The position numbers were made by a program, and so were the translations under genes. From the NCBI GenBank assembly GCA_027451745.1, contig DAIDIP010000017.1, positions 1 to 64,000 on the forward strand: a stretch of DNA of 64,000 nucleotides, written 5' to 3'. Within the stretch, counting starts at the first letter, position 1; each line of letters begins with the position of its first letter. Positions 1-64,000 of the stretch are shown here, in pieces. This DNA is from Candidatus Melainabacteria bacterium. Its GTDB lineage: Bacteria > Cyanobacteriota > Vampirovibrionia > Obscuribacterales > Obscuribacteraceae. The notes beneath the pieces were generated by a model that was given only the letters and a program-made list of their open reading frames with translations, did not search any database and was not told the DNA's origin.

Positions 1-195
1 ATTTTCCTATAAAAAGATCTCTCTGGCCCATCATTTATTCAATTAATTTCCACCCGTTTTGCAGGGCGAACTAATTAGGATAGCAACACTGAAGGTTGGT
101 TTTATACAAAACCATTTCTGCATAAAGCAAAAAGGCACCACTAGTTACCACGAAGAAGAACAAGTAATGTTGCTTAGTAATAACCAGGGCCGAAA

Positions 196-288
196 ATGAA
201 CACTTTTTCAAGCCCAATCAATAAACAAAAAGCTGTTATTATTTCTGTCCTGGTTCTCTTTGCAAGCCTGGTTGAACTTATTGAGTAG
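196..288 (+). CDS. Possible small single-span membrane peptide (30 aa)
   Basis: A short frame runs from ATG at 196 to TAG at 286-288. It encodes a polar start followed by a hydrophobic stretch (AVIISVLVLFASLVEL), as in a single-span membrane peptide. A weak AGGG lies about 6 bases upstream. Its last 11 bases overlap the 3' end of the convergent gene at 278-1747. No family is recognised and the frame could be chance. The rest of 1-195 holds no gene I can support, only a short hairpin (GGTTTT, ATAC, AAAACC) near 95-110. Confidence 0.2.
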   Translation: MNTFSSPINKQKAVIISVLVLFASLVELIE

Positions 289-1747
289 TGTGTCCTGGAC
301 AAATAGTCATCTGGCGAACATTTCTTACTAAGAACTTAACCTTGGAGCCGGTGTTAGATTCGTCGCTCTTGCCTGATTCTTTTATTTCAGGTACGAATTT
401 ATTTGTTGAATCAAAATCTGGAGCATTAGCTAATTGAGAAGTATTTTTAGCTCCTGTTAGATTTTCTAGAACTTCTTGTGAGAAAGCAAGTAAAGGTGGA
501 TTCTTAGTTACTAGAGCATAACGATAATTATCCAAGGCTAATGATGCTTCTTGGGTTAGAACCTTCAGTCTGCTTTGTACGCGCTTATCAAATAACAATT
601 CACGCTCAAGCTTATTTTCTTCCGATCCACCAGTGCCTAATTTATAAACAACTTCGGCTGTACCAGCCCCTAATGAAGTAAATACTCCTGGACCAAAAAT
701 AGTTGCGCCGGTTAAGGCTGTTTGAATAATTTGCGATGATCTTCTATTCAATTCGCTTGGATAAGCAAATTTTTTCAGTCTCTTTGTGACTTCAGCAATA
801 ACAGGATCTTTGTCTACAGCAGCGGACAACACTTCTTCCAATGCTTTTGTGTGTTCCATGGTATTTTGAGGAGCTTGAGCAAATGTACTATAAGGTACAT
901 TTGTATTATTCAACCAGGCGGTTAAAGCTTTGACTGCACGTTCAGCTTCTTCTTCACCAACTAAAGCACTGAGTTCTTTCTTGCCAGAAGCAATTGCTTC
1001 TTTTCCATGTTCATTCTCGCTATTGCCAATACCTTCAGATATTTGCATCAAGCTGGTTACAACTTCAGCATGAATTTTATCTATATATCTTTGTCTTACA
1101 TAATCTGCCCAGGCTTTATTGCGAATTTTCATATCTGAAGAATCCAAAATCAATTTGCCTGCCCGCATTGAAGGGTCAATGCCTTGATAGCTAAATGCCT
1201 CGTTCAGCCCATCTTTGGTAGCTGCCACCGCTCTATGACCAAGTCCAGAATGACGTTTCACCTGAGCATCTAATTTTTTGCCTTCTGGCGAATTTTCAAA
1301 ATGTGTCTCGAGTAAATGATTAACAATACGATCCCCATCAAAAGGTCCATCCCAAACAGACACACCACCACTCATAAGTTTGCCTGCTTGTTTTGTGCCA
1401 GAAGCATCAGGCAAACTCGCGTCAGCAACCAACGTATCCTTAAGTGTTTCTTGCGGTGATAATGTCAAAACTTGATATTTTTTTGGTGTGAATAAAGTCA
1501 GATCATTTTTAGCGGTAACAGTCTGGACAGCAGTCTGAGTATTTACTTTTTGAGATACTAATTGTCCTTGAAATGGTAAAGACCATTTTGGATTAAGAGG
1601 GGCTGATCCTCTTTTCTCAACAGCAGAAGGCGCATTCTGGCTTGTCAATAAGTCAACCTGATTATTGTTCACTATGGCAAAAGATGCTGGTGCGTATAAA
1701 AGACAACCAGTAGCTAATAAGCAAGCAAAAATTCGCTTTCTTTCCAT
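278..1747 (-). CDS. Secreted protein of unknown function (489 aa)
   Basis: The protein begins with a clear signal peptide: charged MERKR, a hydrophobic core, and a probable cleavage after SFA at about residue 24. The mature part is mostly helical and polar, with many Lys and Glu residues. One hydrophobic Gly/Ala-rich stretch at about residues 343-370 could be a membrane segment or amphipathic helix. No catalytic motif or family is recognised. It is the first gene here, transcribed leftward, and diverges from the PfpI gene across a 248-base gap. In size and layout (signal peptide, helical body, one Gly-rich hydrophobic patch) it resembles the unknown protein at 36764-38236, but I could not establish homology. 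Confidence 0.7.
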   Translation of the reverse strand: MERKRIFACLLATGCLLYAPASFAIVNNNQVDLLTSQNAPSAVEKRGSAPLNPKWSLPFQGQLVSQKVNTQTAVQTVTAKNDLTLFTPKKYQVLTLSPQETLKDTLVADASLPDASGTKQAGKLMSGGVSVWDGPFDGDRIVNHLLETHFENSPEGKKLDAQVKRHSGLGHRAVAATKDGLNEAFSYQGIDPSMRAGKLILDSSDMKIRNKAWADYVRQRYIDKIHAEVVTSLMQISEGIGNSENEHGKEAIASGKKELSALVGEEEAERAVKALTAWLNNTNVPYSTFAQAPQNTMEHTKALEEVLSAAVDKDPVIAEVTKRLKKFAYPSELNRRSSQIIQTALTGATIFGPGVFTSLGAGTAEVVYKLGTGGSEENKLERELLFDKRVQSRLKVLTQEASLALDNYRYALVTKNPPLLAFSQEVLENLTGAKNTSQLANAPDFDSTNKFVPEIKESGKSDESNTGSKVKFLVRNVRQMTICPGHTTQ

Positions 1748-1995
1748 CTTGTCTCCTGTTGTATATCTTTTGCGTGCTAATTACGCCCGCAAAGCTTTTA
1801 CCATGCTCAGCTTAACCCCGATTTGCTCATTAGAACTTAAAGATTTTCTATTTTTTCTTAATGCCTGACAAGTAAATCAGTCGCAGCCTGACTGCGCCTT
1901 TCATTGCTTGATAATAATCAAATTGATACATTGCTATAAAAAAGACGTATTAAACTATATTTGCAGCAACAGCATAGAAGCAAAGAGGTAATCGT

Positions 1996-2529
1996 ATGGA
2001 ATTAACCGGCAAACAAGTATTAGTTTTGGCAGGACCTGATTTTGAAGATCGTGAACTTTTCTACCCCCTTTATCGAATGCAAGAAGCTGGTGCGACTGTA
2101 AAAGTAGCCGGCATTGGTGAAAAAATATACAAAGGCAAATATGGTGTGCCAGTTGAAGTTGATGGTGCAGCAATTGATTTTGTCAAAGAAAATTGGCATG
2201 CAGTTTTTATTCCTGGCGGATGGGCTCCAGATAAAATTCGTGCCGATCAAGCTGCTTTAGAAATTGTCCGCAAAGCGGCAAAAAATGGTGCAGTTGTAGC
2301 TGCTATCTGTCATGCTGGCTGGGTGCTAGCCTCAGCAGATATTGTTCAAGGAAAAACTGTCACTAGTTTTGTGAATATCAAAGACGATTTAATTCATGCT
2401 GGAGCAAAATGGGTGGATAAAGAAGTAGTAGTTGATGGAAATTTAGTTACTTCTCGCAAACCAGCTGACCTACCTGCATTTTGTCGCGAAGTTATTAAAC
2501 TAATGGCAAAAGCTAAAGTAACTGCCTAA
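1996..2529 (+). CDS. DJ-1/PfpI family protein (protease/deglycase-like)
   Basis: This 177-residue protein matches the PfpI branch of the DJ-1 superfamily in length and motifs. The nucleophile elbow AICHAGW places the conserved Cys at 105, followed by His106. Glu17 in the FEDRE stretch is in the usual position of the catalytic acid. FIPGGWAPDK and the C-terminal TSRKPADLPAFC are also typical. Family members are cytosolic stress proteins described as proteases, glyoxalases or deglycases, so the exact reaction here is uncertain. The start is well supported by AGAGG just upstream of ATG. It is a single gene, convergent with the pseudo-receiver gene. Confidence 0.9.
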   Translation: MELTGKQVLVLAGPDFEDRELFYPLYRMQEAGATVKVAGIGEKIYKGKYGVPVEVDGAAIDFVKENWHAVFIPGGWAPDKIRADQAALEIVRKAAKNGAVVAAICHAGWVLASADIVQGKTVTSFVNIKDDLIHAGAKWVDKEVVVDGNLVTSRKPADLPAFCREVIKLMAKAKVTA

Positions 2530-2551
2530 AAACCTTGTTGTCAAGTTAAAA

Positions 2552-2941
2552 TTAAAGCAAAGATAGGATCAGCTCTTTTACTTGGCTCTCTGAGTTTATT
2601 TCATCTATCGAGATGAATTTAATAGAACCACTATCAATTGCATTTTTGAATGTATCCATTTCCAAATTATCTTTTTGGGACTTTGGAATATCCTTGATTA
2701 AAACAAAAGGTATTTTACTTAGCTCTTCTTCGTTCTTTAACTCATGGAAAAAATTTATTCCATTGCTGTCAACTAAAATTTCTTGAGAAATAATCAAATC
2801 AGGTTGATTTTTTCGAGCCAAAAAAATCGCTAAAGCCATTGATGATGCCGTAATCAATACAACATCTTCACTTGCAAATCTCTGTTTTATTGGCTCAAAG
2901 TCAGCAATTTGTTTGCCGGCTAAAAGCAACTTTAAAGTCAT
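2552..2941 (-). CDS. Receiver-like protein lacking the phosphoacceptor Asp (pseudo-receiver)
   Basis: From the internal ATG at 2941 this is a 129-residue single domain with the alternating strand/helix pattern of a response-regulator receiver. Where a receiver reads PDLxLxD, this protein reads PDLIISQ, so Gln53 replaces the phosphorylated Asp. The usual Thr/Ser after the fourth strand (IPFVLIK) is Lys83, and the acidic pair at the first strand is absent. It is therefore unlikely to be phosphorylated in the normal way. The frame is open to a GTG at 3001, but that start has no ribosome binding site and adds 20 residues outside the domain. No kinase is adjacent. Confidence 0.65.
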   Translation of the reverse strand: MTLKLLLAGKQIADFEPIKQRFASEDVVLITASSMALAIFLARKNQPDLIISQEILVDSNGINFFHELKNEEELSKIPFVLIKDIPKSQKDNLEMDTFKNAIDSGSIKFISIDEINSESQVKELILSLL

Positions 2942-3078
2942 ACCGTATCTGTTCTTCTTATTGAGCAGGCTTAAATTAATGCCATAGGCTTGCCATAACA
3001 CATTACAAGCAATTATCCTAAGACAATAATTTCCCGAAGAATTGTTTATATAATTTGTTCTTACTTGAGGACCAAAAA

Positions 3079-3975
3079 ATGGAAAAGCGCATATTTGGTA
3101 AAACAGGACTTTCAGTAAGCGTTCTTGGTTTTGGTGGCGCCGAAATTGGCTTTACTAACATAGACACAAAAACAGTAGAAAAATTGCTTATGGAAGCAAT
3201 AGAATCTGGTCTCAATGTTATTGATACGGCTGAGTGTTATCAAAGCAGCGAAGAATTAATTGGTTCTGTTCTTGGCAAACGAAGACAAGATGTTTATTTG
3301 TTTACCAAATGTGGTCATGGTAGAAGTTGGAATATTGATGCTTGGGACGCAGATAGTTTAGAAAAGTCAATCGATCGTAGTCTCAAAAGACTAAAAACTG
3401 ACTATATTGATCTAATACAACTACATAGTTGCGCCGCTGATATTCTTAAAAAAGGCGAAGCAATAGAAGTTTTACTCAAAGCTAAGAAGGCTGGTAAAAC
3501 ACGTTTTATTGGTTACAGTGGTGACAGCAAAGATGCTCTCTATGCTATTGAATGCGGAATATTCGATACTTTGCAAACTTCAGTCAATATTGCTGATCAA
3601 GAAGCAATCGAATTAACACTACCTTTAGCTGCAGAAAAAAATATGGGTATTATAGCTAAAAGACCTGTAGCCAACGTTGCTTTTAAATACAAAAATAGAC
3701 CAGAAGGCGAATACTGTTTACCTTATTGGGAAAGATTGCAAAAGCTAAAATACGATTTTATAAATGGTAATATCCAGCGTGCCGCATCTTCAGCTTTACG
3801 TTTTACTCTTACTGTTCCTGGTATTCATACAGCAATAGTTGGAACTACTAAACCTGGACGCTACATTGAAAATAGCAAAATTTTGGCTGAAGGACTATTG
3901 TCTAAATCAGATTTTGATTCAATACGCAATCAGTGGAAAAATATCGCTCAACCACAATGGGTTGGCGAAAACTAA
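3079..3975 (+). CDS. Aldo/keto reductase
   Basis: A 298-residue NADPH-dependent oxidoreductase of the aldo/keto reductase superfamily, expected to fold as a TIM barrel in the cytosol. The catalytic tetrad is visible: Asp49 (NVIDT), Tyr54 (AECY), Lys77 (LFTK) and His116 (LIQLH). The opening MEKRIFGKTGLSVSVLGFG is characteristic. The frame is open from a TTG at 3055, but ATG at 3079 has TGAGG about eight bases upstream and matches the family N-terminus, so it is preferred. The substrate cannot be told. The next gene follows after 15 bases and may be co-transcribed. Confidence 0.92.
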   Translation: MEKRIFGKTGLSVSVLGFGGAEIGFTNIDTKTVEKLLMEAIESGLNVIDTAECYQSSEELIGSVLGKRRQDVYLFTKCGHGRSWNIDAWDADSLEKSIDRSLKRLKTDYIDLIQLHSCAADILKKGEAIEVLLKAKKAGKTRFIGYSGDSKDALYAIECGIFDTLQTSVNIADQEAIELTLPLAAEKNMGIIAKRPVANVAFKYKNRPEGEYCLPYWERLQKLKYDFINGNIQRAASSALRFTLTVPGIHTAIVGTTKPGRYIENSKILAEGLLSKSDFDSIRNQWKNIAQPQWVGEN

Positions 3976-3990
3976 AGAGGCAAATGCATA

Positions 3991-4680
3991 ATGGACAATG
4001 AAAGCAATTTCGCAACAGAAAGTTTCGCCAGCGTGGCAAAGCAAGTAAAAGAGCGCCGAGGGTTAAAAACGAGTGGTTTTGCCGGCAGCGAACAATACTT
4101 GCAAAAAGTACGCGATTTTGAAAAAGAACAAGCAGCAGCAACTCAACAAATAAATCTTTCTATTGCTCGTGGCGAAGATTTGGACAGATTGGCTTTATTA
4201 GATCCAATTACAGATTTATGTAATCATCGCACTTTTGTTAAAGAGCTCAAGGCTGAGATGAGCCGAGCCCGTCGCTATCAGCAAAATATTGCTTTGTGTC
4301 TTATTAGCATCGATCATTTTGCCGAACTAGCTCAACAATATGGCGTTTTAACTTCTGAAGCTGTCTTAAAAATAGTAGGCAATGTAATCAGAAATTCCAT
4401 TCGTGAAATAGATATTTCCGGTCGTTATGACGGACATCAATTTATCATTGCTCTTTCTAGAACTGGCATATCAGGCGGCGCCATAGTTGCCGAACGTATT
4501 AGACAACGTATTGCTGCTCAAGGCATAACCCATAATTGGCAAAGTTTTTCTCTTACGGCCAGTTTTGGTGTTGCTACTTATCCAGAACAAGCAACTGAAT
4601 ATGATGAGCTTATAGCCCGTGCCCTTGAAGTAATGGAATATGCTAATACTCGTGGCGGCGATCGCGTTCTAGCTGTTTAG
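3991..4680 (+). CDS. GGDEF-domain protein with degenerate active site and retained I-site
   Basis: A 229-residue cytosolic protein with a polar helical N-terminus (1-65) and a GGDEF domain (about 68-229). The signature reads DGHQF at 147-151: both acidic residues needed for cyclic di-GMP synthesis are replaced by His149 and Gln150. The metal-binding Asp of the first strand (Asp108 in ISIDHF) remains. Five residues before the signature, R138-E-I-D141 fits the RxxD inhibitory site that binds cyclic di-GMP in active family members. It is therefore more likely a receptor or scaffold than a cyclase. AGAGG lies 10 bases before the ATG. It follows the aldo/keto reductase by 15 bases. Confidence 0.85.
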   Translation: MDNESNFATESFASVAKQVKERRGLKTSGFAGSEQYLQKVRDFEKEQAAATQQINLSIARGEDLDRLALLDPITDLCNHRTFVKELKAEMSRARRYQQNIALCLISIDHFAELAQQYGVLTSEAVLKIVGNVIRNSIREIDISGRYDGHQFIIALSRTGISGGAIVAERIRQRIAAQGITHNWQSFSLTASFGVATYPEQATEYDELIARALEVMEYANTRGGDRVLAV

Positions 4681-4757
4681 AGCTTATTCAACACTAAGCA
4701 TCCTTTACACTTCGCACTAGCTTCGCGAACTTATCATACCTGATTAATACTTTATAT

Positions 4758-4775
4758 CTGCCTAATTTTAGGCAG
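4758..4775. terminator. Inverted repeat between convergent genes, probable terminator
   Basis: CTGCCTAA, two-base centre TT, TTAGGCAG: a perfect 8-base inverted repeat in the 192-base gap between the GGDEF gene and rimM, which converge here. On the minus strand, CAATTTTTGG lies just before the stem; on the plus strand CAAAAATTG follows it. The T-run is weak for either direction, so termination is inferred mainly from position. Confidence 0.45.
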
Positions 4776-4872
4776 CCAAAAATTGCAACCTGGCATTGTA
4801 TCTATGCTGTGACGCACCATGATCAATGCCGCCAGAGTGCAATTGCGAACCGCCGGCATCTCATTTGTCTTT

Positions 4873-5445
4873 TTATTCAAATAACCCAGGTGGATTATTT
4901 ACTTCAATACGACGGGCCTTAACATCTACAACCGGAAATAGCTGATCCACAAAAGAAACTATCACTGTTTCGCCTTTATTATCATTTACTTTTTTTATTT
5001 CGAGAAATTCGCCATTTTCACCTAGCGCACCACATACGGTACCAATTAATTCGCCTTCAGTTGTAAATACATTCATACCGATTAAATCATCTACCCACCA
5101 CTCATTATTTTTTAATTTTTTTAATTCGTTCTTGGGAGTAAAAATAGCTGCTCCTCTAAAAGGCTCTACTGCGGTGCGCGAACTATATTCTTTTAACTGA
5201 ATTAAAAAACAGTTTTTTGCTATTTTAATCGATTTAACTGTGGCTTGGATATTTTGTTCAGGCTCATTTGCTTTGTTTTTGTATTTAAGCAAAACATTTT
5301 TTATATCAAGAAAAAGGCGCAAATTATTGGAACTAGGTATGACTTTCATGTCACCTTTAAGTCCAACAAAGCTTACTACATCGCCCACGCTCTGGTCGAA
5401 GGCACTATTTTCCAAACGATTTTTACCTGATATTTTAGCTGGCAT
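4873..5445 (-). CDS. rimM: Ribosome maturation factor RimM
   Basis: RimM assists maturation of the 30S subunit, binding near ribosomal protein S19. The 190-residue protein has the two expected parts. The N-terminal RimM barrel carries VGLKGDMKV (usual GxxGLKG motif) at about 27-35. The C-terminal PRC-like barrel begins at EWWVDDLIGMNVFTTEGE and ends in PVVDVKARRIEVNNPPGLFE, close to the canonical ending. Length is near the family norm. It is the last gene of the leftward run that includes the TPR and secretion-like genes, 15 bases after ubiX, rather than lying in the more usual rpsP-rimM-trmD context. Confidence 0.88.
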   Translation of the reverse strand: MPAKISGKNRLENSAFDQSVGDVVSFVGLKGDMKVIPSSNNLRLFLDIKNVLLKYKNKANEPEQNIQATVKSIKIAKNCFLIQLKEYSSRTAVEPFRGAAIFTPKNELKKLKNNEWWVDDLIGMNVFTTEGELIGTVCGALGENGEFLEIKKVNDNKGETVIVSFVDQLFPVVDVKARRIEVNNPPGLFE

Positions 5446-5460
5446 AATTTTGGCCGCAAA

Positions 5461-6090
5461 TCATACTTTGAAAGCTGGCAACGGCCGCTCAACCTGACAC
5501 CAACGCTTAAATAATTGATTATCGAAGTCAAATTGATCCAATACCCGACCGACAACAAAATCTACTTGATCAGCTATAGTTTGCGGTTTATGATAAAAAC
5601 CTGGCGAAGCACAGGACACTATGCCACCAGCTTCAGATACAGCTAGCATATTCTTTAACTGAATATGACCAAAAGGCATTTCTCTTACCACTATCATTAG
5701 CTTACGTCTTTCTTTTAAGCATACTGCAGCTGCTCTGTGTATAGGGTTTTCAGTTAACCCGCCTGCTATCGCGCCTAGTGTGCCAAGACTGCATGGCAAT
5801 ACTGCCATTCCCATTGTTTTATACGATCCACTGGCGACGCTAGAGCCATAATTGCTTAAATTATGCACTATTAATGGTGCTAGAAGTGACAGTCCTAAGT
5901 ATCCCAAAAGTTCAACTTTTAAATTGTCACCCAATGTAAGTCCATTTTCTAACTCCATAACTTGTCTAGCAGCTTTGGAAACCAAAAGCTCAACAGGTTG
6001 TTCTTGTTCAAGCAAATATTGCAATAACCGCAAGCCATAAATAGCGCCACTAGCGCCAGTAATTGCTAAAACAAAAGGTAATTTTTGCAT
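5461..6090 (-). CDS. ubiX: UbiX-family flavin prenyltransferase
   Basis: UbiX/Pad1 proteins prenylate FMN to make the cofactor of UbiD-type decarboxylases. Recognisable features are the N-terminal VLAITGASGAIYGLRLL flavin-binding loop, the central MAVLPCSLGTLGAIAGG, the ERRKLMIVVREMPF segment and the FYHKPQTIADQVDFVVGRVLD ending. From ATG at 6090 it has 209 residues; an in-frame TTG at 6102 adds four. The upstream gene ends at 6103, so the two are practically fused in the transcript. No UbiD partner is in the window. It could serve quinone synthesis or another prenyl-FMN enzyme. Confidence 0.9.
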   Translation of the reverse strand: MQKLPFVLAITGASGAIYGLRLLQYLLEQEQPVELLVSKAARQVMELENGLTLGDNLKVELLGYLGLSLLAPLIVHNLSNYGSSVASGSYKTMGMAVLPCSLGTLGAIAGGLTENPIHRAAAVCLKERRKLMIVVREMPFGHIQLKNMLAVSEAGGIVSCASPGFYHKPQTIADQVDFVVGRVLDQFDFDNQLFKRWCQVERPLPAFKV

Positions 6091-6102
6091 GATCTGTACC
6101 AA

Positions 6103-7047
6103 TTAAAAATTACTATCTTGGTTGTTATTTGGTGGCGTTCTTGCGCCGGTGTTATTAGTCTGTGCTGGTGACGGCGAAGACTGGGAAGGTAGAGACGGAG
6201 GTGGAGAGGATTGTTTTGTTTGTACATCAGGGAATTTATAAGCCGGACCTCTGGCTTTAGGTGTTTGTAACTCCAGAGCAGAAGCTTCGCCTGCTGATGA
6301 GCCTACCCCTATTTTAAAAGGCGCTTCTAAACGGACAGTTAGTGGAGAACCATTATAAATGAATAAATTGCGATTCTTTTTAATAAGCGACCTAAATTCG
6401 GTTTTTTCATCACTAATGCTTCTGTCACGTCCCAATACAGGATCGTTAAGCAATTCGTTTTTAGTCACCACAGATGGTGTACCATTGCGATCATATCTAG
6501 CTTTGCCTGGAACAACTGATTCAAATCCTGTTGGGGTTCCCACATAGGCTACACCTGAGCCTCGAACAGTATTCGAGCCGCTATTATAAGGGTTGTACAT
6601 ACCATATGGATTAACTGCTGTTCTTTCTCCAATTAAAGAGCCCACCATTGGATAAGTCATGCCATCTGGCAGTCTTAAGGCTGTTATTTGTACTCGTAAT
6701 TTTCCAGTAGGTTTTTCTTTTTTTGCATGGGGTACATCTTTAGCCGGTATTGCTTGCACCACTTCTCCCATCACCTCTGCTCCAGCAGGTATTAATACAT
6801 CTGAACCATTGGTTAATAATGGACTGGAAAGAGTAATTCTAAAACTTTCACCCTGTTTGCTAACGGAGGACCCAATAGTGCTCCCAATGCGTCCTTCAAA
6901 AGTAGTGCCAGCAGGAATTACAACTGTGCGACCAGACAGAGTGTCGGGTGCTTTGTAATAAGGACTTACGCCAGGCTGAGCAAAACTAGCTGGTACAGCC
7001 ACAAGAGTTGATAAAATTAGACTTTTAAATTGAGACAACCTTTTCAT
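6103..7047 (-). CDS. Secreted VirB10/TrbI-like protein (tentative)
   Basis: A 314-residue protein with a signal peptide (probable cut after ASFA, about residue 23). The body carries a beta-rich repeat pattern: VVIPAGTTFEGRI near residue 43 and VLIPAGAEVMGEV near residue 84, then LRLPDGMTYPM. Paired IPAG/IPRG motifs followed by a LxLPDG strand are reminiscent of the outer-membrane barrel domain of VirB10/TrbI in type IV secretion. The C-terminal 60 residues are Pro/Ser/Asn-rich and probably disordered. Unlike VirB10 it has no N-terminal membrane anchor, only a cleavable signal. The family assignment is an inference from short motifs. It sits in the leftward operon, divergent from the VirB4/VirB6-like locus. 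Confidence 0.55.
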   Translation of the reverse strand: MKRLSQFKSLILSTLVAVPASFAQPGVSPYYKAPDTLSGRTVVIPAGTTFEGRIGSTIGSSVSKQGESFRITLSSPLLTNGSDVLIPAGAEVMGEVVQAIPAKDVPHAKKEKPTGKLRVQITALRLPDGMTYPMVGSLIGERTAVNPYGMYNPYNSGSNTVRGSGVAYVGTPTGFESVVPGKARYDRNGTPSVVTKNELLNDPVLGRDRSISDEKTEFRSLIKKNRNLFIYNGSPLTVRLEAPFKIGVGSSAGEASALELQTPKARGPAYKFPDVQTKQSSPPPSLPSQSSPSPAQTNNTGARTPPNNNQDSNF

Positions 7048-7049
7048 TT

Positions 7050-7289
7050 TTATTTTTCGTCTACATTGATGTAGTTATTTGGTTTTATGGGTTTCAATTG
7101 TTTTTGCTTGTATTTTACTTGCAAAATAGAAACTGCCGAAGCAACTAATATTATAAGCCATATTGTGATTATGAGTCTGCCAATGCCAAATACTAAGCTT
7201 ATTAGAGCTGGCAGCACAATAGCCAAGGCCGCAATAACGATTATACTGCCTGCTATTACCTGCCAATGCTTTTTCTTTAACACAAACAA
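7050..7289 (-). CDS. Small membrane protein (79 aa)
   Basis: A 79-residue protein with a basic start (MFVLKKKHW) and two hydrophobic spans, about residues 10-33 and 36-57, then a basic Lys/Gln-rich tail. It has no recognised family. It ends two bases before the VirB10/TrbI-like gene begins and belongs to the same leftward run, so it may be a small membrane component of that apparatus. This is inferred from position only. Confidence 0.55.
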   Translation of the reverse strand: MFVLKKKHWQVIAGSIIVIAALAIVLPALISLVFGIGRLIITIWLIILVASAVSILQVKYKQKQLKPIKPNNYINVDEK

Positions 7290-7322
7290 CTTTTTTCTTT
7301 TATCTTAAACAAGACCCTTTAA

Positions 7323-7649
7323 TTACTGGGTATTCAAATATTTGCTAAAGCGATCAATCATAATTTTAGAAACAATATTTTTGCCAAACCAATAAGCTAA
7401 AAAAAGTGAAAGTGGCAAAGCGAATACTTTGATAATTGTTGGAAATAAAGCATAAACAGGACACCAAGCCAAAATAACCCCGCCAATAGTAAGAAGCCAG
7501 CTAAATTTGGCAATTAATTCTTCCTGCTCCGTCCTGGACATATTGCGAAATGCATTGTTTAGCAATTGCAAATAATTAGTCCACAGTCTTTGGACGGTAC
7601 CAAAGGTATCCTTCCAAATTTTACTTTCTTGCAAATTTAACTTAGCCAT
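7323..7649 (-). CDS. Small membrane protein (108 aa)
   Basis: A 108-residue protein with a polar N-terminal half (WKDTFGTVQRLWTNYLQLL, EELIAKFSW) and two adjacent hydrophobic spans at about 49-69 and 70-90. It ends in a basic tail. No family is recognised. It lies 49 bases after the TPR lipoprotein gene and 33 bases before the next small membrane gene in the leftward operon. A role with the neighbouring TPR and VirB10-like proteins is possible but unproven. Confidence 0.55.
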   Translation of the reverse strand: MAKLNLQESKIWKDTFGTVQRLWTNYLQLLNNAFRNMSRTEQEELIAKFSWLLTIGGVILAWCPVYALFPTIIKVFALPLSLFLAYWFGKNIVSKIMIDRFSKYLNTQ

Positions 7650-7698
7650 AAGCTTATTACCTTTGTCGTTTGCAGTTTTCCCCGGAGTGTACTTTCCT

Positions 7699-9522
7699 TT
7701 ATTCGTCGCTTTCTTTTTTCTCTATTTTAAGACGTTTTTGTAATCTACTGATTGTATCTTCTACTTCTTGTCGTTGATTATTATTATCATCAGCAGCTTC
7801 TAAAAAACATAAACCATTTGCTATCGCTAATTTTGGATTGCCTTTGCGGGCTTTGGCAAATATCGAATAAAGACCATAATAAGCACTTGGATACTGCGGA
7901 TCAGCAATTAAGGCCTGTTTATAATGATCGATAGCAACATCTGGTAGTTTCCAGGTGGCATCGCCTAATTTTGTTTGCCTAGCGGCTTCATTACGTTGAG
8001 TAGTAATTTTGCTTATGCCTTGTTCAGCGCGCGGAGCTACTTCGGGAATTTCTTTAGCATAGCCATAAGCTTGTTCAGCAGCAGTTAAATCACCATCATT
8101 GAATGCTTGTTCACCTAAAGTGATTAATCCATAGGGATCGTCTTTATGATTGTCAATAATGCTGGTAAAGCGTTTTCGCGCATCTCTAAAATGGTTTTTT
8201 GCTAACGATTTTTCTGCTTCCGAAAGTTCTATGCTCTCTTGCAAACCTTTTGCTCCAGGTTTAATTACTTCACCCCGTACTGATTGCTCACTAACAATAT
8301 TTTGTAATTGTTCCATGAGCTGATGCCATTCTGGTGGGTACTGCCCATCACGACGAGCTTTGCGAAAATAGACCCGAGACAAGCCCAATAAACCCTGAGC
8401 ATCTTCTGAGTTAGCAGCCAATATGGTTCGATATTCTGCTTCAGCCACATCAAGCTTGTCTTGACGTAAAGCAAGCTCTGCTAATTGATTACGAAGGGCT
8501 AAATCATTAGGCAAAATTTCTAGAGCATTATGCATTTCAGAAATTGCCAATTCTCCATCGCCTCGCAAAGTGTGATATTCAGCCAAACGTCTATAAGGTT
8601 CAGGGTTGCGAGGATCTTGGCGAATTGCTTCTTGCCAGGCTGCTAAGGCGGCCGGTCCATTGCCTTGCTTGCGATAAACATCACCATTCACCAAATGCCA
8701 ATCAGGTGTTCTATTAGCTTCTGGCACACTATGCAATTTCATATAGGCATCTTCGTTCTTACCCTTTTGCAGTAAAACCAAAGCTTGTTGTACATAAGCT
8801 GGATAATATTCAGGTTTTTGCTGTAAAGCTTTGTCTAAAAGCGAACTTGCTTCAGTATCTTTAGGATCAGTCCGCAAAAGAGCTTGAGCAAGCAATGTAA
8901 GATTTATTGGATCATCAGTTAAGGCTGCTGCTTTACGTAATGGATCAATTGCTTCGGCTGCTTCATCTTGAGCTAGCCGAGCTAGTCCCAAAGTTTGTTG
9001 AGCAACGACAATATCAGGATTAGCTCGAGCGGCTTTTGCACATAATGAATCTGCTGCTTCTAAATACAAGTCGCGTCGCGCTGGTGAAGCTACGCTTTTT
9101 GAATGTACATATGATACATAACCTCCGGCAGCCAGTACGTTGGGATTGTCTTCAAATCTGTCTCTTGCTCGCCTTAACACTTTTTCTGCTTCAAGAATTT
9201 TGACTGGTGTGCCTTGCTTTGCTAGAGCTACCGCCAATCCAGAAAGCGCATCACCTGTAGTATCACTGTCTGACAAATCTCGATAAATATCTTCAGCATC
9301 TCTATACTTATTTTCTAGCAATAGCTGATCTGCTTCAGCTATATCAGGAGGCTGTGCAGTTGCTAATTGTTTGTTTCTGGTTCTATTTGTTTTTCCAAAA
9401 GCAGGCAGCTGGTAATTACTTAGCTCTCCAATTAAAAGGCAGCCAGAAAGTAAAAGCAAAGGAAAAATCCATTGTTTCTTTTGAAATGGCTGTATTTTGT
9501 TAATTGGCTTTATCAAGTTCAT
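7699..9522 (-). CDS. TPR-repeat lipoprotein (607 aa)
   Basis: The N-terminus has a basic region, a hydrophobic stretch and a lipobox LLSGC with Cys at about residue 28, so it is probably a lipoprotein. After NYQLPAFGK follow many tetratricopeptide repeats across most of the chain, for example WHLVNGDVYRKQGNGPAALAAWQEA and PYRRLAEYHTLRGDGELAISEMHNA. TPR arrays bind partner proteins. Its first 23 bases overlap the upstream TPR gene, which suggests translational coupling. The signal region resembles that of the TPR protein at 35162 (LLSGC then YQLPxF). The function is unknown; a periplasmic scaffold is the simplest reading. Confidence 0.8.
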   Translation of the reverse strand: MNLIKPINKIQPFQKKQWIFPLLLLSGCLLIGELSNYQLPAFGKTNRTRNKQLATAQPPDIAEADQLLLENKYRDAEDIYRDLSDSDTTGDALSGLAVALAKQGTPVKILEAEKVLRRARDRFEDNPNVLAAGGYVSYVHSKSVASPARRDLYLEAADSLCAKAARANPDIVVAQQTLGLARLAQDEAAEAIDPLRKAAALTDDPINLTLLAQALLRTDPKDTEASSLLDKALQQKPEYYPAYVQQALVLLQKGKNEDAYMKLHSVPEANRTPDWHLVNGDVYRKQGNGPAALAAWQEAIRQDPRNPEPYRRLAEYHTLRGDGELAISEMHNALEILPNDLALRNQLAELALRQDKLDVAEAEYRTILAANSEDAQGLLGLSRVYFRKARRDGQYPPEWHQLMEQLQNIVSEQSVRGEVIKPGAKGLQESIELSEAEKSLAKNHFRDARKRFTSIIDNHKDDPYGLITLGEQAFNDGDLTAAEQAYGYAKEIPEVAPRAEQGISKITTQRNEAARQTKLGDATWKLPDVAIDHYKQALIADPQYPSAYYGLYSIFAKARKGNPKLAIANGLCFLEAADDNNNQRQEVEDTISRLQKRLKIEKKESDE

Positions 9523-11362
9523 CTGCTTTTTTGTTTTCTTTATCTGCCTCTTTTGTATTACCCAATTGTTTTAATGCTGCTGCTAATTTGCGATGTACTA
9601 TGGGTAAATTTGGAGCCAATGATAGAGCATCTTTTAAATTAGCAGCAGCCATAACCCAATTACCTTGCTTGCTTGCTATATCTGCCTCTTTTAACATAGG
9701 TTGTACCCGCGAACTGTCTATTTGATCTAAAGCAGTTTTAGCTTCACCTTCTTTTAGATAGGCCGCTTGGCGATAAGCCACAGAAGCACTGTCTAAATCA
9801 CCTTTTTTCTCTGCAATACGTCCTAATAAAAGCCAGCCTTTGCCATTGCGCGGATCTTTTTCAACCAGTCCAGAAGCAACCTTATCTGCACCGTCTAAAT
9901 CATTGGTGCGCATTTTATTTTCTATTTCAGCTATAGCATTCATCCTATTAAGCATATCGCTTCCCGCAGTTGGATTCGATGTTACCGTTGTTCCTATGGG
10001 TAAAGGACTGCTACTTCCAAGTGGACTTTGCGTGCTGGCAATATTTTGTGCAGGTGTGCCTACTGTCGGGCTGCCTTTGCCTGCGGCAACCGCAGTATTT
10101 TGGGGTATGTGACCACCATTAATTAAACTGGCAATACGATCTTTTAAATCCGGAAAAATAAGAGGATTTATAGCCGCCGCTGCTTCAAAAGCTTTCAGCG
10201 CCTGATCTCGCTCTCCTTGCGCTTCTTTACCACGCCCGTATATATACAATAATTCAGCATCATCCGGAGTTTGTTTTAAAGCATCTTCTATTTTTTGCAC
10301 AGTAGAAGCAAGAATTACTGGTGAGCGCGGATGACTTACAACTGCCAAATGAAAACTGCGTCTGGCGGCTGATAAAGTTGGATTATTCTTGTCAATTTTC
10401 CAACATGCTTCGTACTCCATTTTTGCCCGATCATAATCACCTGATAACTGATAGGCGCCTGCGAGCATCAAATGATTATCAAAAGAGGGGCGAATCGCTA
10501 CAGCTTCACGGGCAATATCAGTAAGTCCTGATATTGCGTCAGTATTAAGTGGATTCAAAGTCACAGCTCTTCTGTATTCAATGCCCGCATTTTGCAAACG
10601 TTTTAAAGCTCGGTCCAAATCGCCCCTATCTCTAGCTTTAATTGCAAACTCTTTTAGTATTTCTCCTAATTGCCGGTGACAATCAGCCAAGTCATTTTTC
10701 TCGCTATCTGGCCACTGTTTAGCAACTGCAGTTTTAAGTTCTGAAAATCCTTCTACAACTTTGCCTTGTTTAAGTAAAACCCTCCCTAGTCTTGCTCTGA
10801 CGGGGCCGGTATCGCTCATCATCACACATTTGCGATATTCGACTATAGCAGTTGTATAATTTCCGGCTATATCGGCATCGTCGGCAATATGCATACGAGT
10901 AGCAAGGTCATTTTTGTGCAATGTTTTTTCTACTAAAGCATCTAAGGCTTGATCTGCTTCAGCATTACTTGGGTCAACATAAAGAGCTTCACGATAATGA
11001 GTCATTGCTTCATACATTTTGCCTTTGCTGGCTAATTGCCGGGCATAGAGCATTTGAGCACTAGATAAATTAACCCGAAATTGATGATTCTCAGGGTCGG
11101 CATTCAGCGCTAATTCATGTTCATGTATAGCGGCTTGCCAAAGCCCTTTGCCACCCAATTCGACACCCCGATTATTATGCTCAATAGGTGTTCTTGGTTC
11201 TGGTGTACTTAAAGTAACAGCGCTTCTTGCTGGCGCTTGCGTCTTCTTGACAGTCGTTTTGCTTTCAGCAACAAAAGGTCCTATAGTCGGCGATATAGCC
11301 GACGAATATAGCAAGCAAAGCGACAATGATATTGAAAATTTGGGCAAATTAGTCTTTTTCAT
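9500..11362 (-). CDS. TPR-repeat secreted protein (620 aa)
   Basis: This begins with a signal-like segment (MKKTNLPKFSISLSLCLLYSS), then a Pro/Thr-rich stretch and TPR motifs from about residue 60, such as HNNRGVELGGKGLWQAAIHEHELALNADP. A Ser/Thr/Pro/Gly-rich linker at about 410-460 separates the N-terminal array from three or four C-terminal repeats. It is the first gene of the leftward run and overlaps the next TPR gene by 23 bases. The 331-base region upstream is shared with the divergent secretion-like locus. No enzymatic domain is seen, so it probably acts as a protein-binding scaffold outside the cytoplasm. Confidence 0.8.
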   Translation of the reverse strand: MKKTNLPKFSISLSLCLLYSSAISPTIGPFVAESKTTVKKTQAPARSAVTLSTPEPRTPIEHNNRGVELGGKGLWQAAIHEHELALNADPENHQFRVNLSSAQMLYARQLASKGKMYEAMTHYREALYVDPSNAEADQALDALVEKTLHKNDLATRMHIADDADIAGNYTTAIVEYRKCVMMSDTGPVRARLGRVLLKQGKVVEGFSELKTAVAKQWPDSEKNDLADCHRQLGEILKEFAIKARDRGDLDRALKRLQNAGIEYRRAVTLNPLNTDAISGLTDIAREAVAIRPSFDNHLMLAGAYQLSGDYDRAKMEYEACWKIDKNNPTLSAARRSFHLAVVSHPRSPVILASTVQKIEDALKQTPDDAELLYIYGRGKEAQGERDQALKAFEAAAAINPLIFPDLKDRIASLINGGHIPQNTAVAAGKGSPTVGTPAQNIASTQSPLGSSSPLPIGTTVTSNPTAGSDMLNRMNAIAEIENKMRTNDLDGADKVASGLVEKDPRNGKGWLLLGRIAEKKGDLDSASVAYRQAAYLKEGEAKTALDQIDSSRVQPMLKEADIASKQGNWVMAAANLKDALSLAPNLPIVHRKLAAALKQLGNTKEADKENKKADELDKAN

Positions 11363-11693
11363 CTTCTTATTTTGTATTTTCTATTTATGTTCCCCATAAG
11401 ACTGTTAGCTAGCTTACAGTTTTTCCTTTTCGCATGCTATTTATATTGACAATGAAGGCTAAACCATTAACAATTAATCATCTGTTTGGCTGCCAAACTA
11501 GAAAAAGAAAAGCAATATACCAGGGGGGTTTTACTTTTTCTATTTCATAATCGACGTGTGGGATTCTGAGCATATATCTTCCATTCAAGGCGTTAACTTA
11601 CTAAATTAATTGGATTGTGCCAGAAGCTTTTAGCCAGACTATATAGGCTAAACAAACGGATCTAGATGCATAATATTTATTAGGGGGTGTGCA
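11363..11693. promoter_or_regulatory. Divergent intergenic control region of the TPR and secretion-like operons
   Basis: This 331-base gap separates two divergent gene runs and should hold promoters for both. TTGACA at 11446-11451, with AACAAT 17 bases later, is a fair sigma-70 candidate in the plus direction. At 11484-11498 there is a perfect inverted repeat GTTTGG, CTG, CCAAAC, which may be an operator or RNA hairpin. A run of six G lies near 11523, and GGGGGT precedes the ATG at 11694. No gene is seen inside. Confidence 0.4.
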
Positions 11694-12626
11694 ATGCGCG
11701 GAGCCTGTCCATCAATATTCAAAGCTTGTACGATATCAAAACCATCTTTGTCTGTTGCCAGTGTCATTGCTTGGGCAAGCATTTTGAATATGGGATTACC
11801 GGTTTGCGCCCAGCTTCCTCAAACTAATATGGGCCAATTTGTTCATCAGCCCGGCGACAATCAATACACTTCTCAAATTCAATCTGAACGTCACGGACCA
11901 GCTCCTTCGCCTATGGTTCCTGTTGTGTCTGCTCCACCTGCTTTTGCAAACAGCAGCTATACGCCGACTCCTGCAGCCCCAAAACCAGACATATCTCTTT
12001 TGCCTATAGTTGCCGATGAGCCGATCAAGCCGGCTGGTTTCCCCCCTTTGCCAGATAGACTTGATTTACCTGCAAACGGATCTGGTGTTTGGTCTGGAGC
12101 TGGGCAAAGAATAAATGATTCTGATGCAAATGGCGCTAGTGGGACAGGTATTGATCGCAATCCAACTGGCGTACATCAGCACTATATTCACTATAATTCC
12201 GGCGCTTTTATGCCCAATAGTGCTGCGCCGCAAAATAATTACAGACCAAATAGTGCTGATTATTACAATATTAATCCTAATGCCCGTGCCAATATGGCTG
12301 CACCTATTAATGCAATAGCTGCTCCCCCTGTGGATACTCCTAGTGAGCAAGCTCTTAAGCGAATGGGTCCTGAACCTCAATTAGCTGGAGACGCAGTAAC
12401 AAGACCTGAAGCACCAACTGCGGTGACAGTCAATCAAAGTGTTAGCCAGGATTTGTCATTGCCAGAAGATGATTTTAACAAGCACTATCCCACTAATATT
12501 GGCAATTCTTCAGGAAATAGAGCAGCCAAAGGTGTTGCTCGTACGCTTGCTTACCCATTGCGTTCAGTGCTCTATACAGGAGCTAGTATGGCTACTTATG
12601 GAGCAATGTATGCAGTAAGACGCTAA
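11694..12626 (+). CDS. Secreted Pro/Ala/Asn-rich protein, first gene of the secretion-like locus
   Basis: A 310-residue protein with a hydrophobic N-terminal segment ending near VCAQ (about residue 40), probably a signal peptide. Most of the chain is low-complexity, rich in Pro, Ala, Asn and Ser, and likely disordered. The C-terminus (about 275-310) is ordered-looking and partly hydrophobic (YPLRSVLYTGASMATYGAMYAVRR). No family is recognised. GGGGGT supports the ATG. It opens the plus-strand run that leads to the VirB6-like and VirB4-like genes, and so may be an accessory envelope part of that apparatus. Confidence 0.6.
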   Translation: MRGACPSIFKACTISKPSLSVASVIAWASILNMGLPVCAQLPQTNMGQFVHQPGDNQYTSQIQSERHGPAPSPMVPVVSAPPAFANSSYTPTPAAPKPDISLLPIVADEPIKPAGFPPLPDRLDLPANGSGVWSGAGQRINDSDANGASGTGIDRNPTGVHQHYIHYNSGAFMPNSAAPQNNYRPNSADYYNINPNARANMAAPINAIAAPPVDTPSEQALKRMGPEPQLAGDAVTRPEAPTAVTVNQSVSQDLSLPEDDFNKHYPTNIGNSSGNRAAKGVARTLAYPLRSVLYTGASMATYGAMYAVRR

Positions 12627-12678
12627 CAAAAACAAACTGCGCCACACCGTAAAATAAGGAAAAGAAGAACAGAAGATC

Positions 12679-13389
12679 ATGAAATACACAAAGTACATAG
12701 TTAATCGAATCAAAAAAATGACCCAGGCAAACAATTTATCTGTAGCTTTTGCTGGAGCAACCTTACTAACGCTTAGTCAAACAGGGCAAGCGGTTTATGC
12801 CCAAAATACAATGAGTGATAGAGCCATGGAACGCTCACGTTTTTATACTGCTCCTCGTGAATATCAAATTGTTGACGAAAGACCTGTAGTACGAGACTTT
12901 CGTGAAGCACCCGTTACACCGGGTCAAATGGGTATACCTAATGGACCTGGCGGCGGACAAGGTGCTGGCGGTATGGGTGGTATAGGCGGTGGTGGTTCAG
13001 GACCTAATACAACTATTCCTTCTACCGGACTTCCTCTAACTGGGGGAACTGGTCCGGGTTATAGAAATGACCCGGCGGGCATGACTACTTTACCTAAGTC
13101 TGGCTTTGGTGGCAGTAATATTCCTGCTCACGGTATGGGTCCACGCGGTATTTTGCCAGGTGTTACCACAGGTGTAGTTGGCAAAGTAATGAGTCAAAAT
13201 GCTCCTAAGCAAACAGCTGCCGCTCCTATGCGCGCTTCATCTCTTAAAGGACCTTCTGGCGGCGGCGCCCCATCTGGACCACCTTCAGTATCTGGCTATG
13301 GTGGTTATGGAAACAGTCCAACTACTTCTTACGAAAACAGCAGTCGCACCGAGCAAAATGTACGCGGGCACTTGCTGAGAGGCAAATAG
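12679..13389 (+). CDS. Secreted glycine/proline-rich protein (236 aa)
   Basis: It has a long basic N-terminus, a hydrophobic segment and a cleavage-like VYAQ at about residue 41. After a charged stretch (residues 50-80) the chain is dominated by Gly, Pro, Ser and Thr, with GGGQGAGGMGGIGGGG near residue 93. The composition suggests an extended or surface-exposed filament-like protein. No homology is recognised. It lies 52 bases after the previous gene and 15 before the next, consistent with one operon. Confidence 0.6.
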   Translation: MKYTKYIVNRIKKMTQANNLSVAFAGATLLTLSQTGQAVYAQNTMSDRAMERSRFYTAPREYQIVDERPVVRDFREAPVTPGQMGIPNGPGGGQGAGGMGGIGGGGSGPNTTIPSTGLPLTGGTGPGYRNDPAGMTTLPKSGFGGSNIPAHGMGPRGILPGVTTGVVGKVMSQNAPKQTAAAPMRASSLKGPSGGGAPSGPPSVSGYGGYGNSPTTSYENSSRTEQNVRGHLLRGK

Positions 13390-13404
13390 AGGTTACTGCC
13401 AAAA

Positions 13405-15405
13405 ATGGTACCAGGAGAAAAAGGAAACTATCATATAAGCGCTGCCTCGGCTCCGTTCCACTCGCCTCAACGCGCGTATTTTACCTTGTGTCTTAGCGTA
13501 GCTGTGATTTTGTCTTCGACTAGCTGTGCTCATAATTCTGTAGATGTAAGACAAGCAGGCATTTCAGGACGTACTTTGCTTAGCAGCCTTAGACCAAAAG
13601 CAGATCCTGCTATGGTAGCTCATATTCGTGAAGAAGAACAAAAAGAAGCTCAAAAGCGAGCTCAAGCAGCTATTTATGCCGAGACTGCTGGCGCTGAACA
13701 AAATCAATTCGGTTTAGACAGGGTTTTGCCAAAAGTTTCAAATGAACCATTTAGCAGTTCCATTATTGCCCCAGCGGCAGAAAATGTTAGTGCAGATGGA
13801 GTCATTATATCGGGGCACGATAGCAAGCCTGATCCTAATCGTGCTGTGTATCATCCTTCCAACCCAGTGTCTAGCTACGACACTTATGGTTCAGTTCCAC
13901 CACCACCGCCTGGGGCCTTAGGCGGCGGATTAGTGCCTCCACCTCCAGCAGTTACATTATCCACCCAAGCCCAAGCTTATGCCGGAGCTATAGCTGATTC
14001 TGCTGCGTCTTTTTATAACAATCCATATTTTAACCCATTTGGTGTACCTACTCCTCCCCAAGCCCTAGCTTCCGCAACGCCTAACAGAAGACCAGCTGGT
14101 TTATTTGGCGAAGGTGGTGCTCGCGATCAAACAGATGAATATGGTGCTAAAAAGCACAAAGCAGACTTTGTGCCCATTACTCCTAAAGGTATGGAATCTC
14201 GTTCCCCATATAAACAAAGAGATGATTTGCGAGTTCTATGGAAAGGCGCTCTAAAATCGTCTGTGAATCTTGGCGGTCTATCAGAAAACGACAAATTAAT
14301 TGAACAATTGTCCCATCTTGATATTGGCTTGCCAGCTGAATCAACTAAGGGAAGTTTCAATATTTCTCCTCGTCTAATTGAGTCTTTATTTAAATCATCC
14401 ACTATCGACAAACGTGCCTTCCCTGAAATACGTAAATTGCAAAGCGAATTAGTGCAAGCATATTATCGTTATCTTTGTTCTTATAACAAATATGCATTAG
14501 CCGAGCAAACTGTTGCAGCTCGCAAACAAGAAATAGAATTATCTGAATCAGATTCGGAAAAACAAAGAGCAGCAGCAGATTTAGCTCAGACACAAAGTGA
14601 TTTAGAAGCCTGCAAAGACGATCTTCACTCAAGTGAAGTTGAATTAGCCGCAGCAAGTTCAACTGGCAGCGCTAGAACTGTCATTAGCCACATCGCCGGT
14701 ACTGCTCCTTCAGTGGAGGCACTTACTCAAGGGATATCTCAAAGTGGTTTGCGTAATAATGCTAGTCATCAAAGAAAACTAACCGGCTTTTTTGACACAA
14801 TGTTCAAGCATCCTCATTCTGCAAATACTGAAAATACAGCTTCTGAAGACAACAGTATTGTCACCAAAAAAGCTAAAGACGATAATGACGATCTACCAAG
14901 TAAGTATAAAGACAAAGCCCCGGCAACAGAAAAAGTAAGCAGTGTCAAAAGTAAAGGCGGATTATTCGGTCGCAAAGTTGCCCATATTGACGATAACGCA
15001 GATACCGCAAAACAAACAACCAAAAATGAAATTGCCAGCGATGATGATTTAAGTCCTGCGCCTAAAGCAGTAAGCAAAGTTGCTGAAAGCAAAAGTGTTG
15101 CTACTGCTAATAGCAATATTAGCTTTGTTCTTAAAAATGTGAGCGTAAATCCTCGCAAATCAGTTTTAAATGTAGTAGTTAAAAATTCCGGTTCTGATCC
15201 TTTCGAATTAAATCCAGATACTATTTATATAGCAGAAGGTAATCGTAAATTAGGATCTGCTGCCTTAAGAGCAGATTTTGATATTACTTCTATAGAACCA
15301 AACCAAGAAGTGAAGGGCGTTATTACCATTTTTAGCCGTCCATGGAATGACCGCCTGGTCATTTATTTAGCTGATGGCAACAAAACAGTACAACTTAAAC
15401 GATAA
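13405..15405 (+). CDS. Probable lipoprotein of the secretion-like locus (666 aa)
   Basis: After an unusual N-terminal extension (residues 1-24) comes a hydrophobic segment ending in SSTSC, a plausible lipobox with Cys at about residue 44. The middle has Pro-rich stretches (PPPPPGAL; VPPPPAVTL), then a helical coiled-coil-like region at about 335-415 (QAYYRYLCSYNKYALAEQ, then Glu/Gln/Ala-rich). The C-terminal 100 residues look like a beta-sandwich (NISFVLKNVSVNPRKSVLNVVV). Such a domain would suit an outer-membrane collar component, but I cannot name it. The N-terminal extension is encoded by a copy of the dispersed element described at 13439. Confidence 0.62.
   Translation: MVPGEKGNYHISAASAPFHSPQRAYFTLCLSVAVILSSTSCAHNSVDVRQAGISGRTLLSSLRPKADPAMVAHIREEEQKEAQKRAQAAIYAETAGAEQNQFGLDRVLPKVSNEPFSSSIIAPAAENVSADGVIISGHDSKPDPNRAVYHPSNPVSSYDTYGSVPPPPPGALGGGLVPPPPAVTLSTQAQAYAGAIADSAASFYNNPYFNPFGVPTPPQALASATPNRRPAGLFGEGGARDQTDEYGAKKHKADFVPITPKGMESRSPYKQRDDLRVLWKGALKSSVNLGGLSENDKLIEQLSHLDIGLPAESTKGSFNISPRLIESLFKSSTIDKRAFPEIRKLQSELVQAYYRYLCSYNKYALAEQTVAARKQEIELSESDSEKQRAAADLAQTQSDLEACKDDLHSSEVELAAASSTGSARTVISHIAGTAPSVEALTQGISQSGLRNNASHQRKLTGFFDTMFKHPHSANTENTASEDNSIVTKKAKDDNDDLPSKYKDKAPATEKVSSVKSKGGLFGRKVAHIDDNADTAKQTTKNEIASDDDLSPAPKAVSKVAESKSVATANSNISFVLKNVSVNPRKSVLNVVVKNSGSDPFELNPDTIYIAEGNRKLGSAALRADFDITSIEPNQEVKGVITIFSRPWNDRLVIYLADGNKTVQLKR
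13439..13488 (+). repeat. Dispersed AGCGCT/ACGCGCGT element, copy inside a coding region
   Basis: The stretch AGCGCTGCCT near 13439, a GC-rich middle and ACGCGCGTA near 13470 (followed by TTTTACCTTG) match the layout of the tandem array at 48616-48836 (there read on the minus strand). Here it lies in frame at the start of the lipoprotein gene and is read as ISAASAPFHSPQRAYF, just before the hydrophobic signal core. The shared end motifs are palindromic hexamer/octamer sequences. The middle is only partly conserved, so the copy is old or of another subtype. Confidence 0.5.
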
Positions 15406-15417
15406 GAAGGAGGAAGT

Positions 15418-18153
15418 ATGCGCCGAAATATGCATAAGCACCGCATAAATAGAATTTCCTCCCAAAGAGGAGCGACAAAGCAAAAAAATATTGTTTTTGC
15501 TTTTGCTGCTTCTTTGTATTTCTTATTTGTACTTTTGGCATTTGTTTCACCGGTTAAAGCCGGCCCTGTTGGCGGCAATCCAATAGGTGGTAGCGCTGGC
15601 GGTGGCAGCATGTCCTCTCAAGCCTTTGGCATTAATAATTCCAATGTTGGCCAAATGCGCCAAAATTATTTCCAGGAAAAGCCTACTTATGCAAAAGAAG
15701 CCAATATTATGCAGCAGCCTATGTCAGATCCATCCGGAGGTTCTTCATCGGATGGACCAAGCCGTGCTTTGCAGGCATCCCAGCCACCACCTGTTACTAA
15801 ACAATTAAACACTACGGTTGAGCCACCAATTCCCCAATGGCAGTATCAACAACCTCCAAACGTTGCCACTATGACCGGTACTGATTCGTCATTGACCACC
15901 CAGCAATCAGAGCAACCCCTTACAGATAATGGTTTAGCTATGACAGCTGCTCAAGACCTAGCTGTAAAAGCTATTAACGCTAAAAGAGAACTTGATGCTG
16001 AATTTGACCCGGGTCGACTAATACCTGCTGCCCAAGCTACTGCTCAAACATTGGGCACCAGTTTTGCTAATAGCGTGGCTTCAGCTGCCCAAGGTCCTCC
16101 TGGAACTGGTGGTACAGGTGGATCGGTGGCTGCTGCATTTACCGAAATTGCTGGTGTTGGTGGTGCTGGTGGAGCCGGTGGATTCAGTGGCAATGATGGT
16201 GGTGAACTCGATTCATTCATGGGTGCTATGTCTGGCATGCCATCCCCAGGGCTAATTAACGTAGCTAACGAAGCGGCTGGTACACCAACAGTTTCTTTTA
16301 CTCCATTCAAAACCATCTCGCAAGCGGTATGGATGGTTCAACAAATGTATAAACACTTCTCTATACCATTAGCAGTTTTACTGCTAGTACCAGGTGCTGT
16401 AATAACTCAAGTAAAAGCTCAAATAACTGCGAATTTTAATTTAAAAGGAGAAGACGCTACCAGCCCGTTTGAAGGCATTTTGCGGGCTATGGTAGCAATA
16501 TTTCTTATACCCGCCACACAATTGATTGTCAGTTATTCAATTGATGTTGGTAATTCTTTAGCTTATTCAGTTAACCCAGCCGTAGGCATAATGCCTATTT
16601 TAGGCTGGTTGCAACAAGTTGCTTATAGCACAATGCCCAGCAATAATGATAATGCTATTTTGCCTCCTGAAGAAGGTGGATTGCAACAGGAACAAGGTTC
16701 GGGCAGTGATGGTGGCGGACCCTTTAGTATGATGCAAGGTGGTGGCGGATTAGGCGGCATTCTAGGCGGCGGCTTTGGTGGACTTGGTGGTGGTGGCATG
16801 GGTGGTGGACTTGCCGCCGGCGAATCTGATGACCAGTCTGCTCCAGAAGGGCAATCTAACCTCAGTACTACATTAGAAACAATGTTCAATGTAATGATGT
16901 ATATGTTCTCTATTGGACTACTAGTGATGACAGCCTTTCAGCTGGCTATTATGTGTTATCTCTATCTTTTAGGACCTGTGGCGGCAGCATTCTTTGCCTG
17001 GCCTAGCGTAAAAGGAAAAATATTTAGACCTATATTTGGTAATTGGGTGAATGCTGTAATTACTGTTTCATTATGGCGATTTTATTGGATGGTTATTCTA
17101 GCCATAATGACTAATAGACTACTTAATTTAGGTGAAAATGGCAGTATGCTATTCAACTTACAATGGGAAGTAGCCATATTTACTTGCTTAATTGGTCTTT
17201 TATTCTATGTTCCTATGAATCCCTGGAATTTTGATCCAGGACAAGCATATCGCTCTGCTCAATTCTTTGGTGAACAAATTATGCAAAGTGCGGCCGCTGG
17301 CGCTAAAGGCGGCGGTGGCGGCGAAGGTGGCCAACAAAAAGGTGGCGGCGGTGAGGGCGGCCAGCAAAAAGGTGGCGATAATAGCTCTGGACAAAATAAG
17401 AGTGGAGGAAATAATGGCGCCAATACAGAAAACGCCAGATCATTTACCACTGCTTCAGCTGGATCAACTATAAATGATGGTAATGGCAAGGGCGGCGGTA
17501 CAGAGGCAGACAAAGGGTCGTCTCGCCAAATTGCTGATACCCCCTCGCCTTCATCTGCAAGTGGTAATAATATTGCTTCCAATTCTGGACTCACAAGCAA
17601 CGGACCACCTATTGCAGATCAAGCAAAAGATCAAACTAGAGACGTAGCGTCGCTTGGTTCACAATCAGGCGCAAATCAAAGTGCCTCGGCTAATCAGCCT
17701 GCAAGTAACAATCAACCGGTACAGCCTAATTTAACGGACAATGCTCAAAGTCCGCCCCCTTCAGATCTAGCAGGTATCTATGCTGCTTCAATGGGTTCTT
17801 TCGCTTCTGGAGGACAAGGCAATTTGACAGCCATGCAATCTCCAAATGCGGGCCAAGGTTTTGATTCTGCTTCTCAAACAGGGTCAGCTGCTAGTACCAG
17901 CGCTGGTGGCAGTGATAGAGCACCTGTTTCACTCTTGCCAGACTCTAATCAAGGAGCCCCTGGTGAAAGTCCTACCTCTATGGTGCAAGTTAATGATAAA
18001 GCTCCTCAAGAATCTATAGACCAAGGTATGAAAGATTACCAAGGTATACTCACTGCCTCTAATCAACAAAATTTACCACCAGCCAGTCAAACAGGCACTG
18101 GTAACCAGACAAGCAACAAACCGGCAAATAATGACAAAGATAATCTGACATAA
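15418..18153 (+). CDS. Large VirB6/TrbL-like polytopic membrane protein (911 aa)
   Basis: It starts with a long basic N-terminus and a hydrophobic segment (about 24-47). A first membrane block at about 312-395 reads IPLAVLLLVPGAVITQVKA, then PFEGILRAMVAIFLIPATQLIVSYSIDVGNSLAYSV. A second block (about 490-604) has LYLLGPVAAAFFAWPSVKG. Both blocks align by eye with the next gene, so the two are paralogues. Gly-rich linkers (about 440-465 and 625-665) and a long Ser/Asn/Gln-rich tail surround them. A polytopic core with a conserved LGP-AAxxxWP segment next to a VirB4 ATPase suggests the VirB6/TrbL inner-membrane channel of type IV secretion, though it is far longer than usual. GGAGG precedes the ATG. 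Confidence 0.7.
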   Translation: MRRNMHKHRINRISSQRGATKQKNIVFAFAASLYFLFVLLAFVSPVKAGPVGGNPIGGSAGGGSMSSQAFGINNSNVGQMRQNYFQEKPTYAKEANIMQQPMSDPSGGSSSDGPSRALQASQPPPVTKQLNTTVEPPIPQWQYQQPPNVATMTGTDSSLTTQQSEQPLTDNGLAMTAAQDLAVKAINAKRELDAEFDPGRLIPAAQATAQTLGTSFANSVASAAQGPPGTGGTGGSVAAAFTEIAGVGGAGGAGGFSGNDGGELDSFMGAMSGMPSPGLINVANEAAGTPTVSFTPFKTISQAVWMVQQMYKHFSIPLAVLLLVPGAVITQVKAQITANFNLKGEDATSPFEGILRAMVAIFLIPATQLIVSYSIDVGNSLAYSVNPAVGIMPILGWLQQVAYSTMPSNNDNAILPPEEGGLQQEQGSGSDGGGPFSMMQGGGGLGGILGGGFGGLGGGGMGGGLAAGESDDQSAPEGQSNLSTTLETMFNVMMYMFSIGLLVMTAFQLAIMCYLYLLGPVAAAFFAWPSVKGKIFRPIFGNWVNAVITVSLWRFYWMVILAIMTNRLLNLGENGSMLFNLQWEVAIFTCLIGLLFYVPMNPWNFDPGQAYRSAQFFGEQIMQSAAAGAKGGGGGEGGQQKGGGGEGGQQKGGDNSSGQNKSGGNNGANTENARSFTTASAGSTINDGNGKGGGTEADKGSSRQIADTPSPSSASGNNIASNSGLTSNGPPIADQAKDQTRDVASLGSQSGANQSASANQPASNNQPVQPNLTDNAQSPPPSDLAGIYAASMGSFASGGQGNLTAMQSPNAGQGFDSASQTGSAASTSAGGSDRAPVSLLPDSNQGAPGESPTSMVQVNDKAPQESIDQGMKDYQGILTASNQQNLPPASQTGTGNQTSNKPANNDKDNLT

Positions 18154-18175
18154 GCCAAGTAAGAGAATAAATACT

Positions 18176-21100
18176 ATGATAGCCATACTGACAAACCAAC
18201 AATTGAATTTTGCTGAAACGCTAAAAAGAGCTAGCGTTCCAAAATTAATCTGCATAAGATTGACGGTGTCTGTGCTAATGTCCCTGGTTTTTATTTCACC
18301 AAGCTATTCACAAAATAGCGGCGGATCTATTAAAAGCTACAATCAATCTGCAGCAGGCGTTCAAGCGCAATACACGCCTTGGCAAATTCGTAAAGACTAT
18401 TTAGATCAACATCCCGATGTGAAAAAATACGCCGAAGCCCAAATGCAGTCTAGAACTGGTGGAGGCGGTGGTGGCACAGGTGCTAGTGGCGCTGACGGTA
18501 GTATGACTGGAACTGGTAGTTCAATGAACTCTAATGGTGTAAAAGCGCAGCCTACTGGACCTCGTGAAATTCCTTATGGCTGGGTGGTACCAACACCTGG
18601 AACTGGCACAATGTCCCTAAAGCAAGATTCACTTAGTAAACCATTTTTTGATGCGATCGAGAGTAAAATAAACAACTCAAACCAAATGGGTGCTGGACCA
18701 TTAACCTCAGCTGAATCCTTAGCTAATTCAGCTGCCGTAGCCAAAGTTAAAAGTGACTTTGAAGGCGACCCAGATAATTTCACTAAACCAGCCGCAGCCG
18801 TTGCCAGCTCGCTTTCTACTTCTGCTGCTAATAGCATGGCGGGTGCTGCAGTTAGCCAGGCAACTGGCGCTATAGAATTCACAAGACATTATTTAGTTAA
18901 CTTTACTGCTCAAGCTGGTAGCAGTTGGCAATCTTTGCGCAATCATTTGTTTATTCCGATTGCTATTTTATTATTGCTTCCAGGAGCAGTACTGGCTCAA
19001 GTAAGAGCCATTGTTGCTCAAGGTTCGCCAATTTTGGGTGAAGTAAATCCTTTTGAAGGTATCACCCGTTCAATAATTGCTATTTTTATGATTCCTGCTT
19101 CTTTTTTAGTAGTGAATTATGGCATTGACGTAGCTAATTCGCTTACTTATTCAATTTCTACCGAATATTGGAATTTATTTCATACAGATATGTATCAGGA
19201 TGCTGAATGTGCTGAAATGCGGGCGTTTCCTGTAAACGGACCCAATCAGAATTTTAATGCCTTTTTGCCTGTCCCATTTTTTTTGCCTCCAGTTATGATG
19301 GATCCCTGGAGTATGTTTGAATCAACAGGCGTGGCTAATAAGCTTTTTGATCCTTGTGCTGGTCTTAATATATCCAATGTTGCTGATGAACAATCAAGCC
19401 CAACTATGAATACTAATCGTATGGCGATGAATGGTTCCAATGCATTTTTGGCTATGACTTGGAATATTATGTGTGCCTTTCAGACAGTATTTTTATATTA
19501 TTTGTGGTGTATGGGTCCAATAGTTGCAGCCTTGTGGGTCTGGCCTATGGAAAGACTGCGCAGTGCACTTCCCAGTTGGATTGAAGGTGTAATTACTTTA
19601 TGTTTCTGGAGCCTTTTTTGGAATGTGGTTGTATTACTCATGGCTTGCTTTAGAGGTGTATCTGAAACAGGCACCGTAATAATGACCGCCTTAAATGGTT
19701 TGGCGACAATTTCTGTTTGGTACGCTTTTGACTTTAGTGCCTTAGTTAGTGAAGGTGCTGGTTATTCTATGATGAATGCTATTAGCTCGGCTATGAGAAG
19801 TGGTGGTGGTGGTGGTGGTGGTGGCGGAGGCGGTGGTGGCCAACAAAAATCCGCTGGTGGTTCGGCGCAACAATCTGCTGGTGGACGTGGAGCCGGTGGT
19901 ATGTTAGGTGGTATGTTGGGCGGAGCTAATGCTCCAGCTATGGCAGGACATCCTGGAGGAACTGGTGTTTTTTCTACCGCTTCAACAGGTTCAATCAGTA
20001 CTATGGGCTCAGGTGCTAATTTAGCAATTGGACCGGGCGCTATGGGAGGAGTATCGGGACTAGCTCCTAGTGGTGGCGGCGCAGGTGGAATCGGCTTGCC
20101 TATGATTAGCTCGTCATCATCAGGAGCAACAATAGGTGGACCTAGCTCTAATCTTTCAGCTTTCAATGATGCTGTTAAGAGCGAATATAATAATCGTGGG
20201 CTTAATAGTATGACTACTGATCAAATGGCAGCTGCGCAAACAAGAGTTGCCGAAATGAATAAAGTAGCCCAGCAAGAATCTCAGCAGCGTGCTCTTCAAC
20301 AAGGTCAAATGATGCTTGCTGATTATGCAAGATCGCATGGTGCTGATATGTCATCTATGTTTGGCTCGCAAAACCCACAAGCAAAAGCAGCTGAACAAGC
20401 AGCACATAATATGACAGTAGCTCAATTTACTTCACAAGCCTCACAAGCTCAGCAGCAACAATTTGCTGCCTTAATGAATGCTAGTGCCCATCAAAAACCT
20501 GGTGCAGATTTGCCGCCTTCGGCTATAAGAGATATCGCTTCTATTTCGCCTGCAGCTAGTGGAGCACCTGGTATGGCTGGGACACCAGATTTTGGTTCGT
20601 TAACTCTTGGCATAGCTAGTCTTGGTGCAGCTGATGCAGCTGTTGGAGTACCTACAACTTTTGTTCCAGCAGGATCAGGAGCTGATTTCAGTGCCGGTGG
20701 ACTTTCTGGACCACCACCGCTCGAAACAACCACTACGTATACAACTGTTCCTGGTGATATAACAACTTCAGACACTTATGTGCCAGCACCAACTGATACA
20801 GTAATGAGCAGCGATGATGCTGGCTATCAAAGTTATCAGACTGCGCCTGAAACTTATACTACAGCCTCAGCTGATGTGGATCCTGGTCATGTGTATAGAT
20901 CAGAACAGTCTCTATCTGTTGATTGGTCAGCAGCAAGCATGAACAATATGGCAAGAGAATCTAATATTGACTATTCGCAAAATGTTCAAAATGCTCATAT
21001 GCCATATGGACAATCACCGCCTCCAGCGCAAAGTACTGAGTATGTAGTACAAAATAGCCAACCTGTGCCTGAGCAGCAACAAGTGCAATATATGCCTATG

Positions 21101-21535
21101 GAAGTTAAACAAGAAAAGATTGAGGTGCAACAAGCTCCGCAAGAAAAGCATGAAGTATTCATTTATCAACAGCCCCAGCCTCCCAAACCGCCAGTTAAGC
21201 CAACTACACAAAAACGTGTGGACAATGTAAATCCAATATTCGCATCACCGCCTGTGGTGCCAAAGTCTAATAGTATTTCATCCGTGCTGGCTGGTTTGCA
21301 ACCTGGTATCAAGCCTAATGAAAATCAATTAGGCAGGCAATCTAATGCCGAGGCACCAACAGAAGAACAAGCCAAAGATTTGCCACGCACAGAAGGAAGT
21401 CTAGCAGAACATTTTGGTAGACTACAGCGTGGTGGTGGACGTAGTGCACCGTCTTCAAAGGAAATACTTGGTGACTCAGAACTGCCACCCAATGTTGATG
21501 AGAATACTGAAGATCCTGAAGAAAAGGACAGTTAA
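18176..21535 (+). CDS. Large VirB6/TrbL-like polytopic membrane protein (1119 aa), paralogue of the preceding gene
   Basis: A probable signal peptide (to about residue 46, SYSQ) is followed by a Gly/Ser-rich stretch. The first membrane block (about 258-330) reads IPIAILLLLPGAVLAQVRA and PFEGITRSIIAIFMIPASFLVVNYGIDVANSLTYSI. A second block (about 421-528) has LWCMGPIVAALWVWPMERL. Both match the 911-residue neighbour in order and spacing. A run of about 13 Gly begins near residue 543 (GGT/GGC codons, about 19800-19840). The last 550 residues are Gly/Ala/Gln-rich, then Pro/Gln-rich, probably disordered and possibly exposed. Encoding two VirB6-like paralogues side by side suggests a heteromeric channel. 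Confidence 0.7.
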   Translation: MIAILTNQQLNFAETLKRASVPKLICIRLTVSVLMSLVFISPSYSQNSGGSIKSYNQSAAGVQAQYTPWQIRKDYLDQHPDVKKYAEAQMQSRTGGGGGGTGASGADGSMTGTGSSMNSNGVKAQPTGPREIPYGWVVPTPGTGTMSLKQDSLSKPFFDAIESKINNSNQMGAGPLTSAESLANSAAVAKVKSDFEGDPDNFTKPAAAVASSLSTSAANSMAGAAVSQATGAIEFTRHYLVNFTAQAGSSWQSLRNHLFIPIAILLLLPGAVLAQVRAIVAQGSPILGEVNPFEGITRSIIAIFMIPASFLVVNYGIDVANSLTYSISTEYWNLFHTDMYQDAECAEMRAFPVNGPNQNFNAFLPVPFFLPPVMMDPWSMFESTGVANKLFDPCAGLNISNVADEQSSPTMNTNRMAMNGSNAFLAMTWNIMCAFQTVFLYYLWCMGPIVAALWVWPMERLRSALPSWIEGVITLCFWSLFWNVVVLLMACFRGVSETGTVIMTALNGLATISVWYAFDFSALVSEGAGYSMMNAISSAMRSGGGGGGGGGGGGGQQKSAGGSAQQSAGGRGAGGMLGGMLGGANAPAMAGHPGGTGVFSTASTGSISTMGSGANLAIGPGAMGGVSGLAPSGGGAGGIGLPMISSSSSGATIGGPSSNLSAFNDAVKSEYNNRGLNSMTTDQMAAAQTRVAEMNKVAQQESQQRALQQGQMMLADYARSHGADMSSMFGSQNPQAKAAEQAAHNMTVAQFTSQASQAQQQQFAALMNASAHQKPGADLPPSAIRDIASISPAASGAPGMAGTPDFGSLTLGIASLGAADAAVGVPTTFVPAGSGADFSAGGLSGPPPLETTTTYTTVPGDITTSDTYVPAPTDTVMSSDDAGYQSYQTAPETYTTASADVDPGHVYRSEQSLSVDWSAASMNNMARESNIDYSQNVQNAHMPYGQSPPPAQSTEYVVQNSQPVPEQQQVQYMPMEVKQEKIEVQQAPQEKHEVFIYQQPQPPKPPVKPTTQKRVDNVNPIFASPPVVPKSNSISSVLAGLQPGIKPNENQLGRQSNAEAPTEEQAKDLPRTEGSLAEHFGRLQRGGGRSAPSSKEILGDSELPPNVDENTEDPEEKDS
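19800..19842 (+). repeat. GGN trinucleotide run encoding polyglycine
   Basis: Repeated GGT codons with a few GGC and GGA interruptions, inside the 1119-residue VirB6-like gene. Being in multiples of three, length changes would alter the polyglycine length without breaking the frame. Whether it varies between strains cannot be seen here. Confidence 0.6.
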
Positions 21536-21543
21536 ATATTTCC

Positions 21544-22170
21544 ATGCATTTAGCCCAAATTGCCGTTAAATGTCCACGTTGTGGCTCTAGATTTAACTCC
21601 AAGCAAGTACCGGTTTGGGTTGATATTGGCGTTCGCAATAGTGAGTTGAGACAAGACTTTGAAGGGAAAGCCCCTCAACCTGAACCCCATGCAATTTGTA
21701 CCTGCCCTGCTTGTGGAAAGGCTGACTGGATGGCGCAATTTCCTGCCACTAATGAAGAAGCAGTTTTAAGCCAATCACCATTGACGGCCCATCTGCAATT
21801 TCGCAATGCCGCTATTCAAGCCGAGCAATTAGTCAAAGATTTTTATAACGCCGGTATTTTTTATCTTTATGCCGCTTGGTGTGCTGATGATAATAAAGCT
21901 TATCCGCAGGCTCGCGAATATAGACATCATGCGATTCAAGCTTTCACTAAGTCTTTGCAAGATGTCTCTTGCCCGGTTAAAGAAAGACCGACAGTGGAAT
22001 ATTTAATTGGCGAATTATCAAGACGAACTGGTGATTTTAGTGCTGCCCAAGCACATTTACAAGAGGTGTTGCCGCGATTGCCTGGTAAACTAGCTTATAT
22101 GGCTCGAAAAATTCTAAAATTATCTGCCGAAGGCAATATGGAAATTGATAAATTTGAGTCACCAGTTTAA
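21544..22170 (+). CDS. DUF2225-type protein with zinc-binding Cys pairs
   Basis: A 208-residue protein whose N-terminus has two CxxC pairs (CPRCGSRF near residue 11 and CPACGKADW near 57) flanking VDIGVRNSELRQDF and PEPHAICTC. This is the pattern of the DUF2225 family, which has a zinc-ribbon-like start and a TPR-like helical body. The C-terminal half here (about 90-200) is helical with TPR character (REYRHHAIQAFTKSLQDV; GDFSAAQAHLQEVLPRL). The family's function is not established. It lies nine bases after the second VirB6-like gene and before the PrgI/VirB3-like gene, so it is probably co-expressed with the secretion-like proteins. Confidence 0.75.
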   Translation: MHLAQIAVKCPRCGSRFNSKQVPVWVDIGVRNSELRQDFEGKAPQPEPHAICTCPACGKADWMAQFPATNEEAVLSQSPLTAHLQFRNAAIQAEQLVKDFYNAGIFYLYAAWCADDNKAYPQAREYRHHAIQAFTKSLQDVSCPVKERPTVEYLIGELSRRTGDFSAAQAHLQEVLPRLPGKLAYMARKILKLSAEGNMEIDKFESPV

Positions 22171-22196
22171 AGCATCTGCTCCAAGGGTAACGCTCA

Positions 22197-22577
22197 ATGG
22201 CTATAGTGCATAAAGTAATTGTTTTAAATAAACCATTTAAGCTTTTTGGCTTCACTATTTTTCAAGGAATAGCTCTAGTTTTTGCTGCTTTGCTTGGTCT
22301 ATGGGTAGGCACCTCTATGCCAGCGATTAAAGTTAATGGTATTCCTATTGGTATCTGGTCTTTTATTCTGATTACCTCGGGTGCTATCGTACCTATATAC
22401 GCCTTGCAAATTAAACCGTGGGCTTGGTGGCGAAACCGCGTTCTATCGTTAGCAAAATTGCTTCCCAGTGAGATTTTGCCCAAACCTGAGGCACCGACGA
22501 CATATTTAGAGGGAGTGTCCAAAGAGAAAAGTAAATTGCCTAATCCGACAGGCAAGGATCCAAAATGGCAATTATAA
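22197..22577 (+). CDS. PrgI/VirB3/TrbD-like small membrane protein
   Basis: A 126-residue protein with a short polar start (VHKVIVLNKPFKLFGFT), two adjacent membrane spans at about 20-41 and 48-70, and a basic soluble tail (KPWAWWRNRVLSL). Size, two-span topology and position directly before the VirB4 ATPase are those of VirB3/TrbD or PrgI proteins, which anchor VirB4 in the inner membrane. Sequence similarity in this family is low, so the assignment leans on topology and order. Confidence 0.68.
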   Translation: MAIVHKVIVLNKPFKLFGFTIFQGIALVFAALLGLWVGTSMPAIKVNGIPIGIWSFILITSGAIVPIYALQIKPWAWWRNRVLSLAKLLPSEILPKPEAPTTYLEGVSKEKSKLPNPTGKDPKWQL

Positions 22578-22643
22578 TACTTATACGACTTTGTTATTAA
22601 CTATCAAAAATGTCAAAAATATCCGACTTATCGAGAACCAATT

Positions 22644-25418
22644 ATGACCGGTAGTATGAGATCTACTGAAACCGATAAATTACCTCTCACAGCCGAGCCG
22701 TCTTGGCAAAATATCGTTGCTGGCGTATACAACAGTTTGCCAGAGTCCCTACGCCGACAAATACCAGCACACCAGCTTGCCAAAAAGTATTGGCCATCTA
22801 ATTCTGGATTGGCGACTAAACCAACTAATTCAGACAATGGTTCTAACAATGAAGCGCCGCAAGAAGGACCACCGGCCGATAAAAGGGGCGATAGCGATTG
22901 GACCGATATTTGTTTTATTTATGATATCCCAGGTGATGATGAGGAGGAAGGAACAGTAGTTCTAGCTGATGGTAGTTTGCGCAAATACATTGCTTGTAAG
23001 GGTATTAACGCTTTACTGTTCGATGAGGCAGACTGTGAGTCATTAGCCCGAAATTTCAAAGAATTTGCCAATTCCTGTGAATCGGATGTACAAATTATTG
23101 TCAAATCCCGTAATTTGCCGGTAGATGAGTATTTGTCTCGTTATCAAAATCAAGTCAGTTCTGAAAATGAATATTTAAAATGGTATGCCAGAAACACAGA
23201 TCAATGGTTCAGGCGTGTACAAGATGTACATTTTGTTCCGCAACGAGATTTTTATGTGGTTATTAGTTATACGCCGCCAGATACAACAGATATTGCTAAT
23301 GATATTTGGTCAACATTGTATAACCATATTTCTTCAACTAATTCATGGGCAGGCAAAAGAGCTCCAGAAAAACACGAAGAATTTGTTGAAACTTTAAATC
23401 GCTATACTCGCACAGCTTTTGAGCAATTGAGACAATCCAATTTGCGCCCTCAAATACTGAAACGCAAAGAAGTAAGAGATCTGATATATGGAGATTTAAA
23501 TCCAGGTTTAGTTAAAAAAGATCCAAAAGCACCCCCTAGCCGCTCGGATCTTTCCGAGGCATCCTGTTTAGCACAATCGGCTATCAAAATAGAAAACGAT
23601 TACCTTTGGATGGATGGACGTTATGTTGGCACTCATTATATGGCGCAGCCACCACATGAAACTTGGATGGGCTGGTTAGTTGACCTGCTCTCGTTAAGCG
23701 TTGAATATACTTTGTCCATTTTTATCCACACTTGCAATCAAGACAAAGTGCGTAAATCTTTGACCAGTAAATATAGATACGGTGTTATGGCTAGCACTCA
23801 ATTAGGCACAACTCCAGATCTTGAAGGCATAGAGTCAACACGCAGTGCCGCATCTGCTATTCAAGAATTTTTGCGCAGCTCAAATAAAGCTTTTGATCTA
23901 AGTATGTACATAAGCACGGTTGCTGAAACGGAAGAAAAACTCACTCAGCAAATGGATGAAATTAGACGTGTATTTAAAAATCGTGGTGCTATTATGGACC
24001 GTGGCCAGCTTTTACAGTTGGATGCCTGGCAATCAACTTTGCCAATTGGTGTAGATAAACTTGCTATAGTTCATCAAGTTATGTCACCTATTGTTGGCAC
24101 TTTCTGGCCTTTCTTTAGCGCTAGTTGTGGAACTCCAGATGGTGTACCATTTGGTTTTGCTCTTACTTCTCGTGAGCCAGTACTGCTTAACCCATTTTAT
24201 CGGGGAGCAGGAAAAGATGCTAATAATATGTTTGTTGTTGGTACAACCGGAGCTGGTAAATCATTTGCTATTTCAATGTTGATCTTGCGCCTTTTACCAA
24301 TTGGCACACGATTTGTTCTTATAGATAAAACAGTTGATAAATATGGAGCCTATAGATTCATAACGCAATTGTTAGGACCTGAATTGAGTGCTTATATTGA
24401 TCTTGGTCCTAATTCTGGATTTATTCTTAATCCATTTGATTTGGGTCCAGAAGATAAACCTGGCGAACCATCTGCCGATAAAATAAGCACTTTACTTTCC
24501 TTGCTTGATCTTATGCTTGCTCCAGAAGGGCGTGAAGAATTAACTGTTGAAGAAAAATCATTGCTTGATGGCTTAATTCGTGTTGCCTATATGGATGCCA
24601 ATTTCCGCAGCACTGTGCCAACAATGTCCGATTTGGCTAGAGTAACAGCCCAAGCTGCTTCGGATGAAGTAGATCCCTTGCAGCGTGATCGTTTACAGCA
24701 ATTTGCTCGTGGTCTTTCACTATATACGCGTTCAGGAGCATTTGGTGGTCTAGTAGATGGTTATACAAACGTGGACGCCGAAAAATTATTCATTGTTTTT
24801 GATACAAGAGAAGTTAATGAACCACGTTTAGAGCGTATCAGTGTATTTATTCTTGCTGAATTTATAAGAAGACGAGCCGCTGAGTATAAAGAAAGACGTA
24901 TCCGCTTTGCTGCTGTAATAGACGAAGCCGCGATGCTTATGCGCTTTAAAGCAGGGGCTCGGCTATTGGACGATCTTTCTAGACGAGCTAGACATTACGG
25001 TATGATGCTTGTTTCGATTACTCAGCAGTTGAAAGACTTTTTTCGTCAAGCAGAACAAGCTGATTCTGTCGTGAAAAATTCGCATATGAAATTAATTTTG
25101 CGCCAAGATCCAAGTGATTTGAAAGTATTAAAAGAAACACTTAGACTTTCTGATGCTGAAGTATCAGCAATTGATAATTTTTCTAGAGACGAAGAAAAGC
25201 GAAAAGATAGCCAATGTTTGTTAATTGTCGGAGCAAGTCACGGCACTATTAGACTTGTGCCAAGTCCTATGGACTATTGGATTTGTACATCAGAGCCAAT
25301 CCATGATATTCCTCGCAGAATTGAAAAAATCAAGGAAGTGCAAGAAAAAAATCCGCAGCTGAATCAATGGGATGCGGCTCGACAAGCTGTTTATTACTTA
25401 GGATTAAGTCACGAGTAA
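22644..25418 (+). CDS. VirB4/TraC-family secretion ATPase
   Basis: A 924-residue ATPase that would energise substrate transfer or pilus assembly at the inner membrane. The C-terminal half has the Walker A loop GTTGAGKSFA (about residues 532-541), a Walker B-like AAVIDEAAML (about 756-765), and the downstream ARHYGMMLVSITQQLKDF and KNSHMKLILRQDP segments typical of VirB4/TraC proteins. The N-terminal half carries the family's CagE/TrbE-like region (YGVMASTQLGTTPDLEG, WQSTLPIGVDKLAI). This is the firmest marker that the locus is type IV secretion-related. It is the only ATPase of this system in the window. Confidence 0.9.
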   Translation: MTGSMRSTETDKLPLTAEPSWQNIVAGVYNSLPESLRRQIPAHQLAKKYWPSNSGLATKPTNSDNGSNNEAPQEGPPADKRGDSDWTDICFIYDIPGDDEEEGTVVLADGSLRKYIACKGINALLFDEADCESLARNFKEFANSCESDVQIIVKSRNLPVDEYLSRYQNQVSSENEYLKWYARNTDQWFRRVQDVHFVPQRDFYVVISYTPPDTTDIANDIWSTLYNHISSTNSWAGKRAPEKHEEFVETLNRYTRTAFEQLRQSNLRPQILKRKEVRDLIYGDLNPGLVKKDPKAPPSRSDLSEASCLAQSAIKIENDYLWMDGRYVGTHYMAQPPHETWMGWLVDLLSLSVEYTLSIFIHTCNQDKVRKSLTSKYRYGVMASTQLGTTPDLEGIESTRSAASAIQEFLRSSNKAFDLSMYISTVAETEEKLTQQMDEIRRVFKNRGAIMDRGQLLQLDAWQSTLPIGVDKLAIVHQVMSPIVGTFWPFFSASCGTPDGVPFGFALTSREPVLLNPFYRGAGKDANNMFVVGTTGAGKSFAISMLILRLLPIGTRFVLIDKTVDKYGAYRFITQLLGPELSAYIDLGPNSGFILNPFDLGPEDKPGEPSADKISTLLSLLDLMLAPEGREELTVEEKSLLDGLIRVAYMDANFRSTVPTMSDLARVTAQAASDEVDPLQRDRLQQFARGLSLYTRSGAFGGLVDGYTNVDAEKLFIVFDTREVNEPRLERISVFILAEFIRRRAAEYKERRIRFAAVIDEAAMLMRFKAGARLLDDLSRRARHYGMMLVSITQQLKDFFRQAEQADSVVKNSHMKLILRQDPSDLKVLKETLRLSDAEVSAIDNFSRDEEKRKDSQCLLIVGASHGTIRLVPSPMDYWICTSEPIHDIPRRIEKIKEVQEKNPQLNQWDAARQAVYYLGLSHE

Positions 25419-25425
25419 CGCTACT

Positions 25426-25827
25426 ATGGAAAAGATATTTTCCTTTAACAAGTTTTTTCTGTTTTTTTGTGCGGTGTTTATTCTGGAGTGGATAGCTTTG
25501 CAAGTGGTAGGCTATATGCGTTTGACGAGTATGGCAAAGGTAGATGGGGAGAGAATCCTAGCTTGGCAATGGCCGTATAAACAAATTAGATCTGTTGTTG
25601 AAATTCATGACACAAAAATTCTAAAGCGGGATGCCAATGACGCTACGGTAAAAGTATTAGCTAAACAATCAATTCAGCCCATAACAGGTGGACCCATAGT
25701 TACCACAACACCAGATACTGTTTTGCTTTTCCCGCCTCAAACTAAAACAAATACACAATGTACTGCTACGTTGACTTATTATCGAACAAATTCTCAGTGG
25801 TTTTTGGGTAAAGTAGAATGCCAATGA
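25426..25827 (+). CDS. Small membrane-anchored protein after virB4-like gene (133 aa)
   Basis: It has an N-terminal hydrophobic segment (residues 8-30) and a soluble domain of about 100 residues with strand-like sequence (TATLTYYRTNSQWFLGKVECQ). Two Cys residues near the C-terminus could pair if the domain is periplasmic. No family is recognised. Only seven bases separate it from the VirB4 stop, so it is very probably in the same transcript. Confidence 0.6.
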   Translation: MEKIFSFNKFFLFFCAVFILEWIALQVVGYMRLTSMAKVDGERILAWQWPYKQIRSVVEIHDTKILKRDANDATVKVLAKQSIQPITGGPIVTTTPDTVLLFPPQTKTNTQCTATLTYYRTNSQWFLGKVECQ

Positions 25828-25873
25828 ACGATTATTTTGATAGACTACCAGTCGAGCTACCGGAGCAGTTCTA

Positions 25874-26446
25874 ATGTACTGGCGTATTCGCAAATATGGA
25901 CCTCTTGATCTTTTGAAAAAATATGGCTTGCATATTTTTCTCATCTTCAGCGTTCTCTTCAATTTTTTGTTAATAGTAACAAGACCGAATTTAAAAAAAG
26001 TCATTACTACGGATGTAAAAAGTCAGCTTGAAACTTTCGCCAAACAAGTTGCTACTCACATTCTTGATACCAGCTATATTTCTTACGGGGCAGCAACTTC
26101 AGCACTTCTCGATACTACCAATGGCGAACTCGATCTACCGGTGATAGGCGAATTACGCCGCCAGCAACTTTTACCTACTAGTGCCGAAGAATTAAAAGCC
26201 AATATTCAAACTTACACTAGTCAAAAGCGCGTAGTGGCCATTCGAATAGATAATGTTAGCACAGGTGAAGCGGTTGTTGTAAACGGAGCTAGCTTGATAC
26301 CTATTGATGTTTCTGGGGTTGTAGCGGTACATTCAGCGGACGAAGCTGGACCACCAAGTCCTTTTCATTTTCAATTCCTTATGGGCTACAGAGGTGGTAA
26401 TACACAAACGCCACTTGTAGCAAGCTTTAAAGATTTATCGGGATAA
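25874..26446 (+). CDS. Membrane-anchored protein, possibly VirB8/TraE-like (190 aa)
   Basis: A short cytoplasmic start is followed by one membrane span (about 18-37) and a periplasmic domain. The helix SQLETFAKQVATHILDTSY followed by alternating strands (VVAIRIDNVSTGEAVVVNGASLIPID) resembles the layout of TraE/VirB8 proteins, with their NTF2-like fold. The similarity is topological, so this is tentative. It is the last gene of the plus-strand secretion-like run, 160 bases before ribE. Confidence 0.5.
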   Translation: MYWRIRKYGPLDLLKKYGLHIFLIFSVLFNFLLIVTRPNLKKVITTDVKSQLETFAKQVATHILDTSYISYGAATSALLDTTNGELDLPVIGELRRQQLLPTSAEELKANIQTYTSQKRVVAIRIDNVSTGEAVVVNGASLIPIDVSGVVAVHSADEAGPPSPFHFQFLMGYRGGNTQTPLVASFKDLSG

Positions 26447-26605
26447 GTTAGAACAACCTAAGAAAATTCAGGTGAAGAATCATTGAAGATAAAGAGATTC
26501 TCTTTGCAAGTTTTAATGCGCTTGGATACAATATATGCGAACGATACTCTGATTTAGTCTGTATTGTTGGTTAACTACTGTTTAGATTTGGGTATAGGCA
26601 ATCCA

Positions 26606-27292
26606 ATGTATACAGGTATTATTGAACAAATGGGCACTATATCAGCACTAATAGATAGTGCTGAAGGTAGACGTCTAACCATCACACCCATTAATTCTAT
26701 AGAAGACCTTAAGCTAGGAGATTCGATCAATATAAGTGGTTGCTGTTTTACCGTAGTCGAATTTGCCGGAAATAGCTTTATTGTTCAAGCCTCTCATGAA
26801 ACTTTGCGGCGCACAAAAATCGGTAATCTTTTATTAGAAGATAGAGTAAATCTTGAGCGTCCAGTAAAGCTCAACGATCGTTTAGGTGGGCACTTAGTAG
26901 CAGGACATGTTGACTGCACAGCAAAAATTATTTCTATACAAACTGAAGGCTTTTCCAAACTAGTCGCCTTTACTTTGCCGATTGAATATGCGCCATTTTT
27001 TGTTGAAAAGGGTTCAGTAACTATTGATGGTGTTTCATTGACCATCGTAGATTGTTTTCTGAAAGCGTCTGATAACCAATTGCAGTTTAGTGTTGCTCTT
27101 ATTCCGCACACTATGGAAATTACAACCCTTGGTGATTTGCAAATAGGTCAAACAGTAAATATTGAAACTGACTTAATTTCTAAATACCTGGCTCGTTGGT
27201 TGAGCTTGGGTAGCCAAATAGATATGACTAAAATTTTTGCATCTATAAATTCTCAAACTAGTGCTCTAAAAAAGGAACAAGTGTATAGCTAA
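26606..27292 (+). CDS. ribE: Riboflavin synthase, alpha chain
   Basis: Catalyses dismutation of two 6,7-dimethyl-8-ribityllumazine molecules to riboflavin. The 228-residue protein begins with the diagnostic MYTGIIEQMG and contains two lumazine-binding barrels: the first with SINISGCCFTVVEF, the second with GHLVAGHVDC and GSVTIDGVSLTIVD. ATG at 26606 is chosen because it gives the invariant N-terminus, although the frame is open from 26564. It is followed two bases later by ribBA. No FMN riboswitch is recognisable in the 159 bases upstream. Confidence 0.95.
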   Translation: MYTGIIEQMGTISALIDSAEGRRLTITPINSIEDLKLGDSINISGCCFTVVEFAGNSFIVQASHETLRRTKIGNLLLEDRVNLERPVKLNDRLGGHLVAGHVDCTAKIISIQTEGFSKLVAFTLPIEYAPFFVEKGSVTIDGVSLTIVDCFLKASDNQLQFSVALIPHTMEITTLGDLQIGQTVNIETDLISKYLARWLSLGSQIDMTKIFASINSQTSALKKEQVYS

Positions 27293-27294
27293 TC

Positions 27295-28605
27295 ATGACC
27301 AAACCTGTTGCAAATCAAAATATTACTTTTGCTAGCGTAGAAGAAGCCTTAGAAGATATTCGGGCTGGCAAATTTATTGTTGTAGCCGACGATGAAGACC
27401 GTGAAAACGAGGGCGATTTGATTTGTGCTGCTGAACTGATTACTCCTGAAATGATCAATTTTATGATTACAGAAGGCCGCGGCTCGGTTTGTTTATTGTT
27501 AACTCCTGAACGTGCTAAACAACTAGAATTGGCTAGTATGGTAGGGAACAATAACGCATTGCATGGAACGGCGTACACAGTTACTATAGATGCCGATACC
27601 AAATACGGTGTTAGTACTGGAATTAGTGCCTCGGATCGGTCCACAACTATTCGTGTGGCAGTTGATGATAAGACCATGCCATCTGATTTGAGACGCCCAG
27701 GTCACATCTCTCCTTTAATTGCTAGTCCTGGTGGTGTACTTCAGCGTGCCGGACATACAGAAGCTTCAGTTGATTTGGCTCGTTTGGCAGGACTCAAACC
27801 AGCTGGTGTTCTTTGTGAAATTTTGAATGCTGACGGTTCAATGGCTAGAGTTCCCCAACTGAAAGAATTTGCTCGCCAGCACAATTTGAAATTTATCAAT
27901 ATTGCTCAGCTTATAGCCTATAGACTTCAGCGCGAACGTTTTGTTGTTAGGGAAGCAGCAGCAAGGTTCCCATCGGCCTATGGAGACTTCACTCTTTATG
28001 CTTACCGCAATCAATTGGATGGTACGGAGCATGTGGCCCTGGTTAAAGGTGATGTGACTAACAAAGCCAATGTTCTCATTCGTGTCCATAGCGAATGTTT
28101 AACTGGCGATGTATTTGCCGGATTGCGTTGCGATTGCGGACCACAGTTAGAAGCCGCTTTAGCAATGATTGCCAAAGAAGAATATGGCGTACTTGTTTAT
28201 TTAAGACAAGAAGGTCGGGGTATAGGCTTGCTCAACAAAATTAAAGCTTATGAAATTCAGGATTCAGGCAAAGATACTGTGCAAGCTAACGAAGCATTGG
28301 GCTTCAAACCTGATCTGCGCGATTATGGGGTTGGTGCCCAAATATTATGCGATCTTGGCTTAAGCTCAGTCAGGATAATCACCAATAACCCAAGAAAAAT
28401 TGTTGGTTTGGAAGGTTATGGATTAACAGTCTCAGATCGTGTAACAATGCCACCTGCATGCAATAGCCACAACTTGCATTATCTTTTAACCAAGAAAGAA
28501 AAATTGGGGCATTGGCTCGATAACCTTAACGAGAACGAGGACATTATTAACATAGAAGTGCCAACCACAAGCCATCAATCATTAGATCAAATCAAAACTA
28601 AATAA
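27295..28605 (+). CDS. ribBA: Bifunctional DHBP synthase / GTP cyclohydrolase II
   Basis: Makes both starting units of riboflavin: 3,4-dihydroxy-2-butanone 4-phosphate from ribulose 5-phosphate (N-terminal half) and the pyrimidine precursor from GTP (C-terminal half). The N-terminal domain has VVADDEDRENEGDL and the SPGGVLQRAGHTEASVDL segment. The C-terminal domain has HSECLTGDVFAGLRCDCG, whose three Cys bind zinc, and YLRQEGRGIGL. At 436 residues both domains look complete. Two bases separate it from ribE. Confidence 0.96.
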   Translation: MTKPVANQNITFASVEEALEDIRAGKFIVVADDEDRENEGDLICAAELITPEMINFMITEGRGSVCLLLTPERAKQLELASMVGNNNALHGTAYTVTIDADTKYGVSTGISASDRSTTIRVAVDDKTMPSDLRRPGHISPLIASPGGVLQRAGHTEASVDLARLAGLKPAGVLCEILNADGSMARVPQLKEFARQHNLKFINIAQLIAYRLQRERFVVREAAARFPSAYGDFTLYAYRNQLDGTEHVALVKGDVTNKANVLIRVHSECLTGDVFAGLRCDCGPQLEAALAMIAKEEYGVLVYLRQEGRGIGLLNKIKAYEIQDSGKDTVQANEALGFKPDLRDYGVGAQILCDLGLSSVRIITNNPRKIVGLEGYGLTVSDRVTMPPACNSHNLHYLLTKKEKLGHWLDNLNENEDIINIEVPTTSHQSLDQIKTK

Positions 28606-28617
28606 AAGGGAGTTTTT

Positions 28618-29142
28618 ATGACAGAAGATCAACCACACGTCACACAAGGCAGGTTAATAGCTACAGGTCTACGTTTTGCTATTATCGTTAGCAGATTTAA
28701 TGACTTTATCACTAAGCAGCTTTTGGAAGGTTGTCTTGAAACTTTGCGACGCCATGGCGCCGATAACAGCCTCATTGAAGTTGTATGGTGCCCAGGCTCA
28801 TTCGAAATCCCCATTACTGCTAAAGAACTTGCCCAAACTGGTAAATTTGATGCTGTTATATGCTTGGGAGCCATTATACGCGGCGCTACAAGTCATTACG
28901 ACCATGTTGCTGGTCAAACAGCTAGCGGTATTGCTCAAGTGGGGCTGGAAACAGGCGTCCCGACAATATTCGGTGTTATAACAACTGAGAGTATTGAACA
29001 GGCAATAGAAAGAGCTGGAACTAAGGCAGGCAATAAAGGTAGTGATGCTGCTTGTGCCGCTATTGAAATGGTGAATTTGTTCAGTGACTTGCGCCGTCGG
29101 CACGAAGTTGTGGCGAATACTGTAAAGGGTACTCGTTCATAA
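28618..29142 (+). CDS. ribH: 6,7-dimethyl-8-ribityllumazine synthase
   Basis: Condenses the butanone phosphate with the pyrimidine to form lumazine, the substrate of riboflavin synthase. Motifs are [33 protein letters not shown] with catalytic His93, and [17 protein letters not shown]. The 174-residue length is normal. The ribE-ribBA-ribH order forms a compact operon, but no ribD is seen, so the deaminase/reductase must be elsewhere. Its last 62 bases overlap the 3' end of the convergent gene at 29081-30610. Confidence 0.95.
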
Positions 29143-30610
29143 ATTGCGATAGAACTTTGCTTGCTCTTAAAGTATCAAACAAAGAACCCTCAGCTTCTAT
29201 TTCTTTTAAAAGTAAAGCTTGTTGAATAGAAACTTTGTTTTGCATTAGACGAATAAGACTTTTGCCAGACAAAATAAAGCAAACCTTTGGTTTTTCACTT
29301 GTATCAGTATATCTTTCAATGAAAATATGCTCGGCTGCTGTTTTACCATTGCCTGGTTTAGTTGTTCGGAGGATCCATCCTGGCTCAGAAATATCTTTTA
29401 GTTTGAAGCCAATGCTTGTATTTGTTTGTGTCATTTTTTGTGCTAAGGCACCACTAAGATGAGCAGGCAAGAATTCTTCAAAATAATAGGAAACAAGCTC
29501 AATTGAAAAATCTAGACAATTTTTGATCGTTGTCACATTATTCTTACCCCAATTTTTCTCTCGACCAATTTGAATCAGTTTTGCGAAATACTTGCTGTCT
29601 AGCTTCTCTGGGCGCAGTTGATAGCGTCCGGTGACTTCAAACAAATTGCGCTTATTGACTTGCACATTGTCTAATAGTAGTTTTTTTAGAACTAAAGGTA
29701 ATTGAAGAGTGTCTTTAGCTGCCGGTATGATTTCACTTACACCCAGAGCCTGAGCTAGATATTGCAACCATTCACCATTAAGCATTGCTTGGGCGCTAAC
29801 AAAATTACATATACGTGGACGTGTCTCATCTTCAAGATAGCGCCAGAACATATACACAGCCACATCTACCGGCAAAAACCAAAGAGTGGCATTTGGCTGA
29901 TGCGCTAGCGTGACCGTTTCTTTAAGATGTGTTGTGGGTTGTGATTGCGCGTTATTTGTAACTTTAGAATTAAATTCTGGATCTAGAGCAGCAAAAAGAT
30001 TTGCTAAACCATTTGAAGCAAAAGAATAACCGTTGGCTGTAGACCCAGTAATCAGGGGCAAGCGGATAAAATACCAATTGGATTCTATTTTAGGCAGCTC
30101 TTCAATGAGTTTTAATTCGTAGTTTTGACAGGTCTTTTCCCAGTGATGATTTGCTTTTCGTCTAGCGAATTCCAATTCCTCAGGTACAATACCGTCTGCT
30201 TGCACTGCTCCCCAGAGAGAAGAAACCATAAATAAAGGCACACCTTTAAAATGCTTTAGCACATTAGGCAATTCGGCGGCCGCCCAACAGGCTCTGGGCA
30301 CTCTAGCGTCATCAAAATTTGGCGGCAGTCCGCAGAAGATAACTGCATCGTATTTGGTACCATGAGAAAAGTCGCCATTTTCAAAAAATTTCAATCTTTC
30401 ATGAAAAGCCCTAAATTTATTTCTGGTGCCGAATACCTCCTCTAAGGCATCTTTTGCTGATGAGGTAATATCTAATGACGAGAGGGATAAAAGATTAAGA
30501 GCAGATTTTGTTGCCACGTGCACATGCCAGCCTTGAGCAACTAACCAAGCCGCAAGTGGCGCGGCAAATGTTGAAACGGGTCCCCAAAGATAGGCAGTTT
30601 TAGCTTTCAT
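29081..30610 (-). CDS. Rossmann-fold protein, possibly extended SDR (509 aa)
   Basis: The N-terminal 230 residues look like an NAD(P)-binding epimerase-type domain: a strand-loop start ([28 protein letters not shown]), a [11 protein letters not shown] strand, and an MVSSLWGA segment in the place of the SDR catalytic Ser region. However, the usual GxxGxxG reads [10 protein letters not shown] and no clear YxxxK is present, so it may not be catalytically normal. The C-terminal half is helical and unrecognised. The ATG at 30610 is 16 bases after the RDD gene. Its 3' end overlaps ribH on the opposite strand by 62 bases. Confidence 0.6.
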
Positions 30611-30626
30611 GACAATAAATATGTTA

Positions 30627-31226
30627 TCAATTTTTTTGTCCAGGCAAAAGCTGATCGAAATTAGTCTGTGACTGAATGATTTTTGTCTGCGCCAATACGT
30701 CTCCTACGCGTAAACTATCTTCACGACTATAAGCACGATAGCTTTCAAGCGGTAAAACTGTGAGCGCATAAATTGTTTCCAGGATCTTGAGCAAATCCCT
30801 AACTATCTCAGGCAAAAGAGCCCCTGGAAGCATGCCGACGATATCTAAAAGCAAAAGAGGCGCGGTTAATGTTATATTGCGCATCCATGACTGTTTTAAG
30901 GTCGGAGCTAAGCCAGAAGATGCTTGAACCACCTGTAAACCCATTAAATTTTTTCCAATTCCTCGCCCGCCAAAAAAATAGTCCCTAGACATGAAAAGTA
31001 GGGTCAAAATTAATCCTTGGGGAAACAAATTAGGTAAATAAGGCACAATGGATATCAGTGCAGAACTTAATACAGAGATAAGGTAATAGACAATTAAATC
31101 TATGAGCAAGGCAATCAGTCTTTTATTAGGATCTATAGATTTTTTGCTAATAACGACATTTTCGGCTTCGCCTACCCGGGCTTGGACCTCTGGAAAATGA
31201 GTTTCTATATCGTCAAATCCTGGAAT
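30627..31226 (-). CDS. RDD-family membrane protein with probable ATT start
   Basis: The frame includes RLIALLIDLIVYYLI, the first span of RDD proteins with its conserved Arg and Asp, and later RDYFFGGRGIGKNLMGLQVV, the second RDD signature. Three or four spans follow. The only ordinary start (TTG at 31109) lies inside the first span, so it cannot be right. Upstream the frame stays open through 40 codons without any ATG, GTG or TTG up to a stop at 31230-31232. Two ATT codons stand there, and AAAGGAG lies seven bases before the second (31226). I infer initiation at ATT. Function is unknown; RDD proteins are small polytopic membrane proteins, some linked to transport. Confidence 0.7.
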   Translation of the reverse strand: MPGFDDIETHFPEVQARVGEAENVVISKKSIDPNKRLIALLIDLIVYYLISVLSSALISIVPYLPNLFPQGLILTLLFMSRDYFFGGRGIGKNLMGLQVVQASSGLAPTLKQSWMRNITLTAPLLLLDIVGMLPGALLPEIVRDLLKILETIYALTVLPLESYRAYSREDSLRVGDVLAQTKIIQSQTNFDQLLPGQKN

Positions 31227-31233
31227 AATTTAG

Positions 31234-31240
31234 CTCCTTT
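31234..31240 (-). promoter_or_regulatory. Strong Shine-Dalgarno before an ATT start
   Basis: AAAGGAG on the minus strand, seven bases before ATT at 31226 and four before the preceding ATT at 31229. It decides the start of the RDD gene: no conventional start codon lies within range. Confidence 0.6.
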
Positions 31241-31303
31241 GCTTCTAGTATTTTAGACTGCTTTTACCGACCGAACAAAATAAAAAGAAACAATGCTTAT
31301 TGG

Positions 31304-31334
31304 TTCGAATTACCATTCGAAATGTACCATGGTA
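31304..31334. promoter_or_regulatory. Two adjacent palindromes upstream of the thiolase gene, candidate operators
   Basis: TTCGAAT, TACC, ATTCGAA at 31304-31321 is a perfect 7-base inverted repeat, and TACCATGGTA at 31325-31334 is a perfect 10-base palindrome. They sit about 95-125 bases before the thiolase ATG, upstream of the AT-rich TATAAA/TATTAT stretch near 31362-31372. Such paired palindromes often bind dimeric repressors, for instance TetR-type regulators of acyl-CoA genes. No regulator gene is adjacent, so this is inference from symmetry and position. Confidence 0.45.
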
Positions 31335-31428
31335 GTAAATGGATGAAAAGCTGTTTTAGTCTATAAAATATTATTGTGCAAAAATATTAGTTACTTACAA
31401 ACCCAAGGAAATAAAATAGCGGGACAAA

Positions 31429-34775
<3,347 letters not shown>

Positions 34776-34835
34776 TTACATCTATTTAGATAGAAGAATA
34801 GACAACTGAGCAACGGTGCAACGCGAGGTCATTAC

Positions 34836-35090
34836 TTGTATAGTTTCCATTTAAATTCATTCGGTGCTGCTGTCTTGCTTTCTGCTTTGTTGATGGGAGC
34901 TTTAGGCGTTTTTGTGATTGCTCCTATCGCTTGTATAGAATTTGGTTGGAATTTTTTAGCTAAACATCTTGTTTTTTCTATGCCTTTGATTAGTCCTTGG
35001 CAAGCCCTTTTAGTCTATTTGGCCTTTGCAGCCACTATTTATTTAATGGGTTGGGTGCGAATTGAAATTAAAACTGGTAGCCTTGAATAA
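34836..35090 (+). CDS. Small two-span membrane protein (84 aa), TTG start
   Basis: An 84-residue protein with two hydrophobic spans at about 8-31 and 47-72 and an acidic/basic tail. It starts at TTG, supported by GAGG seven bases upstream. No family is recognised. It follows ligA by 60 bases and precedes a TPR gene. Confidence 0.5.
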   Translation: MYSFHLNSFGAAVLLSALLMGALGVFVIAPIACIEFGWNFLAKHLVFSMPLISPWQALLVYLAFAATIYLMGWVRIEIKTGSLE

Positions 35091-35161
35091 GTTAATAGTA
35101 AGGCTCTAAAATAATAGGAATAATCACTATATTTATTCATGTAATAGCGAAAATCGGGGTT

Positions 35162-36259
35162 TTGCGGCAAGCAAAATTCTTTTTGCTTTTAAGCGGCTGT
35201 TTTTTATTTTTGTTTGCCAATTTATTTAGTTATCAATTACCCTCTTTTGCTAAAATACGCAGCTCCGGCAAAAACACTGTTGAGCCTTCTAAAGAAAATT
35301 TTGATCTGGGTCTTAGAAAATACAAAGAACATGATCTGGATGGCGCCATAGACGCATTATTGCAAGCAGTTTATTTCAACCGTAGCTCATATAATCCAGA
35401 AGCATATTATTGGTTGGGTATTTGCTATCAAGAAAAAAATCTTGATGCTAAAGCTATTGAAGCTTTAAAAAAGAGTGTCGAACAATCAATTAAACGAATA
35501 CCGCTCACTCATTTGCATTTATCACAATTGTATTTGCGCAATAATCGTTTAGATGAAGCAGAGTGGGAAGCAAATAAAGCTTTGATAGATTTTTATGGAC
35601 CTGCCCCTGAAGCACATAACCAGCTTGGTCTCATTTGTGAGAAACGTAATGAGCTAGAACGTGCCCAAGATCAATTTTTAGATGCTTTGGGTAACCACCC
35701 GTGGCGCTATACAGATGCGTGGATGAACTATGCTGAAAATCTCATCAAACAGAAAAAATGGGGCTATGCAATAACTCAATTGCGCAATATGCTCAACCAC
35801 GATAAAGCATTAAAGGGTCTTGATCCCGAACGTATCTATTTTGATATTGGTATTTGTCTTTTGGCAAAAGGTGATCATCAAGGCGCTATGGACAATTGGC
35901 ACGAAACGCTAAATTACAATCCAGACAATGCCCAAGCTCATCTTCAGCTTGCTTTATTGCTGGATTCAGAAAGACACATTGCTTCGGCAATAAAAGAATA
36001 TAAAGAGTATATCCGTTTATCGCCTGACAATTCCGAAGTAGCTAAGATCAAAAATCAAGTACTATTGCTCGAGCAAAAACTGCGAGCTACTCCTGTGGAA
36101 TCGGTCGGACCCTATGTTGCTCCTAATCTAGATAGCCTGTACAAAAAAGAGCCAAACACAAGCTCTGAAATCCAGGAACAAAACAATTCTGATGCATTAA
36201 AGCCATCGAGCAAAAAGGATGTTCTAGTGCCCCATAGTGGTAAAGAGTCAGGATTTTAA
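35162..36259 (+). CDS. TPR-repeat lipoprotein-like protein (365 aa)
   Basis: The start is a TTG with GGGG only two bases before it, and no other in-frame start is available. The N-terminus has LLLSGC (Cys at about residue 13) in a hydrophobic segment, then SYQLPSFAK. Five or six TPR units follow (about 45-300), such as PEAYYWLGICYQEKNLDAKAIEALKKS. The last 60 residues are polar and likely disordered. The signal region resembles the TPR lipoprotein at 7699-9522 (LLSGC then NYQLPAFGK), so the two may share ancestry or location. The role is unknown. Confidence 0.75.
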   Translation: MRQAKFFLLLSGCFLFLFANLFSYQLPSFAKIRSSGKNTVEPSKENFDLGLRKYKEHDLDGAIDALLQAVYFNRSSYNPEAYYWLGICYQEKNLDAKAIEALKKSVEQSIKRIPLTHLHLSQLYLRNNRLDEAEWEANKALIDFYGPAPEAHNQLGLICEKRNELERAQDQFLDALGNHPWRYTDAWMNYAENLIKQKKWGYAITQLRNMLNHDKALKGLDPERIYFDIGICLLAKGDHQGAMDNWHETLNYNPDNAQAHLQLALLLDSERHIASAIKEYKEYIRLSPDNSEVAKIKNQVLLLEQKLRATPVESVGPYVAPNLDSLYKKEPNTSSEIQEQNNSDALKPSSKKDVLVPHSGKESGF

Positions 36260-36318
36260 TTTAATTACGTCCCAAATCACAATAGAATAGCTATTAGTTA
36301 AATCAAGAACGATAGACC

Positions 36319-36726
36319 ATGCTCGAAGACTATAAAGATTTTATTCTTAGGACAAATACACTGGCTTTGGCAATTGGTGTCATTATTGGCGCGGCAACCA
36401 GCAAACTTGTTACCTCCATTGTAGATGATCTTATAATGCCATTCTTTTCTTCAATACTTCCTGCTGGCAATTGGACGTCTGCGCAATTTATTTTGTCTAA
36501 AAGTACTGATATAACTGGGGCAACTATAGTCAATGCCATCAAATATGGCCATTTTATTGGTTCGATAATTGATTTTTTGGTTATCTCTTTTGTTGCTTTT
36601 ATTCTGACTAGATTTTTAGGTGTCAGACCGGCATCTCTAAGCAGAACCAAACAGTGCCCCGAATGTCTAGAAGATATTCCTCGCGCGGCAAAAAAATGTC
36701 GGGCTTGTTGTTCTCCAGTCTCATGA
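36319..36726 (+). CDS. mscL: Large-conductance mechanosensitive channel with C-terminal zinc ribbon
   Basis: MscL opens under membrane tension to release solutes. The 135-residue protein has the N-terminal amphipathic helix and first span (LEDYKDFILRTNTLALAIGVIIG), the pore-proximal VTSIVDDLIMPF motif, a periplasmic loop and a second span (FIGSIIDFLVISFVAFILTRFL). The C-terminus has CPEC and CRACC pairs, a zinc-ribbon-like tail seen in some MscL proteins in place of the simple helical bundle. Confidence 0.93.
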   Translation: MLEDYKDFILRTNTLALAIGVIIGAATSKLVTSIVDDLIMPFFSSILPAGNWTSAQFILSKSTDITGATIVNAIKYGHFIGSIIDFLVISFVAFILTRFLGVRPASLSRTKQCPECLEDIPRAAKKCRACCSPVS

Positions 36727-36763
36727 AATCAGATATCATCAATTTGTTTTTTTTAGTAAGTCT

Positions 36764-38236
36764 GTGCGAGTAATGGCGTTAACAACTAAATTGCTATCTA
36801 AAGTCGCTAACATAACGTTAATTGTCTTGATGCTAATAGAATCTAATAGCATTGCCTTTGCAAAGACTAGTTTACATCCAATACTAACACCAACAATAGC
36901 GAATATTGCCCTTCAGAAAGATGATGCTGACGATTGTGCAAACCGTATTGATTTACTCACAAGACAAATTATTATCAAAGAAATAGAACTCAAGAAATTC
37001 AATATACATTACAAGATGGAAGTGGGTGAAAAAGGACGCTGGTCTGGTTGGCGTTATGCGGCGTTTCAAGAAGGCAACTATTGTGCAAATCTTGCTGCAG
37101 GTATTGCCGGTGCAGGAGAAAGAACAAGTCATTTGAGGACTCCCGATCATTTGTCACCACATAAATTAGGCGTGGCAAACATCACTAGCATGATTGGCTA
37201 TATTATTGGTGCAGGTTCTGCGGCATTGGAATTAGCTATAACTGAATATCACGACCATCAAGCTAGCAAATTAGGATTTTCTCCTAATATGGCGATGAAA
37301 CACGTTTTAACACTAAAAAATGAAATTGATGGACTATTGCTTGAGCGCGATGCGTTGATAAAAATCGAACAAGCTGCACCCTTGCTTCATGACCATGCCG
37401 AAATTGATACGATTGAAGGGAAAGTTTTAAGAGATCTTAGTGATCTTACATTACTGGAATATGAGAGATACCATATCAAAGCCAGAAGATTTGTTGCCTT
37501 TCAAAAATCTTTGTATTTGTTTGATATGACTAAATACACAATTGCTTCAGTAGGTGCTTATTTCACTTATATGGCTCAGCATAAACATGATCGTAAGTGG
37601 AATCTCAAAGCAGGTATTATGTATGATATTTCTGGAGCGCTAATTATTGCTACACCTTATGCAAGTAGGGGCATAGGCATAATCGCGGAGAAACTACAAA
37701 AACATTTAATGCATCCTGTTATTGCTGAAGTTAGAACCAGGGAATTAGCGACTCTACAGACGGACGAGGAGATCTTACAAAAAGCCTATAAAGTAGAGAT
37801 AAATGGAGCAGTATCTGGAAGTCCCCAATTAAAACGAATGGTAGTTTATCATAAAGAAAGTGATAATTTTCATAGCAGTCTATTACAAGCTCTCGATCAA
37901 GAACGAGCTGGTAAGCTTACAGCCACACAAAACATGATAGCTGGTACTTTTACAGGGGGTACTCATTTAGCTAACGGTATTCTGTATACGGTTGTCGGCG
38001 ATATAGCTAGCGGCAATAGCCGACGAGACGCCAGAGTGACTAATTGCAATTTGGCTGCTGGCGCTATTACTAGTTTGCCAGGCAATACGGTTGCTATACT
38101 TGATACATTGCGCATACAGGTACAAGCAGAAATCCTTCGTCATAAATATGCTAAAGAAGGAAAGCTTCCTCAACAATTGTTAAAAGGACGACTTACTCAA
38201 TTGAATCAAATGGAGCAACAACTAAACAAGCCTTAA
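36764..38236 (+). CDS. Secreted or membrane-associated protein of unknown function (490 aa)
   Basis: It starts at GTG (MRV) or, three codons later, at ATG. A hydrophobic segment (about 15-32, ending SIAFAK) acts as signal or anchor. The body is helical with several Gly/Ala-rich hydrophobic stretches (near 140-165, 255-270, 285-300) that could be membrane-associated. No family is known to me. Its stop codon overlaps that of the convergent nagZ gene by 3 bases. In overall layout it resembles the unknown protein at 278-1747, without proven homology. Confidence 0.65.
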   Translation: MRVMALTTKLLSKVANITLIVLMLIESNSIAFAKTSLHPILTPTIANIALQKDDADDCANRIDLLTRQIIIKEIELKKFNIHYKMEVGEKGRWSGWRYAAFQEGNYCANLAAGIAGAGERTSHLRTPDHLSPHKLGVANITSMIGYIIGAGSAALELAITEYHDHQASKLGFSPNMAMKHVLTLKNEIDGLLLERDALIKIEQAAPLLHDHAEIDTIEGKVLRDLSDLTLLEYERYHIKARRFVAFQKSLYLFDMTKYTIASVGAYFTYMAQHKHDRKWNLKAGIMYDISGALIIATPYASRGIGIIAEKLQKHLMHPVIAEVRTRELATLQTDEEILQKAYKVEINGAVSGSPQLKRMVVYHKESDNFHSSLLQALDQERAGKLTATQNMIAGTFTGGTHLANGILYTVVGDIASGNSRRDARVTNCNLAAGAITSLPGNTVAILDTLRIQVQAEILRHKYAKEGKLPQQLLKGRLTQLNQMEQQLNKP

Positions 38237-39351
38237 TCAAAACCAGGCACATTCAATTCGAATTTTTGAGTGACTTGCTCACTCAACTTTTCTGCCAGTT
38301 TTTTATTTTGCTCAAAAATATTATCATCTAATTTTGACACAGTATACTGTGGTAATGACGACACTAGCTTATTGATTCTTTGTTCTGATGCTTCAAGTTG
38401 GGCTTCTTTGATTTCACCATCGACAACAGCTCCTTCTAGTATCTTGGCCATACTAACCGCGCTTTCGATTGTTACCGCATCTCCAACAATTGAAAAAATA
38501 TCTAGACCAGCTTCAACCGCTTTTATCACCGTTGCTTTATCTCTTATCCTGCCGGATATTGCTGCCATACCCATAGCGTCAGCGATCACCACACCTTTGA
38601 AGCCCATTTCTTTTCGCAATAAATCATTCAAAATCTTTTTTGATAAAGTTGCACTATTATCAGCATCTATTTGCGGAAATAATATATGGGCTGTCATTAT
38701 TAGTTGTATATTTTCGTTGATTAATGCCTGAAAAGGAATTAGTTCCCTATCTTTCAGTTCGTTTAAACTCAAATTGAGTGTTGGCAAACAAAAATGCGAA
38801 TCGACCATGGTATCGCCATGACCAGGAAAATGTTTGGCACATGGAGTAATTCCATTTGCCTTTATAGTGCGAGCAAATTCACATACTGATTTAGTCACAG
38901 ACAATGCTGTACTGCCAAATGCCCGTTCACCTATAACAGGGTTTTTAGAATTGCTGTGAATATCAGCTACAGGGGCATAGTTGACGTTTATTGCCAAAGA
39001 TTTCAATTCTATCGCCATAGCTTTGGCAACATCTTTTATTGCATTGCCCCAATGAGCTGCATAGGGAAATTTTGTAATCGGCAAAGGAGGTCGAATCACT
39101 CTGCCGCCTTCATGATCGATAGATACAATGATCTTTTCTTGCCTCAATATTTGTTTTATTTGTGAAAAAAGTAATTTATATTGTTCTAGCCAAACACTAT
39201 ATTCTTTATTTTGTAAAAAATTTCTTGAACGCAAAATAATTCCTACCGGTTGCAAGCGCTCCAAGAGAAACTTTTCATTGTCAGTTAAAGTAGTACCAGC
39301 TGCTTCTACTATAAATTTTTTGCCAAATCTAGATAAGTCTGTTTGAGTCAA
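38233..39351 (-). CDS. nagZ: Beta-N-acetylhexosaminidase, glycoside hydrolase family 3 (NagZ-like)
   Basis: NagZ removes N-acetylglucosamine from recycled anhydromuropeptides. The 372-residue protein has the family signatures IVSIDHEGGRVIR, YAPVADI, KHFPGHGD (173-180, with the general acid/base His178) and the nucleophile Asp248 in VVIADAMGM. No signal peptide is seen, consistent with a cytosolic recycling enzyme. It is the last gene of the leftward aromatic-CoA operon, four bases after the PaaG-like gene, an unexpected partnership. Confidence 0.9.
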   Translation of the reverse strand: MTQTDLSRFGKKFIVEAAGTTLTDNEKFLLERLQPVGIILRSRNFLQNKEYSVWLEQYKLLFSQIKQILRQEKIIVSIDHEGGRVIRPPLPITKFPYAAHWGNAIKDVAKAMAIELKSLAINVNYAPVADIHSNSKNPVIGERAFGSTALSVTKSVCEFARTIKANGITPCAKHFPGHGDTMVDSHFCLPTLNLSLNELKDRELIPFQALINENIQLIMTAHILFPQIDADNSATLSKKILNDLLRKEMGFKGVVIADAMGMAAISGRIRDKATVIKAVEAGLDIFSIVGDAVTIESAVSMAKILEGAVVDGEIKEAQLEASEQRINKLVSSLPQYTVSKLDDNIFEQNKKLAEKLSEQVTQKFELNVPGFD

Positions 39352-39355
39352 CTTT

Positions 39356-40159
39356 CTATTTGCCTTTATAAATCGGTGAGCGTTTTTCTATGAAGGCCTT
39401 TACTCCCTCACTAAAATCTTTGCTGCACCCAGCTATTTCTTGTAAATTTGCTTCATTCTCTAACAATTCTTCAATATCATTGAATATAGCTTTATTCACA
39501 GCTCGCTTAGTCAAAGCAAAAGCAAGTGAAGGTCCTAAAGCTAATCGTTTGGCCCATTCCTGAGTTGTATTATTTAGCTGTTCTGCTGATACTACAGTAT
39601 TTAAAAGACCCAAGTTCAATGCTTCTTCTGCGGTTAATTTTTCAGCAAATAACATTAGCTCCAAAGCTTTTGTTAAGCCAATCAAACGAGGTAATAAAAA
39701 AGTTGATCCTGAATCTGGTATTAGTCCTACTTTGCTAAATGATTGAATAAATGAAGCATCTTTACTGGCAATTCTAAAGTCGCAGGCAAAAGCTAAACTT
39801 GCGCCAGCTCCGGCAGCAACACCATTAATTGAAGCAATAATTGGTTTTTCGATACGACGCAATTTTAGTACCATAGGATTGTATCTTCGTCTTAAAGAAT
39901 CTCCTAATGAAGTTTGTTTACTATCTTGCCCTTTTTCTAAGCGTGCTTGCAAATCTTGTCCCGAACAAAAGCCACGCCCCGCACCTGTCAAAACAATAGC
40001 TCTTACATTCTTATCGGCTTCCACCTCTGTTAACGCATCTTGTAGAGCAAAAGACAAATCATCATTGAAAGCATTAAGCTTATCTGGACGATTCAAAGTT
40101 ACAGTAGCGACGCCCTCTTTCTTCTCTAGAAGTAGAACACTTTCATTGACTATCGCCAT
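39356..40159 (-). CDS. paaG: Crotonase-family isomerase, PaaG-like
   Basis: PaaG isomerises ring-epoxy-phenylacetyl-CoA to the oxepin in phenylacetate breakdown. This 267-residue crotonase has the close PaaG pattern: GRGFCSGQDL (61-70), SLRRRYNPMVLKLRRIEKPI, INGVAAGAGASLAFACDFRIA, and FSKVGLIPDSGSTFLLPRLIG with Asp149 at the position of the catalytic Asp. It lies five bases after the second crotonase gene in the same operon as PaaK. It could still act on another CoA thioester. Confidence 0.8.
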   Translation of the reverse strand: MAIVNESVLLLEKKEGVATVTLNRPDKLNAFNDDLSFALQDALTEVEADKNVRAIVLTGAGRGFCSGQDLQARLEKGQDSKQTSLGDSLRRRYNPMVLKLRRIEKPIIASINGVAAGAGASLAFACDFRIASKDASFIQSFSKVGLIPDSGSTFLLPRLIGLTKALELMLFAEKLTAEEALNLGLLNTVVSAEQLNNTTQEWAKRLALGPSLAFALTKRAVNKAIFNDIEELLENEANLQEIAGCSKDFSEGVKAFIEKRSPIYKGK

Positions 40160-40164
40160 ATAAT

Positions 40165-40956
40165 CTAGCGCCCTTTGAAAATCGGATTACGCTTTTCTGT
40201 AAAGGCAGACATTCCTTCTTTTTGATCTTCGGTAGAAAATAACATATAGAAGTTTTTGCGCTCGTGTAATAATCCTTCTGCTAAGGATGTTTCATATGTC
40301 TTAAGAATGGCATCTTTGGCTAATTGCAAAGCTATCGGAGATTTTTTCGCTATCTCTTTTGCCATTTTTTTTGCTTCTTCCAAATAAGTCTCAGCTGGGG
40401 CAACTTTATTGACTAAGCCAAGCTCCAAAGCTTCTTCAGCTGTAATCATCTCGCCAGTTAAAATCATCTCCATCGCTTTGTATTTGCCCACAACTCTAGT
40501 TAAGCGTTGTGTGCCACCAGCACCCGGAATAATGCCAAGATTTATTTCTGGTTGACCCAGTTTTGCATTCTCGGAAGCAATAATGATATCGCAATTCATC
40601 ATTAATTCTAGCCCGCCACCTAGAGCGAATCCACTTACTGCAGCAATAATTGGTTTCTTTGTTTGGCGGATCTTATCCCAAGTGGCAAATTGATCTTTTA
40701 ATAAAATAGACACAGAGCTTTCTTTCGACATTTCACTAATATCAGCACCAGCAGCAAAAGCTCGCTCATTCCCGGTCAGAATAATTACTCTTATTGCTTC
40801 ATCTTTATCCAGGGCGAACAAAGCATCGGTTAATTCAGTTATTAGTGCATGGCTCAAGGCATTATAAACTTTCGGTCTATTGAGGCGAATTATGGCAATT
40901 GTTTCTTCTGCCTCTACCAAAATATTTTCATAGCTTGCTTTGACTGTGCTGCTCAT
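40165..40956 (-). CDS. Enoyl-CoA hydratase, PaaF-like
   Basis: A 263-residue hydratase with both catalytic glutamates in standard spacing: Glu117 in GGGLELMMNCD and Glu137 in GQPEINLGIIPGAGGTQRL. The oxyanion region reads AFAAGADISEM. It would hydrate a 2,3-enoyl-CoA, as PaaF does in lower phenylacetate degradation or as FadB-type hydratases do in fatty acid oxidation. It is three bases from the preceding gene and five from the next. Confidence 0.88.
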   Translation of the reverse strand: MSSTVKASYENILVEAEETIAIIRLNRPKVYNALSHALITELTDALFALDKDEAIRVIILTGNERAFAAGADISEMSKESSVSILLKDQFATWDKIRQTKKPIIAAVSGFALGGGLELMMNCDIIIASENAKLGQPEINLGIIPGAGGTQRLTRVVGKYKAMEMILTGEMITAEEALELGLVNKVAPAETYLEEAKKMAKEIAKKSPIALQLAKDAILKTYETSLAEGLLHERKNFYMLFSTEDQKEGMSAFTEKRNPIFKGR

Positions 40957-40959
40957 GGT

Positions 40960-41838
40960 TTATCTCCGAGTTTTGCTTTTAACGGATTTTGCTTTGTTCT
41001 TTTTTGTTTTCGCTAGTGGATTTTTCACCGTTGGTGTTTTGGTTGCCTCACGAATGGATTCGTAGTCCATTTCTGCTTTATTGCTAAAAGATTCAAGTCC
41101 TGCTCTTACTTCTGGCATTCCAGAGTGCAGAGTAAGCCAGTCTCGTGCATGACCAATAGTCATTGCCCAGGATAAATCGCGCCAAAAATTGAGCTGTTGT
41201 TTTGTATAGCGAGTACACTCCGGCAATTTCTTATATAGCTTATTTGCCATTTCCAAAACAGCTTCATCTAATTGGGCATATGGAACTACTCTATTAACTA
41301 ATCCCCACTCCAAAGCTCGTTTAGCACTAATATTTTCGCAAAGAAATAACATCTCTCTGGCGCGTCTATCTCCGACTATCAATGGCAACCATTGTGTAGC
41401 ACCACCGGCAGCAACTGAGCCGCGGGCAGCCCCTACTTGTTTGATAGTTACATGATCAGCAGCAATGGCTAAATCACAAGCCATATTCAGCTCATTTCCA
41501 CCACCAACAACCATGCCATTTAGGCGGGCTATAGTTACTTTGCCAATATTGCGTAAGCGATCATGCATTTCTATGAATGCATACATCCATTTGTAATATT
41601 CATTAGGCTTGGGCAGAATGTCTCGTTCTTGTTCTTTTAGATCGGCGCCTGTACAAAAGGCTTGTTTGCCAGCTCCTGTAATTACTGCTACTGCAATATC
41701 ATCGTCATTGCTTGCTTTTAGAAAAGCATTTCCTAATTCATGCAAAGTTTCCAGGTCAAAACAATTCAGAACCTCTGGGCGATTAATGGTTATTTGGGCA
41801 ATGAAATCCCTTTTTTCGTAGATGATTTTTTTTGTCAT
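40960..41838 (-). CDS. Crotonase-family protein of MenB/BadI-like type
   Basis: A 292-residue crotonase that lacks the second hydratase glutamate. Where the hydratase has GQPEINLGIIPGAGG, this has KQVGAARGSVAAGGATQWL, as in the MenB and BadI group, whose members form or open rings through C-C bond chemistry. GKQAFCTGADLKE and VVGGGNELNMACD mark the oxyanion hole. The stretch VGDRRAREMLFLCENISAKRALEWGLVN also matches that group. The C-terminus ends in a very basic Lys-rich tail. In this operon a ring-opening hydrolase role is an attractive guess. It follows the EthD gene by five bases. Confidence 0.78.
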   Translation of the reverse strand: MTKKIIYEKRDFIAQITINRPEVLNCFDLETLHELGNAFLKASNDDDIAVAVITGAGKQAFCTGADLKEQERDILPKPNEYYKWMYAFIEMHDRLRNIGKVTIARLNGMVVGGGNELNMACDLAIAADHVTIKQVGAARGSVAAGGATQWLPLIVGDRRAREMLFLCENISAKRALEWGLVNRVVPYAQLDEAVLEMANKLYKKLPECTRYTKQQLNFWRDLSWAMTIGHARDWLTLHSGMPEVRAGLESFSNKAEMDYESIREATKTPTVKNPLAKTKKNKAKSVKSKTRR

Positions 41839-41843
41839 TGAAT

Positions 41844-42146
41844 CTATTCTTGAATTTCACAAATAAGCATTTGTACTAAACCATTGGCAAAATTTTTCAA
41901 ATCTTTTGCTGCTGCTTTGCCTTCGTCTGAACTCATGGCGCTTTTGAGACTATCTATATTGTCAAAATACATATTAGCTATCAAGTGATATTCGGATTCG
42001 CCAAAGGGAGTACCTAAAACTTTAGACACTTCTGTTTTTCTCAGTCCTGGCATTTTGTTAGCTAAAGGCGAATGAGTTTCTTTATAGTATCGATCAAACT
42101 CTTTTGGGTCAGCAGGCTTTTTATAAAGGGCTGTAAGTTTAACCAT
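41844..42146 (-). CDS. EthD-domain protein
   Basis: A 100-residue single-domain protein of the dimeric alpha/beta barrel type. MVKLTALYKKPADPKEFDRYYKETHSPLA at the start and MPGLRKTEV match the EthD family. EthD-type proteins accompany oxidative degradation clusters and their activity is often unclear. It lies between the PaaK ligase and the three crotonases. A GGAG (TTTCCATGG context) lies just upstream of the ATG. Confidence 0.85.
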   Translation of the reverse strand: MVKLTALYKKPADPKEFDRYYKETHSPLANKMPGLRKTEVSKVLGTPFGESEYHLIANMYFDNIDSLKSAMSSDEGKAAAKDLKNFANGLVQMLICEIQE

Positions 42147-42170
42147 GGAAACTCCTTTGCTTTGAACTTG

Positions 42171-43559
42171 TTATTTTTTGGCTCGTTTGTCTATAACGCG
42201 AACCGCTTTGACTTCACTATGGGGTAAAGAACCAGGCATCATCAATTCTACTTCTGCAGTTATGGCTAGCAAATCTTTAAGTAGATTTTTAATTTCAGCT
42301 TTTAGTCTGTCATGTAGAGGGTTAGCTTCCGTGCCTTTATAGGCTTCGCCCCATTTGTGAGCAGTTTGTCTATCGAGTTCTACTTGTAGAGAAAGAGTAT
42401 CAAGAGCCTTTTCTCTATCTATAACAAGCAAAAATCTTGCCGATAATTCAGGATGCGAAAGTAAAATTTGTTCAACTGAGCTCGGATAAAAATTAACGCC
42501 TCGAATAATCAACATATCATCCAAACGTGCTTTAACGCGCGACATTCTCACCATTGACCTTCCGCAGGCACAGGGTGTTCTATGCAAGCTAGAAATATCA
42601 CCAGTGCGATAACGTAAAATAGGAATGGCTTCTTTTGTTAAAGTCGTAAAAACTAGTTCTCCTTCCTCACCTTCTGGTAATGGCATACCTGTCTTGGGGT
42701 CAATTATTTCTGGTAAAAATTGATCTTCCCAAATATGTAAACCACCATTTTCAGCCTGTGAATACTGACATTCCATTGAAACACCAGGACCAATAATTTC
42801 ACTTAAGCCATAGATGTCCAATGCTTTTATAGAAAGCTTTGTTTCTATTTGCTTCCGCATTTGTTCGCTCCAAGGCTCTGCCCCAAAAATACCTATTTGC
42901 AAACTTATTGTTTCTAATGGAATCTCCAGCTCAAGCATTAAGTCGGCAATATTTAGCGCGTATGTAGGAGTGCAACATAAAACTTGAGATTTTAAATCTT
43001 GCATTAGGGTAATCTGACGTCTAGTCATGCCGCCAGAAGCCGGTATTACAGTGGCTCCCAACAGTTCAGCGCCATAATGAATCCCTAAACCGCCAGTAAA
43101 TAAGCCATAACCATAGCTGTTCTGAATAATATTGCCTCGACTTACCCCTGCACAAGCTAGAGAACGAGCACAAACTTCTGACCATGTGGCAATATCTTGG
43201 GTAGTATAGCCAACCACGATTGGTTTACCTTTGCTGCCCGATGAGCAATGAAAACGAGAAACTTCAGATGCTGGTTTACTAAAAAGACCCGTCGGATAAT
43301 TGTCTTGTAAATCTGACTTAACTGTGAATGGAAGATTTTTTAAATCGGCTAACGAGGTTATTTTGCCTATGTCACCATTTGCAATACCATGCCCTTTTAA
43401 TTTATCTCGATAGAAATCATTGTTTTGCAATTTGGTAAGCAAAGCTTTCAAGCGAGACAATTGCAAGTCCTTCAGCTCAACCTCTGAAAGGCGCTCTATC
43501 TTAGGATTCCAAATTGAAGTTGAAGAATTATTTGCTACTTTGGCCATTATGCCAACCAA
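42171..43559 (-). CDS. paaK: Phenylacetate-CoA ligase
   Basis: Activates phenylacetate (or a related aryl acid) with ATP and CoA. The 462-residue protein has the adenylate-forming signatures of the PaaK group: HCSSGSKGKPIVVGYT (P-loop like), NSYGYGLFTGGLGIHYG, DIYGLSEIIGPG, RYRTGDISSLHRTPCACGR and IIRGVNFYPSSVEQIL. Starts at GTG/ATG 43559 or the inner ATG at 43547 are both possible. It is the second gene of the operon, 23 bases after the diiron gene. Confidence 0.92.
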   Translation of the reverse strand: MVGIMAKVANNSSTSIWNPKIERLSEVELKDLQLSRLKALLTKLQNNDFYRDKLKGHGIANGDIGKITSLADLKNLPFTVKSDLQDNYPTGLFSKPASEVSRFHCSSGSKGKPIVVGYTTQDIATWSEVCARSLACAGVSRGNIIQNSYGYGLFTGGLGIHYGAELLGATVIPASGGMTRRQITLMQDLKSQVLCCTPTYALNIADLMLELEIPLETISLQIGIFGAEPWSEQMRKQIETKLSIKALDIYGLSEIIGPGVSMECQYSQAENGGLHIWEDQFLPEIIDPKTGMPLPEGEEGELVFTTLTKEAIPILRYRTGDISSLHRTPCACGRSMVRMSRVKARLDDMLIIRGVNFYPSSVEQILLSHPELSARFLLVIDREKALDTLSLQVELDRQTAHKWGEAYKGTEANPLHDRLKAEIKNLLKDLLAITAEVELMMPGSLPHSEVKAVRVIDKRAKK

Positions 43560-43582
43560 TTAATTTGCGAGATTGAATGTAG

Positions 43583-44329
43583 CTATTCTACAACGTTTAT
43601 GTCTGGTGCTTTCAATCCATAAGATTCAAGTAAGGGTTTAATCTCATCGTACCAAGATACCCTGACTTCTTGATTATCTCTTTGCTTCAACTTGAAATGG
43701 CGATAGCGCTGATTGCTTTGGGTGCCGCCTTTGCCAAATACTTTATTTACTTTAGGAAACCAGAAATCAAGAGCTTTTTGGATATTTGCTTTTTGTTCTG
43801 GATCTTTAGCTAATTTGCTTACCCATGTTTCACCATGTTTGACGTGCATCAGCTCTTCTTTTTCAATTTCTGTCATTATGCGAGACCAGGGACCCCAACT
43901 GCACTCTGCCGCATCATGTAATTGATGCCCAGCGGCTCTATCCATAAGAAAATTGAACATTACTAAATCTGCCCAAGTTCTAATAGGTTCATAAAATACT
44001 TTCATGCGGTTTTTCATTTTGTCTTCAAAAACCAGCTTGTTAACGTTAATGCCTAATTTGGCAAGAAGATCATAAATGGCTTTTGCATGACGGCATTCAT
44101 CTTTAACAATGTTCGCCATTGCTAATTTCTCAGCAATGGTTGGAGCGCCTTCTATCCAGGGCACATATCCGTAAGCTCCAGCCAATTCTGAGTCTGCTTG
44201 CGCAATCATCAAAGTAAGAAGATGTTCTTTATATTCATCAGTTATTTCATCTGCAGATTCAAGCTTAATGCCTGCCTGAATCTTGTCCATCATAGTGTTT
44301 TCTGTAGCTGTACTGCCTTTTGGAACCAT
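43583..44329 (-). CDS. PaaA/PaaC-type ferritin-like diiron protein
   Basis: A 248-residue four-helix diiron protein of the phenylacetic acid catabolic family. Ligand candidates appear in the right order: Glu48 (ADSELAGAYGY), Glu78-x-x-His81 (KDECRHAKAIYDLL), Asp130 (NFLMDRAAGHQ), and Glu159-x-x-His162 (KEELMHVKHG). A complete metal set suggests an active oxygenase like PaaA rather than the structural PaaC. Partners of the known epoxidase complex (PaaB, PaaC/A, PaaD and reductase PaaE) are missing from the operon. It is the first gene, with GAGG/AAGGGA before the ATG. Confidence 0.82.
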   Translation of the reverse strand: MVPKGSTATENTMMDKIQAGIKLESADEITDEYKEHLLTLMIAQADSELAGAYGYVPWIEGAPTIAEKLAMANIVKDECRHAKAIYDLLAKLGINVNKLVFEDKMKNRMKVFYEPIRTWADLVMFNFLMDRAAGHQLHDAAECSWGPWSRIMTEIEKEELMHVKHGETWVSKLAKDPEQKANIQKALDFWFPKVNKVFGKGGTQSNQRYRHFKLKQRDNQEVRVSWYDEIKPLLESYGLKAPDINVVE

Positions 44330-44392
44330 ATCCCTTACCTCGTTTATCTATGTTAAATGAATTCAGTTTTCTGGGATTTTGCCTTATTAACG

Positions 44393-44404
44393 GCACGCTA
44401 GTGC
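44393..44404. promoter_or_regulatory. Inverted repeat upstream of the aromatic-CoA operon
   Basis: GCAC, GCTA, GTGC lies about 65 bases before the diiron gene's ATG. It is short and could be chance. The gap (44330-44460) must hold the operon promoter, since the next upstream gene ends at 44461. It is recorded as a possible operator only. Confidence 0.25.
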
Positions 44405-44460
44405 GTATATATCTTAGTCTTAAATATACACGATATCTATTAGCTTAGCCAGTTGCAAGA

Positions 44461-45306
44461 CTACCTATCAACCTTGTTTAGTTTAATTAAAGTCTGTCCG
44501 TCATTTGTTTCTAATACCGAGTCAATAAATTCAAATTCAGCTATAGTCCATGGCTGCAATTTACCTAGACGTACCACTTTTAGTTCTATAGTTATGGCAC
44601 TTAGTCGCGGAAGCAGAGTGAGCATTTTATCCTGAGCAAGCGGTTTGCCATCGGGCATTATTACCTGTCCTGGTTTTTTTGGAGTTAAATACCAGCTTGT
44701 TTCTTTGTTTTGACTTGGCAGTAGCGCAAATTTAAACTCGCCACGTACATCGCCCTCTATGGTAGTGGTATTAAACTTGATGGCATTTTCATCAAGGCCG
44801 CTTCGCAATCTTAAAGTGTAACTTTTCCAGTATTCAAATGCAGGATTTTTGATAAAGTCTTCAAATTCTTGCCAAGGCATAGTCTTCCCATAAGCTAATG
44901 GCAAAGGCAAAAAAACAGGTCTATAACTGTTCTTGTTAAATATAATTGGTACTTTAACCAGACGATCTTCAGGCTGTTCCCATGGTACGCCGTGGCTAGC
45001 TTGGGGCGGACTAATTATCACTTTCGTATCTGTTGGTCCAAGGTCAAATGGATGGCCAAGCAAAAAAGCCAAATTAGGTTCTTCATCAGTTTGATAGGCT
45101 AAGTATGCTCCCCAACCCTTTTTCTTTGGGCAATGACAAACATTGGTGCCAAAATGTCTCACTATTTTGCTCGAATTTCCAGATTGAATATCTGTTAAAA
45201 ACGCAATAGCTTCTTTCTGCGGACTGGCCTGCAGAATATTACTGAACCAGCTTTGCAACACAAGCAAAGCTAAAATTAGAAATAAAGTTGGGATAGCATA
45301 GCGCAC
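44461..45306 (-). CDS. Membrane-anchored or secreted protein of unknown function (281 aa)
   Basis: It has an N-terminal hydrophobic segment (about 3-27), then a helical stretch (KEAIAFLTDIQSG) and a largely beta-type domain. CHCPKKKGWGAYL near residue 57 has two close Cys residues. The C-terminal half has alternating strands (YTLRLRSGLDENAIKFNTTTIEGDVRGEFKFALL). No family is recognised. It is divergent from the aminotransferase gene and 131 bases upstream of the aromatic-CoA operon. Confidence 0.6.
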   Translation of the reverse strand: MRYAIPTLFLILALLVLQSWFSNILQASPQKEAIAFLTDIQSGNSSKIVRHFGTNVCHCPKKKGWGAYLAYQTDEEPNLAFLLGHPFDLGPTDTKVIISPPQASHGVPWEQPEDRLVKVPIIFNKNSYRPVFLPLPLAYGKTMPWQEFEDFIKNPAFEYWKSYTLRLRSGLDENAIKFNTTTIEGDVRGEFKFALLPSQNKETSWYLTPKKPGQVIMPDGKPLAQDKMLTLLPRLSAITIELKVVRLGKLQPWTIAEFEFIDSVLETNDGQTLIKLNKVDR

Positions 45307-45386
45307 GGTACAATAGACTTTTATTTAAAAACAGGGACACAAATAAAACTAGCTTTACAGGAAAGCGATCATAGAGTTTATTATAT

Positions 45387-46562
45387 ATGACTAATCAGTT
45401 GCGGCAACTCAGTTCAAAAAAGGCTGCTCAATTTCAAGAATCTGTTATTCGTGAAATGAGTAGATTAGCTATTAAACATAAGGCTGTTAACCTGGGACAA
45501 GGCGTGCCTGATTTTCCTTGTCCACCTGAATTGAAAGAAGCAGCCTCTAAAGCTATATTCGATGACATCAATCAATATGCGATCACTTTTGGCGACAAAC
45601 TTTTACGTGATGCATTGGCTGAGAAATATTCTCCTGCTCTAGGTTTTACTATCGATCCTGAAACCGAAATTACCGTAACTTGTGGCGCCACGGAAGCTTT
45701 GATGGCAACTTTAATAGCCGTAGTTGACCCCGGTGAAGAAGTGATTATTTTTGAACCATTTTATGAAAACTATCTTCCTCAATCTATCATAGGTGAAACA
45801 ACTGTTCGTTACGTCAGCCTCAAAGCACCACGCTGGCAATTTGATCCCCAAGAATTAGAACAAGCCTTTAATAACAAAACAAGAGCAATTATAATTAATA
45901 CCCCGCATAATCCAACCGGCAGAGTTTTTACAGCTAACGAATTGAAAATCATTGCTGAGCTATGTCAAAAATGGGGTGTCTTTATAATTACTGATGAAAT
46001 CTATGAGCATATTCTCTATAATGGTGCCCACCATGTTTATCCGGCTAGTTTACCTGATATGCGTGATTTAACTATTACGATTACTGGTCTTTCTAAAACT
46101 TATAGTCTAACCGGTTGGCGTATTGGCTGGACAATCGCCAATCCAGAAACTACCACTGCCATTCGCAAAGTGCATGATTTCCTAACTATTGGTGCGCCTG
46201 CTCCATTGCAAAGAGCCTCGGTGGCAGGCGTACAATTGCCTGCTCATTTTTATCTTGAATTGGCGCAAGAGTATGCCAAAAAGCGTCAATACATGATGGA
46301 GACTTTGGATAAAATCGGCATGCCGTATTTCAAACCGGAAGGCTCTTATTATATTTTTTCAGACGTATCTAAATATAATTATGTGAGTGATATAGAATTT
46401 TCACGACACTTATTAACTGACGTAGGAGTAGCTACTGTACCGGGGGCAAGTTTTTTTTCAAGCAAATCGCGGCCAGCCCATTCTTTCATTCGCTTCTGTT
46501 TTAGTCGCAAGCAAGAAACACTTGAAGCTGCTCGAGAACGTCTATGGAAAGCTAAGTTTTAG
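45387..46562 (+). CDS. Class I/II aminotransferase (methionine/kynurenine/aspartate type)
   Basis: A PLP-dependent enzyme of 391 residues. Marks include the N-terminal NLGQGVPDFPCP, NTPHNPTGRVFT, and the PLP lysine Lys237 in TGLSKTYSLTGWRIGW, then a C-terminal FIRFCFS with the substrate-carboxylate Arg. The pattern is closest to the branch that includes YbdL-type methionine and kynurenine aminotransferases. Substrate preference cannot be read from the sequence. It converges with the TMEM14 gene eight bases downstream. Confidence 0.92.
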   Translation: MTNQLRQLSSKKAAQFQESVIREMSRLAIKHKAVNLGQGVPDFPCPPELKEAASKAIFDDINQYAITFGDKLLRDALAEKYSPALGFTIDPETEITVTCGATEALMATLIAVVDPGEEVIIFEPFYENYLPQSIIGETTVRYVSLKAPRWQFDPQELEQAFNNKTRAIIINTPHNPTGRVFTANELKIIAELCQKWGVFIITDEIYEHILYNGAHHVYPASLPDMRDLTITITGLSKTYSLTGWRIGWTIANPETTTAIRKVHDFLTIGAPAPLQRASVAGVQLPAHFYLELAQEYAKKRQYMMETLDKIGMPYFKPEGSYYIFSDVSKYNYVSDIEFSRHLLTDVGVATVPGASFFSSKSRPAHSFIRFCFSRKQETLEAARERLWKAKF

Positions 46563-46570
46563 ACCTTTCC

Positions 46571-46894
46571 CTATTTGAACATCGTCACAAGAAGAACTAG
46601 TTGTTCTAACACACAAAGAACAAGCATCATTCCAGATGGCATAAATTTTTTGGTTTTTATTAGCCTTGCTATAAAAATGCCTTCCAATACTCCTGCTAAT
46701 AAAAAAGCTGTTTTTGCACCTTGCTGCGGATGGTTAAGTGTATAACAAAAACATGCAACCAATGCCAGCGCGCTCACTGTGCCAGCTATCAGTGATGCTT
46801 TACTCTTAGCTTTTTTAAAGCCTATGAAGCCGCCCAATAACACTAGAAAAGCTAAAACTAAAATACTATTCGTGCCGATCATTATTAAATCCAT
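46571..46894 (-). CDS. TMEM14-family membrane protein
   Basis: A 107-residue protein with four short spans rich in Gly and Ala. The GGFIGFKKAKSKASLIAG pattern after the first span and ARLIKTKKFMPSGMM before the last are characteristic of the TMEM14 family, which includes plastid fatty acid exporters (FAX) and cyanobacterial relatives. A transport role for lipids or other small molecules is inferred from family only. Confidence 0.82.
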   Translation of the reverse strand: MDLIMIGTNSILVLAFLVLLGGFIGFKKAKSKASLIAGTVSALALVACFCYTLNHPQQGAKTAFLLAGVLEGIFIARLIKTKKFMPSGMMLVLCVLEQLVLLVTMFK

Positions 46895-46939
46895 TGTCTT
46901 AAACCCCCTATTTCTTTAAAAGACTATTTGTTTGCCGGT

Positions 46940-48397
46940 CTATTTTTCGATCTTAAAAGAATCCAAAACTTTTCCATCTTCTGAAATCTGGCTATAAATT
47001 AGCTTGTTTTGATTTATATCTAAATATGTCAATGAATGTGTGGAAGAAACAAATTCGTTTGTAAAACCAGCGCGATCCGGATTTTCCATCGAACCATAAA
47101 GAGCGGCACCACCGGCGCCAGAAACAACATAGATTATGCCAGTAGGATGAGTATTAGACTTACCATCATATTTTTTGTCAAATATAAAGCTGCCACTGAC
47201 GGTGCCATCTGCATTTATGACTGGAATTCCATTTTTACTTTGAGGGTGAAAAATTAAAGGATAAGACTTTTGATAATTATGAGCATGCCCAGAAAATACT
47301 ATATCGACACCGCAATCTTGAAAAATATCGCTCAGTAAACGCATACGTTGTTCAGTGTTGTGTACTTTATCTATGCTAAATCCGGGCTGATGAAAACAAA
47401 CGAATTTCCAGGTTTTTGATTTGTTGGTTTGTAAGTCTTTGCGCACCCAGTCGCGAAGTTTTGCATTAGTCCAGCTCATATAAGGATTGGCGTCCAATAT
47501 AAGCCAGTGGCTATTGCCATAATCAAATGAATAATTAGACATGGTTGGATAACGATTACCAGTTGTCTCCAGATATCTACTTATATATTCTTCATTACCC
47601 ATTAATCTAGGTATATGAAGTTCACTTCTGCTTTTGATAGGACCATTTAAAGGTGCAGACCACAATTCATAAAAAGCCAAAGCATCTCTAAGTTTGTCAA
47701 AGTTTATGCCTGCTTTGTTGTCACCATAGGCGATATCATGGTTGCCGATAACAGGTAATGCGACCGTGGATTGTAATAAAGGTGCACCTGTTTGTTCGGA
47801 AGCTTTAGCGTTCTCAAATATAGGAAAAAATTTTTGAATATATTCTGATAGGCGTCCATAGGAGTAAACAATGTCACCCAAAATAACAAGAAAATCTGGT
47901 TTCTTTAGATATGTTTGGTAAACAATCTTCCTTTCTGATAAAGTATCGGCCCCGGTGTCTCCAAAAAGTACACAGCGAAATGCTTGCCCCTCAGTCTTAC
48001 GAGCAGTCCCACTTCCGCGAAAAACATCTTTGCCATTTTTGACTAATTTGTATTGAAAAGATTGTCCAGGAACTAGCCCTTCAATTTGATTGTCCCAAAG
48101 ATATAATTTGTCTGGTACAGAATAAGAAAGAATGACTCTTTGGGGTGTTTTTTGTTGTATCCACTGCGATTTATTATGCTCTTTGATATAGAGCTCAAAA
48201 TTGTCTTGATTACTATTGCTTATCCACAATAAATCCAAATTTTCTTCAGCTGCCAATGTTGGGTGATTGCCAAGCTGCAAATAAGGTTTGACAATAAATG
48301 TTTGTTCGCTGTCAGCTAAACAGTCCAAACTTGGAAAAAGTTCTGCTACTAAGAACATCAACAAAATGATGGATAGATAATGCCAGTACTTTTTCAT
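46940..48397 (-). CDS. Secreted metallophosphoesterase (purple acid phosphatase-like)
   Basis: The mature enzyme carries the two-metal phosphatase motifs in order: FGDTGAD, LVILGDIVYSYGR, IGNHDIAYGD, and FSGHAHNYQ. An N-terminal Fn3-like beta region (about 35-130) precedes the catalytic domain, as in purple acid phosphatases. A signal segment follows MKKYWHYL. The frame is open to 48454, but that would overlap tRNA-Phe, so ATG at 48397 is chosen (485 residues). It probably releases phosphate from organic esters in the periplasm. Confidence 0.85.
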   Translation of the reverse strand: MKKYWHYLSIILLMFLVAELFPSLDCLADSEQTFIVKPYLQLGNHPTLAAEENLDLLWISNSNQDNFELYIKEHNKSQWIQQKTPQRVILSYSVPDKLYLWDNQIEGLVPGQSFQYKLVKNGKDVFRGSGTARKTEGQAFRCVLFGDTGADTLSERKIVYQTYLKKPDFLVILGDIVYSYGRLSEYIQKFFPIFENAKASEQTGAPLLQSTVALPVIGNHDIAYGDNKAGINFDKLRDALAFYELWSAPLNGPIKSRSELHIPRLMGNEEYISRYLETTGNRYPTMSNYSFDYGNSHWLILDANPYMSWTNAKLRDWVRKDLQTNKSKTWKFVCFHQPGFSIDKVHNTEQRMRLLSDIFQDCGVDIVFSGHAHNYQKSYPLIFHPQSKNGIPVINADGTVSGSFIFDKKYDGKSNTHPTGIIYVVSGAGGAALYGSMENPDRAGFTNEFVSSTHSLTYLDINQNKLIYSQISEDGKVLDSFKIEK

Positions 48398-48422
48398 AGC
48401 AAATAAAATGCAAATAATAATA

Positions 48423-48495
<73 letters not shown>

Positions 48496-48600
48496 ATAAT
48501 GCGCCCGGTAAAGCTTCTATGAGCACCCATAGCTTGCCAAATATATCACATTAGTGTGGTCAAGTAGCAGGCTGCGAAACGGAGCGGAACGAAATGAAAT

Positions 48601-48836
48601 ATAGCTTGGCCAAAGCAGCGCTAAAGAATGACAGAAGGAGATATGGCGGAACGAAGGGCGGCTATGCCGTCCGAAGTAAAGCGTCTGTACGCGCGTCTGG
48701 GCAAGCGGAGCGCAGACCAGGCAGTGCTAAAAGTTTAGATGGATGAAGTGAAGCGAACGGCGACGGTGAGGCGGCGGAAGCTGAACGAAGTAAAGTACGC
48801 GCGTCTGGGCAAGCGGAGCGCAGACCAGGCAGCGCT
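48601..48836 (-). repeat. Tandem array of three degenerate ~106-base GC-rich units (AGCGCT/ACGCGCGT element)
   Basis: Read on the minus strand, units begin with AGCGCT at 48836, AGCACT at 48728 and AGCGCT at 48622, at spacings of 108 and 106 bases. The first two share an identical 37-base core (plus-strand 48796-48832 and 48688-48724) that ends in ACGCGCGTA and is followed by a CTTTACTTCG motif, with a six-base insertion in the second. The third is more diverged (AGCGCTGCTTTGG, then CGTTCCGC). The region is markedly GC-rich against its surroundings. It fills the gap of about 340 bases between tRNA-Phe and the gene ending at 48836, whose stop codon touches the first unit. No gene is seen in it. 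Confidence 0.75.
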
Positions 48837-49471
48837 TAATATATAGACGAGCTTTGTGTGGATATTTGATTGTTTATCCCAACGATGCGCAAACCTGTAT
48901 CGCCTTTGCGAACTAATAAATTCATTTGAACTTGATTTGCTGCCGGTCTAGCATTTGCTGATTGCATTACCAAAGTTCCATTCAAGCTCACGACGATTGA
49001 ATGGTCAGGGTTAATTGCCACTGCCCTTATCGAAATTGGTTGGAAAGCGCCTACTGACGCTCCAGAGCATACTTGTTGAGATATTTCGGGTGTCCAAAAA
49101 GCTTCATTGAAAGCTTTTAAGGTTTCAGGTGACATCCAATTAGCGGCTGCTTCATGACTTTGAGCAGCAGATTTAGGGGTAAAATCCATTGCTGCTTTCA
49201 TCCACCATTTAACAAAATCCACTGCCAGAGCAGGATCTAATTGTACTTTTTTTGCATAATCATTTGCTGGCACACTAGCGTCTGTTGACTCAGAATTATT
49301 TTTAGAAGGCATACTCTGGCTTTGAGCGAGCTTACTTACAGGTGGTTCATCTTTATTACCGTTGTTGAAGCCGCCAACAAAAAAGCCAAGTAAACAGACA
49401 ATAAGAAGCCCTAGGAGAATCTTATCGTTAAATATTCTTTGTATCGTTGTCCTGACAATATCCTGAAACAT
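48836..49471 (-). CDS. Membrane-anchored protein, possibly VirB8/TraE-like (211 aa)
   Basis: One membrane span (about 18-36) is followed by a Ser/Asn-rich linker. A helical part (VDFVKWWMKAAMDFTPKSAAQSHE, then WMSPETLKAFNEAFW) and strands (ISIRAVAINPDHSIVVSLNGTLVMQ; QVQMNLLVRKGDTGLRIVGI) follow. This order (anchor, helices, WMSPE, then strands with a central VxVxG) is like the NTF2-like periplasmic domain of VirB8/TraE. That would tie it to the secretion-like locus 23 kb away, but the call is tentative. ATG at 49471 with GGGA upstream is preferred to GTG at 49489. Its TAA stop abuts the repeat array. Confidence 0.55.
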   Translation of the reverse strand: MFQDIVRTTIQRIFNDKILLGLLIVCLLGFFVGGFNNGNKDEPPVSKLAQSQSMPSKNNSESTDASVPANDYAKKVQLDPALAVDFVKWWMKAAMDFTPKSAAQSHEAAANWMSPETLKAFNEAFWTPEISQQVCSGASVGAFQPISIRAVAINPDHSIVVSLNGTLVMQSANARPAANQVQMNLLVRKGDTGLRIVGINNQISTQSSSIY

Positions 49472-49691
49472 AAAACGGTTCCCAAACACAATTAGCGGCT
49501 ACCAGTCCATAGATTATGAATTTCCTAAAATAAATATGGACTATTTGCTAATTTAGTGCCCATTTTATCAATTTGCTTAACTTGTCTGGCGATTTATTCT
49601 AAAATCTAGCTCTTATAATATCTCTTATGGAAAACTAGTCTTCTGGGAATTCAGAACTTGAGGAAAGCATAAGCTTTAAGGACAGCACTCA

Positions 49692-50078
49692 ATGAGCGAA
49701 GAACACGATTTTAATGCCACTTGGGCTACTTCTGATCCCAGCAGCTCAAAAATGGTCTCTATGGACGCGGAGCAGGAAGAGAGTGAACATTCGGATGATA
49801 GTACTCAGCTAAGCATTCCGCAAAGATCATTTGTCCAGGATAAATATATAGCTTATACAATTAAACTCCCTGCTTATCAGTTGGCCGCCTTGCAATCTAT
49901 ATGGCTTGAGCTTAAGCGTTTATATGGCGCTCATTCTCCTGATAAAAGTGGCATGATCCAATTAGCCATCGAAGAATGGTTGAAAAGGTGGGATGGTCCT
50001 GAAAAACATGAATTGCTAGACAGTCTTTTGCAAATTAGAGCAGACACGCGTCGGCGACAGTATAAAAAACCAGACTAG
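49692..50078 (+). CDS. Small protein with a ribbon-helix-helix-like C-terminal half (128 aa)
   Basis: The N-terminal 50 residues are acidic, Ser-rich and probably disordered. The rest reads IAYTIKLPAYQLAALQSIWLEL, then SGMIQLAIEEWLKRW: a short strand followed by two helices, as in ribbon-helix-helix DNA-binding proteins. No paired toxin or partition gene is visible. Its TAG stop overlaps that of the convergent DedA gene. A DNA-binding role is a weak inference. Confidence 0.5.
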   Translation: MSEEHDFNATWATSDPSSSKMVSMDAEQEESEHSDDSTQLSIPQRSFVQDKYIAYTIKLPAYQLAALQSIWLELKRLYGAHSPDKSGMIQLAIEEWLKRWDGPEKHELLDSLLQIRADTRRRQYKKPD

Positions 50079-50686
50079 TCTTTCTTGAAATGGTGGACTA
50101 AGTAATAAATAAATCCAGCTCCCAATACTGCCACAATTGCAACGTCAAATTTGTGCCAAATGCTGATAAAGGTTTCTAAATTTTCACCGAACTTAATACC
50201 AACCCAAGCAAGAAAATAACACCAAATTAGTGAGCCAATAAAAGTAAACAAGCTAAACATAGCAAAGTGAGCTTTCAATACCCCAGCTGGAAACGAAATA
50301 AATGTTCTTACCACTGGCAGCATCCGGCAAACGAAAAAAGCAATGTCACCGTGCTTATCAACCCAGCGATCGGCTATTTCAAGATCTTTATGTCTAAGTA
50401 AAAAATATTTTCCGTATTTTTCTAAAAATGGTCTGCCGCCCCATAGTCCCAAAAAATACGAAGGCAGCGATCCAAGCAAGCAACCAAAAGCACCAGCTAA
50501 TGCAGCAAGATGAAAATTTAACTTGCCCTGTTGAACCAACAAGCCAGCTGTAGGCATGATTGCTTCACTAGGTAGTGGAATATTAGCTGACTCAATAGCC
50601 ATCATAAGCACAATGCCTGTATAGCCCCAGCTAGCAATCGTGTCTTTAACTATTTGTAGCAAGGGATCAATCAATTGATGTAACAA
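50075..50686 (-). CDS. DedA-family membrane protein
   Basis: A 203-residue polytopic protein with the DedA signatures: ESANIPLPSEAIMPTAGLLVQQG near the N-terminus and CRMLPVVRTFISFPAG in the middle, plus a closing pair of spans. DedA proteins are inner-membrane transporters or scramblases linked to membrane lipid and charge balance. It lies 32 bases downstream of the acetyltransferase gene and may share its transcript. Confidence 0.9.
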   Translation of the reverse strand: MLHQLIDPLLQIVKDTIASWGYTGIVLMMAIESANIPLPSEAIMPTAGLLVQQGKLNFHLAALAGAFGCLLGSLPSYFLGLWGGRPFLEKYGKYFLLRHKDLEIADRWVDKHGDIAFFVCRMLPVVRTFISFPAGVLKAHFAMFSLFTFIGSLIWCYFLAWVGIKFGENLETFISIWHKFDVAIVAVLGAGFIYYLVHHFKKD

Positions 50687-50718
50687 AATAATATTCCTCC
50701 GATTCGGTCCTAATGATT

Positions 50719-51492
50719 TTAGCTTTTCAAAGTCTCAAAAGCTACTTCATACGCAGGTCTGTCTTCAACATGACAGCGCACTTCAGATCGTTCCTTTACC
50801 ACTCGTGCCGGTGCGCCTACTAGCACTGAATTTGGTGGCGAAGATTGAGTTACTATTGATCCCCCGGCAATTACAGACGATGCACCAATTCTAACTCGGG
50901 GTAATATAAGTGCTTTTGCGCCTACTATAACGCCCTTTTCAAAATAGGGACCTTCTCTACCTTTTTGACAAGGGGGGTGCAAGCTGTCTACCGTACAAGA
51001 CATTGGATAAAAATGTACATCATCTTCTATCGTTGTATAAGTAGCAATAAAAACATTGTTATGGAAGCGACAATTATTTCCTGCTTTGACATAGCCATCT
51101 GATTGGGAGAGCGCTCCAAAGCTGCAATTATTACCAAAGACACTGTATTCGCGAATAAGTGCCCTGTTCCCAGTCTGAAAATTCTCACCTGTCAATGTAC
51201 TAGCGTAAATGATTGTTCCTGATCTAATTACACTTCCTTTGCCTACAGTCAAAACAGGATTGCTGTAATTATCATTTTTTAAATAGTCTGCTAGTCGTTC
51301 GCCAAGAATGCATTGAGCCCCAATAAATGAATTAGCACCAATATGAACATTCTCGTAAATAATTGCGCCAGGCTCTATTTTTACATTTTCTTCTATTACA
51401 ACACCATCTGCAATAAATACAGACGGTGCTATACGAACATTTTTGGCTATTTGTGCTTTTGGACTAATATGACAATTCGCGTAATCGCTCAT
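50719..51492 (-). CDS. Left-handed beta-helix sugar acetyltransferase (WbpD-like)
   Basis: A 257-residue acyltransferase with many hexapeptide repeats (ISPKAQIAKNVRIAPSVFIADGVVIEENVKIEPG) forming a left-handed beta helix. It uses acetyl-CoA. The context, immediately after a DegT-type sugar aminotransferase, suggests N-acetylation of an amino group on a nucleotide sugar, as in the WbpD/WbpE pair or related routes to diamino sugars of lipopolysaccharide. One base separates the two genes' ends. Confidence 0.85.
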   Translation of the reverse strand: MSDYANCHISPKAQIAKNVRIAPSVFIADGVVIEENVKIEPGAIIYENVHIGANSFIGAQCILGERLADYLKNDNYSNPVLTVGKGSVIRSGTIIYASTLTGENFQTGNRALIREYSVFGNNCSFGALSQSDGYVKAGNNCRFHNNVFIATYTTIEDDVHFYPMSCTVDSLHPPCQKGREGPYFEKGVIVGAKALILPRVRIGASSVIAGGSIVTQSSPPNSVLVGAPARVVKERSEVRCHVEDRPAYEVAFETLKS

Positions 51493-51493
51493 T

Positions 51494-52741
51494 CTATAGT
51501 CCTGCGTTTGTATAAACTTGGTTCGCTCCTAAAGGAACTGTCATCATTTCTTGTCCGACTTTTTCTAGCGCTATAGCAACTCGTTTAACCTGTTCATCAC
51601 TAAGTTCGGGATACATAGGCAAAGATATTACTCTCTCTGCTAATTTCTCTGTAATTGGAAAATCACCTTTTTTATAGCTGTAACGAGCAAAGGCATCTTG
51701 TAAATGTATAGGAATTGGGTAATAACACATACTGCCAATGCCATGTTCGGCTAATTTGGACATTACGGTATCACGCATGGTGCTATCACTTGCAGCAACT
51801 ACTGAAGAGCCTGCTCCTAAATTCTTTTCACCAAAATTGACTGCTACAGTATATTGATGCCACACATGCGAAGTCTTATCATCTTTACTCGCATCTAAAT
51901 CATCTGTCAAAACAGGCAAAGTTAGCCAATTAATAGACTTGAGTGCTTGATCATAGCTTTTAGCTAATTGTGCTCGTCTTTCATTCCATTGTTCTAAATA
52001 AGGCAATTTAGCCAGCAATATTGCGGCTTGCAATTCATCTAAACGACTATTTATACCTAATTCTTCATGGTAGTAACGTTTTTTCATACCATGAGCACGC
52101 AATTTGCGCAGGCGTTCGGCTAGCTGTGCATCATTAGTGACAATCATTCCAGCATCCCCACAAGCACCTAGATTTTTAGTTGGATAAAAACTAATACAAG
52201 CAGCATTTCCAAATGAACCAGTTGCTTTGCCTTTGTAAAGTGCACCGATAGCTTGAGCATTATCCTCAATTACTTTTAAAGAATATTTGTTTGCTATATC
52301 CATAATTGCTTGCATATCGGCAGGCATGCCATACAAATGTACCGGCATGATGGCTTTAGTATTTTTTGTGATTGCAGCTTTTATAAGACTTGGATTTATA
52401 TTGAAAGTTTTTGGATCAACTTCTACAAAAACTGGCGTGGCGCCCACCAGTGCTATTGCTTCAGCAGTTGCTGCAAAAGTAAAAGATGGTGTTATGACCT
52501 CATCCCCAGGTCCTATATCTAAAGCCCAAAGAGTTAGTTCTAATGCATCGGTTCCATTGGCCACACCAATGCCGTATTGGCAACCACATATTTTGGCTAC
52601 AGCTTCTTCAAGCTGTGCCCCTTTTTCTCCCAATATATAATTGCCGCTGCGCAAAACAGACATTACTGCTTGCTCTAGTTCTGGGGCAAGAGCCAAAAAC
52701 TGCTCTTTAAGATTGAGTACAGGAACTTTAACGTCTTTCAT
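51494..52741 (-). CDS. DegT/DnrJ/EryC1/StrS-family sugar aminotransferase
   Basis: A PLP-dependent enzyme that aminates a keto nucleotide sugar for envelope polysaccharide. The catalytic Lys lies in ISFYPTKNLGACGDAGM, and NGTDALELTLWAL, SFTFAATAEAI and IEDNAQAIGA are typical. From ATG at 52741 it has 415 residues; an in-frame TTG at 52792 adds 17 with no better binding site. It is directly followed by the acetyltransferase gene. The C-terminus has MTVPLGANQVYTNAGL, slightly longer than usual. Confidence 0.88.
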   Translation of the reverse strand: MKDVKVPVLNLKEQFLALAPELEQAVMSVLRSGNYILGEKGAQLEEAVAKICGCQYGIGVANGTDALELTLWALDIGPGDEVITPSFTFAATAEAIALVGATPVFVEVDPKTFNINPSLIKAAITKNTKAIMPVHLYGMPADMQAIMDIANKYSLKVIEDNAQAIGALYKGKATGSFGNAACISFYPTKNLGACGDAGMIVTNDAQLAERLRKLRAHGMKKRYYHEELGINSRLDELQAAILLAKLPYLEQWNERRAQLAKSYDQALKSINWLTLPVLTDDLDASKDDKTSHVWHQYTVAVNFGEKNLGAGSSVVAASDSTMRDTVMSKLAEHGIGSMCYYPIPIHLQDAFARYSYKKGDFPITEKLAERVISLPMYPELSDEQVKRVAIALEKVGQEMMTVPLGANQVYTNAGL

Positions 52742-52875
52742 ATGCCAGAAAACTTGTGCCACTGAATTTAAAAAAGAGTCTATCCTTTTCAAGCAGCAGC
52801 GTCAAACTTTATCGACATAATTTTAAATAACACTTTGCCCAACAAAATCGCTGTATTAAATGTAATAAATCAAAC

Positions 52876-52918
52876 AAAAAAATAGCGGCAGTGACCAAAT
52901 GTCATTGCCGCTATTTTT
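52876..52918 (-). terminator. Rho-independent terminator
   Basis: A 15-base stem (AATAGCGGCAGTGAC with GTCATTGCCGCTATT, one mismatch or wobble) around the loop CAAAT (52896-52900), flanked by A/T runs on both sides. On the minus strand it ends the HicB-like gene at 52940 with a T-run. On the plus strand it also ends in TTTTT but has no upstream gene. Confidence 0.85.
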
Positions 52919-52939
52919 AATAAGGTGATCTACTGCTAC

Positions 52940-53245
52940 TTAGCGCTTTTTACCAGGCATTGCTACTGTTCTTGAAAGAGCGTTTGTGACGAAAAGGTTA
53001 AGACTTACGCCTTCTTTTTCTGCTCTGTCTACAAGTGCTTGGTGAAGTGATTTAGGCAAACGTACAGTGAATTTGCCACTGAAGCTTAGATAGTGCTCGT
53101 CACCACGTACGGAGGCAGCAGCTCTATTAGCTCTTACTGAGTGCGAGGACTTACGGACCAATTTACGTAGTCCTTTATGGGATACCTTGGCAGGCTTTGC
53201 CGAAGCACCTTTTGGCCTAGATAGCTTTCTAGAACTTCTTTTCAT
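52940..53245 (-). CDS. HicB-like/Arc-type ribbon-helix-helix protein (101 aa)
   Basis: The N-terminal 45 residues are very basic (Arg, Lys, Ser). The C-terminal half reads SGKFTVRLPKSLHQALVDRAEKEGVSLNLFVTNALSR, the classic ribbon-helix-helix found in HicB antitoxins. The usual HicB RNase-H-like N-terminal half is absent, and no hicA-sized gene lies beside it. It is therefore better read as a stand-alone DNA-binding protein. AAGGAG precedes the ATG, and a strong terminator follows. Confidence 0.75.
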   Translation of the reverse strand: MKRSSRKLSRPKGASAKPAKVSHKGLRKLVRKSSHSVRANRAAASVRGDEHYLSFSGKFTVRLPKSLHQALVDRAEKEGVSLNLFVTNALSRTVAMPGKKR

Positions 53246-53612
53246 GTTATTATCTCTCCTTTGTCAACATACATGTAGAAAGGCATGACAATAGATTCCG
53301 TTGTAGCGGAAGTTTGCATGCTTGCTAAAGCTAAAGGCAGTTCAGCAATTAGTTTCCTAAGACATCTGGTATTACAGATGACGCCGGACCAGTTATGCTA
53401 AATACCACCACTTGAAGTGGCATATTCATCTTATCAAAAAGTCTATAAATTGGAAGTCATTTATATATCCTTTTTCAATATGTTCGTAAAATTGCCACCA
53501 CTAAATGATTCGAAAAGCTGCCCCACAGTTGGTGCGGCACCATTTTTAATGGCTGGTATCAAAAATTACAATCGTTAATGAAATTTGCAATATAAGGAGA
53601 AAATCGAAGAAA
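53246..53612. other. Intergenic region between the HicB-like and heptosyltransferase genes
   Basis: This 367-base gap separates divergent genes. TTGACA is present on the minus strand but overlaps the AAGGAG of the HicB-like gene, so it is not a useful promoter call. GGTG, CGG, CACC followed by ATTTTT near 53540 is a short hairpin. On the plus side AAGGAG (53594-53599) precedes the GTG start at 53613 by 13 bases. No gene or repeat is recognised. Confidence 0.4.
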
Positions 53613-54812
53613 GTGAGTCTGGAAATCCTAATTATCAGACTATCTGCCCTGGGTGATGTGGTGCATACACTACCGGTGGCGGCAGCTATAAAACGTTATT
53701 TACCCGACGCAAAAGTAACTTGGGTGGTGCAAGATTTAGCTGCTCCCCTGCTGAAAGACAATCCAGCTGTGGATAATGTCATCATATTCCCAGGAAAAGC
53801 TATGCTACCAGGATCGGTGGCTTCACCGCCCGCGGTTAGTTCTATACGTGAGCGCTGCCTCGCCTTCGTGCCTTGGCTCAACGCGCGTAAAGACGCTTGC
53901 CAAACTGACGGCTCTTCGCCGCCAGTGGCTCGCTCTATTTCGTCTTTAGCCCTCCTAAACCAGTTCTGGGGGGGATTTAAGTCTAGACGTTATGACATCG
54001 CCATTGATGCCCAAGGACTTCTTAAAAGCGCTCTTTTATGTTGGTTATCAGGTGCCAAAACCCGTATAGGCTTTGCCAATACCCGTGAATGGGCAGACAA
54101 ATTCCTCACCCATCCGGTTGATGTAGGTGATTATTTTGGACCTGATATACATATAGTAGATTTAAATCTTAAGCTTGTTGTTAAATTGTTCGATGTTCTT
54201 GGTAATAATGTGCCAGCTAACTGGGTAAATGCTCAATTCTCATTACCGGTGGTGCCTCAGCTTATAAAAGAACGGGTACAATCCTGGCTGCCTAGTTCAA
54301 AGCAGCGTCTAGAAAACATCATTCTAATACCAGGCACCACGTGGGACACTAAAATATGGCCGCTAGAAAAATGGGAAGAATTAGGAAAACGGTTATTAGA
54401 CAACAATTATTACCGCATCATTATATGTGGTGGCAGATCTGATTTAGCTATCAACAAAAAACTGGAAAAACGTCTTTCTAGTTGTGATAATCAAAAGATC
54501 ATTAATCTCACGGGTCGGACAAACCTTATCGATCTAATAGCCTTATTTGAACAATCTCAACTTGTAATAGGCGCTGATAGTGGACCAATACATTTAGCTA
54601 GTGCGGTAAGCAAACCAAAAGTGGTGGCTATTCATGGCGCTACACCGTGGAAACGAAACGGACCTTATGGAAAACTTGGACATGCTATTGCACTCAATCT
54701 AGAATGCCAGCCATGTTTTGAAAAACAATGCCCACTTCATACATTAGCCTGCTTGAAAGACCTTAGCGCTGAACAAGCCTTTCACGAAGTAAATGCATTC
54801 GTGGAAAAATAA
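53613..54812 (+). CDS. Heptosyltransferase (glycosyltransferase family 9) with an internal insertion
   Basis: Transfers ADP-heptose-type sugars to the lipopolysaccharide core. Family motifs are the opening IIRLSALGDVVHTLPVAAAIK, RRYDIAIDAQGLLKSALL, PGTTWDTKIWPLEKWEEL and IGADSGPIHLASAV. At 399 residues it is longer than the roughly 350 usual for the family. The excess, about residues 68-112, lies between the first strand region (DNVIIFPGKAML) and FKSRRYDIAID. It has a GC-rich sequence unlike its flanks and matches the dispersed element. The frame is intact, so the product may still fold with an extra loop. The start is GTG. Confidence 0.85.
   Translation: MSLEILIIRLSALGDVVHTLPVAAAIKRYLPDAKVTWVVQDLAAPLLKDNPAVDNVIIFPGKAMLPGSVASPPAVSSIRERCLAFVPWLNARKDACQTDGSSPPVARSISSLALLNQFWGGFKSRRYDIAIDAQGLLKSALLCWLSGAKTRIGFANTREWADKFLTHPVDVGDYFGPDIHIVDLNLKLVVKLFDVLGNNVPANWVNAQFSLPVVPQLIKERVQSWLPSSKQRLENIILIPGTTWDTKIWPLEKWEELGKRLLDNNYYRIIICGGRSDLAINKKLEKRLSSCDNQKIINLTGRTNLIDLIALFEQSQLVIGADSGPIHLASAVSKPKVVAIHGATPWKRNGPYGKLGHAIALNLECQPCFEKQCPLHTLACLKDLSAEQAFHEVNAFVEK
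53800..53945 (+). repeat. Dispersed AGCGCT/ACGCGCGT element inserted in the heptosyltransferase gene
   Basis: AGCGCTGCCTCGCC starts at 53851, ACGCGCGTAAAGACGCTT begins at 53881, and GACGGC...CGCCGCC follows. On the minus strand the second unit of the 48.6-48.8 kb array reads AGCACTGCCTGGTC, ACGCGCGTACAGACGCTT and GACGGC...GCCGCCC in the same order and near-identical spacing. Here the element is read in a different frame from the copy at 13439. The outer borders are set by GC composition and are approximate. Confidence 0.6.
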
Positions 54813-54937
54813 AATGCCTTATAGTTTGGACAACCTATTTTAGCTCTTAGAGCCATCGTTTTTGTTGTTAAAGGCAAGAAAATTCTAAGCATCATTTTCG
54901 GCACAGTTGAAAAAAGAGTCTGCCGTAAGATTCAGAA

Positions 54938-55120
54938 TTATCGATGCCCTGTCTTTCTAACTGAATTTGACTTGAAGTTTTTATTCTGAGATTGTTTATT
55001 GCGCAAATGTTTGGTTTGTGTTGTTAGGGGATTATGGTTACCATATGAGGTATTACCAAATTCTCCAGGCTTGGAACCTTTATTCAATTTCCCTTGTTGA
55101 GATGGCCTTTTTGTTGACAT
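54938..55120 (-). CDS. Small basic polar protein (60 aa)
   Basis: A 60-residue protein rich in Lys, Asn, Gln, Gly and Ser (MSTKRPSQQGKLNKGSKPG), probably unstructured. ATG at 55120 has GAGG about 10 bases upstream, better than the earlier ATG at 55189, which would add 23 residues. No family is recognised. It lies downstream of the divergent/convergent heptosyltransferase and precedes ndk in the leftward direction. Confidence 0.4.
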   Translation of the reverse strand: MSTKRPSQQGKLNKGSKPGEFGNTSYGNHNPLTTQTKHLRNKQSQNKNFKSNSVRKTGHR

Positions 55121-55222
55121 TGTAAGTATCCTCAAATCTGTATTAATGAGATTATACGTCGACTGAACACGCACTGGTATATAATCCATCAGTAACTGCA
55201 GCGGAGTACTAATTATTGTTTT

Positions 55223-55681
55223 TTATTCGTAAACCCAGCAGTCAACGGTTTTAGCCCAACCGTGCAGAAGTTCTTCTGATTTGAAGAATATTTCAATTTC
55301 GCGTTTTGCACTGGTTGGACTATCTGAGCGGTGTACAACATTGCGCCCCATATCTACGCATAGATCTGCTCTGATTGTTCCAGGTTGAGCATTAACAGGA
55401 TTAGTAGCACCAACTGTTTGACTAACAGCAGCAATCGCATTTTTACCTTCAAGTACCATAGCTACAATTGGTCCAGAGGTAATGTGTTTGATCAGTCCGT
55501 CGTAAAAGGCTTTGCCTTTGTGTTCGCCGTAATGTGTTTCAGCTAATTCTGGATGGACTACCATTAGTTTGAGACCAACAACTTTAAGTCCGCGTTGTTC
55601 GAAACGTTTGATAATTTCGCCTATCAAATTACGCTCTACGCCATCAGGCTTTATGGCTACGAAAGTCCTTTCTACTGTCAA
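55223..55681 (-). CDS. ndk: Nucleoside diphosphate kinase
   Basis: Balances nucleoside triphosphate pools by phosphate transfer. The 152-residue enzyme has VERTFVAIKPDGVERNLIGEI at the start and the phosphoryl-accepting His117 in GRNVVHRSDSP. Length matches the family. The start is TTG, well supported by AGGAGG seven bases before it. A 58-base gap separates it from the upstream pcrA gene. Confidence 0.97.
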   Translation of the reverse strand: MTVERTFVAIKPDGVERNLIGEIIKRFEQRGLKVVGLKLMVVHPELAETHYGEHKGKAFYDGLIKHITSGPIVAMVLEGKNAIAAVSQTVGATNPVNAQPGTIRADLCVDMGRNVVHRSDSPTSAKREIEIFFKSEELLHGWAKTVDCWVYE

Positions 55682-55739
55682 AACGAGTCCTCCTCAAATG
55701 CAATTGCGTGAAATAACTAGATTACCAAATACAGTTTGT

Positions 55740-58199
55740 TCAAGAGAGCTTAGTTAGTTTAGCAAAGCGGGGATCGAGCAAACGCTTGCCAGCGTCCTGA
55801 AATTCGATGTTGTAAAGTTCTTTGCCGGGGTCGCCAATTATTTGAGCAACCTTGCCCATACCGAATTTATTGTGCTGAACTAGATCACCAACTTTTAATG
55901 ATTCATATGCCTCATTGGTAACATTACTTTCATTGCCACCACTGGTAGAGCTTGACATGCGTGGTGCATTGTTGTTTTGACGTGACCCTGAGTAATTACT
56001 TGTACTGCTTGAATAAACATTTGGCTTTTCAGTAATTTGACCGTATCGAGCAAAGCGGGGCTTAGAAGTGCCGAAATTTGAATTGTTTGCTGAGCCAAAA
56101 CCAGGCGAAGCAAAGTTGGGAGAACTGTCTCTTTCAATTGGTTCTCTTTCTTCTTGTGGATAGAAGCCTATCATTAGTGCTGGATCAATTTCTTTGAGAA
56201 AACGGCTCGGTATAGTGAAATTGCTTGTGAAGCCACCAGAATTACCAAATCGTCCTCCAGCAAACATTCTTCGTCTAGCTAAAGTCATGTATAAAAGATC
56301 GGCTGCGCGCGTGACGCCAACGTACATAAGACGTCTTTCTTCTTCAAGAGCAGGTGGCGAATTTAAAGAGCGACTATGAGGGAAAAGACCTTCTTCCAAG
56401 CCCATAAGAAAAACAATCGGAAATTCAAGACCTTTTGCTGAGTGCAGAGTCATCAATGTTATTGACTCCCCTTCTTCTTTAATTGCATCAAGATCGCTCA
56501 CCAATGAGATTCTAGTTAGAAAAGATTCTAGATTTGTTTCATCAGCAATTGCTTCAAATTCAGCTGCTACTGCTCTAAGTTCTTGCAGGTTTTCTAGTCT
56601 GCCGATTACTAATTCGTCTTTGCTAGAACTAGCTTCTTCTTCCAGTTTTTCCACATAAAGACTTTCTTTTAATACTAAAGCAAGAAGCTCAGATACTGGG
56701 CCATTAGCTGCTGTAGCTTGCCAACGCTTAACTAGTAAAGCAAAATCTTTAAGAGCTTGGCGGGCTTTATTAGGAATACTATCGCAATTATCTAAATTGA
56801 GAGAAGCTTCAACCAGGCTCATGCCATTTTCATCAGCATACTCATATAGTCGTTCTAATGATGTTTTGCCGATACCGCGTCTTGGTACATTTACTACCCG
56901 TAAAAACGCCTGACTATCTTTATCGTTATAAATAAGCTTTAAATATGCCAGTACATCTTTGATCTCTTGTCTTTCATAAAATCGTGTGGCGCCAACTAGT
57001 TTATACGGAATATGATTGCGTATAAGAATTTCTTCTATGGCTCGGCTTTGAGCATTAGTTCTATAAAGAATTACTGTTTGCGAAAGATTTCTGCCGCGCG
57101 CTTGTAAGCGTTTTATTTCTTCAACAACATAATAAGCTTCATCTATTTCATCAGTAGCTTCGTAAGCTTGTACTTTGGACCCTTCGCCACGATTACAGCG
57201 TAAGACTTTTTCTAATCTTTCAGTGTTATTAGCAATAATGCTATTAGCAACTTCTAAAATAGTAGAAGTGGAGCGATAATTTTCTTCTAGTTTGACAAGT
57301 CTGGAATTTGGAAAATCATTTTGAAAACCAAGAATTATGCGAAAATCTGCTTTGCGCCATGAATAAATTGATTGATCTACGTCTCCAACTACCATCAAAC
57401 TGCGTTCTTCTTCGTTAAACTGTTGAGTACCTTCGCGGCTTGTACCAGTGGCTAACATGCGAATGAGATCATATTGTGCTTTATTAGTATCTTGAAACTC
57501 GTCTACAAGAATATGGCGATAGCGGTCATGTTCTCGAGCTAATACTTCTTGGTTTGAACGCAGTAATTCATTGAAAATCAAAATCAAATCGTCAAAATCC
57601 AAAGCATTATTACTAGCTAAAGCACCTTGATAATTTGCATAAATTTGAGCTATGCGACTCTCTCTATGTGTCTTAGCCATATGTGCATAACGTCCGGCTG
57701 TAAGCCCATCATTTTTTACTGCCGAAATAGCATGTTTAATTTCTTTGGCTGGATAAACTTTGTCATCCAAATTGAGTTTAGCAATTTCTGACTTAACCAC
57801 ATTTACACTGTCTGTCTCATCATAAATAACGAAATTGGAACCCCAGGACCAGCCCTCGGGCGCTCTATAAAACTCTATTTCGCGACGCAATATACGAGCG
57901 CAAATACTGTGAAATGTACCAATAGCTAAACTGCGAACTTTTTGTTCGCCAAGCAAAAACTCTATACGTTGCTTCATTTCGGCAGCTGCTTTATTGGTAA
58001 AAGTGACAGCCAAAATAGAATGAGGATCTTGCTTCATTTCAGATAATAAATAAGCAATCCTGCGTGTCAGGACTGTTGTTTTACCGCTGCCAGCACCAGC
58101 TATCACAAGAGAAGGACCAAAACCCTGTGTTACTGCCTCTATTTGCTCTTTATTTAGTCGAGCAAGTAAATTTTTTCCTGTTTCTATGCTTGTGTTCAT
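55740..58199 (-). CDS. pcrA: UvrD/PcrA-type DNA helicase
   Basis: A 3'-5' superfamily 1 helicase for repair and replication restart. Motifs in order: VIAGAGSGKTTVLTRR (Walker A), TFTNKAAAEMKQRI, RHILVDEFQDTNKAQ (motif II), GDVDQSIYSWRKADFR, RLVKLEENYRSTSTIL, TLMTLHSAKGLEFPIVFL and EERRLMYVGVTRA. The C-terminal tail after about residue 660 is Ser/Asn-rich, ending in a PcrA-like SLKVGDLVQHNKFGMGKVAQI module. ATG at 58199 is preferred over TTG at 58217. It is 820 residues. Confidence 0.96.
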   Translation of the reverse strand: MNTSIETGKNLLARLNKEQIEAVTQGFGPSLVIAGAGSGKTTVLTRRIAYLLSEMKQDPHSILAVTFTNKAAAEMKQRIEFLLGEQKVRSLAIGTFHSICARILRREIEFYRAPEGWSWGSNFVIYDETDSVNVVKSEIAKLNLDDKVYPAKEIKHAISAVKNDGLTAGRYAHMAKTHRESRIAQIYANYQGALASNNALDFDDLILIFNELLRSNQEVLAREHDRYRHILVDEFQDTNKAQYDLIRMLATGTSREGTQQFNEEERSLMVVGDVDQSIYSWRKADFRIILGFQNDFPNSRLVKLEENYRSTSTILEVANSIIANNTERLEKVLRCNRGEGSKVQAYEATDEIDEAYYVVEEIKRLQARGRNLSQTVILYRTNAQSRAIEEILIRNHIPYKLVGATRFYERQEIKDVLAYLKLIYNDKDSQAFLRVVNVPRRGIGKTSLERLYEYADENGMSLVEASLNLDNCDSIPNKARQALKDFALLVKRWQATAANGPVSELLALVLKESLYVEKLEEEASSSKDELVIGRLENLQELRAVAAEFEAIADETNLESFLTRISLVSDLDAIKEEGESITLMTLHSAKGLEFPIVFLMGLEEGLFPHSRSLNSPPALEEERRLMYVGVTRAADLLYMTLARRRMFAGGRFGNSGGFTSNFTIPSRFLKEIDPALMIGFYPQEEREPIERDSSPNFASPGFGSANNSNFGTSKPRFARYGQITEKPNVYSSSTSNYSGSRQNNNAPRMSSSTSGGNESNVTNEAYESLKVGDLVQHNKFGMGKVAQIIGDPGKELYNIEFQDAGKRLLDPRFAKLTKLS

Positions 58200-58432
58200 A
58201 TGCGCTGCCTTGGGCAAAGGTGAAATTCATGTTATTATTCTTTGCAGAAGATAACAGCAATTACTACTGAACAGTATTGCACAAAAGCAGTTTTCAATAG
58301 CAATCAAAAGTACAAGTTCTGTTACTTTTAGGAGCATTTTGTCTAAGTAAACTGTAGACTGCTTCTAAAGATAATTAAATCTATATTTAGTGTATAAGCA
58401 TCGGAAAAGTAAACTAATTAAGTCGGTCAAAT

Positions 58433-58951
58433 ATGGCATCTATTGAATCTACCTCAGCTACAATCCCCAGCGTTGATGAATTAGCGCAAGAACTTTTGCT
58501 AATTCAACAATCTGGGCCTAGACGAGTTGCGATTATAGGAACGCGTAATTTACCATTAACCCATCAACAATTAGTGGAGATGCTAAGTTATGCCTTGGTG
58601 CTATCTGGCAACCAGGTGGTCACTAGTGGTGGTGCAAACGGTACTAATATGGCGGTTATTCGCGGTGCCCAAAGAGCCAATCCTGACAGATTAGAAGTTA
58701 TTTTGCCCCAGACAATCAGTCAACAGCCAAGTGAAGTCCAGGATCTATTAATTGGTATAAAAAATATTACTGAATATCCTGAACGCCGCACCATGACATT
58801 GTCCGACGCAAGCCGTATCTGCAATCACGAAATCATTGATCGCTCTCAGCAAATTATTTGTTTTCTTTACCACACAAGCCATACGCTATTGGAATCTGTC
58901 AATTACTCCAAAGATAAGCGCAAAATCGTCACTAGTTTCTATCTAGATTAG
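58433..58951 (+). CDS. Small DprA/SLOG-like Rossmann protein
   Basis: A 172-residue protein with VAIIGTRNLPLTHQQLVEML and VVTSGGANGTNMAVIRGA, the strand-glycine loop arrangement of the SLOG superfamily to which DprA belongs. It lacks the extra domains of DprA, so annotation as a recombination mediator (common in cyanobacteria) is by family only. It may bind a nucleotide or DNA. It precedes mraY by five bases and the two may be co-transcribed. Confidence 0.75.
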   Translation: MASIESTSATIPSVDELAQELLLIQQSGPRRVAIIGTRNLPLTHQQLVEMLSYALVLSGNQVVTSGGANGTNMAVIRGAQRANPDRLEVILPQTISQQPSEVQDLLIGIKNITEYPERRTMTLSDASRICNHEIIDRSQQIICFLYHTSHTLLESVNYSKDKRKIVTSFYLD

Positions 58952-58956
58952 CCAAT

Positions 58957-60081
58957 TTGTTTTTTAATCTATCTAACCTCAGTCAAAAACCCGTGCCGTA
59001 CATGTTGTTGCCTTTGGTTTTTGCTTTTCTTTTAACAGTTATACTTCTACCCCTTTATATAAAATGGCTCAAACGTTTGCAGCTTGGACAATTCATTCGT
59101 GAAGAAGGACCCCAAAGCCATGCTGTTAAAGCTAAAACACCAACTGCAGGCGGGGTTATATTTGTTATTGCTATCATGCTCACCTGGTTTGTTTTTAGCG
59201 CCCTAAGCAAAACCTGGAATATGGTTTCTCTGATGGTAATATTTTTATCTTCGCTTTGTGCTTTGCTTGGGCTAAGCGATGACACAGCCAAATTTACCAA
59301 TAAGGCCAATCGCGGTCTTTCGGCTAAAGAAAGGTTGATCTGGGAAAGCATTTTTGGTGTGGGTTTTGCTTTTGTATTATTGACTTTGTTACCACACGTA
59401 AGACAAATAATTCTATCCACTCATGTGGCCGCCCATATTGCCGGGCATTACCCTACTTATGTTTTGCCAGCTATAGTCTTTGTATTTTTGAGTGTTTTCT
59501 TAGTGGCTGCAACAACAAATGCCATTAACCTTCACGACGGAATGGATGGTTTAGCCTCTGGCACTCTTTTTTCAGTTTTTCTGACTTTGTCTTTTATGCT
59601 ATTGAAAATTGGTAATCCATCTTTGGCGTTACTGAGCCTTGCCTGCGCTGGCACCCTTGCTGGCTTTTTACTTTTTAATTGTTATCCAGCCAAAATTTTT
59701 ATGGGAGATGTAGGCAGCCTCTTTTTAGGAGGAATACTGGCTGCAATAGTATTATCAAGTGGATTGATACTTTGGTTTATACCTTTATCCTTGCTCTATA
59801 TTTTGGAGACTTTGTCTGTAATGCTGCAGGTCTCTTACTTTAAATTGACCAAGCCTTATGTACCAGAAATACCAATGAGCAAGCCTAAACTAGCTATTTA
59901 TAAGCTCACTCATAGACTGCCAGGCGAGGGGAAGCGTATCTTTAGAATGGCACCTTTGCATCATCATTTCGAGGCTGTTTGGGCTGAAAAGGGCATTGGC
60001 GAGTGGCAAGCCGTGTTGGCTTTTTGGCTAGTTCAGCTTGTTATTTGCGCTATTGTAGTAGCAGCATTTTTCAGCTTTTGA
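58957..60081 (+). CDS. mraY: Phospho-N-acetylmuramoyl-pentapeptide transferase
   Basis: MraY makes lipid I by moving phospho-MurNAc-pentapeptide to undecaprenyl phosphate in the inner membrane. About ten spans are visible. Marks are KAKTPTAGGVIFV, NAINLHDGMDGLASG (catalytic Asp pair), KIFMGDVGSLFLGG and RMAPLHHHFE. The frame starts at TTG 58957. ATG at 59002 is an alternative that would leave a normal N-terminal span. It is apart from any mur cluster here. Confidence 0.95.
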   Translation: MFFNLSNLSQKPVPYMLLPLVFAFLLTVILLPLYIKWLKRLQLGQFIREEGPQSHAVKAKTPTAGGVIFVIAIMLTWFVFSALSKTWNMVSLMVIFLSSLCALLGLSDDTAKFTNKANRGLSAKERLIWESIFGVGFAFVLLTLLPHVRQIILSTHVAAHIAGHYPTYVLPAIVFVFLSVFLVAATTNAINLHDGMDGLASGTLFSVFLTLSFMLLKIGNPSLALLSLACAGTLAGFLLFNCYPAKIFMGDVGSLFLGGILAAIVLSSGLILWFIPLSLLYILETLSVMLQVSYFKLTKPYVPEIPMSKPKLAIYKLTHRLPGEGKRIFRMAPLHHHFEAVWAEKGIGEWQAVLAFWLVQLVICAIVVAAFFSF

Positions 60082-60092
60082 CAAAATAGTCG

Positions 60093-62024
60093 TTGAAGGC
60101 AATATACTTTCAAGTGGGAAATTTGATTGAGGGTAAAGATCTGTCTGCTCAAATTATCAAACAAATAGCTACTTTAATCCAAGAAAATCACTTTGATGAG
60201 GCTCGTGGCGTTATTAGTCGAGTTGCGGCTGTGCAGGCTGCCGATCCAGCAGTTTTGTCTGAAGTGGGGAAATTATCTTTACTCATAGGTGATTTAGATG
60301 ATGCAGAAAAATATTTGCGTGCTTCTTTGGCGCTTGATGCATCCAAATCTGATACACATTATCAATTAGGTTTGATATTGCTAAAAAAAGGCAAGAATGA
60401 TTTGGCTATGCCTGAATTTAGAGAGGCATGCGAATTAAAGACCGATTTTGCATTGGGACATTTTTATTGGGGGCTAACTCTTTATGGTATGGGTAACGTA
60501 CAAGGAGCTTTGGGTCAATTTAAACAAGCGAGCAAAATAGACGGAACTTTATTTGTTGCCATGTATTATTCCGGCTTGGCTTATCAACGTCTCAATCAAG
60601 ATATAGAAGCTCGCCAATGTTTTGAGCAAGTAGTTAATAAAGAGCCAGATTTTGCTGCTGCTTATAATGCTTTAGGAGTCACTTGCCTAAAACAAAACAA
60701 AATAGAAGAAGCGGCTAATTGCTTTGAGAAAGCTTGCAAAATTCGTCCTGATTTTGCCAATGCTCATTTTAATTTGGCAAATTTATTAGCCAAATTGGGA
60801 AAATACGAATCTGCCCAACTGCACTATCGCGAAGTACTCGATAGCCCGGATTTCGGAGCAACCGAAAGAGCAATTGCTTACAACAATTTAGCAGTAACCT
60901 TTGGTCAGTTGAAAAACTGGGAATTTGCTTCAGAATATTTATTCCAGGGACAAAGTATTGCACCGTATATGGTGGAACTCCAGATAAATCTTGGTTTGGT
61001 CCTTATTGCTTTGCATGAATACGATTTGGCCATTAGCACTTTTGAACGCGTACTAATAAATTTCCCAGATCAATTTGAAGCTAATTTTTATGGGGGCATG
61101 GCATTGTTATGTTTGGCACACTATGCCCCAGCACAAATATTATTTGATAGAGCTGCGAACTTTATTGCAAGTACAAATCAGCAAGATAGCCTAATGGCTC
61201 AACAATTATATTTGTGGCATGGTTATGCTTCTTTGGCAAATAAACAGTACGATTTGGCAAAGATACAGCTCGACAAAATTATTAGCTTAAACAACACTGT
61301 GGATAAAAAATTATTGTTCATGGCTTTTGATGGTTTGGGAATTCTAAATGCTCTTTCAGGTGACCAGTCTGGGGCTATAGAATATTTTGGTAAATGCTTG
61401 AACATAGATAATAAATTTGCTTTGGCTTATTTGCACCGTGCCCGCAGCTACGAAGCATCTAATCAACCAGATTTAGCTAAAAGTGACTACGCTGAGGCCT
61501 TAAGATTAGATCCTAATTTCTTAGATGATGACAAAAGTTATGTCTCTCAATTATTAGACGAAGCACAAATTGAAGAAGCTGTAACACAAGTGATAAAAAT
61601 GGTTGATATAAGCCCACAAGATCTTGATTCAAAGCTCCTTTTGGCAAAGGCTCTGCAAAAAAAAGGAGATTATTCTCAAGCACAACAATTGCTCAATGAT
61701 GTTATTAAAGAGATCCCTGATAGTGTAGCGGCCTACACAATGCTTGGACAAATTTATATGTCGCAAGGAAACTTTGCTCAAGCCGACGAAACTTTTCTGC
61801 AAGCTAGTAAATTAGAAAATGTTGACTCTGACTTATTTCTTTTCTGGGCAAAGGCTCTTTCTTATCTGGGTTTTCACGAATTAGCCCTGGAAAAATTCAA
61901 AGAGGCTGCAGAAATTAATCCTTATGATGGTGATATTTATGAAAATTGGGCACAAGTCCTAAAGTCGATTGGCCGTTTCAATGAGGCAAGTGAAGTATAT
62001 CGTCTGGCTTCTTCTTATCTGTAA
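60093..62024 (+). CDS. Large TPR-repeat protein (643 aa)
   Basis: No signal peptide or other domain is seen. TPR units fill the chain from about residue 25 to the end, for example SDTHYQLGLILLKKGKNDLAMPEFREA, AAYNALGVTCLKQNKIEEAANCFEKA and DLFLFWAKALSYLGFHELALEKFKEA. It probably works in the cytosol as a scaffold. The start is TTG at 60093. It is 11 bases after mraY and 28 before the histidine kinase, so it could assist envelope or signalling proteins. Confidence 0.82.
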   Translation: MKAIYFQVGNLIEGKDLSAQIIKQIATLIQENHFDEARGVISRVAAVQAADPAVLSEVGKLSLLIGDLDDAEKYLRASLALDASKSDTHYQLGLILLKKGKNDLAMPEFREACELKTDFALGHFYWGLTLYGMGNVQGALGQFKQASKIDGTLFVAMYYSGLAYQRLNQDIEARQCFEQVVNKEPDFAAAYNALGVTCLKQNKIEEAANCFEKACKIRPDFANAHFNLANLLAKLGKYESAQLHYREVLDSPDFGATERAIAYNNLAVTFGQLKNWEFASEYLFQGQSIAPYMVELQINLGLVLIALHEYDLAISTFERVLINFPDQFEANFYGGMALLCLAHYAPAQILFDRAANFIASTNQQDSLMAQQLYLWHGYASLANKQYDLAKIQLDKIISLNNTVDKKLLFMAFDGLGILNALSGDQSGAIEYFGKCLNIDNKFALAYLHRARSYEASNQPDLAKSDYAEALRLDPNFLDDDKSYVSQLLDEAQIEEAVTQVIKMVDISPQDLDSKLLLAKALQKKGDYSQAQQLLNDVIKEIPDSVAAYTMLGQIYMSQGNFAQADETFLQASKLENVDSDLFLFWAKALSYLGFHELALEKFKEAAEINPYDGDIYENWAQVLKSIGRFNEASEVYRLASSYL

Positions 62025-62052
62025 ATCTTAGCGGTAAATAGACCAAAGACCT

Positions 62053-63618
62053 ATGAATACTTTTGAGCAGTCACTAAGCGATATTAGCGAACTGGAAATA
62101 TTGTCTAAAACTAGACAGTTACTCAAGTTTCGCTTGGCTTTTGCTTCAGTTTGCTTGTTATTAGATTTTATATTTGCTGTTTTGATTTTTGCTGATAAAG
62201 GTACTATAACCGAATTTGATTTTCCATCAGTGACAGGAGTTATAACTGCTGTCATTGCCTATTCACTTATTGCAGCAGGATTTATTCGACGCAATTTATT
62301 ACCTGTTCTGGGAGCTGCTTCTTCTGGCAAAAATGAGGTAATCTCTAACGAACGTCAGAACCTCAAAAAGTTTTGGATACTAAATGCGGTACTACTCAAT
62401 TTGGACATATTGGCGCTCACTATTCTTGTGCATGCCACCAAAGGTATAGAATCTGATCTGTACATTCTCTACCTATTGCCCATTTTATTGTCTAGTTATG
62501 TATTTACCAGACTAGGTATATATGCCACGTGTCTGCTCGTTTCTTTGTCTTACATTGGGCTACTTTTGCTTGAGCATCAAAGTTCAATACTGATGCTTAT
62601 CGAGTCAATTCGCTCGCAAGGACTGGGCAATGGACTTGTACAGGCCTATGTTGAGAATATATGGCGTCGTATTTTATTGCGCAGTTTGATTTTCACTAGT
62701 GTTGCATTTATTTGGGGCGGCTTTTGTAGTTATATGGCACGCTTTGCCCAATCTATGACTAATAGGTTACGTTCACAGCTAAAACATAATCAGTTTCTGA
62801 TGCAAGAAATGAAATCTGTAGAAGCACAGCTGGTTCATCATGAAAAAATGGCATCACTAGGGCGTCTTGTAGCAGGTATAGCGCATGAAATAAATAATCC
62901 AATAAATTTTGTCCACGGCAATTTGCCTTATCTTAAAAGATATTGTCAGGATATGAAAAAGCTTATTGCGGCTTGTGATGATCTACCTGAGCAAGAAAGA
63001 ATTGTAATTCAGGAATTAAAAGCAAAATCGAAATACGATTTTCTTGTCACTGATTTAGATAATATTTTGGCTGACATGGAAGAAGGTGTAGAGCGTATTC
63101 GTCAAATCGTGAAAAATCTGCGCAGTTTTGGTCGAGTAGACGAAGCAGAATTGAAAGAAGCTTCAGTCAACGAAGGCATAGAATCAACACTAAAACTTCT
63201 TGGTCAGTATTATGGCAAAGACAAAATACCAGTTGAATTGGATTTACAAGAAATTCCATCTGTACTTTGTTATCCGGGACAATTGAATCAAGTATGGATG
63301 AATTTACTTTCAAACGCCGCCCAAGCATTGGAACAAGTTAATGAACCCAAAGTACAAATAAAAGCAGAAATTGATGAAGATCGTATTTTGGTGAGCATTT
63401 ATGACAACGGCCCAGGTATAAAAGAAGATAATCAAAACAAAATTTTTGACCCGTTTTTTACCACAAAACCTGTCGGAAAAGGCACTGGATTGGGTTTATC
63501 AATATGTCATTCCATTGTGGAGCGCCATCAAGGCAAAATATGGTTTGAAAGCATTAATGGCAAAGGAACTGTTTTTAAGGTCACTATTCCACTGCAAATG
63601 CAGGTAAATAAGGCGTAA
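62053..63618 (+). CDS. Membrane sensor histidine kinase
   Basis: At least five hydrophobic spans lie in residues 28-230, then a coiled-coil-like helix (about 235-260). The dimerisation domain has MASLGRLVAGIAHEINNPINF with the phosphorylated His278. The ATP-binding domain has NQVWMNLLSNAAQAL, DNGPGIKEDNQNKIFDPFFTTKPVGKGTGLGLSI. The His box is of the NtrB-like HisKA type. The signal sensed is unknown. A response regulator follows 69 bases later and is the likely partner. Confidence 0.93.
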   Translation: MNTFEQSLSDISELEILSKTRQLLKFRLAFASVCLLLDFIFAVLIFADKGTITEFDFPSVTGVITAVIAYSLIAAGFIRRNLLPVLGAASSGKNEVISNERQNLKKFWILNAVLLNLDILALTILVHATKGIESDLYILYLLPILLSSYVFTRLGIYATCLLVSLSYIGLLLLEHQSSILMLIESIRSQGLGNGLVQAYVENIWRRILLRSLIFTSVAFIWGGFCSYMARFAQSMTNRLRSQLKHNQFLMQEMKSVEAQLVHHEKMASLGRLVAGIAHEINNPINFVHGNLPYLKRYCQDMKKLIAACDDLPEQERIVIQELKAKSKYDFLVTDLDNILADMEEGVERIRQIVKNLRSFGRVDEAELKEASVNEGIESTLKLLGQYYGKDKIPVELDLQEIPSVLCYPGQLNQVWMNLLSNAAQALEQVNEPKVQIKAEIDEDRILVSIYDNGPGIKEDNQNKIFDPFFTTKPVGKGTGLGLSICHSIVERHQGKIWFESINGKGTVFKVTIPLQMQVNKA

Positions 63619-63687
63619 TGTAGCAAAAAATATTTTTTCCCATAATATAAACTACTTATTTAGTGGATATTACCTTGAGGGGTTTAG

Positions 63688-64000
63688 ATGGGACGGCATA
63701 AGATTCTGGTTGTTGATGACGAAGCAGCCAATCTACGCTTATTGAAAAGAGTACTTTCAGATGAGTACGATGTAATCGAGGCTCAAAATGGTGCTGAAGG
63801 AATCGAGGTCTTAAAACACCAGGATATTAGCTTGATTGTCACCGATCAGCGCATGCCTGGTATTACGGGTGTACAGCTTTTAGAGCAATCATTAGACTTT
63901 CGTCCTCACGCTATAAAAATACTATTGACAGGTTATACAGATGTCCAAGCTTTGATTGATGCTATTAATTCGGGCAAAGTGTATAAATATATTCCTAAGC
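63688..64000 (+). CDS. Response regulator, truncated by the window end
   Basis: ATG at 63688 has TGAGG upstream. The visible 104 residues form most of a receiver domain: HKILVVDDEAANLRLLKRVL with Asp10/Asp11, phosphoacceptor Asp53 in IVTDQRMPGITG, and IKILLTGYTD. The reading stops in KVYKYIPK at the window edge. Sequence of the RMPGITG/LLTGYTD type is common in regulators with output domains such as HD-GYP, but the output is not visible. It pairs with the kinase just upstream. Confidence 0.92.
   Translation, partial: MGRHKILVVDDEAANLRLLKRVLSDEYDVIEAQNGAEGIEVLKHQDISLIVTDQRMPGITGVQLLEQSLDFRPHAIKILLTGYTDVQALIDAINSGKVYKYIPK

Follow-up and report, generated by a model that had tools for sequence, protein, structure and literature searches.

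A type IV secretion-like locus fixed in the chromosome of Obscuribacterales is probably one half of a two-locus machine

Does a divergent cluster of type IV secretion-like genes belong to a mobile conjugative element, or to a machine built into the chromosome of its host? The cluster lies in the window, a stretch of 64,000 nucleotides analysed from the genome of Candidatus Obscuribacterales (Melainabacteria, phylum Cyanobacteriota). Obscuribacterales are non-photosynthetic relatives of cyanobacteria, and to our knowledge hardly anything is known of their interactions with other cells. In our reading, the window locus encodes one half of a type IV secretion-like machine fixed in the chromosome of this order; together with a second locus on contig C14 it would form a built-in, predicted export machine, as opposed to a mobile element for conjugation.

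The initial annotation had listed, on the minus strand, two TPR proteins, two small membrane proteins and a VirB10/TrbI-like secreted protein and, on the plus strand, three exported proteins, two VirB6-like proteins, a DUF2225 protein, a VirB3/PrgI-like protein, VirB4 and a possible VirB8. All of them were found (Table 1), and the shared region between the two arms measures exactly the 331 bases given. The start of the locus, placed at 4873, had to be moved, as the stretch 4873-6102 is occupied by housekeeping neighbours. In relatives the divergent gap spans 261-442 bases in nine of ten cases and 502 in one; promoter-like sites in the 331-base gap were not more numerous than expected by chance.

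Table 1 Features of the window locus and its upstream neighbours
Feature	Coordinates	Strand	Basis or remark
RimM	4873-5445		housekeeping neighbour, outside the system
Flavoprotein	5461-6102		housekeeping neighbour, outside the system
VirB10 C-terminal-domain-like secreted protein, 314 aa	6103-7047	-	signal peptide; no inner-membrane anchor helix seen in topology scan
Two-helix membrane protein, 79 aa, TTG start	7050-7289	-	kept in 8/8 relatives
Two-helix membrane protein, 108 aa, conserved	7323-7649	-	topology and relatives
Exported TPR protein, 607 aa	7699-9522	-	TPR families; 56-64% identity in relatives
Exported TPR protein, 620 aa	9500-11362	-	TPR families; 41-51% identity in relatives
Divergent intergenic region, putative promoter, 331 bases	11363-11693		
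Exported low-complexity protein, 310 aa, conserved	11694-12626	+	
Exported Gly-rich protein, 236 aa, conserved	12679-13389	+	
Lipoprotein, 666 aa	13405-15405	+	invariant lipid Cys (lipobox), coiled coil, C-terminal beta domain
VirB6-like polytopic protein a, 911 aa	15418-18153	+	seven hydrophobic segments; profile link to locus-2 VirB6
VirB6-like polytopic protein b, 1119 aa	18176-21535	+	topology, profile
DUF2225 zinc-ribbon/TPR-like protein	21544-22170	+	PF09986, E 4.1e-13
VirB3/PrgI-like two-helix protein	22197-22577	+	position before VirB4, topology, link to locus-2 VirB3
VirB4/TraC ATPase, 924 aa	22644-25418	+	Walker A GTTGAGKS, Walker B intact
Membrane-anchored periplasmic protein, 133 aa, conserved	25426-25827	+	
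Predicted VirB8, 190 aa	25874-26446	+	AF2 model, pLDDT 89.3

By its sequence, the ATPase is clearly a member of the VirB4 family with an intact P-loop, identified via Pfam, NCBIfam and PDB sequence. It does not reach the cut-offs of the NCBIfam equivalogs for CD1110 VirB4 (198.7 bits vs 325) or TraC-F (195.5 bits vs 567), and PF03135 (CagE_TrbE_VirB) was matched only by proteins of ICEs on contig C1. Searches of PDB sequences with profiles of both VirB8 families, VirB10 and VirB6 gave no usable match, and VirB8 and VirB10 were therefore identified through structure. The AF2 model of the last gene product matches VirB8, TraE, DotI and TraM (Z 14.6 to 2bhm), with 25 T4SS chains ranking above the first unrelated NTF2-like fold; on this modelled structure we assign the protein to VirB8. 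The model of the secreted minus-strand protein matches the C-terminal domains of CagY, ComB10 and VirB10 (Z 11.6 vs 3.9 for the first unrelated chain), its PF03743 (TrbI/VirB10-like) match being below cut-off (E 8.5e-4); as modelled, it carries the fold of the VirB10 C-terminal domain. A strong homologue occurs in 29 of 31 order members. Secreted proteins of this kind form a multi-copy family, also present in genomes of the class without window-type VirB4, and the protein may therefore not act as VirB10.

For the two VirB6 proteins and VirB3, support comes from profiles, from topology and from the order of the genes, and is less strong than for VirB4, VirB8 and the VirB10 C-terminal domain. 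The VirB6 families of the two loci were linked by hhalign at 94% and those of VirB3 at 63%. TrbL_4 was matched by one locus-2 VirB6 member (E 1.4e-4); hhalign of the VirB6 profiles against ICE TrbL, represented by two sequences only, gave no match. VirB6-like protein b reaches about 2200 aa in relatives, and the VirB3-like protein weakly resembles the ORF that precedes TraC on a Thermus plasmid (E 0.0037). Of the three assignments on which the initial reading leaned, VirB8 and the VirB10 C-terminal domain thus have structure matches, and for VirB6 the backing consists of profile links and gene position. The DUF2225 protein, which went undetected in locus 1 of some relatives, has a locus-2 paralogue (E 1.2e-14); a literature search found no report tying DUF2225 to type IV secretion. 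The lipoprotein, with an OEP-like match (E 0.0039) and no match of its profile to PDB sequences, is a candidate stand-in for VirB7/VirB9. More speculatively, the 79-aa protein, whose ORF was detected only with a lowered ORF cut-off, is a pilin/VirB2 candidate. A PHROGs search returned no matches.

Locus 2 is organised as VirB6-DUF2225-VirB3-VirB4-VirB8-VirD4, an order unchanged in the relatives read, and supplies a paralogous VirB3-VirB4-VirB6-VirB8 set along with the sole VirD4 of the system. This VirD4 scores above the PF02534 cut-off (E 1.9e-17), has an intact P-loop and was found in 27 of 30 order relatives and in none of 15 genomes of other orders. Every full-length copy of the two VirB4 proteins and of VirD4, the three ATPases of the system, has intact Walker motifs. 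The absence of VirD4, as initially reported, holds for the window locus and fails for the system; nor can it serve as an argument against conjugation, since the coupling protein comes from the second fixed locus.

Window-locus VirB4 is present in 37 of 38 order relatives and locus-2 VirB4 in 35 of 38, and the window type was absent from all 291 genomes sampled from the rest of the Cyanobacteriota. The window locus lies constantly between RimM-flavoprotein and ribE-ribBA; because its gene order and chromosomal site recur across two families, as the synteny comparison showed, the feature is far beyond chance. Mean identity is 77% for both VirB4 proteins and the riboflavin enzyme RibBA alike, and distances correlate between the two VirB4 proteins (r 0.92) and between each of them and RibBA (r 0.84). 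In the VirB4 tree the locus-1 and locus-2 groups each form a firm clade; the grouping of the two clades with each other (95/91) depends on long branches, and we do not claim it. From shared distribution, co-divergence and paralogy we infer that the two loci form one machine. The earlier view of a chromosomally fixed locus, distinct from an ordinary conjugative element, is borne out by order-wide presence, constant site, gene order and co-divergence. It also agrees with the surroundings: neither locus adjoins a relaxase (families tested, PF03432 and TrwC), an integrase among the scanned flanking genes, or an att-like context.

Several usual components were missing. VirB9 (PF03524, sequence search) was found only in the C1 ICEs, searches for VirB2 pilins (PF18895 and PF04956) yielded nothing beyond these elements, and no free VirB11 was found outside them; the outer part of the machine is for this reason a guess. 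The lack of VirB11 noted initially is real outside the two ICEs and says little as an argument, because F-type, monoderm and ComB systems also do without it. The two T2SSE ATPases of the genome were rejected as VirB11, as both sit with TadB/TadC-type T2SSF pairs.

The best reading is a vertically inherited, non-conjugative T4SS that probably exports protein via VirD4. In the proposed mechanism, VirD4 would pick the substrate and pass it to one or both of the VirB3/4/6/8 inner-membrane translocons, from where VirB8, the lipoprotein and the VirB10-like domain, standing in for the missing VirB7/VirB9, would take it on through the periplasm and outer membrane; the very long hydrophilic VirB6 tails might function at the channel or on the surface of the cell. 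We consider it probable that the two-locus machine is a core trait of Obscuribacterales with the inner-membrane, VirD4 and outer-envelope roles as proposed. As its most likely function we predict, with somewhat less than even confidence, that it exports protein in a contact-dependent way or to the extracellular space, and does not serve conjugation. Equally tentatively, the system may represent a new class of diderm T4SS, with two paralogous translocons, one VirD4, an outer part composed of coiled-coil lipoprotein, anchor-free VirB10 domain, TPR proteins and giant-tailed VirB6 in place of VirB7, VirB9, VirB2 and VirB11, and DUF2225 as a new component. The two-locus machine would be a core, vertically inherited secretion apparatus shared by an entire order of non-photosynthetic relatives of cyanobacteria; a literature search turned up no description of one in either Obscuribacterales or Vampirovibrionia.

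ComB-like DNA uptake, in which VirB4 drives a pseudopilus or channel bringing double-stranded DNA to the periplasm for subsequent import into the cytoplasm by ComEC, seems unlikely. ComEC is present in 29 of 30 relatives searched, this genome included, full-length PilB/PilT-type type IV pilus ATPases were not seen in this genome (G000), G001 and G036-G038, and ComB10 is one of the structures that the VirB10-like model matches. Helicobacter pylori ComB, which uses ComEC, resembles the window locus in lacking VirB11, VirB5, VirD4 and a relaxase, whereas the system as a whole has VirD4 conserved in locus 2, and VirB2 and VirB9, both present in ComB along with VirB7, were not found here (PMC12857230). 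Moreover, genomes of the class that do not have this T4SS, G042 and G047 among them, retain ComEC; these two also lack full PilB. The genome analysed here encodes two Tad pili.

Quite unlikely, too, is a conjugation machine that has been domesticated to export or exchange chromosomal DNA and relies on relaxases supplied in trans. VirD4 is available for it, and PF03432 relaxases, patchy in the order, occur away from the loci in 18 of 40 genomes searched; however, several members at least 90% complete (G012, G036) have both loci and no PF03432 relaxase, and TrwC relaxases were absent throughout the genomes searched. For the Bartonella Trw system, a surface structure without translocated substrate has been proposed. 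A comparable pilus or adhesin-like structure would accommodate the giant hydrophilic VirB6 tails, the Gly-rich and low-complexity exported proteins and the TPR proteins; we hold it to be very unlikely given the conserved and intact VirD4 and the lack of pilin matches (PF18895, PF04956). That the locus is an element of the conjugative or integrated kind, whether intact or decayed, is extremely improbable even though the parts descend from conjugation machinery and true ICEs exist in the same genome, as ATPase motifs are intact, no integrase or relaxase (PF03432, TrwC) adjoins, and synteny across two families, distribution and VirB4 co-divergence with RibBA contradict an ICE. The two ICEs on C1 are distinct elements of Trb type that encode VirD4, VirB11 and VirB9 themselves, and one of them has an adjacent integrase; a link of the window locus to them was rejected on these grounds.

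The closest analogue of the two-locus export machine is rvh of Rickettsiales, which is likewise chromosomal, vertically inherited and split into islets, with duplicated VirB4 and VirB8 and several VirB6 paralogues; its role was not known at its description (PMC2653234). Some Rickettsiales VirB6 proteins also bear unusual C-terminal extensions (PMC7648143). In contrast, rvh belongs to the VirB/D4 (T-type) systems and has VirB11, VirB9, VirB7 and VirB2, not found here, where DUF2225 proteins are present in both loci; its VirB4 is of the CagE_TrbE_VirB (PF03135) family, which the TraC/CD1110-like VirB4 here did not match, and conserved features persist in one Rickettsia copy only, whereas both copies here keep their motifs. 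Such a split, duplicated parallel in an unrelated group allows a comparison that asks what leads some lineages to make a T4SS permanent and to duplicate its inner-membrane components.

Patescibacteria T4SS share the chromosomal location, the VirB3/VirB4/VirB6/VirD4 core and, mostly, the lack of a relaxase, being presumed non-conjugative; their VirB4 groups with monoderm (FATA) systems (PMC12102498), whereas the VirB4 here falls short of both the CD1110 and the TraC-F cut-off and its host, a diderm, also encodes VirB8 and a VirB10-CTD protein. Vampirovibrio chlorellavorus, of the same bacterial class, has a T4SS also proposed to act on another cell, but of T-type (TrbE) with a different VirB4 family, located on plasmids and one contig and associated with algal predation (PMC4451040). 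Unlike F-type (MPF_F) systems, neither locus has TraF/H/N/U/W, and the TraC-F cut-off is not reached; shared with them are a TraC-like VirB4, the absence of VirB11 and a locus-2 VirB8 whose profile matches F TraE (E 6.8e-5).

The source genome (3.0 Mb, 76 contigs, completeness 96.5%) carries the window as contig C17. The nearest named matches of the window VirB4 belong to Candidatus Obscuribacterales / Melainabacteria genomes, and the host is therefore a non-photosynthetic member of Cyanobacteriota. All genes named in the initial annotation are present, the divergent gap of 331 bases is exact, and the second small membrane protein corresponds to a 79-aa ORF with a TTG start, matched by a two-helix ORF at the equivalent place in all eight relatives having that stretch. 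The start of the locus, formerly put at 4873, was too early, as this position belongs to RimM, followed by a flavoprotein. Plus-strand genes of the locus (locus 1) are separated by 7 to 66 bases, a spacing as in one putative operon.

Coordinates of locus 1 features and neighbouring genes in the window
Feature	Position	Remark
RimM	4873-5445	left neighbour of locus 1
Flavoprotein	5461-6102	left neighbour of locus 1
VirB10-like protein	6103-7047	
Small membrane protein	7050-7289	
Divergent gap	11363-11693	
Lipoprotein	13405-15405	
VirB4	22644-25418	
VirB8-like protein	25874-26446	
Riboflavin genes	from 26564	downstream of locus 1

The ATPase of locus 1 is, on its sequence, a VirB4: it matches P-loop_TraG (E 2.5e-17) and TraC_F_IV (E 2.7e-11), and its residues 513-850 match the solved VirB4 structure 4ag5 (E 2.8e-17). 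It scores below both NCBIfam cut-offs (TraC-F and CD1110), and against 72,556 plasmid records the top matches among those listed are only 21-24% identical. For the VirB8-like protein (predicted model, pLDDT 89), the best 25 chains of a second-look structure alignment are VirB8, TraE, TrwG, DotI, TraM or relatives (Z 14.6 to 10.8), with DotI and TraM ranking first in Foldseek. The model of the VirB10-like protein is of uneven confidence, good in beta-rich parts only; its first 24 Foldseek matches are all VirB10-type outer-membrane-core proteins, and CagY aligns at Z 11.6 versus 3.9 for the first unrelated chain. A topology reading revealed no inner-membrane anchor in it, and VirB10-CTD-like secreted proteins form a multi-copy family across the class Vampirovibrionia (e.g., G043:C18:7778-8152 and G000:C3:97726-98043), including genomes without this VirB4, which calls for caution in the assignment. 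Family scans gave no match to either of the two VirB6-like proteins. Their profile does reach the VirB6 of a second locus, at about 1e-9 (hhalign 94%), and one member of this locus-2 family is matched by TrbL_4 (E 1.4e-4). Predicted models bear out the VirB8 and VirB10-type folds initially proposed, the links for VirB6 being those of sequence profiles and gene position only. The VirB6 proteins of relatives can be as long as about 2200 aa (VirB6b) and 2335 aa (locus-2 VirB6), with Ala/Gly/Ser/Gln-rich tails. In the alignment of the lipoprotein the lipid cysteine is invariant, and a coiled-coil stretch and a beta domain at the C terminus are conserved; the protein may be part of the outer core.

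A whole-genome search revealed a second TraC-like protein on contig C14. This locus 2 encodes, in order, VirB6 (765 aa), a DUF2225-like protein (281 aa), VirB3 (112 aa), VirB4 (943 aa), a 204-aa protein and VirD4 (1014 aa). The coupling protein, previously reported as absent, is therefore present here (PF02534, E 1.9e-17, above cut-off). Every one of the 18 order relatives examined keeps the order from the DUF2225 protein to VirD4, and most of them also yielded VirB6; in the rest the stretch ends before the gene or the gene was undetected. Searched as a profile, the 204-aa protein matches TraE of the F plasmid (E 6.8e-5) and a protein encoded on the Myxococcus plasmid that carries a related VirB4 (E 1.1e-6), and is hence VirB8-like.

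Both loci are fixed in the order. Of 38 order relatives, 37 carry the locus-1 VirB4, at an identity of roughly 70% or above (only G001, a genome 71% complete, does not), and 35 the locus-2 VirB4; VirD4 was found in 27 of 30, missing in G003 and G020 (each 65% complete) and G026. No close homologue of the locus-1 VirB4 was found in other orders of the class or in 291 other, evenly drawn Cyanobacteriota genomes, and 15 genomes from other orders all lack the locus-2 VirD4. In each of the eight relatives whose sequence was read across locus 1, the component set is almost complete and the flavoprotein lies on the left; in six of them ribE-ribBA is found to the right before the stretch ends. Pairwise distances of the two VirB4s correlate at 0.92 (17 genomes), and those of RibBA with each VirB4 at 0.84 (14 genomes), mean identity being 0.77 for all three. 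Walker A and Walker B-like motifs are kept in all full-length locus-1 VirB4 (83/83), locus-2 VirB4 (19/19) and VirD4 (19/19) ORFs examined, counts that include some genes twice, where the same gene lies in two of the stretches read. Distribution, fixed site, co-divergence and intact motifs form the pattern that characterises a core machine kept by strong purifying selection.

VirB9 (PF03524), TrbC/VirB2 (PF04956) and a PF03135-type VirB4 were matched in this genome only in two Trb-type ICEs on contig C1, the one scanned having its own VirB11, VirB8, TrbI and VirD4 and a neighbouring integrase. These elements (L035, C1 66000-85999, adjoined by an integrase; L036, C1 150000-169999) each carry VirB4, VirB9, TrbC pilin and VirB11, with PF03432 relaxases nearby at C1:51418 and C1:148383. 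The remaining two full T2SSE ATPases belong to Tad-type pilus loci (L139 and L140, on C31 and C16). Of 40 genomes, 18 have PF03432 relaxases, none of them beside locus 1 or 2, and several order members carrying both loci have no such relaxase; TrwC was found in none of 38 genomes searched. The lack of a relaxase in the locus, noted initially, holds for the two relaxase families searched, PF03432 and TrwC.

The two ATPase modules of the inner membrane and the single coupling protein are shown to be inherited together. Judged by its genes (VirB4, VirB8 and VirD4), the system putatively works like a T4SS; VirB3, VirB6 and VirB10 are likely components, and for the outer core there are candidate parts only. 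VirD4 would recruit the substrate, which would then cross the inner membrane by way of either VirB3/4/6/8 module or both; the outer path would be formed by the lipoprotein, the VirB10-like domain and small membrane proteins. In organisation the system most resembles rvh of Rickettsiales, which had no known role when it was described (PMC2653234). Both are split into islets and vertically inherited, with VirB4 and VirB8 duplicated and VirB6 present in several copies. The present system is not a member of rvh: its VirB4 is of another family, and no VirB9, VirB11 or VirB2 was found for loci 1 and 2.

Protein export is favoured as the putative function, because VirD4 is kept while a relaxase of the families searched is not. 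DNA uptake is less likely but possible, given the presence of ComEC and the apparent lack of full PilB/PilT in the source genome and several relatives, but relatives that have no such T4SS retain ComEC too. Most family members have full ATPases of the PilB/PilT type; none was detected in G000, G001 and G036-G038.

Some relatives depart from the layout of loci 1 and 2 given above. G023 has, besides its locus-1 pair, an extra locus-1-type VirB6 pair on contig C6 (L108:15369-19931, L143:569-5518), convergent to the locus-2 VirD4, which ties the two loci together physically. Two stretches (L073, L086) have locus 1 without the VirB6 pair, other genes being kept; in G033 (L073) the pair is not beside locus 2 either, and it may have moved or been lost in these genomes. 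Three large-genome members (L091, L094, G033:C99:10792-13278) have an additional VirB4 at 59-64% identity that is not accompanied by the other genes of the locus, and a third, shorter VirB4-like type (658-719 aa) occurs in G004, G025, G026 and G033. In a class relative of another order, a VirB4-like protein (L124:5169-7679) has a weak N-terminal PrgI (VirB3) match and is a possible VirB3-VirB4 fusion.

Follow-up and report, generated by a model that had tools for sequence, protein, structure and literature searches.

A dispersed, tandemly repeated element with a two-hairpin fold in one family of non-photosynthetic Cyanobacteriota

The array beside tRNA-Phe and its repeat family

The window, meaning the whole 64,000-nt stretch of contig DAIDIP010000017.1 from a Candidatus Melainabacteria bacterium (Obscuribacteraceae), contains a tandem array at positions 48601–48836, flanked by a tRNA-Phe gene and by a 217-aa gene that gave no match in Pfam or NCBIfam (Table 1). 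The array consists of two full units and a fragment of a third, for which the covariance model described below gives no full-unit match. Units 1 and 2 have the same hairpin 1, the 3′ one of two predicted hairpins, and different hairpins 2. The 3′ end of unit 1 touches the stop codon of the 217-aa gene. A preliminary description had read three units on the minus strand, starting with AGCGCT at 48836, AGCACT at 48728 and AGCGCT at 48622, and these starts hold. The identical stretch that it saw in two units is indeed present (38 bases, CTGCCTGGTCTGCGCTCCGCTTGCCCAGACGCGCGTAC, ending ACGCGCGTAC), but the repeat unit is about 95–112 bp and not the 37-bp core. Likewise, AGCGCT and ACGCGCGT are both self-complementary, but the element is defined by two hairpins that form on the opposite strand rather than by these end motifs. 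The informative strand is the purine-rich plus strand, not the minus strand used in that description.

A BLAST search of the array against the whole genome revealed more copies on many contigs, and the pattern ACGCGCGTA occurs 41 times with both strands counted, versus 17 times for a reversed control. We built a covariance model (R1) from an alignment of 32 copies (A2) and counted matches at E <= 0.1. This genome-wide profile scan did find the further copies that had been anticipated, with 57 matches in the 3.0-Mb genome (G000) and 93 in G001, the only same-genus genome compared, in which many copies form arrays of near-identical 110–112-bp units. R1 also found copies in eight more genera of the same family, none in the other families of the class, and no match in any of the 243 genomes outside the family in the phylum sample. 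Chance is excluded because there are 57 matches in the own genome and none in these 243. With a model pooled over genera (R2), 21 of the 50 genomes and 14 of the 24 genera of the family are carriers; there are 47 copies here, 80 in G001, 76 in G008 and 36 in G136, and several genera have none. The array is part of a dispersed repeat family with a unit of about 95–112 bp. Photosystem I genes are present in other classes of the phylum and absent from the sampled genomes of this class, indicating that the host is a member of a cyanobacterial class that lacks photosynthesis, probably Vampirovibrionia.

No match over the element was obtained from Rfam 15 at gathering or relaxed thresholds, and an sX4 hit in one locus (L193) was set aside as lying mostly over a tRNA. 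Phage, plasmid and viral collections gave no match to the element either. The freely accessible journal papers covered on this lineage describe no such repeats, and the family is apparently undescribed.

The position of the array beside tRNA-Phe had been taken as a possible source or accumulation site. A role as a special source was rejected because similar arrays occur at many other places, most of which have no tRNA. Four element loci in this genome adjoin a tRNA gene (Phe, Met, Leu and Ser), a mild excess at most. Across the family, high copy numbers are found mostly in smaller genomes (2.3–4.4 Mb; G079 and G087 are exceptions), and genera with 5–9-Mb genomes mostly have few or no copies. 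One contig of this assembly (L011, or G000:C32 position 1) starts inside an element array, suggesting that arrays break the assembly and that the copy numbers are probably underestimates. A second small palindrome, with GGCATATAAGTTATGCC as its core and GGCGTATAAATTACGCC among its variants, turns up repeatedly within main-element copies and looks as though it replaced or extended a hairpin.

Table 1. Positions of the array, of the copies inside genes and of related loci (window coordinates unless a locus or contig is named)
Feature	Position	Strand	Basis or remark
Putative lipoprotein gene	13405–15405	+	ORF; N-terminus includes an element copy
Element copy in lipoprotein gene	13438–13531	-	R1 51.5 bits; only the hairpin 1 half (~13438–13484) is well conserved
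tRNA-Phe adjoining the array	48422–48496	-	ARAGORN, Rfam tRNA
Third-unit remnant	48601–48622	+	retains just the hairpin 1 3′ arm (AGCGCTGCTTTGG... on the minus strand); start at 48622
Array unit 2, full	48639–48728	+	R1 57.9 bits, E 1.7e-9
Array unit 1, full	48741–48836	+ (structured strand)	hairpin 2, linker, hairpin 1; R1 80.4 bits, E 2.0e-14
Hairpin 1 of unit 1	48795–48836	+	GCGC GUCUGG...CCAGGC A GCGC; GTCTGG subfamily; RNA fold of the plus strand
217-aa gene	48836–49489	-	ORF; stop codon at the end of unit 1
Heptosyltransferase-like host gene	53613–54812	+	TIGR02193/TIGR02195 hits below curated cut-offs; orthologues
Stretch of heptosyltransferase-like gene holding the insertion	53847–53963	-	102 nt longer than in the same-genus orthologue (L078); model match 53851–53940, minus strand, R1 69.9 bits
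tRNA-adjoining element loci	window 48422–48496; L115 1901–1976; L127 1609–1691; L170 2106–2192
Example arrays in G001	C16:21474–22013; C9:10728–11140; C3:91604–92024
Second-palindrome sites	L015 ~1540; G000:C8:90655–90774; G000:C6:30907–31042; L055; L100 ~10740; L109 ~8740

Two hairpins on the purine-rich strand

Aligned copies show that the purine-rich strand, which is the plus strand of the window array, forms two hairpins when single-stranded. Hairpin 2 has a 7-bp stem whose sequence is free but complementary (for example, GGAUUCC/GGAAUCC, GGAAAGC/GCUUUCC and GCAUUGC/GCAAUGC). The loop has the conserved form C-GNNGA-G, in most copies GAGGA or GGUGA with a closing C-G, and GC pairs and symmetric GAA/GAA-like 3x3 internal loops flank the stem. 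Hairpin 1 has the form GCGC...GCGC with purine-rich internal loops and is followed by UUAUAAA. It contains GUUGA-GGC...GCC-GAGGC in this genus and GGAGGA...GACGGA in other genera, while the GTCTGG subfamily found in the window has a UG/CA in place of the GA/GA step. The consensus pairs of hairpin 1 of unit 1 show compensatory changes.

An automatic alignment of mixed subfamilies hid this fold, which emerged once the copies had been trimmed and the pairing scheme written by hand. In copies aligned by eye, changes in two regions complement each other. In the A2 alignment of 32 copies with a hand-written 19-pair structure, 88.4% of the cells are paired (24–52% in slid controls), and two-sided changes occur in 12 pairs versus 6.3 in shuffles. 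Fitting to the model biases alignments A3 and A4 towards its structure; in an alignment of this kind, the 55 copies from other genera, none of which had been used in the model, have 89.5% of the cells paired, 173 double-change cells versus 48 in shuffles, and a covariation of 0.455 versus 0.141. For the pooled 87 copies, there are 272 double-change cells versus 74 in shuffles, and the covariation is 0.460 versus 0.164 in shuffles and at most 0.067 in slid controls. The wobble cells comprise 123 G.U versus 17 A.C, and this excess indicates that the fold belongs to the purine-rich strand in single-stranded form. The simplest reading of this form is RNA; alternatively, it may be single-stranded DNA. 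The MFE fold of one copy (L180) contains the same two hairpins as the consensus, and single-copy folding energies in this genus are not better than those of shuffles.

Placement beside start codons and inside genes

Copies in this genome are almost all intergenic and are found in every orientation relative to both neighbours. Protein genes had been pointed out as the home of relatives of the array; there are two clear cases, an exception among about 45 loci, the rest of which are intergenic. Hairpin 1, at the 3′ end, usually lies 0–20 nt from a gene boundary, which is either the start codon of a codirectional gene or, as in the window array, the stop codon of an opposing gene. The 3′ end lies within 25 nt of a gene start in 21 of the 45 loci of this genome and in 15 of the 50 copies from other genera, and the distance is exactly +6 in seven cases each. 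Pooled, 14 of 36 starts are at +6 (binomial 3e-11 under a uniform null, with heuristic ORF-called starts). This spacing gives GCGCU-UAUAAA-AUG, and the 3′ end of the element reads GGAG/GAGG...GCGCUUAUAAA. Judging from their N-terminal sequences, the abutted genes look like core genes, including hemW, der, clpC, glmS, a sucD-like gene, a sugar-phosphate nucleotidyltransferase gene and a glpD-like gene. GGAG-type copies, with types counted by eye, are enriched at start-abutting places in this genome (6/8 versus 3/38, p = 2e-4).

We compared orthologous upstream regions. Those of clpC align between G001 and G000; in place of the native leader, which reads ...GTCGCGGGGACGT-ATG in G001, G000 has one partial and one full unit that end in GGAGCGATTATACA-ATG. 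G001 also lacks the element at its der and BtpA-like genes. Both genomes retain the native GAGGAG of a 2-oxoacid oxidoreductase gene, and the element sits upstream of this motif. Two modes thus exist, in which the native ribosome-binding site is replaced or the element is inserted upstream of it. The 3′ end of the element probably supplies the ribosome-binding leader of the genes that it abuts. This probable leader function is new here and is strong in the placement statistics. We tentatively go one step further: the element might be a folded ribosome-binding-site cassette that moves, a selfish repeat with a 3′ end that already forms a translation start region. It would land directly before a core gene, replace the native leader and keep the gene expressed, and would thereby give clpC, der, glmS and others a structured, possibly switchable 5′ UTR.

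The same observations could be explained if the element were primarily a cis-regulatory RNA leader of the host, in which hairpin 1 hides or exposes the GGAG/GAGG and controls downstream translation, and whose copies spread as modules. The fold conserved with compensatory changes, the fixed +6 spacing across genera and the replaced leader at clpC all fit such a role. However, many copies are antisense to a gene or follow one, in all orientation combinations, near-identical units form tandem arrays, and genera differ widely in copy number, from 0 to 80. We therefore consider this explanation improbable, and the mixed orientation led us to reject cis-regulation as the only role.

The heptosyltransferase-like gene contains a copy at 53851 that had been described as in frame, and R1 confirms it (E 4.0e-12 per genome). 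The flanks GGTTAGTYCTATA and TTCTGG are common to this gene and its G001 orthologue. They enclose 117 nt in the former and 15 nt in the latter, so the two genes differ by 102 nt, or 34 codons, in frame. The orthologues of the same-genus genome and of 15 more relatives lack the segment at this place, and the G+C content of the insert region is 57% versus 42.5% in the rest of the gene. The copy is a real, lineage-specific in-frame insertion. The same-genus gene (L078) has about 30–40 extra residues unrelated to the element immediately before the position that corresponds to 53846 of the window, suggesting that this loop tolerates length change.

The copy at the start of the putative lipoprotein gene (13439) was likewise recovered (E 4.3e-8 per genome). 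It replaces the N-terminus and supplies the N-terminal, arginine-containing part of a predicted signal peptide, and the N-termini of five orthologues are different. The two intragenic copies both run antisense to their genes. This orientation is usually open in all three frames (31–35 of 45 copies per frame), so a copy whose length is divisible by three could be tolerated in a protein. No conserved sense frame was found in this genome, where sense frames are no more open than shuffles. A lack of further genomic copies, and orthologues in distant relatives with the same segment in place, had been named as signs against a genuine element; neither was found, and the element is real.

Mobility and comparison with known repeats

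At eight orthologous sites, an element is present here and absent from G001. One further site is occupied in both genomes with different unit numbers, and at another, G001 has a diverged relative of the element. The eight empty sites show gain or loss within the genus; gains are likely, and some of the sites could reflect losses. The flanks are not significantly duplicated (permutation p = 0.20), and a few suggestive duplications were seen by eye, such as ATAAATAGAA on both sides of G000:C1:6975. A search for mobilizing enzymes covered Y1 transposase and reverse transcriptase and found no candidate: Y1 transposase (PF01797) has no match in G000, G008 or G001, the last only 71% complete, and the distribution of reverse transcriptases does not correlate with the carrier genomes. 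On inspection, the ends of the element also differ, with AAWUUUAGCG on the hairpin 2 side and GCGCUUAUA on the hairpin 1 side.

These results bear on whether the element is a classical MITE or a REP-like element moved by a known transposase, either of an inverted-repeat IS or of the Y1/RAYT type. Its size, intergenic placement, hairpins and empty sites would agree with this. Against it stand the lack of a Y1 transposase match in the high-copy G008 and in both genomes of the genus (G001 being 71% complete), the absence of target duplication, and two ends that on inspection are not mutual inverted repeats, which together make this explanation unlikely, and slightly more so than a regulatory leader. 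An origin of many GC-rich low-complexity sequences by slippage, without common descent, might be suggested by the GCGAA/CTTCG-like words and the unremarkable folding z-scores of single copies, but it is effectively refuted by covariation far above shuffles and slid controls and by the restriction to the family, with no match in the 243 phylum genomes outside it.

We regard it as quite likely that the element is a dispersed repeat of about 95–112 bp, non-autonomous and confined to one bacterial family, that folds as a two-hairpin single strand, spreads in trans and amplifies in tandem by local duplication. The data show the family, the fold with its strand, the tandem arrays, the occupied or empty state of orthologous sites and the heptosyltransferase copy inserted in frame, and this reading adds a mechanism. 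A trans-acting machinery would recognize the folded single strand and spread the element, and arrays would then grow through local duplication. Survivors would mostly occupy short gaps between genes, in either orientation. A sense copy, through the GGAG/GAGG that its 3′ end carries at a fixed distance, could take over as ribosome-binding leader of the next gene, and an antisense copy with a length that is a multiple of three could be tolerated inside a protein.

This apparently undescribed structured repeat reaches up to about 90 matches per genome in a non-photosynthetic class of the cyanobacterial phylum. The fold is kept across genera while the sequence turns over, providing a natural experiment on recognition by a mobilizing factor. 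The constant distance from the start codon suggests a way in which repeats can survive insertion beside core genes. The heptosyltransferase copy, with its empty-site control, adds another lineage to the rare repeats tolerated in proteins.

Rickettsial RPEs are dispersed repeats of about 100–150 bp with hairpins, some copies of which lie in frame in protein genes (PMC3767692, PMC10969869). They are described from Rickettsia and Wolbachia and have a conserved encoded peptide, and nearly half of the RPEs reported in R. conorii are in ORFs (PMC10969869). The earlier analogy to RPEs is fair in view of the heptosyltransferase copy inserted in frame, and the element resembles them in being dispersed, 95–112 bp long and made of two hairpins. 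By description rather than by sequence comparison, it differs in that only about 2 of 45 loci are in ORFs and that there is no conserved sense frame. The bcr1–bcr18 repeats of the Bacillus cereus group are lineage-specific and interspersed in intergenic regions; bcr1 has mobile-element traits, and some families have a conserved secondary structure and occur in 5′ UTRs (PMC3446304). The element is similar in kind, with no homology claimed, as it is lineage-specific, multicopy and intergenic with a conserved fold and orthologous presence or absence. However, it belongs to another phylum and has one structure across many genera, tandem arrays and a fixed start-codon spacing. REP and BIME elements form imperfect hairpins, are often clustered and are mostly extragenic with some inside genes, and REPs are 20–40 bp long with a terminal GTAG or CGTC tag (PMC3733652). 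The element shares with REP/RAYT systems the hairpins, the clusters and the mostly extragenic placement with some copies in genes, but it is about 100 bp long, has two hairpins and occurs in a genus without a Y1 transposase match. The element shows no significant target-site duplication, and its ends, where inspected, are not the terminal inverted repeats of a MITE. Mycobacterial interspersed repetitive units (MIRUs) are intergenic tandem repeats that abut start codons, as this element does, and they carry a small ORF. A MIRU-like small ORF was ruled out here, as there is no conserved sense frame. The element lacks at least one tested defining feature each of RPEs, MITEs and REP/RAYT elements and is in no known family tested, but it works like an RPE, bcr or REP element.

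Follow-up and report, generated by a model that had tools for sequence, protein, structure and literature searches.

Introduction

Rickettsia palindromic elements (RPEs) are repeats of ~100-150 bp that occur both between genes and, in frame, within unrelated conserved genes (PMC10969869, reviewing Ogata 2000, 2002). In R. conorii, nearly half of RPEs lie within genes (PMC10969869). Bacterial MITEs, such as ERIC, are short, non-autonomous, mostly intergenic, and occasionally give rise to in-frame gene fusions (PMC10969869, PMC2229807). REP/BIME sequences, which are paired with RAYT (a Y1 transposase), form hairpins, sit between genes singly or in small arrays, and show no target duplication. 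The ends of IS200/IS605 elements form hairpins, and these elements insert 3' of a short T/A-rich motif without duplicating the target.

Here we describe a repeat from a 64,000-nucleotide stretch of a Candidatus Melainabacteria genome (GCA_027451745.1, contig DAIDIP010000017.1, positions 1 to 64,000; the window), one copy of which lies inside a gene for a GT9 heptosyltransferase. By description, and with no homology claimed, this repeat behaves like RPEs in an unrelated lineage. It is likewise short, structured or palindromic, and dispersed; it is found between genes and in frame, where it adds tens of residues, and its in-frame copies are in several unrelated conserved genes whose orthologues are empty. 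It differs from RPEs in lineage and composition, in its two-hairpin structure, in its preference for TTATA edges, in entering genes in both orientations and in more than one frame, and in having ~3% rather than nearly half of its copies in genes. The repeat resembles MITEs in being short, mostly intergenic, and occasionally fused to genes in frame, but its termini share at most AGCG(NN)GC, as read from the consensus, and no target duplication accompanies it. It has the hairpins, intergenic placement, single or small-array arrangement, and lack of target duplication of REP/BIME sequences, but its unit is larger, with two hairpins, and its genome lacks a Y1 transposase. Subterminal hairpins, the absence of target duplication, and insertion 3' of a short T-rich motif (wanting at one empty site) recall IS200/IS605 elements, although neither an autonomous parent nor a Y1 transposase was found for the repeat.

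Results

The heptosyltransferase ORF spans 53613..54812 on the forward strand (399 aa, GTG start) and encodes a PF01075 domain (E = 9e-42, 143.5 bits against a cut-off of 22). The nearest NCBIfam model was TIGR02193 (heptosyltransferase I), whose equivalog cut-off of 185.3 bits was not reached by the protein's 153.2 bits. Outside of the loop discussed below, comparison with the orthologue in a sister species (G001) gave dN of 0.18 and dS of 1.94, implying purifying selection on the gene over the whole divergence of the two genomes, including the time before the insertion. No homologue was found among the viral contigs searched. The ORF is interrupted by a GC-rich stretch, with a GC content of 0.56 in a 200-nt window compared to ~0.40 around it.

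This stretch contains a full-length copy of the repeat at 53845..53934 on the minus strand, located by BLAST and a covariance model, with its AGCGCT end toward the 5' side of the gene. The copy is antisense to the gene and keeps every modelled base pair. Its contribution to the protein is 34 codons (102 nt), in frame: the insertion RERCLAFVPWLNARKDACQTDGSSPPVARSISSL, residues 79-112, occupies ~53847..53948 on the plus strand by alignment, with boundaries uncertain by a few bases. Ancestral gene sequence abuts it at 53817..53846 (plus strand), where ...TTCTATA matches the empty site ...TCCTATA|AAAGC of the sister. In the alignment, removing the 34 residues leaves a K62...FW spacing of 24 residues, as in several homologues, and the insertion is absent from all 16 other homologues aligned, the sister set aside.

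Profile alignment to E. coli WaaC positioned the insert directly after IRRWRKAWFS. In E. coli heptosyltransferase I, charged residues 60-64 contribute to acceptor binding, and residues 63-69 form the dynamic N3 loop involved in binding the lipid A acceptor (PMC9068772). By this alignment, the insert is at or just after the acceptor-binding N3 loop of HepI, and hence the loop that received it may be functional rather than idle. The two proteins belong to the same GT9 fold family (WaaC/RfaC; PDB 2GT1, 2H1F/2H1H), but the loop is short in E. coli WaaC whereas 34 repeat-derived residues are added here. An AlphaFold model made from a two-sequence alignment had a mean pLDDT of 52.5, with values below 50 at residues 62-112 and in other regions as well, and was of too low quality to assess the loop.

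The insert belongs to a dispersed repeat family. A BLAST search with 53800-53975 returned 38 matches in the same genome, the best other copy having E = 9.6e-13, and the exact core AGCGCTGCCT-N(12-36)-CGCGCGTA occurred 17 times compared to 0 for its reversed control. We aligned 36 full-length copies from this genome and the sister and built a covariance model. The unit is ~92-96 nt long and forms two hairpins in the orientation ending ...GGCAGCGCTTATAAA. The model matched the in-gene copy on the minus strand with 68.5 bits (E = 5.3e-15), although this copy is itself among the 36 sequences behind the model; the BLAST match above is to another genomic copy. The repeat is GC-rich in a genome of ~40% GC.

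Further copies in the window were found with the covariance model at 48645..48734 and 48747..48842, both on the plus strand, and at 13432..13513 on the minus strand, the last with a degenerate second half. The two plus-strand units (75-91 bits) form a tandem pair at 48.6 kb in the orientation opposite to the in-gene copy; this pair was not reported by Tandem Repeats Finder. Within 48423-48842, the pair adjoins a tRNA gene; this tRNA and its flanks are also present in the sister, with neither unit at the syntenic site. Separately, glycine-rich coding repeats occupy 12961-20646 of the window (GGT/GGC runs, with 30-nt units at 17311-17370).

The earlier note, made from the window alone, had described an excess of about 45 residues at 53800-53945 that shared short words, in the same order, with the 48.6-kb array. 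The excess is real but smaller, at 34 residues, and the first ~46 nt of that interval are ancestral gene sequence common to the sister, while the remainder is repeat-derived. BLAST and the covariance model bore out the likeness to the array, which extends beyond short words to the whole element but runs as the reverse complement.

Across genomes, the covariance model found 55-56 copies in this genome (96% complete, a 76-contig draft) and 71-87 in the sister (71% complete), all genomes being draft assemblies. Matches occurred in 18 of 60 relatives, every one in the same family, whereas the relatives searched from other families of the order and class gave no match. In the alignment of this genome and the sister, 10 of 19 pairs had changed on both sides, with 55 compensatory cells, whereas shuffles gave 22 and slid partners 5-15. 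Divergent relatives had the same two-hairpin structure, with 16 pairs changed on both sides and 101 compensatory cells compared to 27 in shuffles and 1-18 when slid, although their alignment was made with the covariance model and thus leans toward the modelled structure. The repeat had no match in Rfam; its newness was judged against Rfam and open-access literature, and an earlier description is possible.

We next considered where the repeat inserts. Among 47 anchored copies, the AGCGCT end was preceded by T at -2 in 89% and by A at -1 in 74%, and the commonest tetranucleotide before it was TATA (17/47). Target duplication was no more frequent than chance (3 of 47 copies compared to 4.2 expected). 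The TTTATA motif is missing from one empty site, site A, and may thus be either the target or part of the element.

These features bear on what moves the repeat. The absence of long terminal inverted repeats beside the hairpins, the lack of target duplication, and placement 3' of a short T/A-rich motif would all suit an IS200/IS605- or REP-like element that is non-autonomous and mobilised by a Y1 (HUH) transposase, which is a narrower version of the insertion reading. Against this, no Y1 transposase (PF01797) was found in this genome (96% complete), the sister, or G008, despite their 52-87 copies of the repeat, and only G003 had a match among the 13 genomes searched. We therefore consider a Y1 mover doubtful. 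Reverse transcriptase was absent from G008 (52 copies) and G018 (27 copies). Neither enzyme tracks the copy number of the repeat. No parent transposon was found for the repeat. Its mobility would be driven in trans by an enzyme, probably one acting on the hairpin as single-stranded DNA or possibly RNA.

The repeat is concentrated at the edges of genes. About 97% of the ~224 copies whose surroundings were read are intergenic and ~3% are within genes. The AGCGCT end was at most 15 nt from a CDS edge in 30 of 49 copies, compared to 7 of 49 for the other end, and within 30 nt it was found at 19 start codons and 13 stop codons. At several gene 3' ends, namely at loci L166, L179, L181, and L203 and at 48836 in the window, the stop codon is a TAA made at the element junction (TA|AGCGCT).

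Strong compensatory base changes and frequent placement of the AGCGCT end right before starts raise the alternative that the copies are leader or terminator RNAs, that is, structured cis-regulatory RNAs rather than mobile DNA, with an in-gene copy that happens to be translated; GAGG could then act as a Shine-Dalgarno sequence. This account is unlikely given that the same end abuts stops almost as often as starts, that copies have been gained and lost between sister species and have formed tandem arrays, and that the heptosyltransferase copy is antisense and mid-gene. The search of Rfam, without a match, also speaks against it.

The sister species provided a direct view of the locus without the repeat. 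Gene order around the heptosyltransferase is conserved between the two genomes, and the orthologue has an empty site at the insertion point, ...CCTATA|AAAGC.... Where the sister reads ...GAGGTTAGTCCTATAAAAGCAATAG..., this genome reads ...GCGGTTAGTTCTATA-[element]-..., with a flank ending in TATA, and the codons on either side of the repeat (CACCGCCCGcGGTTAGTtCTATA) match a continuous stretch in the sister. The sister protein (L071) nonetheless has an expansion of its own, an Ala/Pro/Ser-rich segment of ~30 residues slightly upstream in the same loop (codons ~1690-1860), which matched neither the repeat model nor the insert. As a result, the loops are nearly equal in length (54 residues in the sister compared to 55) and similar in GC content (0.53 compared to 0.58).

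This near equality in length, place, and composition is what would be expected if the ancestor of the genus already had a loop of ~50 residues, of which the GC-rich segment is a diverged remnant. We consider an ancestral long loop very unlikely, because the sister's extra residues resemble neither the repeat model nor the insert, the repeat-flanking codons are contiguous in the sister, both expansions are missing in 16 of 16 other homologues, and the insert matches repeats elsewhere in its genome at E = 9.6e-13. The simplest history would be that a single permissive loop received two insertions independently. The sister's expansion implies that this loop also lengthens by other routes and marks it as a hot spot of length variation.

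Other sites point to turnover of the repeat. A copy at C18:2024 is missing from the sister, while other sites are common to both genomes but differ in copy number. Six sister loci (L210, L211, L216, L219, L222, and L246) hold tandem arrays of 3-5 near-identical units with a period of ~110 nt. The contrast between arrays in the sister and mostly single copies in this genome implies that copy number changes fast.

In-frame copies also recur in other genes. Those supported by homologues are in the heptosyltransferase of this genome, PrmC and YceI of the sister, and a DnaE-type polymerase of G021. In the sister, an additional ~50 residues separate HemK positions 119 and 124 in prmC (L255), with no element in the orthologue of this genome, and yceI (L248) has an element between signal peptide and domain that is exactly absent from the orthologue. 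In the G021 polymerase (L132), 125 residues correspond to 88 positions of the HHH_6 profile. Three loci in relatives (L236, L289, and L297) are weaker candidates, as homologue support is confined to the cases above. Over the sister arrays, the counted cases are solely ORFs with recognisable domains or signal peptides; most long ORFs there were rejected as genes, being read-through of low-stop repeats. Copies within genes lie in either orientation and use more than one frame; the element thus shows no sign of specialisation for coding. In the orientation seen in the heptosyltransferase, all three frames are free of stops in 22 of 36 copies, compared to 0 of 36 in the opposite orientation.

An assembly or binning artefact is scarcely credible: although the genome is a 76-contig draft and repeats are typical break points, both flanks match the sister gene in synteny, the reading frame is unbroken, and comparable in-frame insertions appear in several independent assemblies.

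Discussion

We conclude, with a probability of roughly 0.9, that a short mobile repeat, itself non-coding, inserted in frame into a functional heptosyltransferase I-like gene and produced this lineage-specific segment. The proposal that a mobile or copied element lies in the loop, made in the earlier note, has gained a dispersed family, a syntenic empty site, and independent in-frame insertions elsewhere. The refuting case named there, a matching segment in repeat-free homologues, was seen only superficially, since the sister loop is equal in length but unrelated and slightly offset, and the 16 others are without an insertion.

Mechanistically, the ~92-96 nt repeat folds into two hairpins when single-stranded, and its AGCGCT end would be inserted 3' of a TTATA-like sequence, commonly where a gene begins or ends. 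In this case, a TATA inside the heptosyltransferase would have been hit in the orientation mostly free of stop codons. The insert length is divisible by three, and the loop presumably accepts length changes. Low-stop orientation, divisible length, and a permissive loop together kept the protein intact with 34 additional residues. We infer that the insert was retained because the loop tolerates a change in length, and claim no benefit to the host.

The broader claim is more demanding, and we judge the odds on it to be even: that these structured mobile repeats form a family not recognised before, found in one bacterial family other than that of Rickettsia and mobilised by a novel kind of enzyme, and that they have repeatedly inserted in frame in conserved genes to make new protein segments and have remodelled the acceptor-binding loop of an LPS heptosyltransferase.

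With no transposase found for it, the element poses the question of how it is moved. Because each of the two sister species has empty sites where the other has a copy, insertion rate, target choice, and protein tolerance can be tested directly. The best-known case of selfish DNA yielding new protein sequence by in-frame insertion is that of Rickettsia, and the process recurs here in an unrelated lineage.
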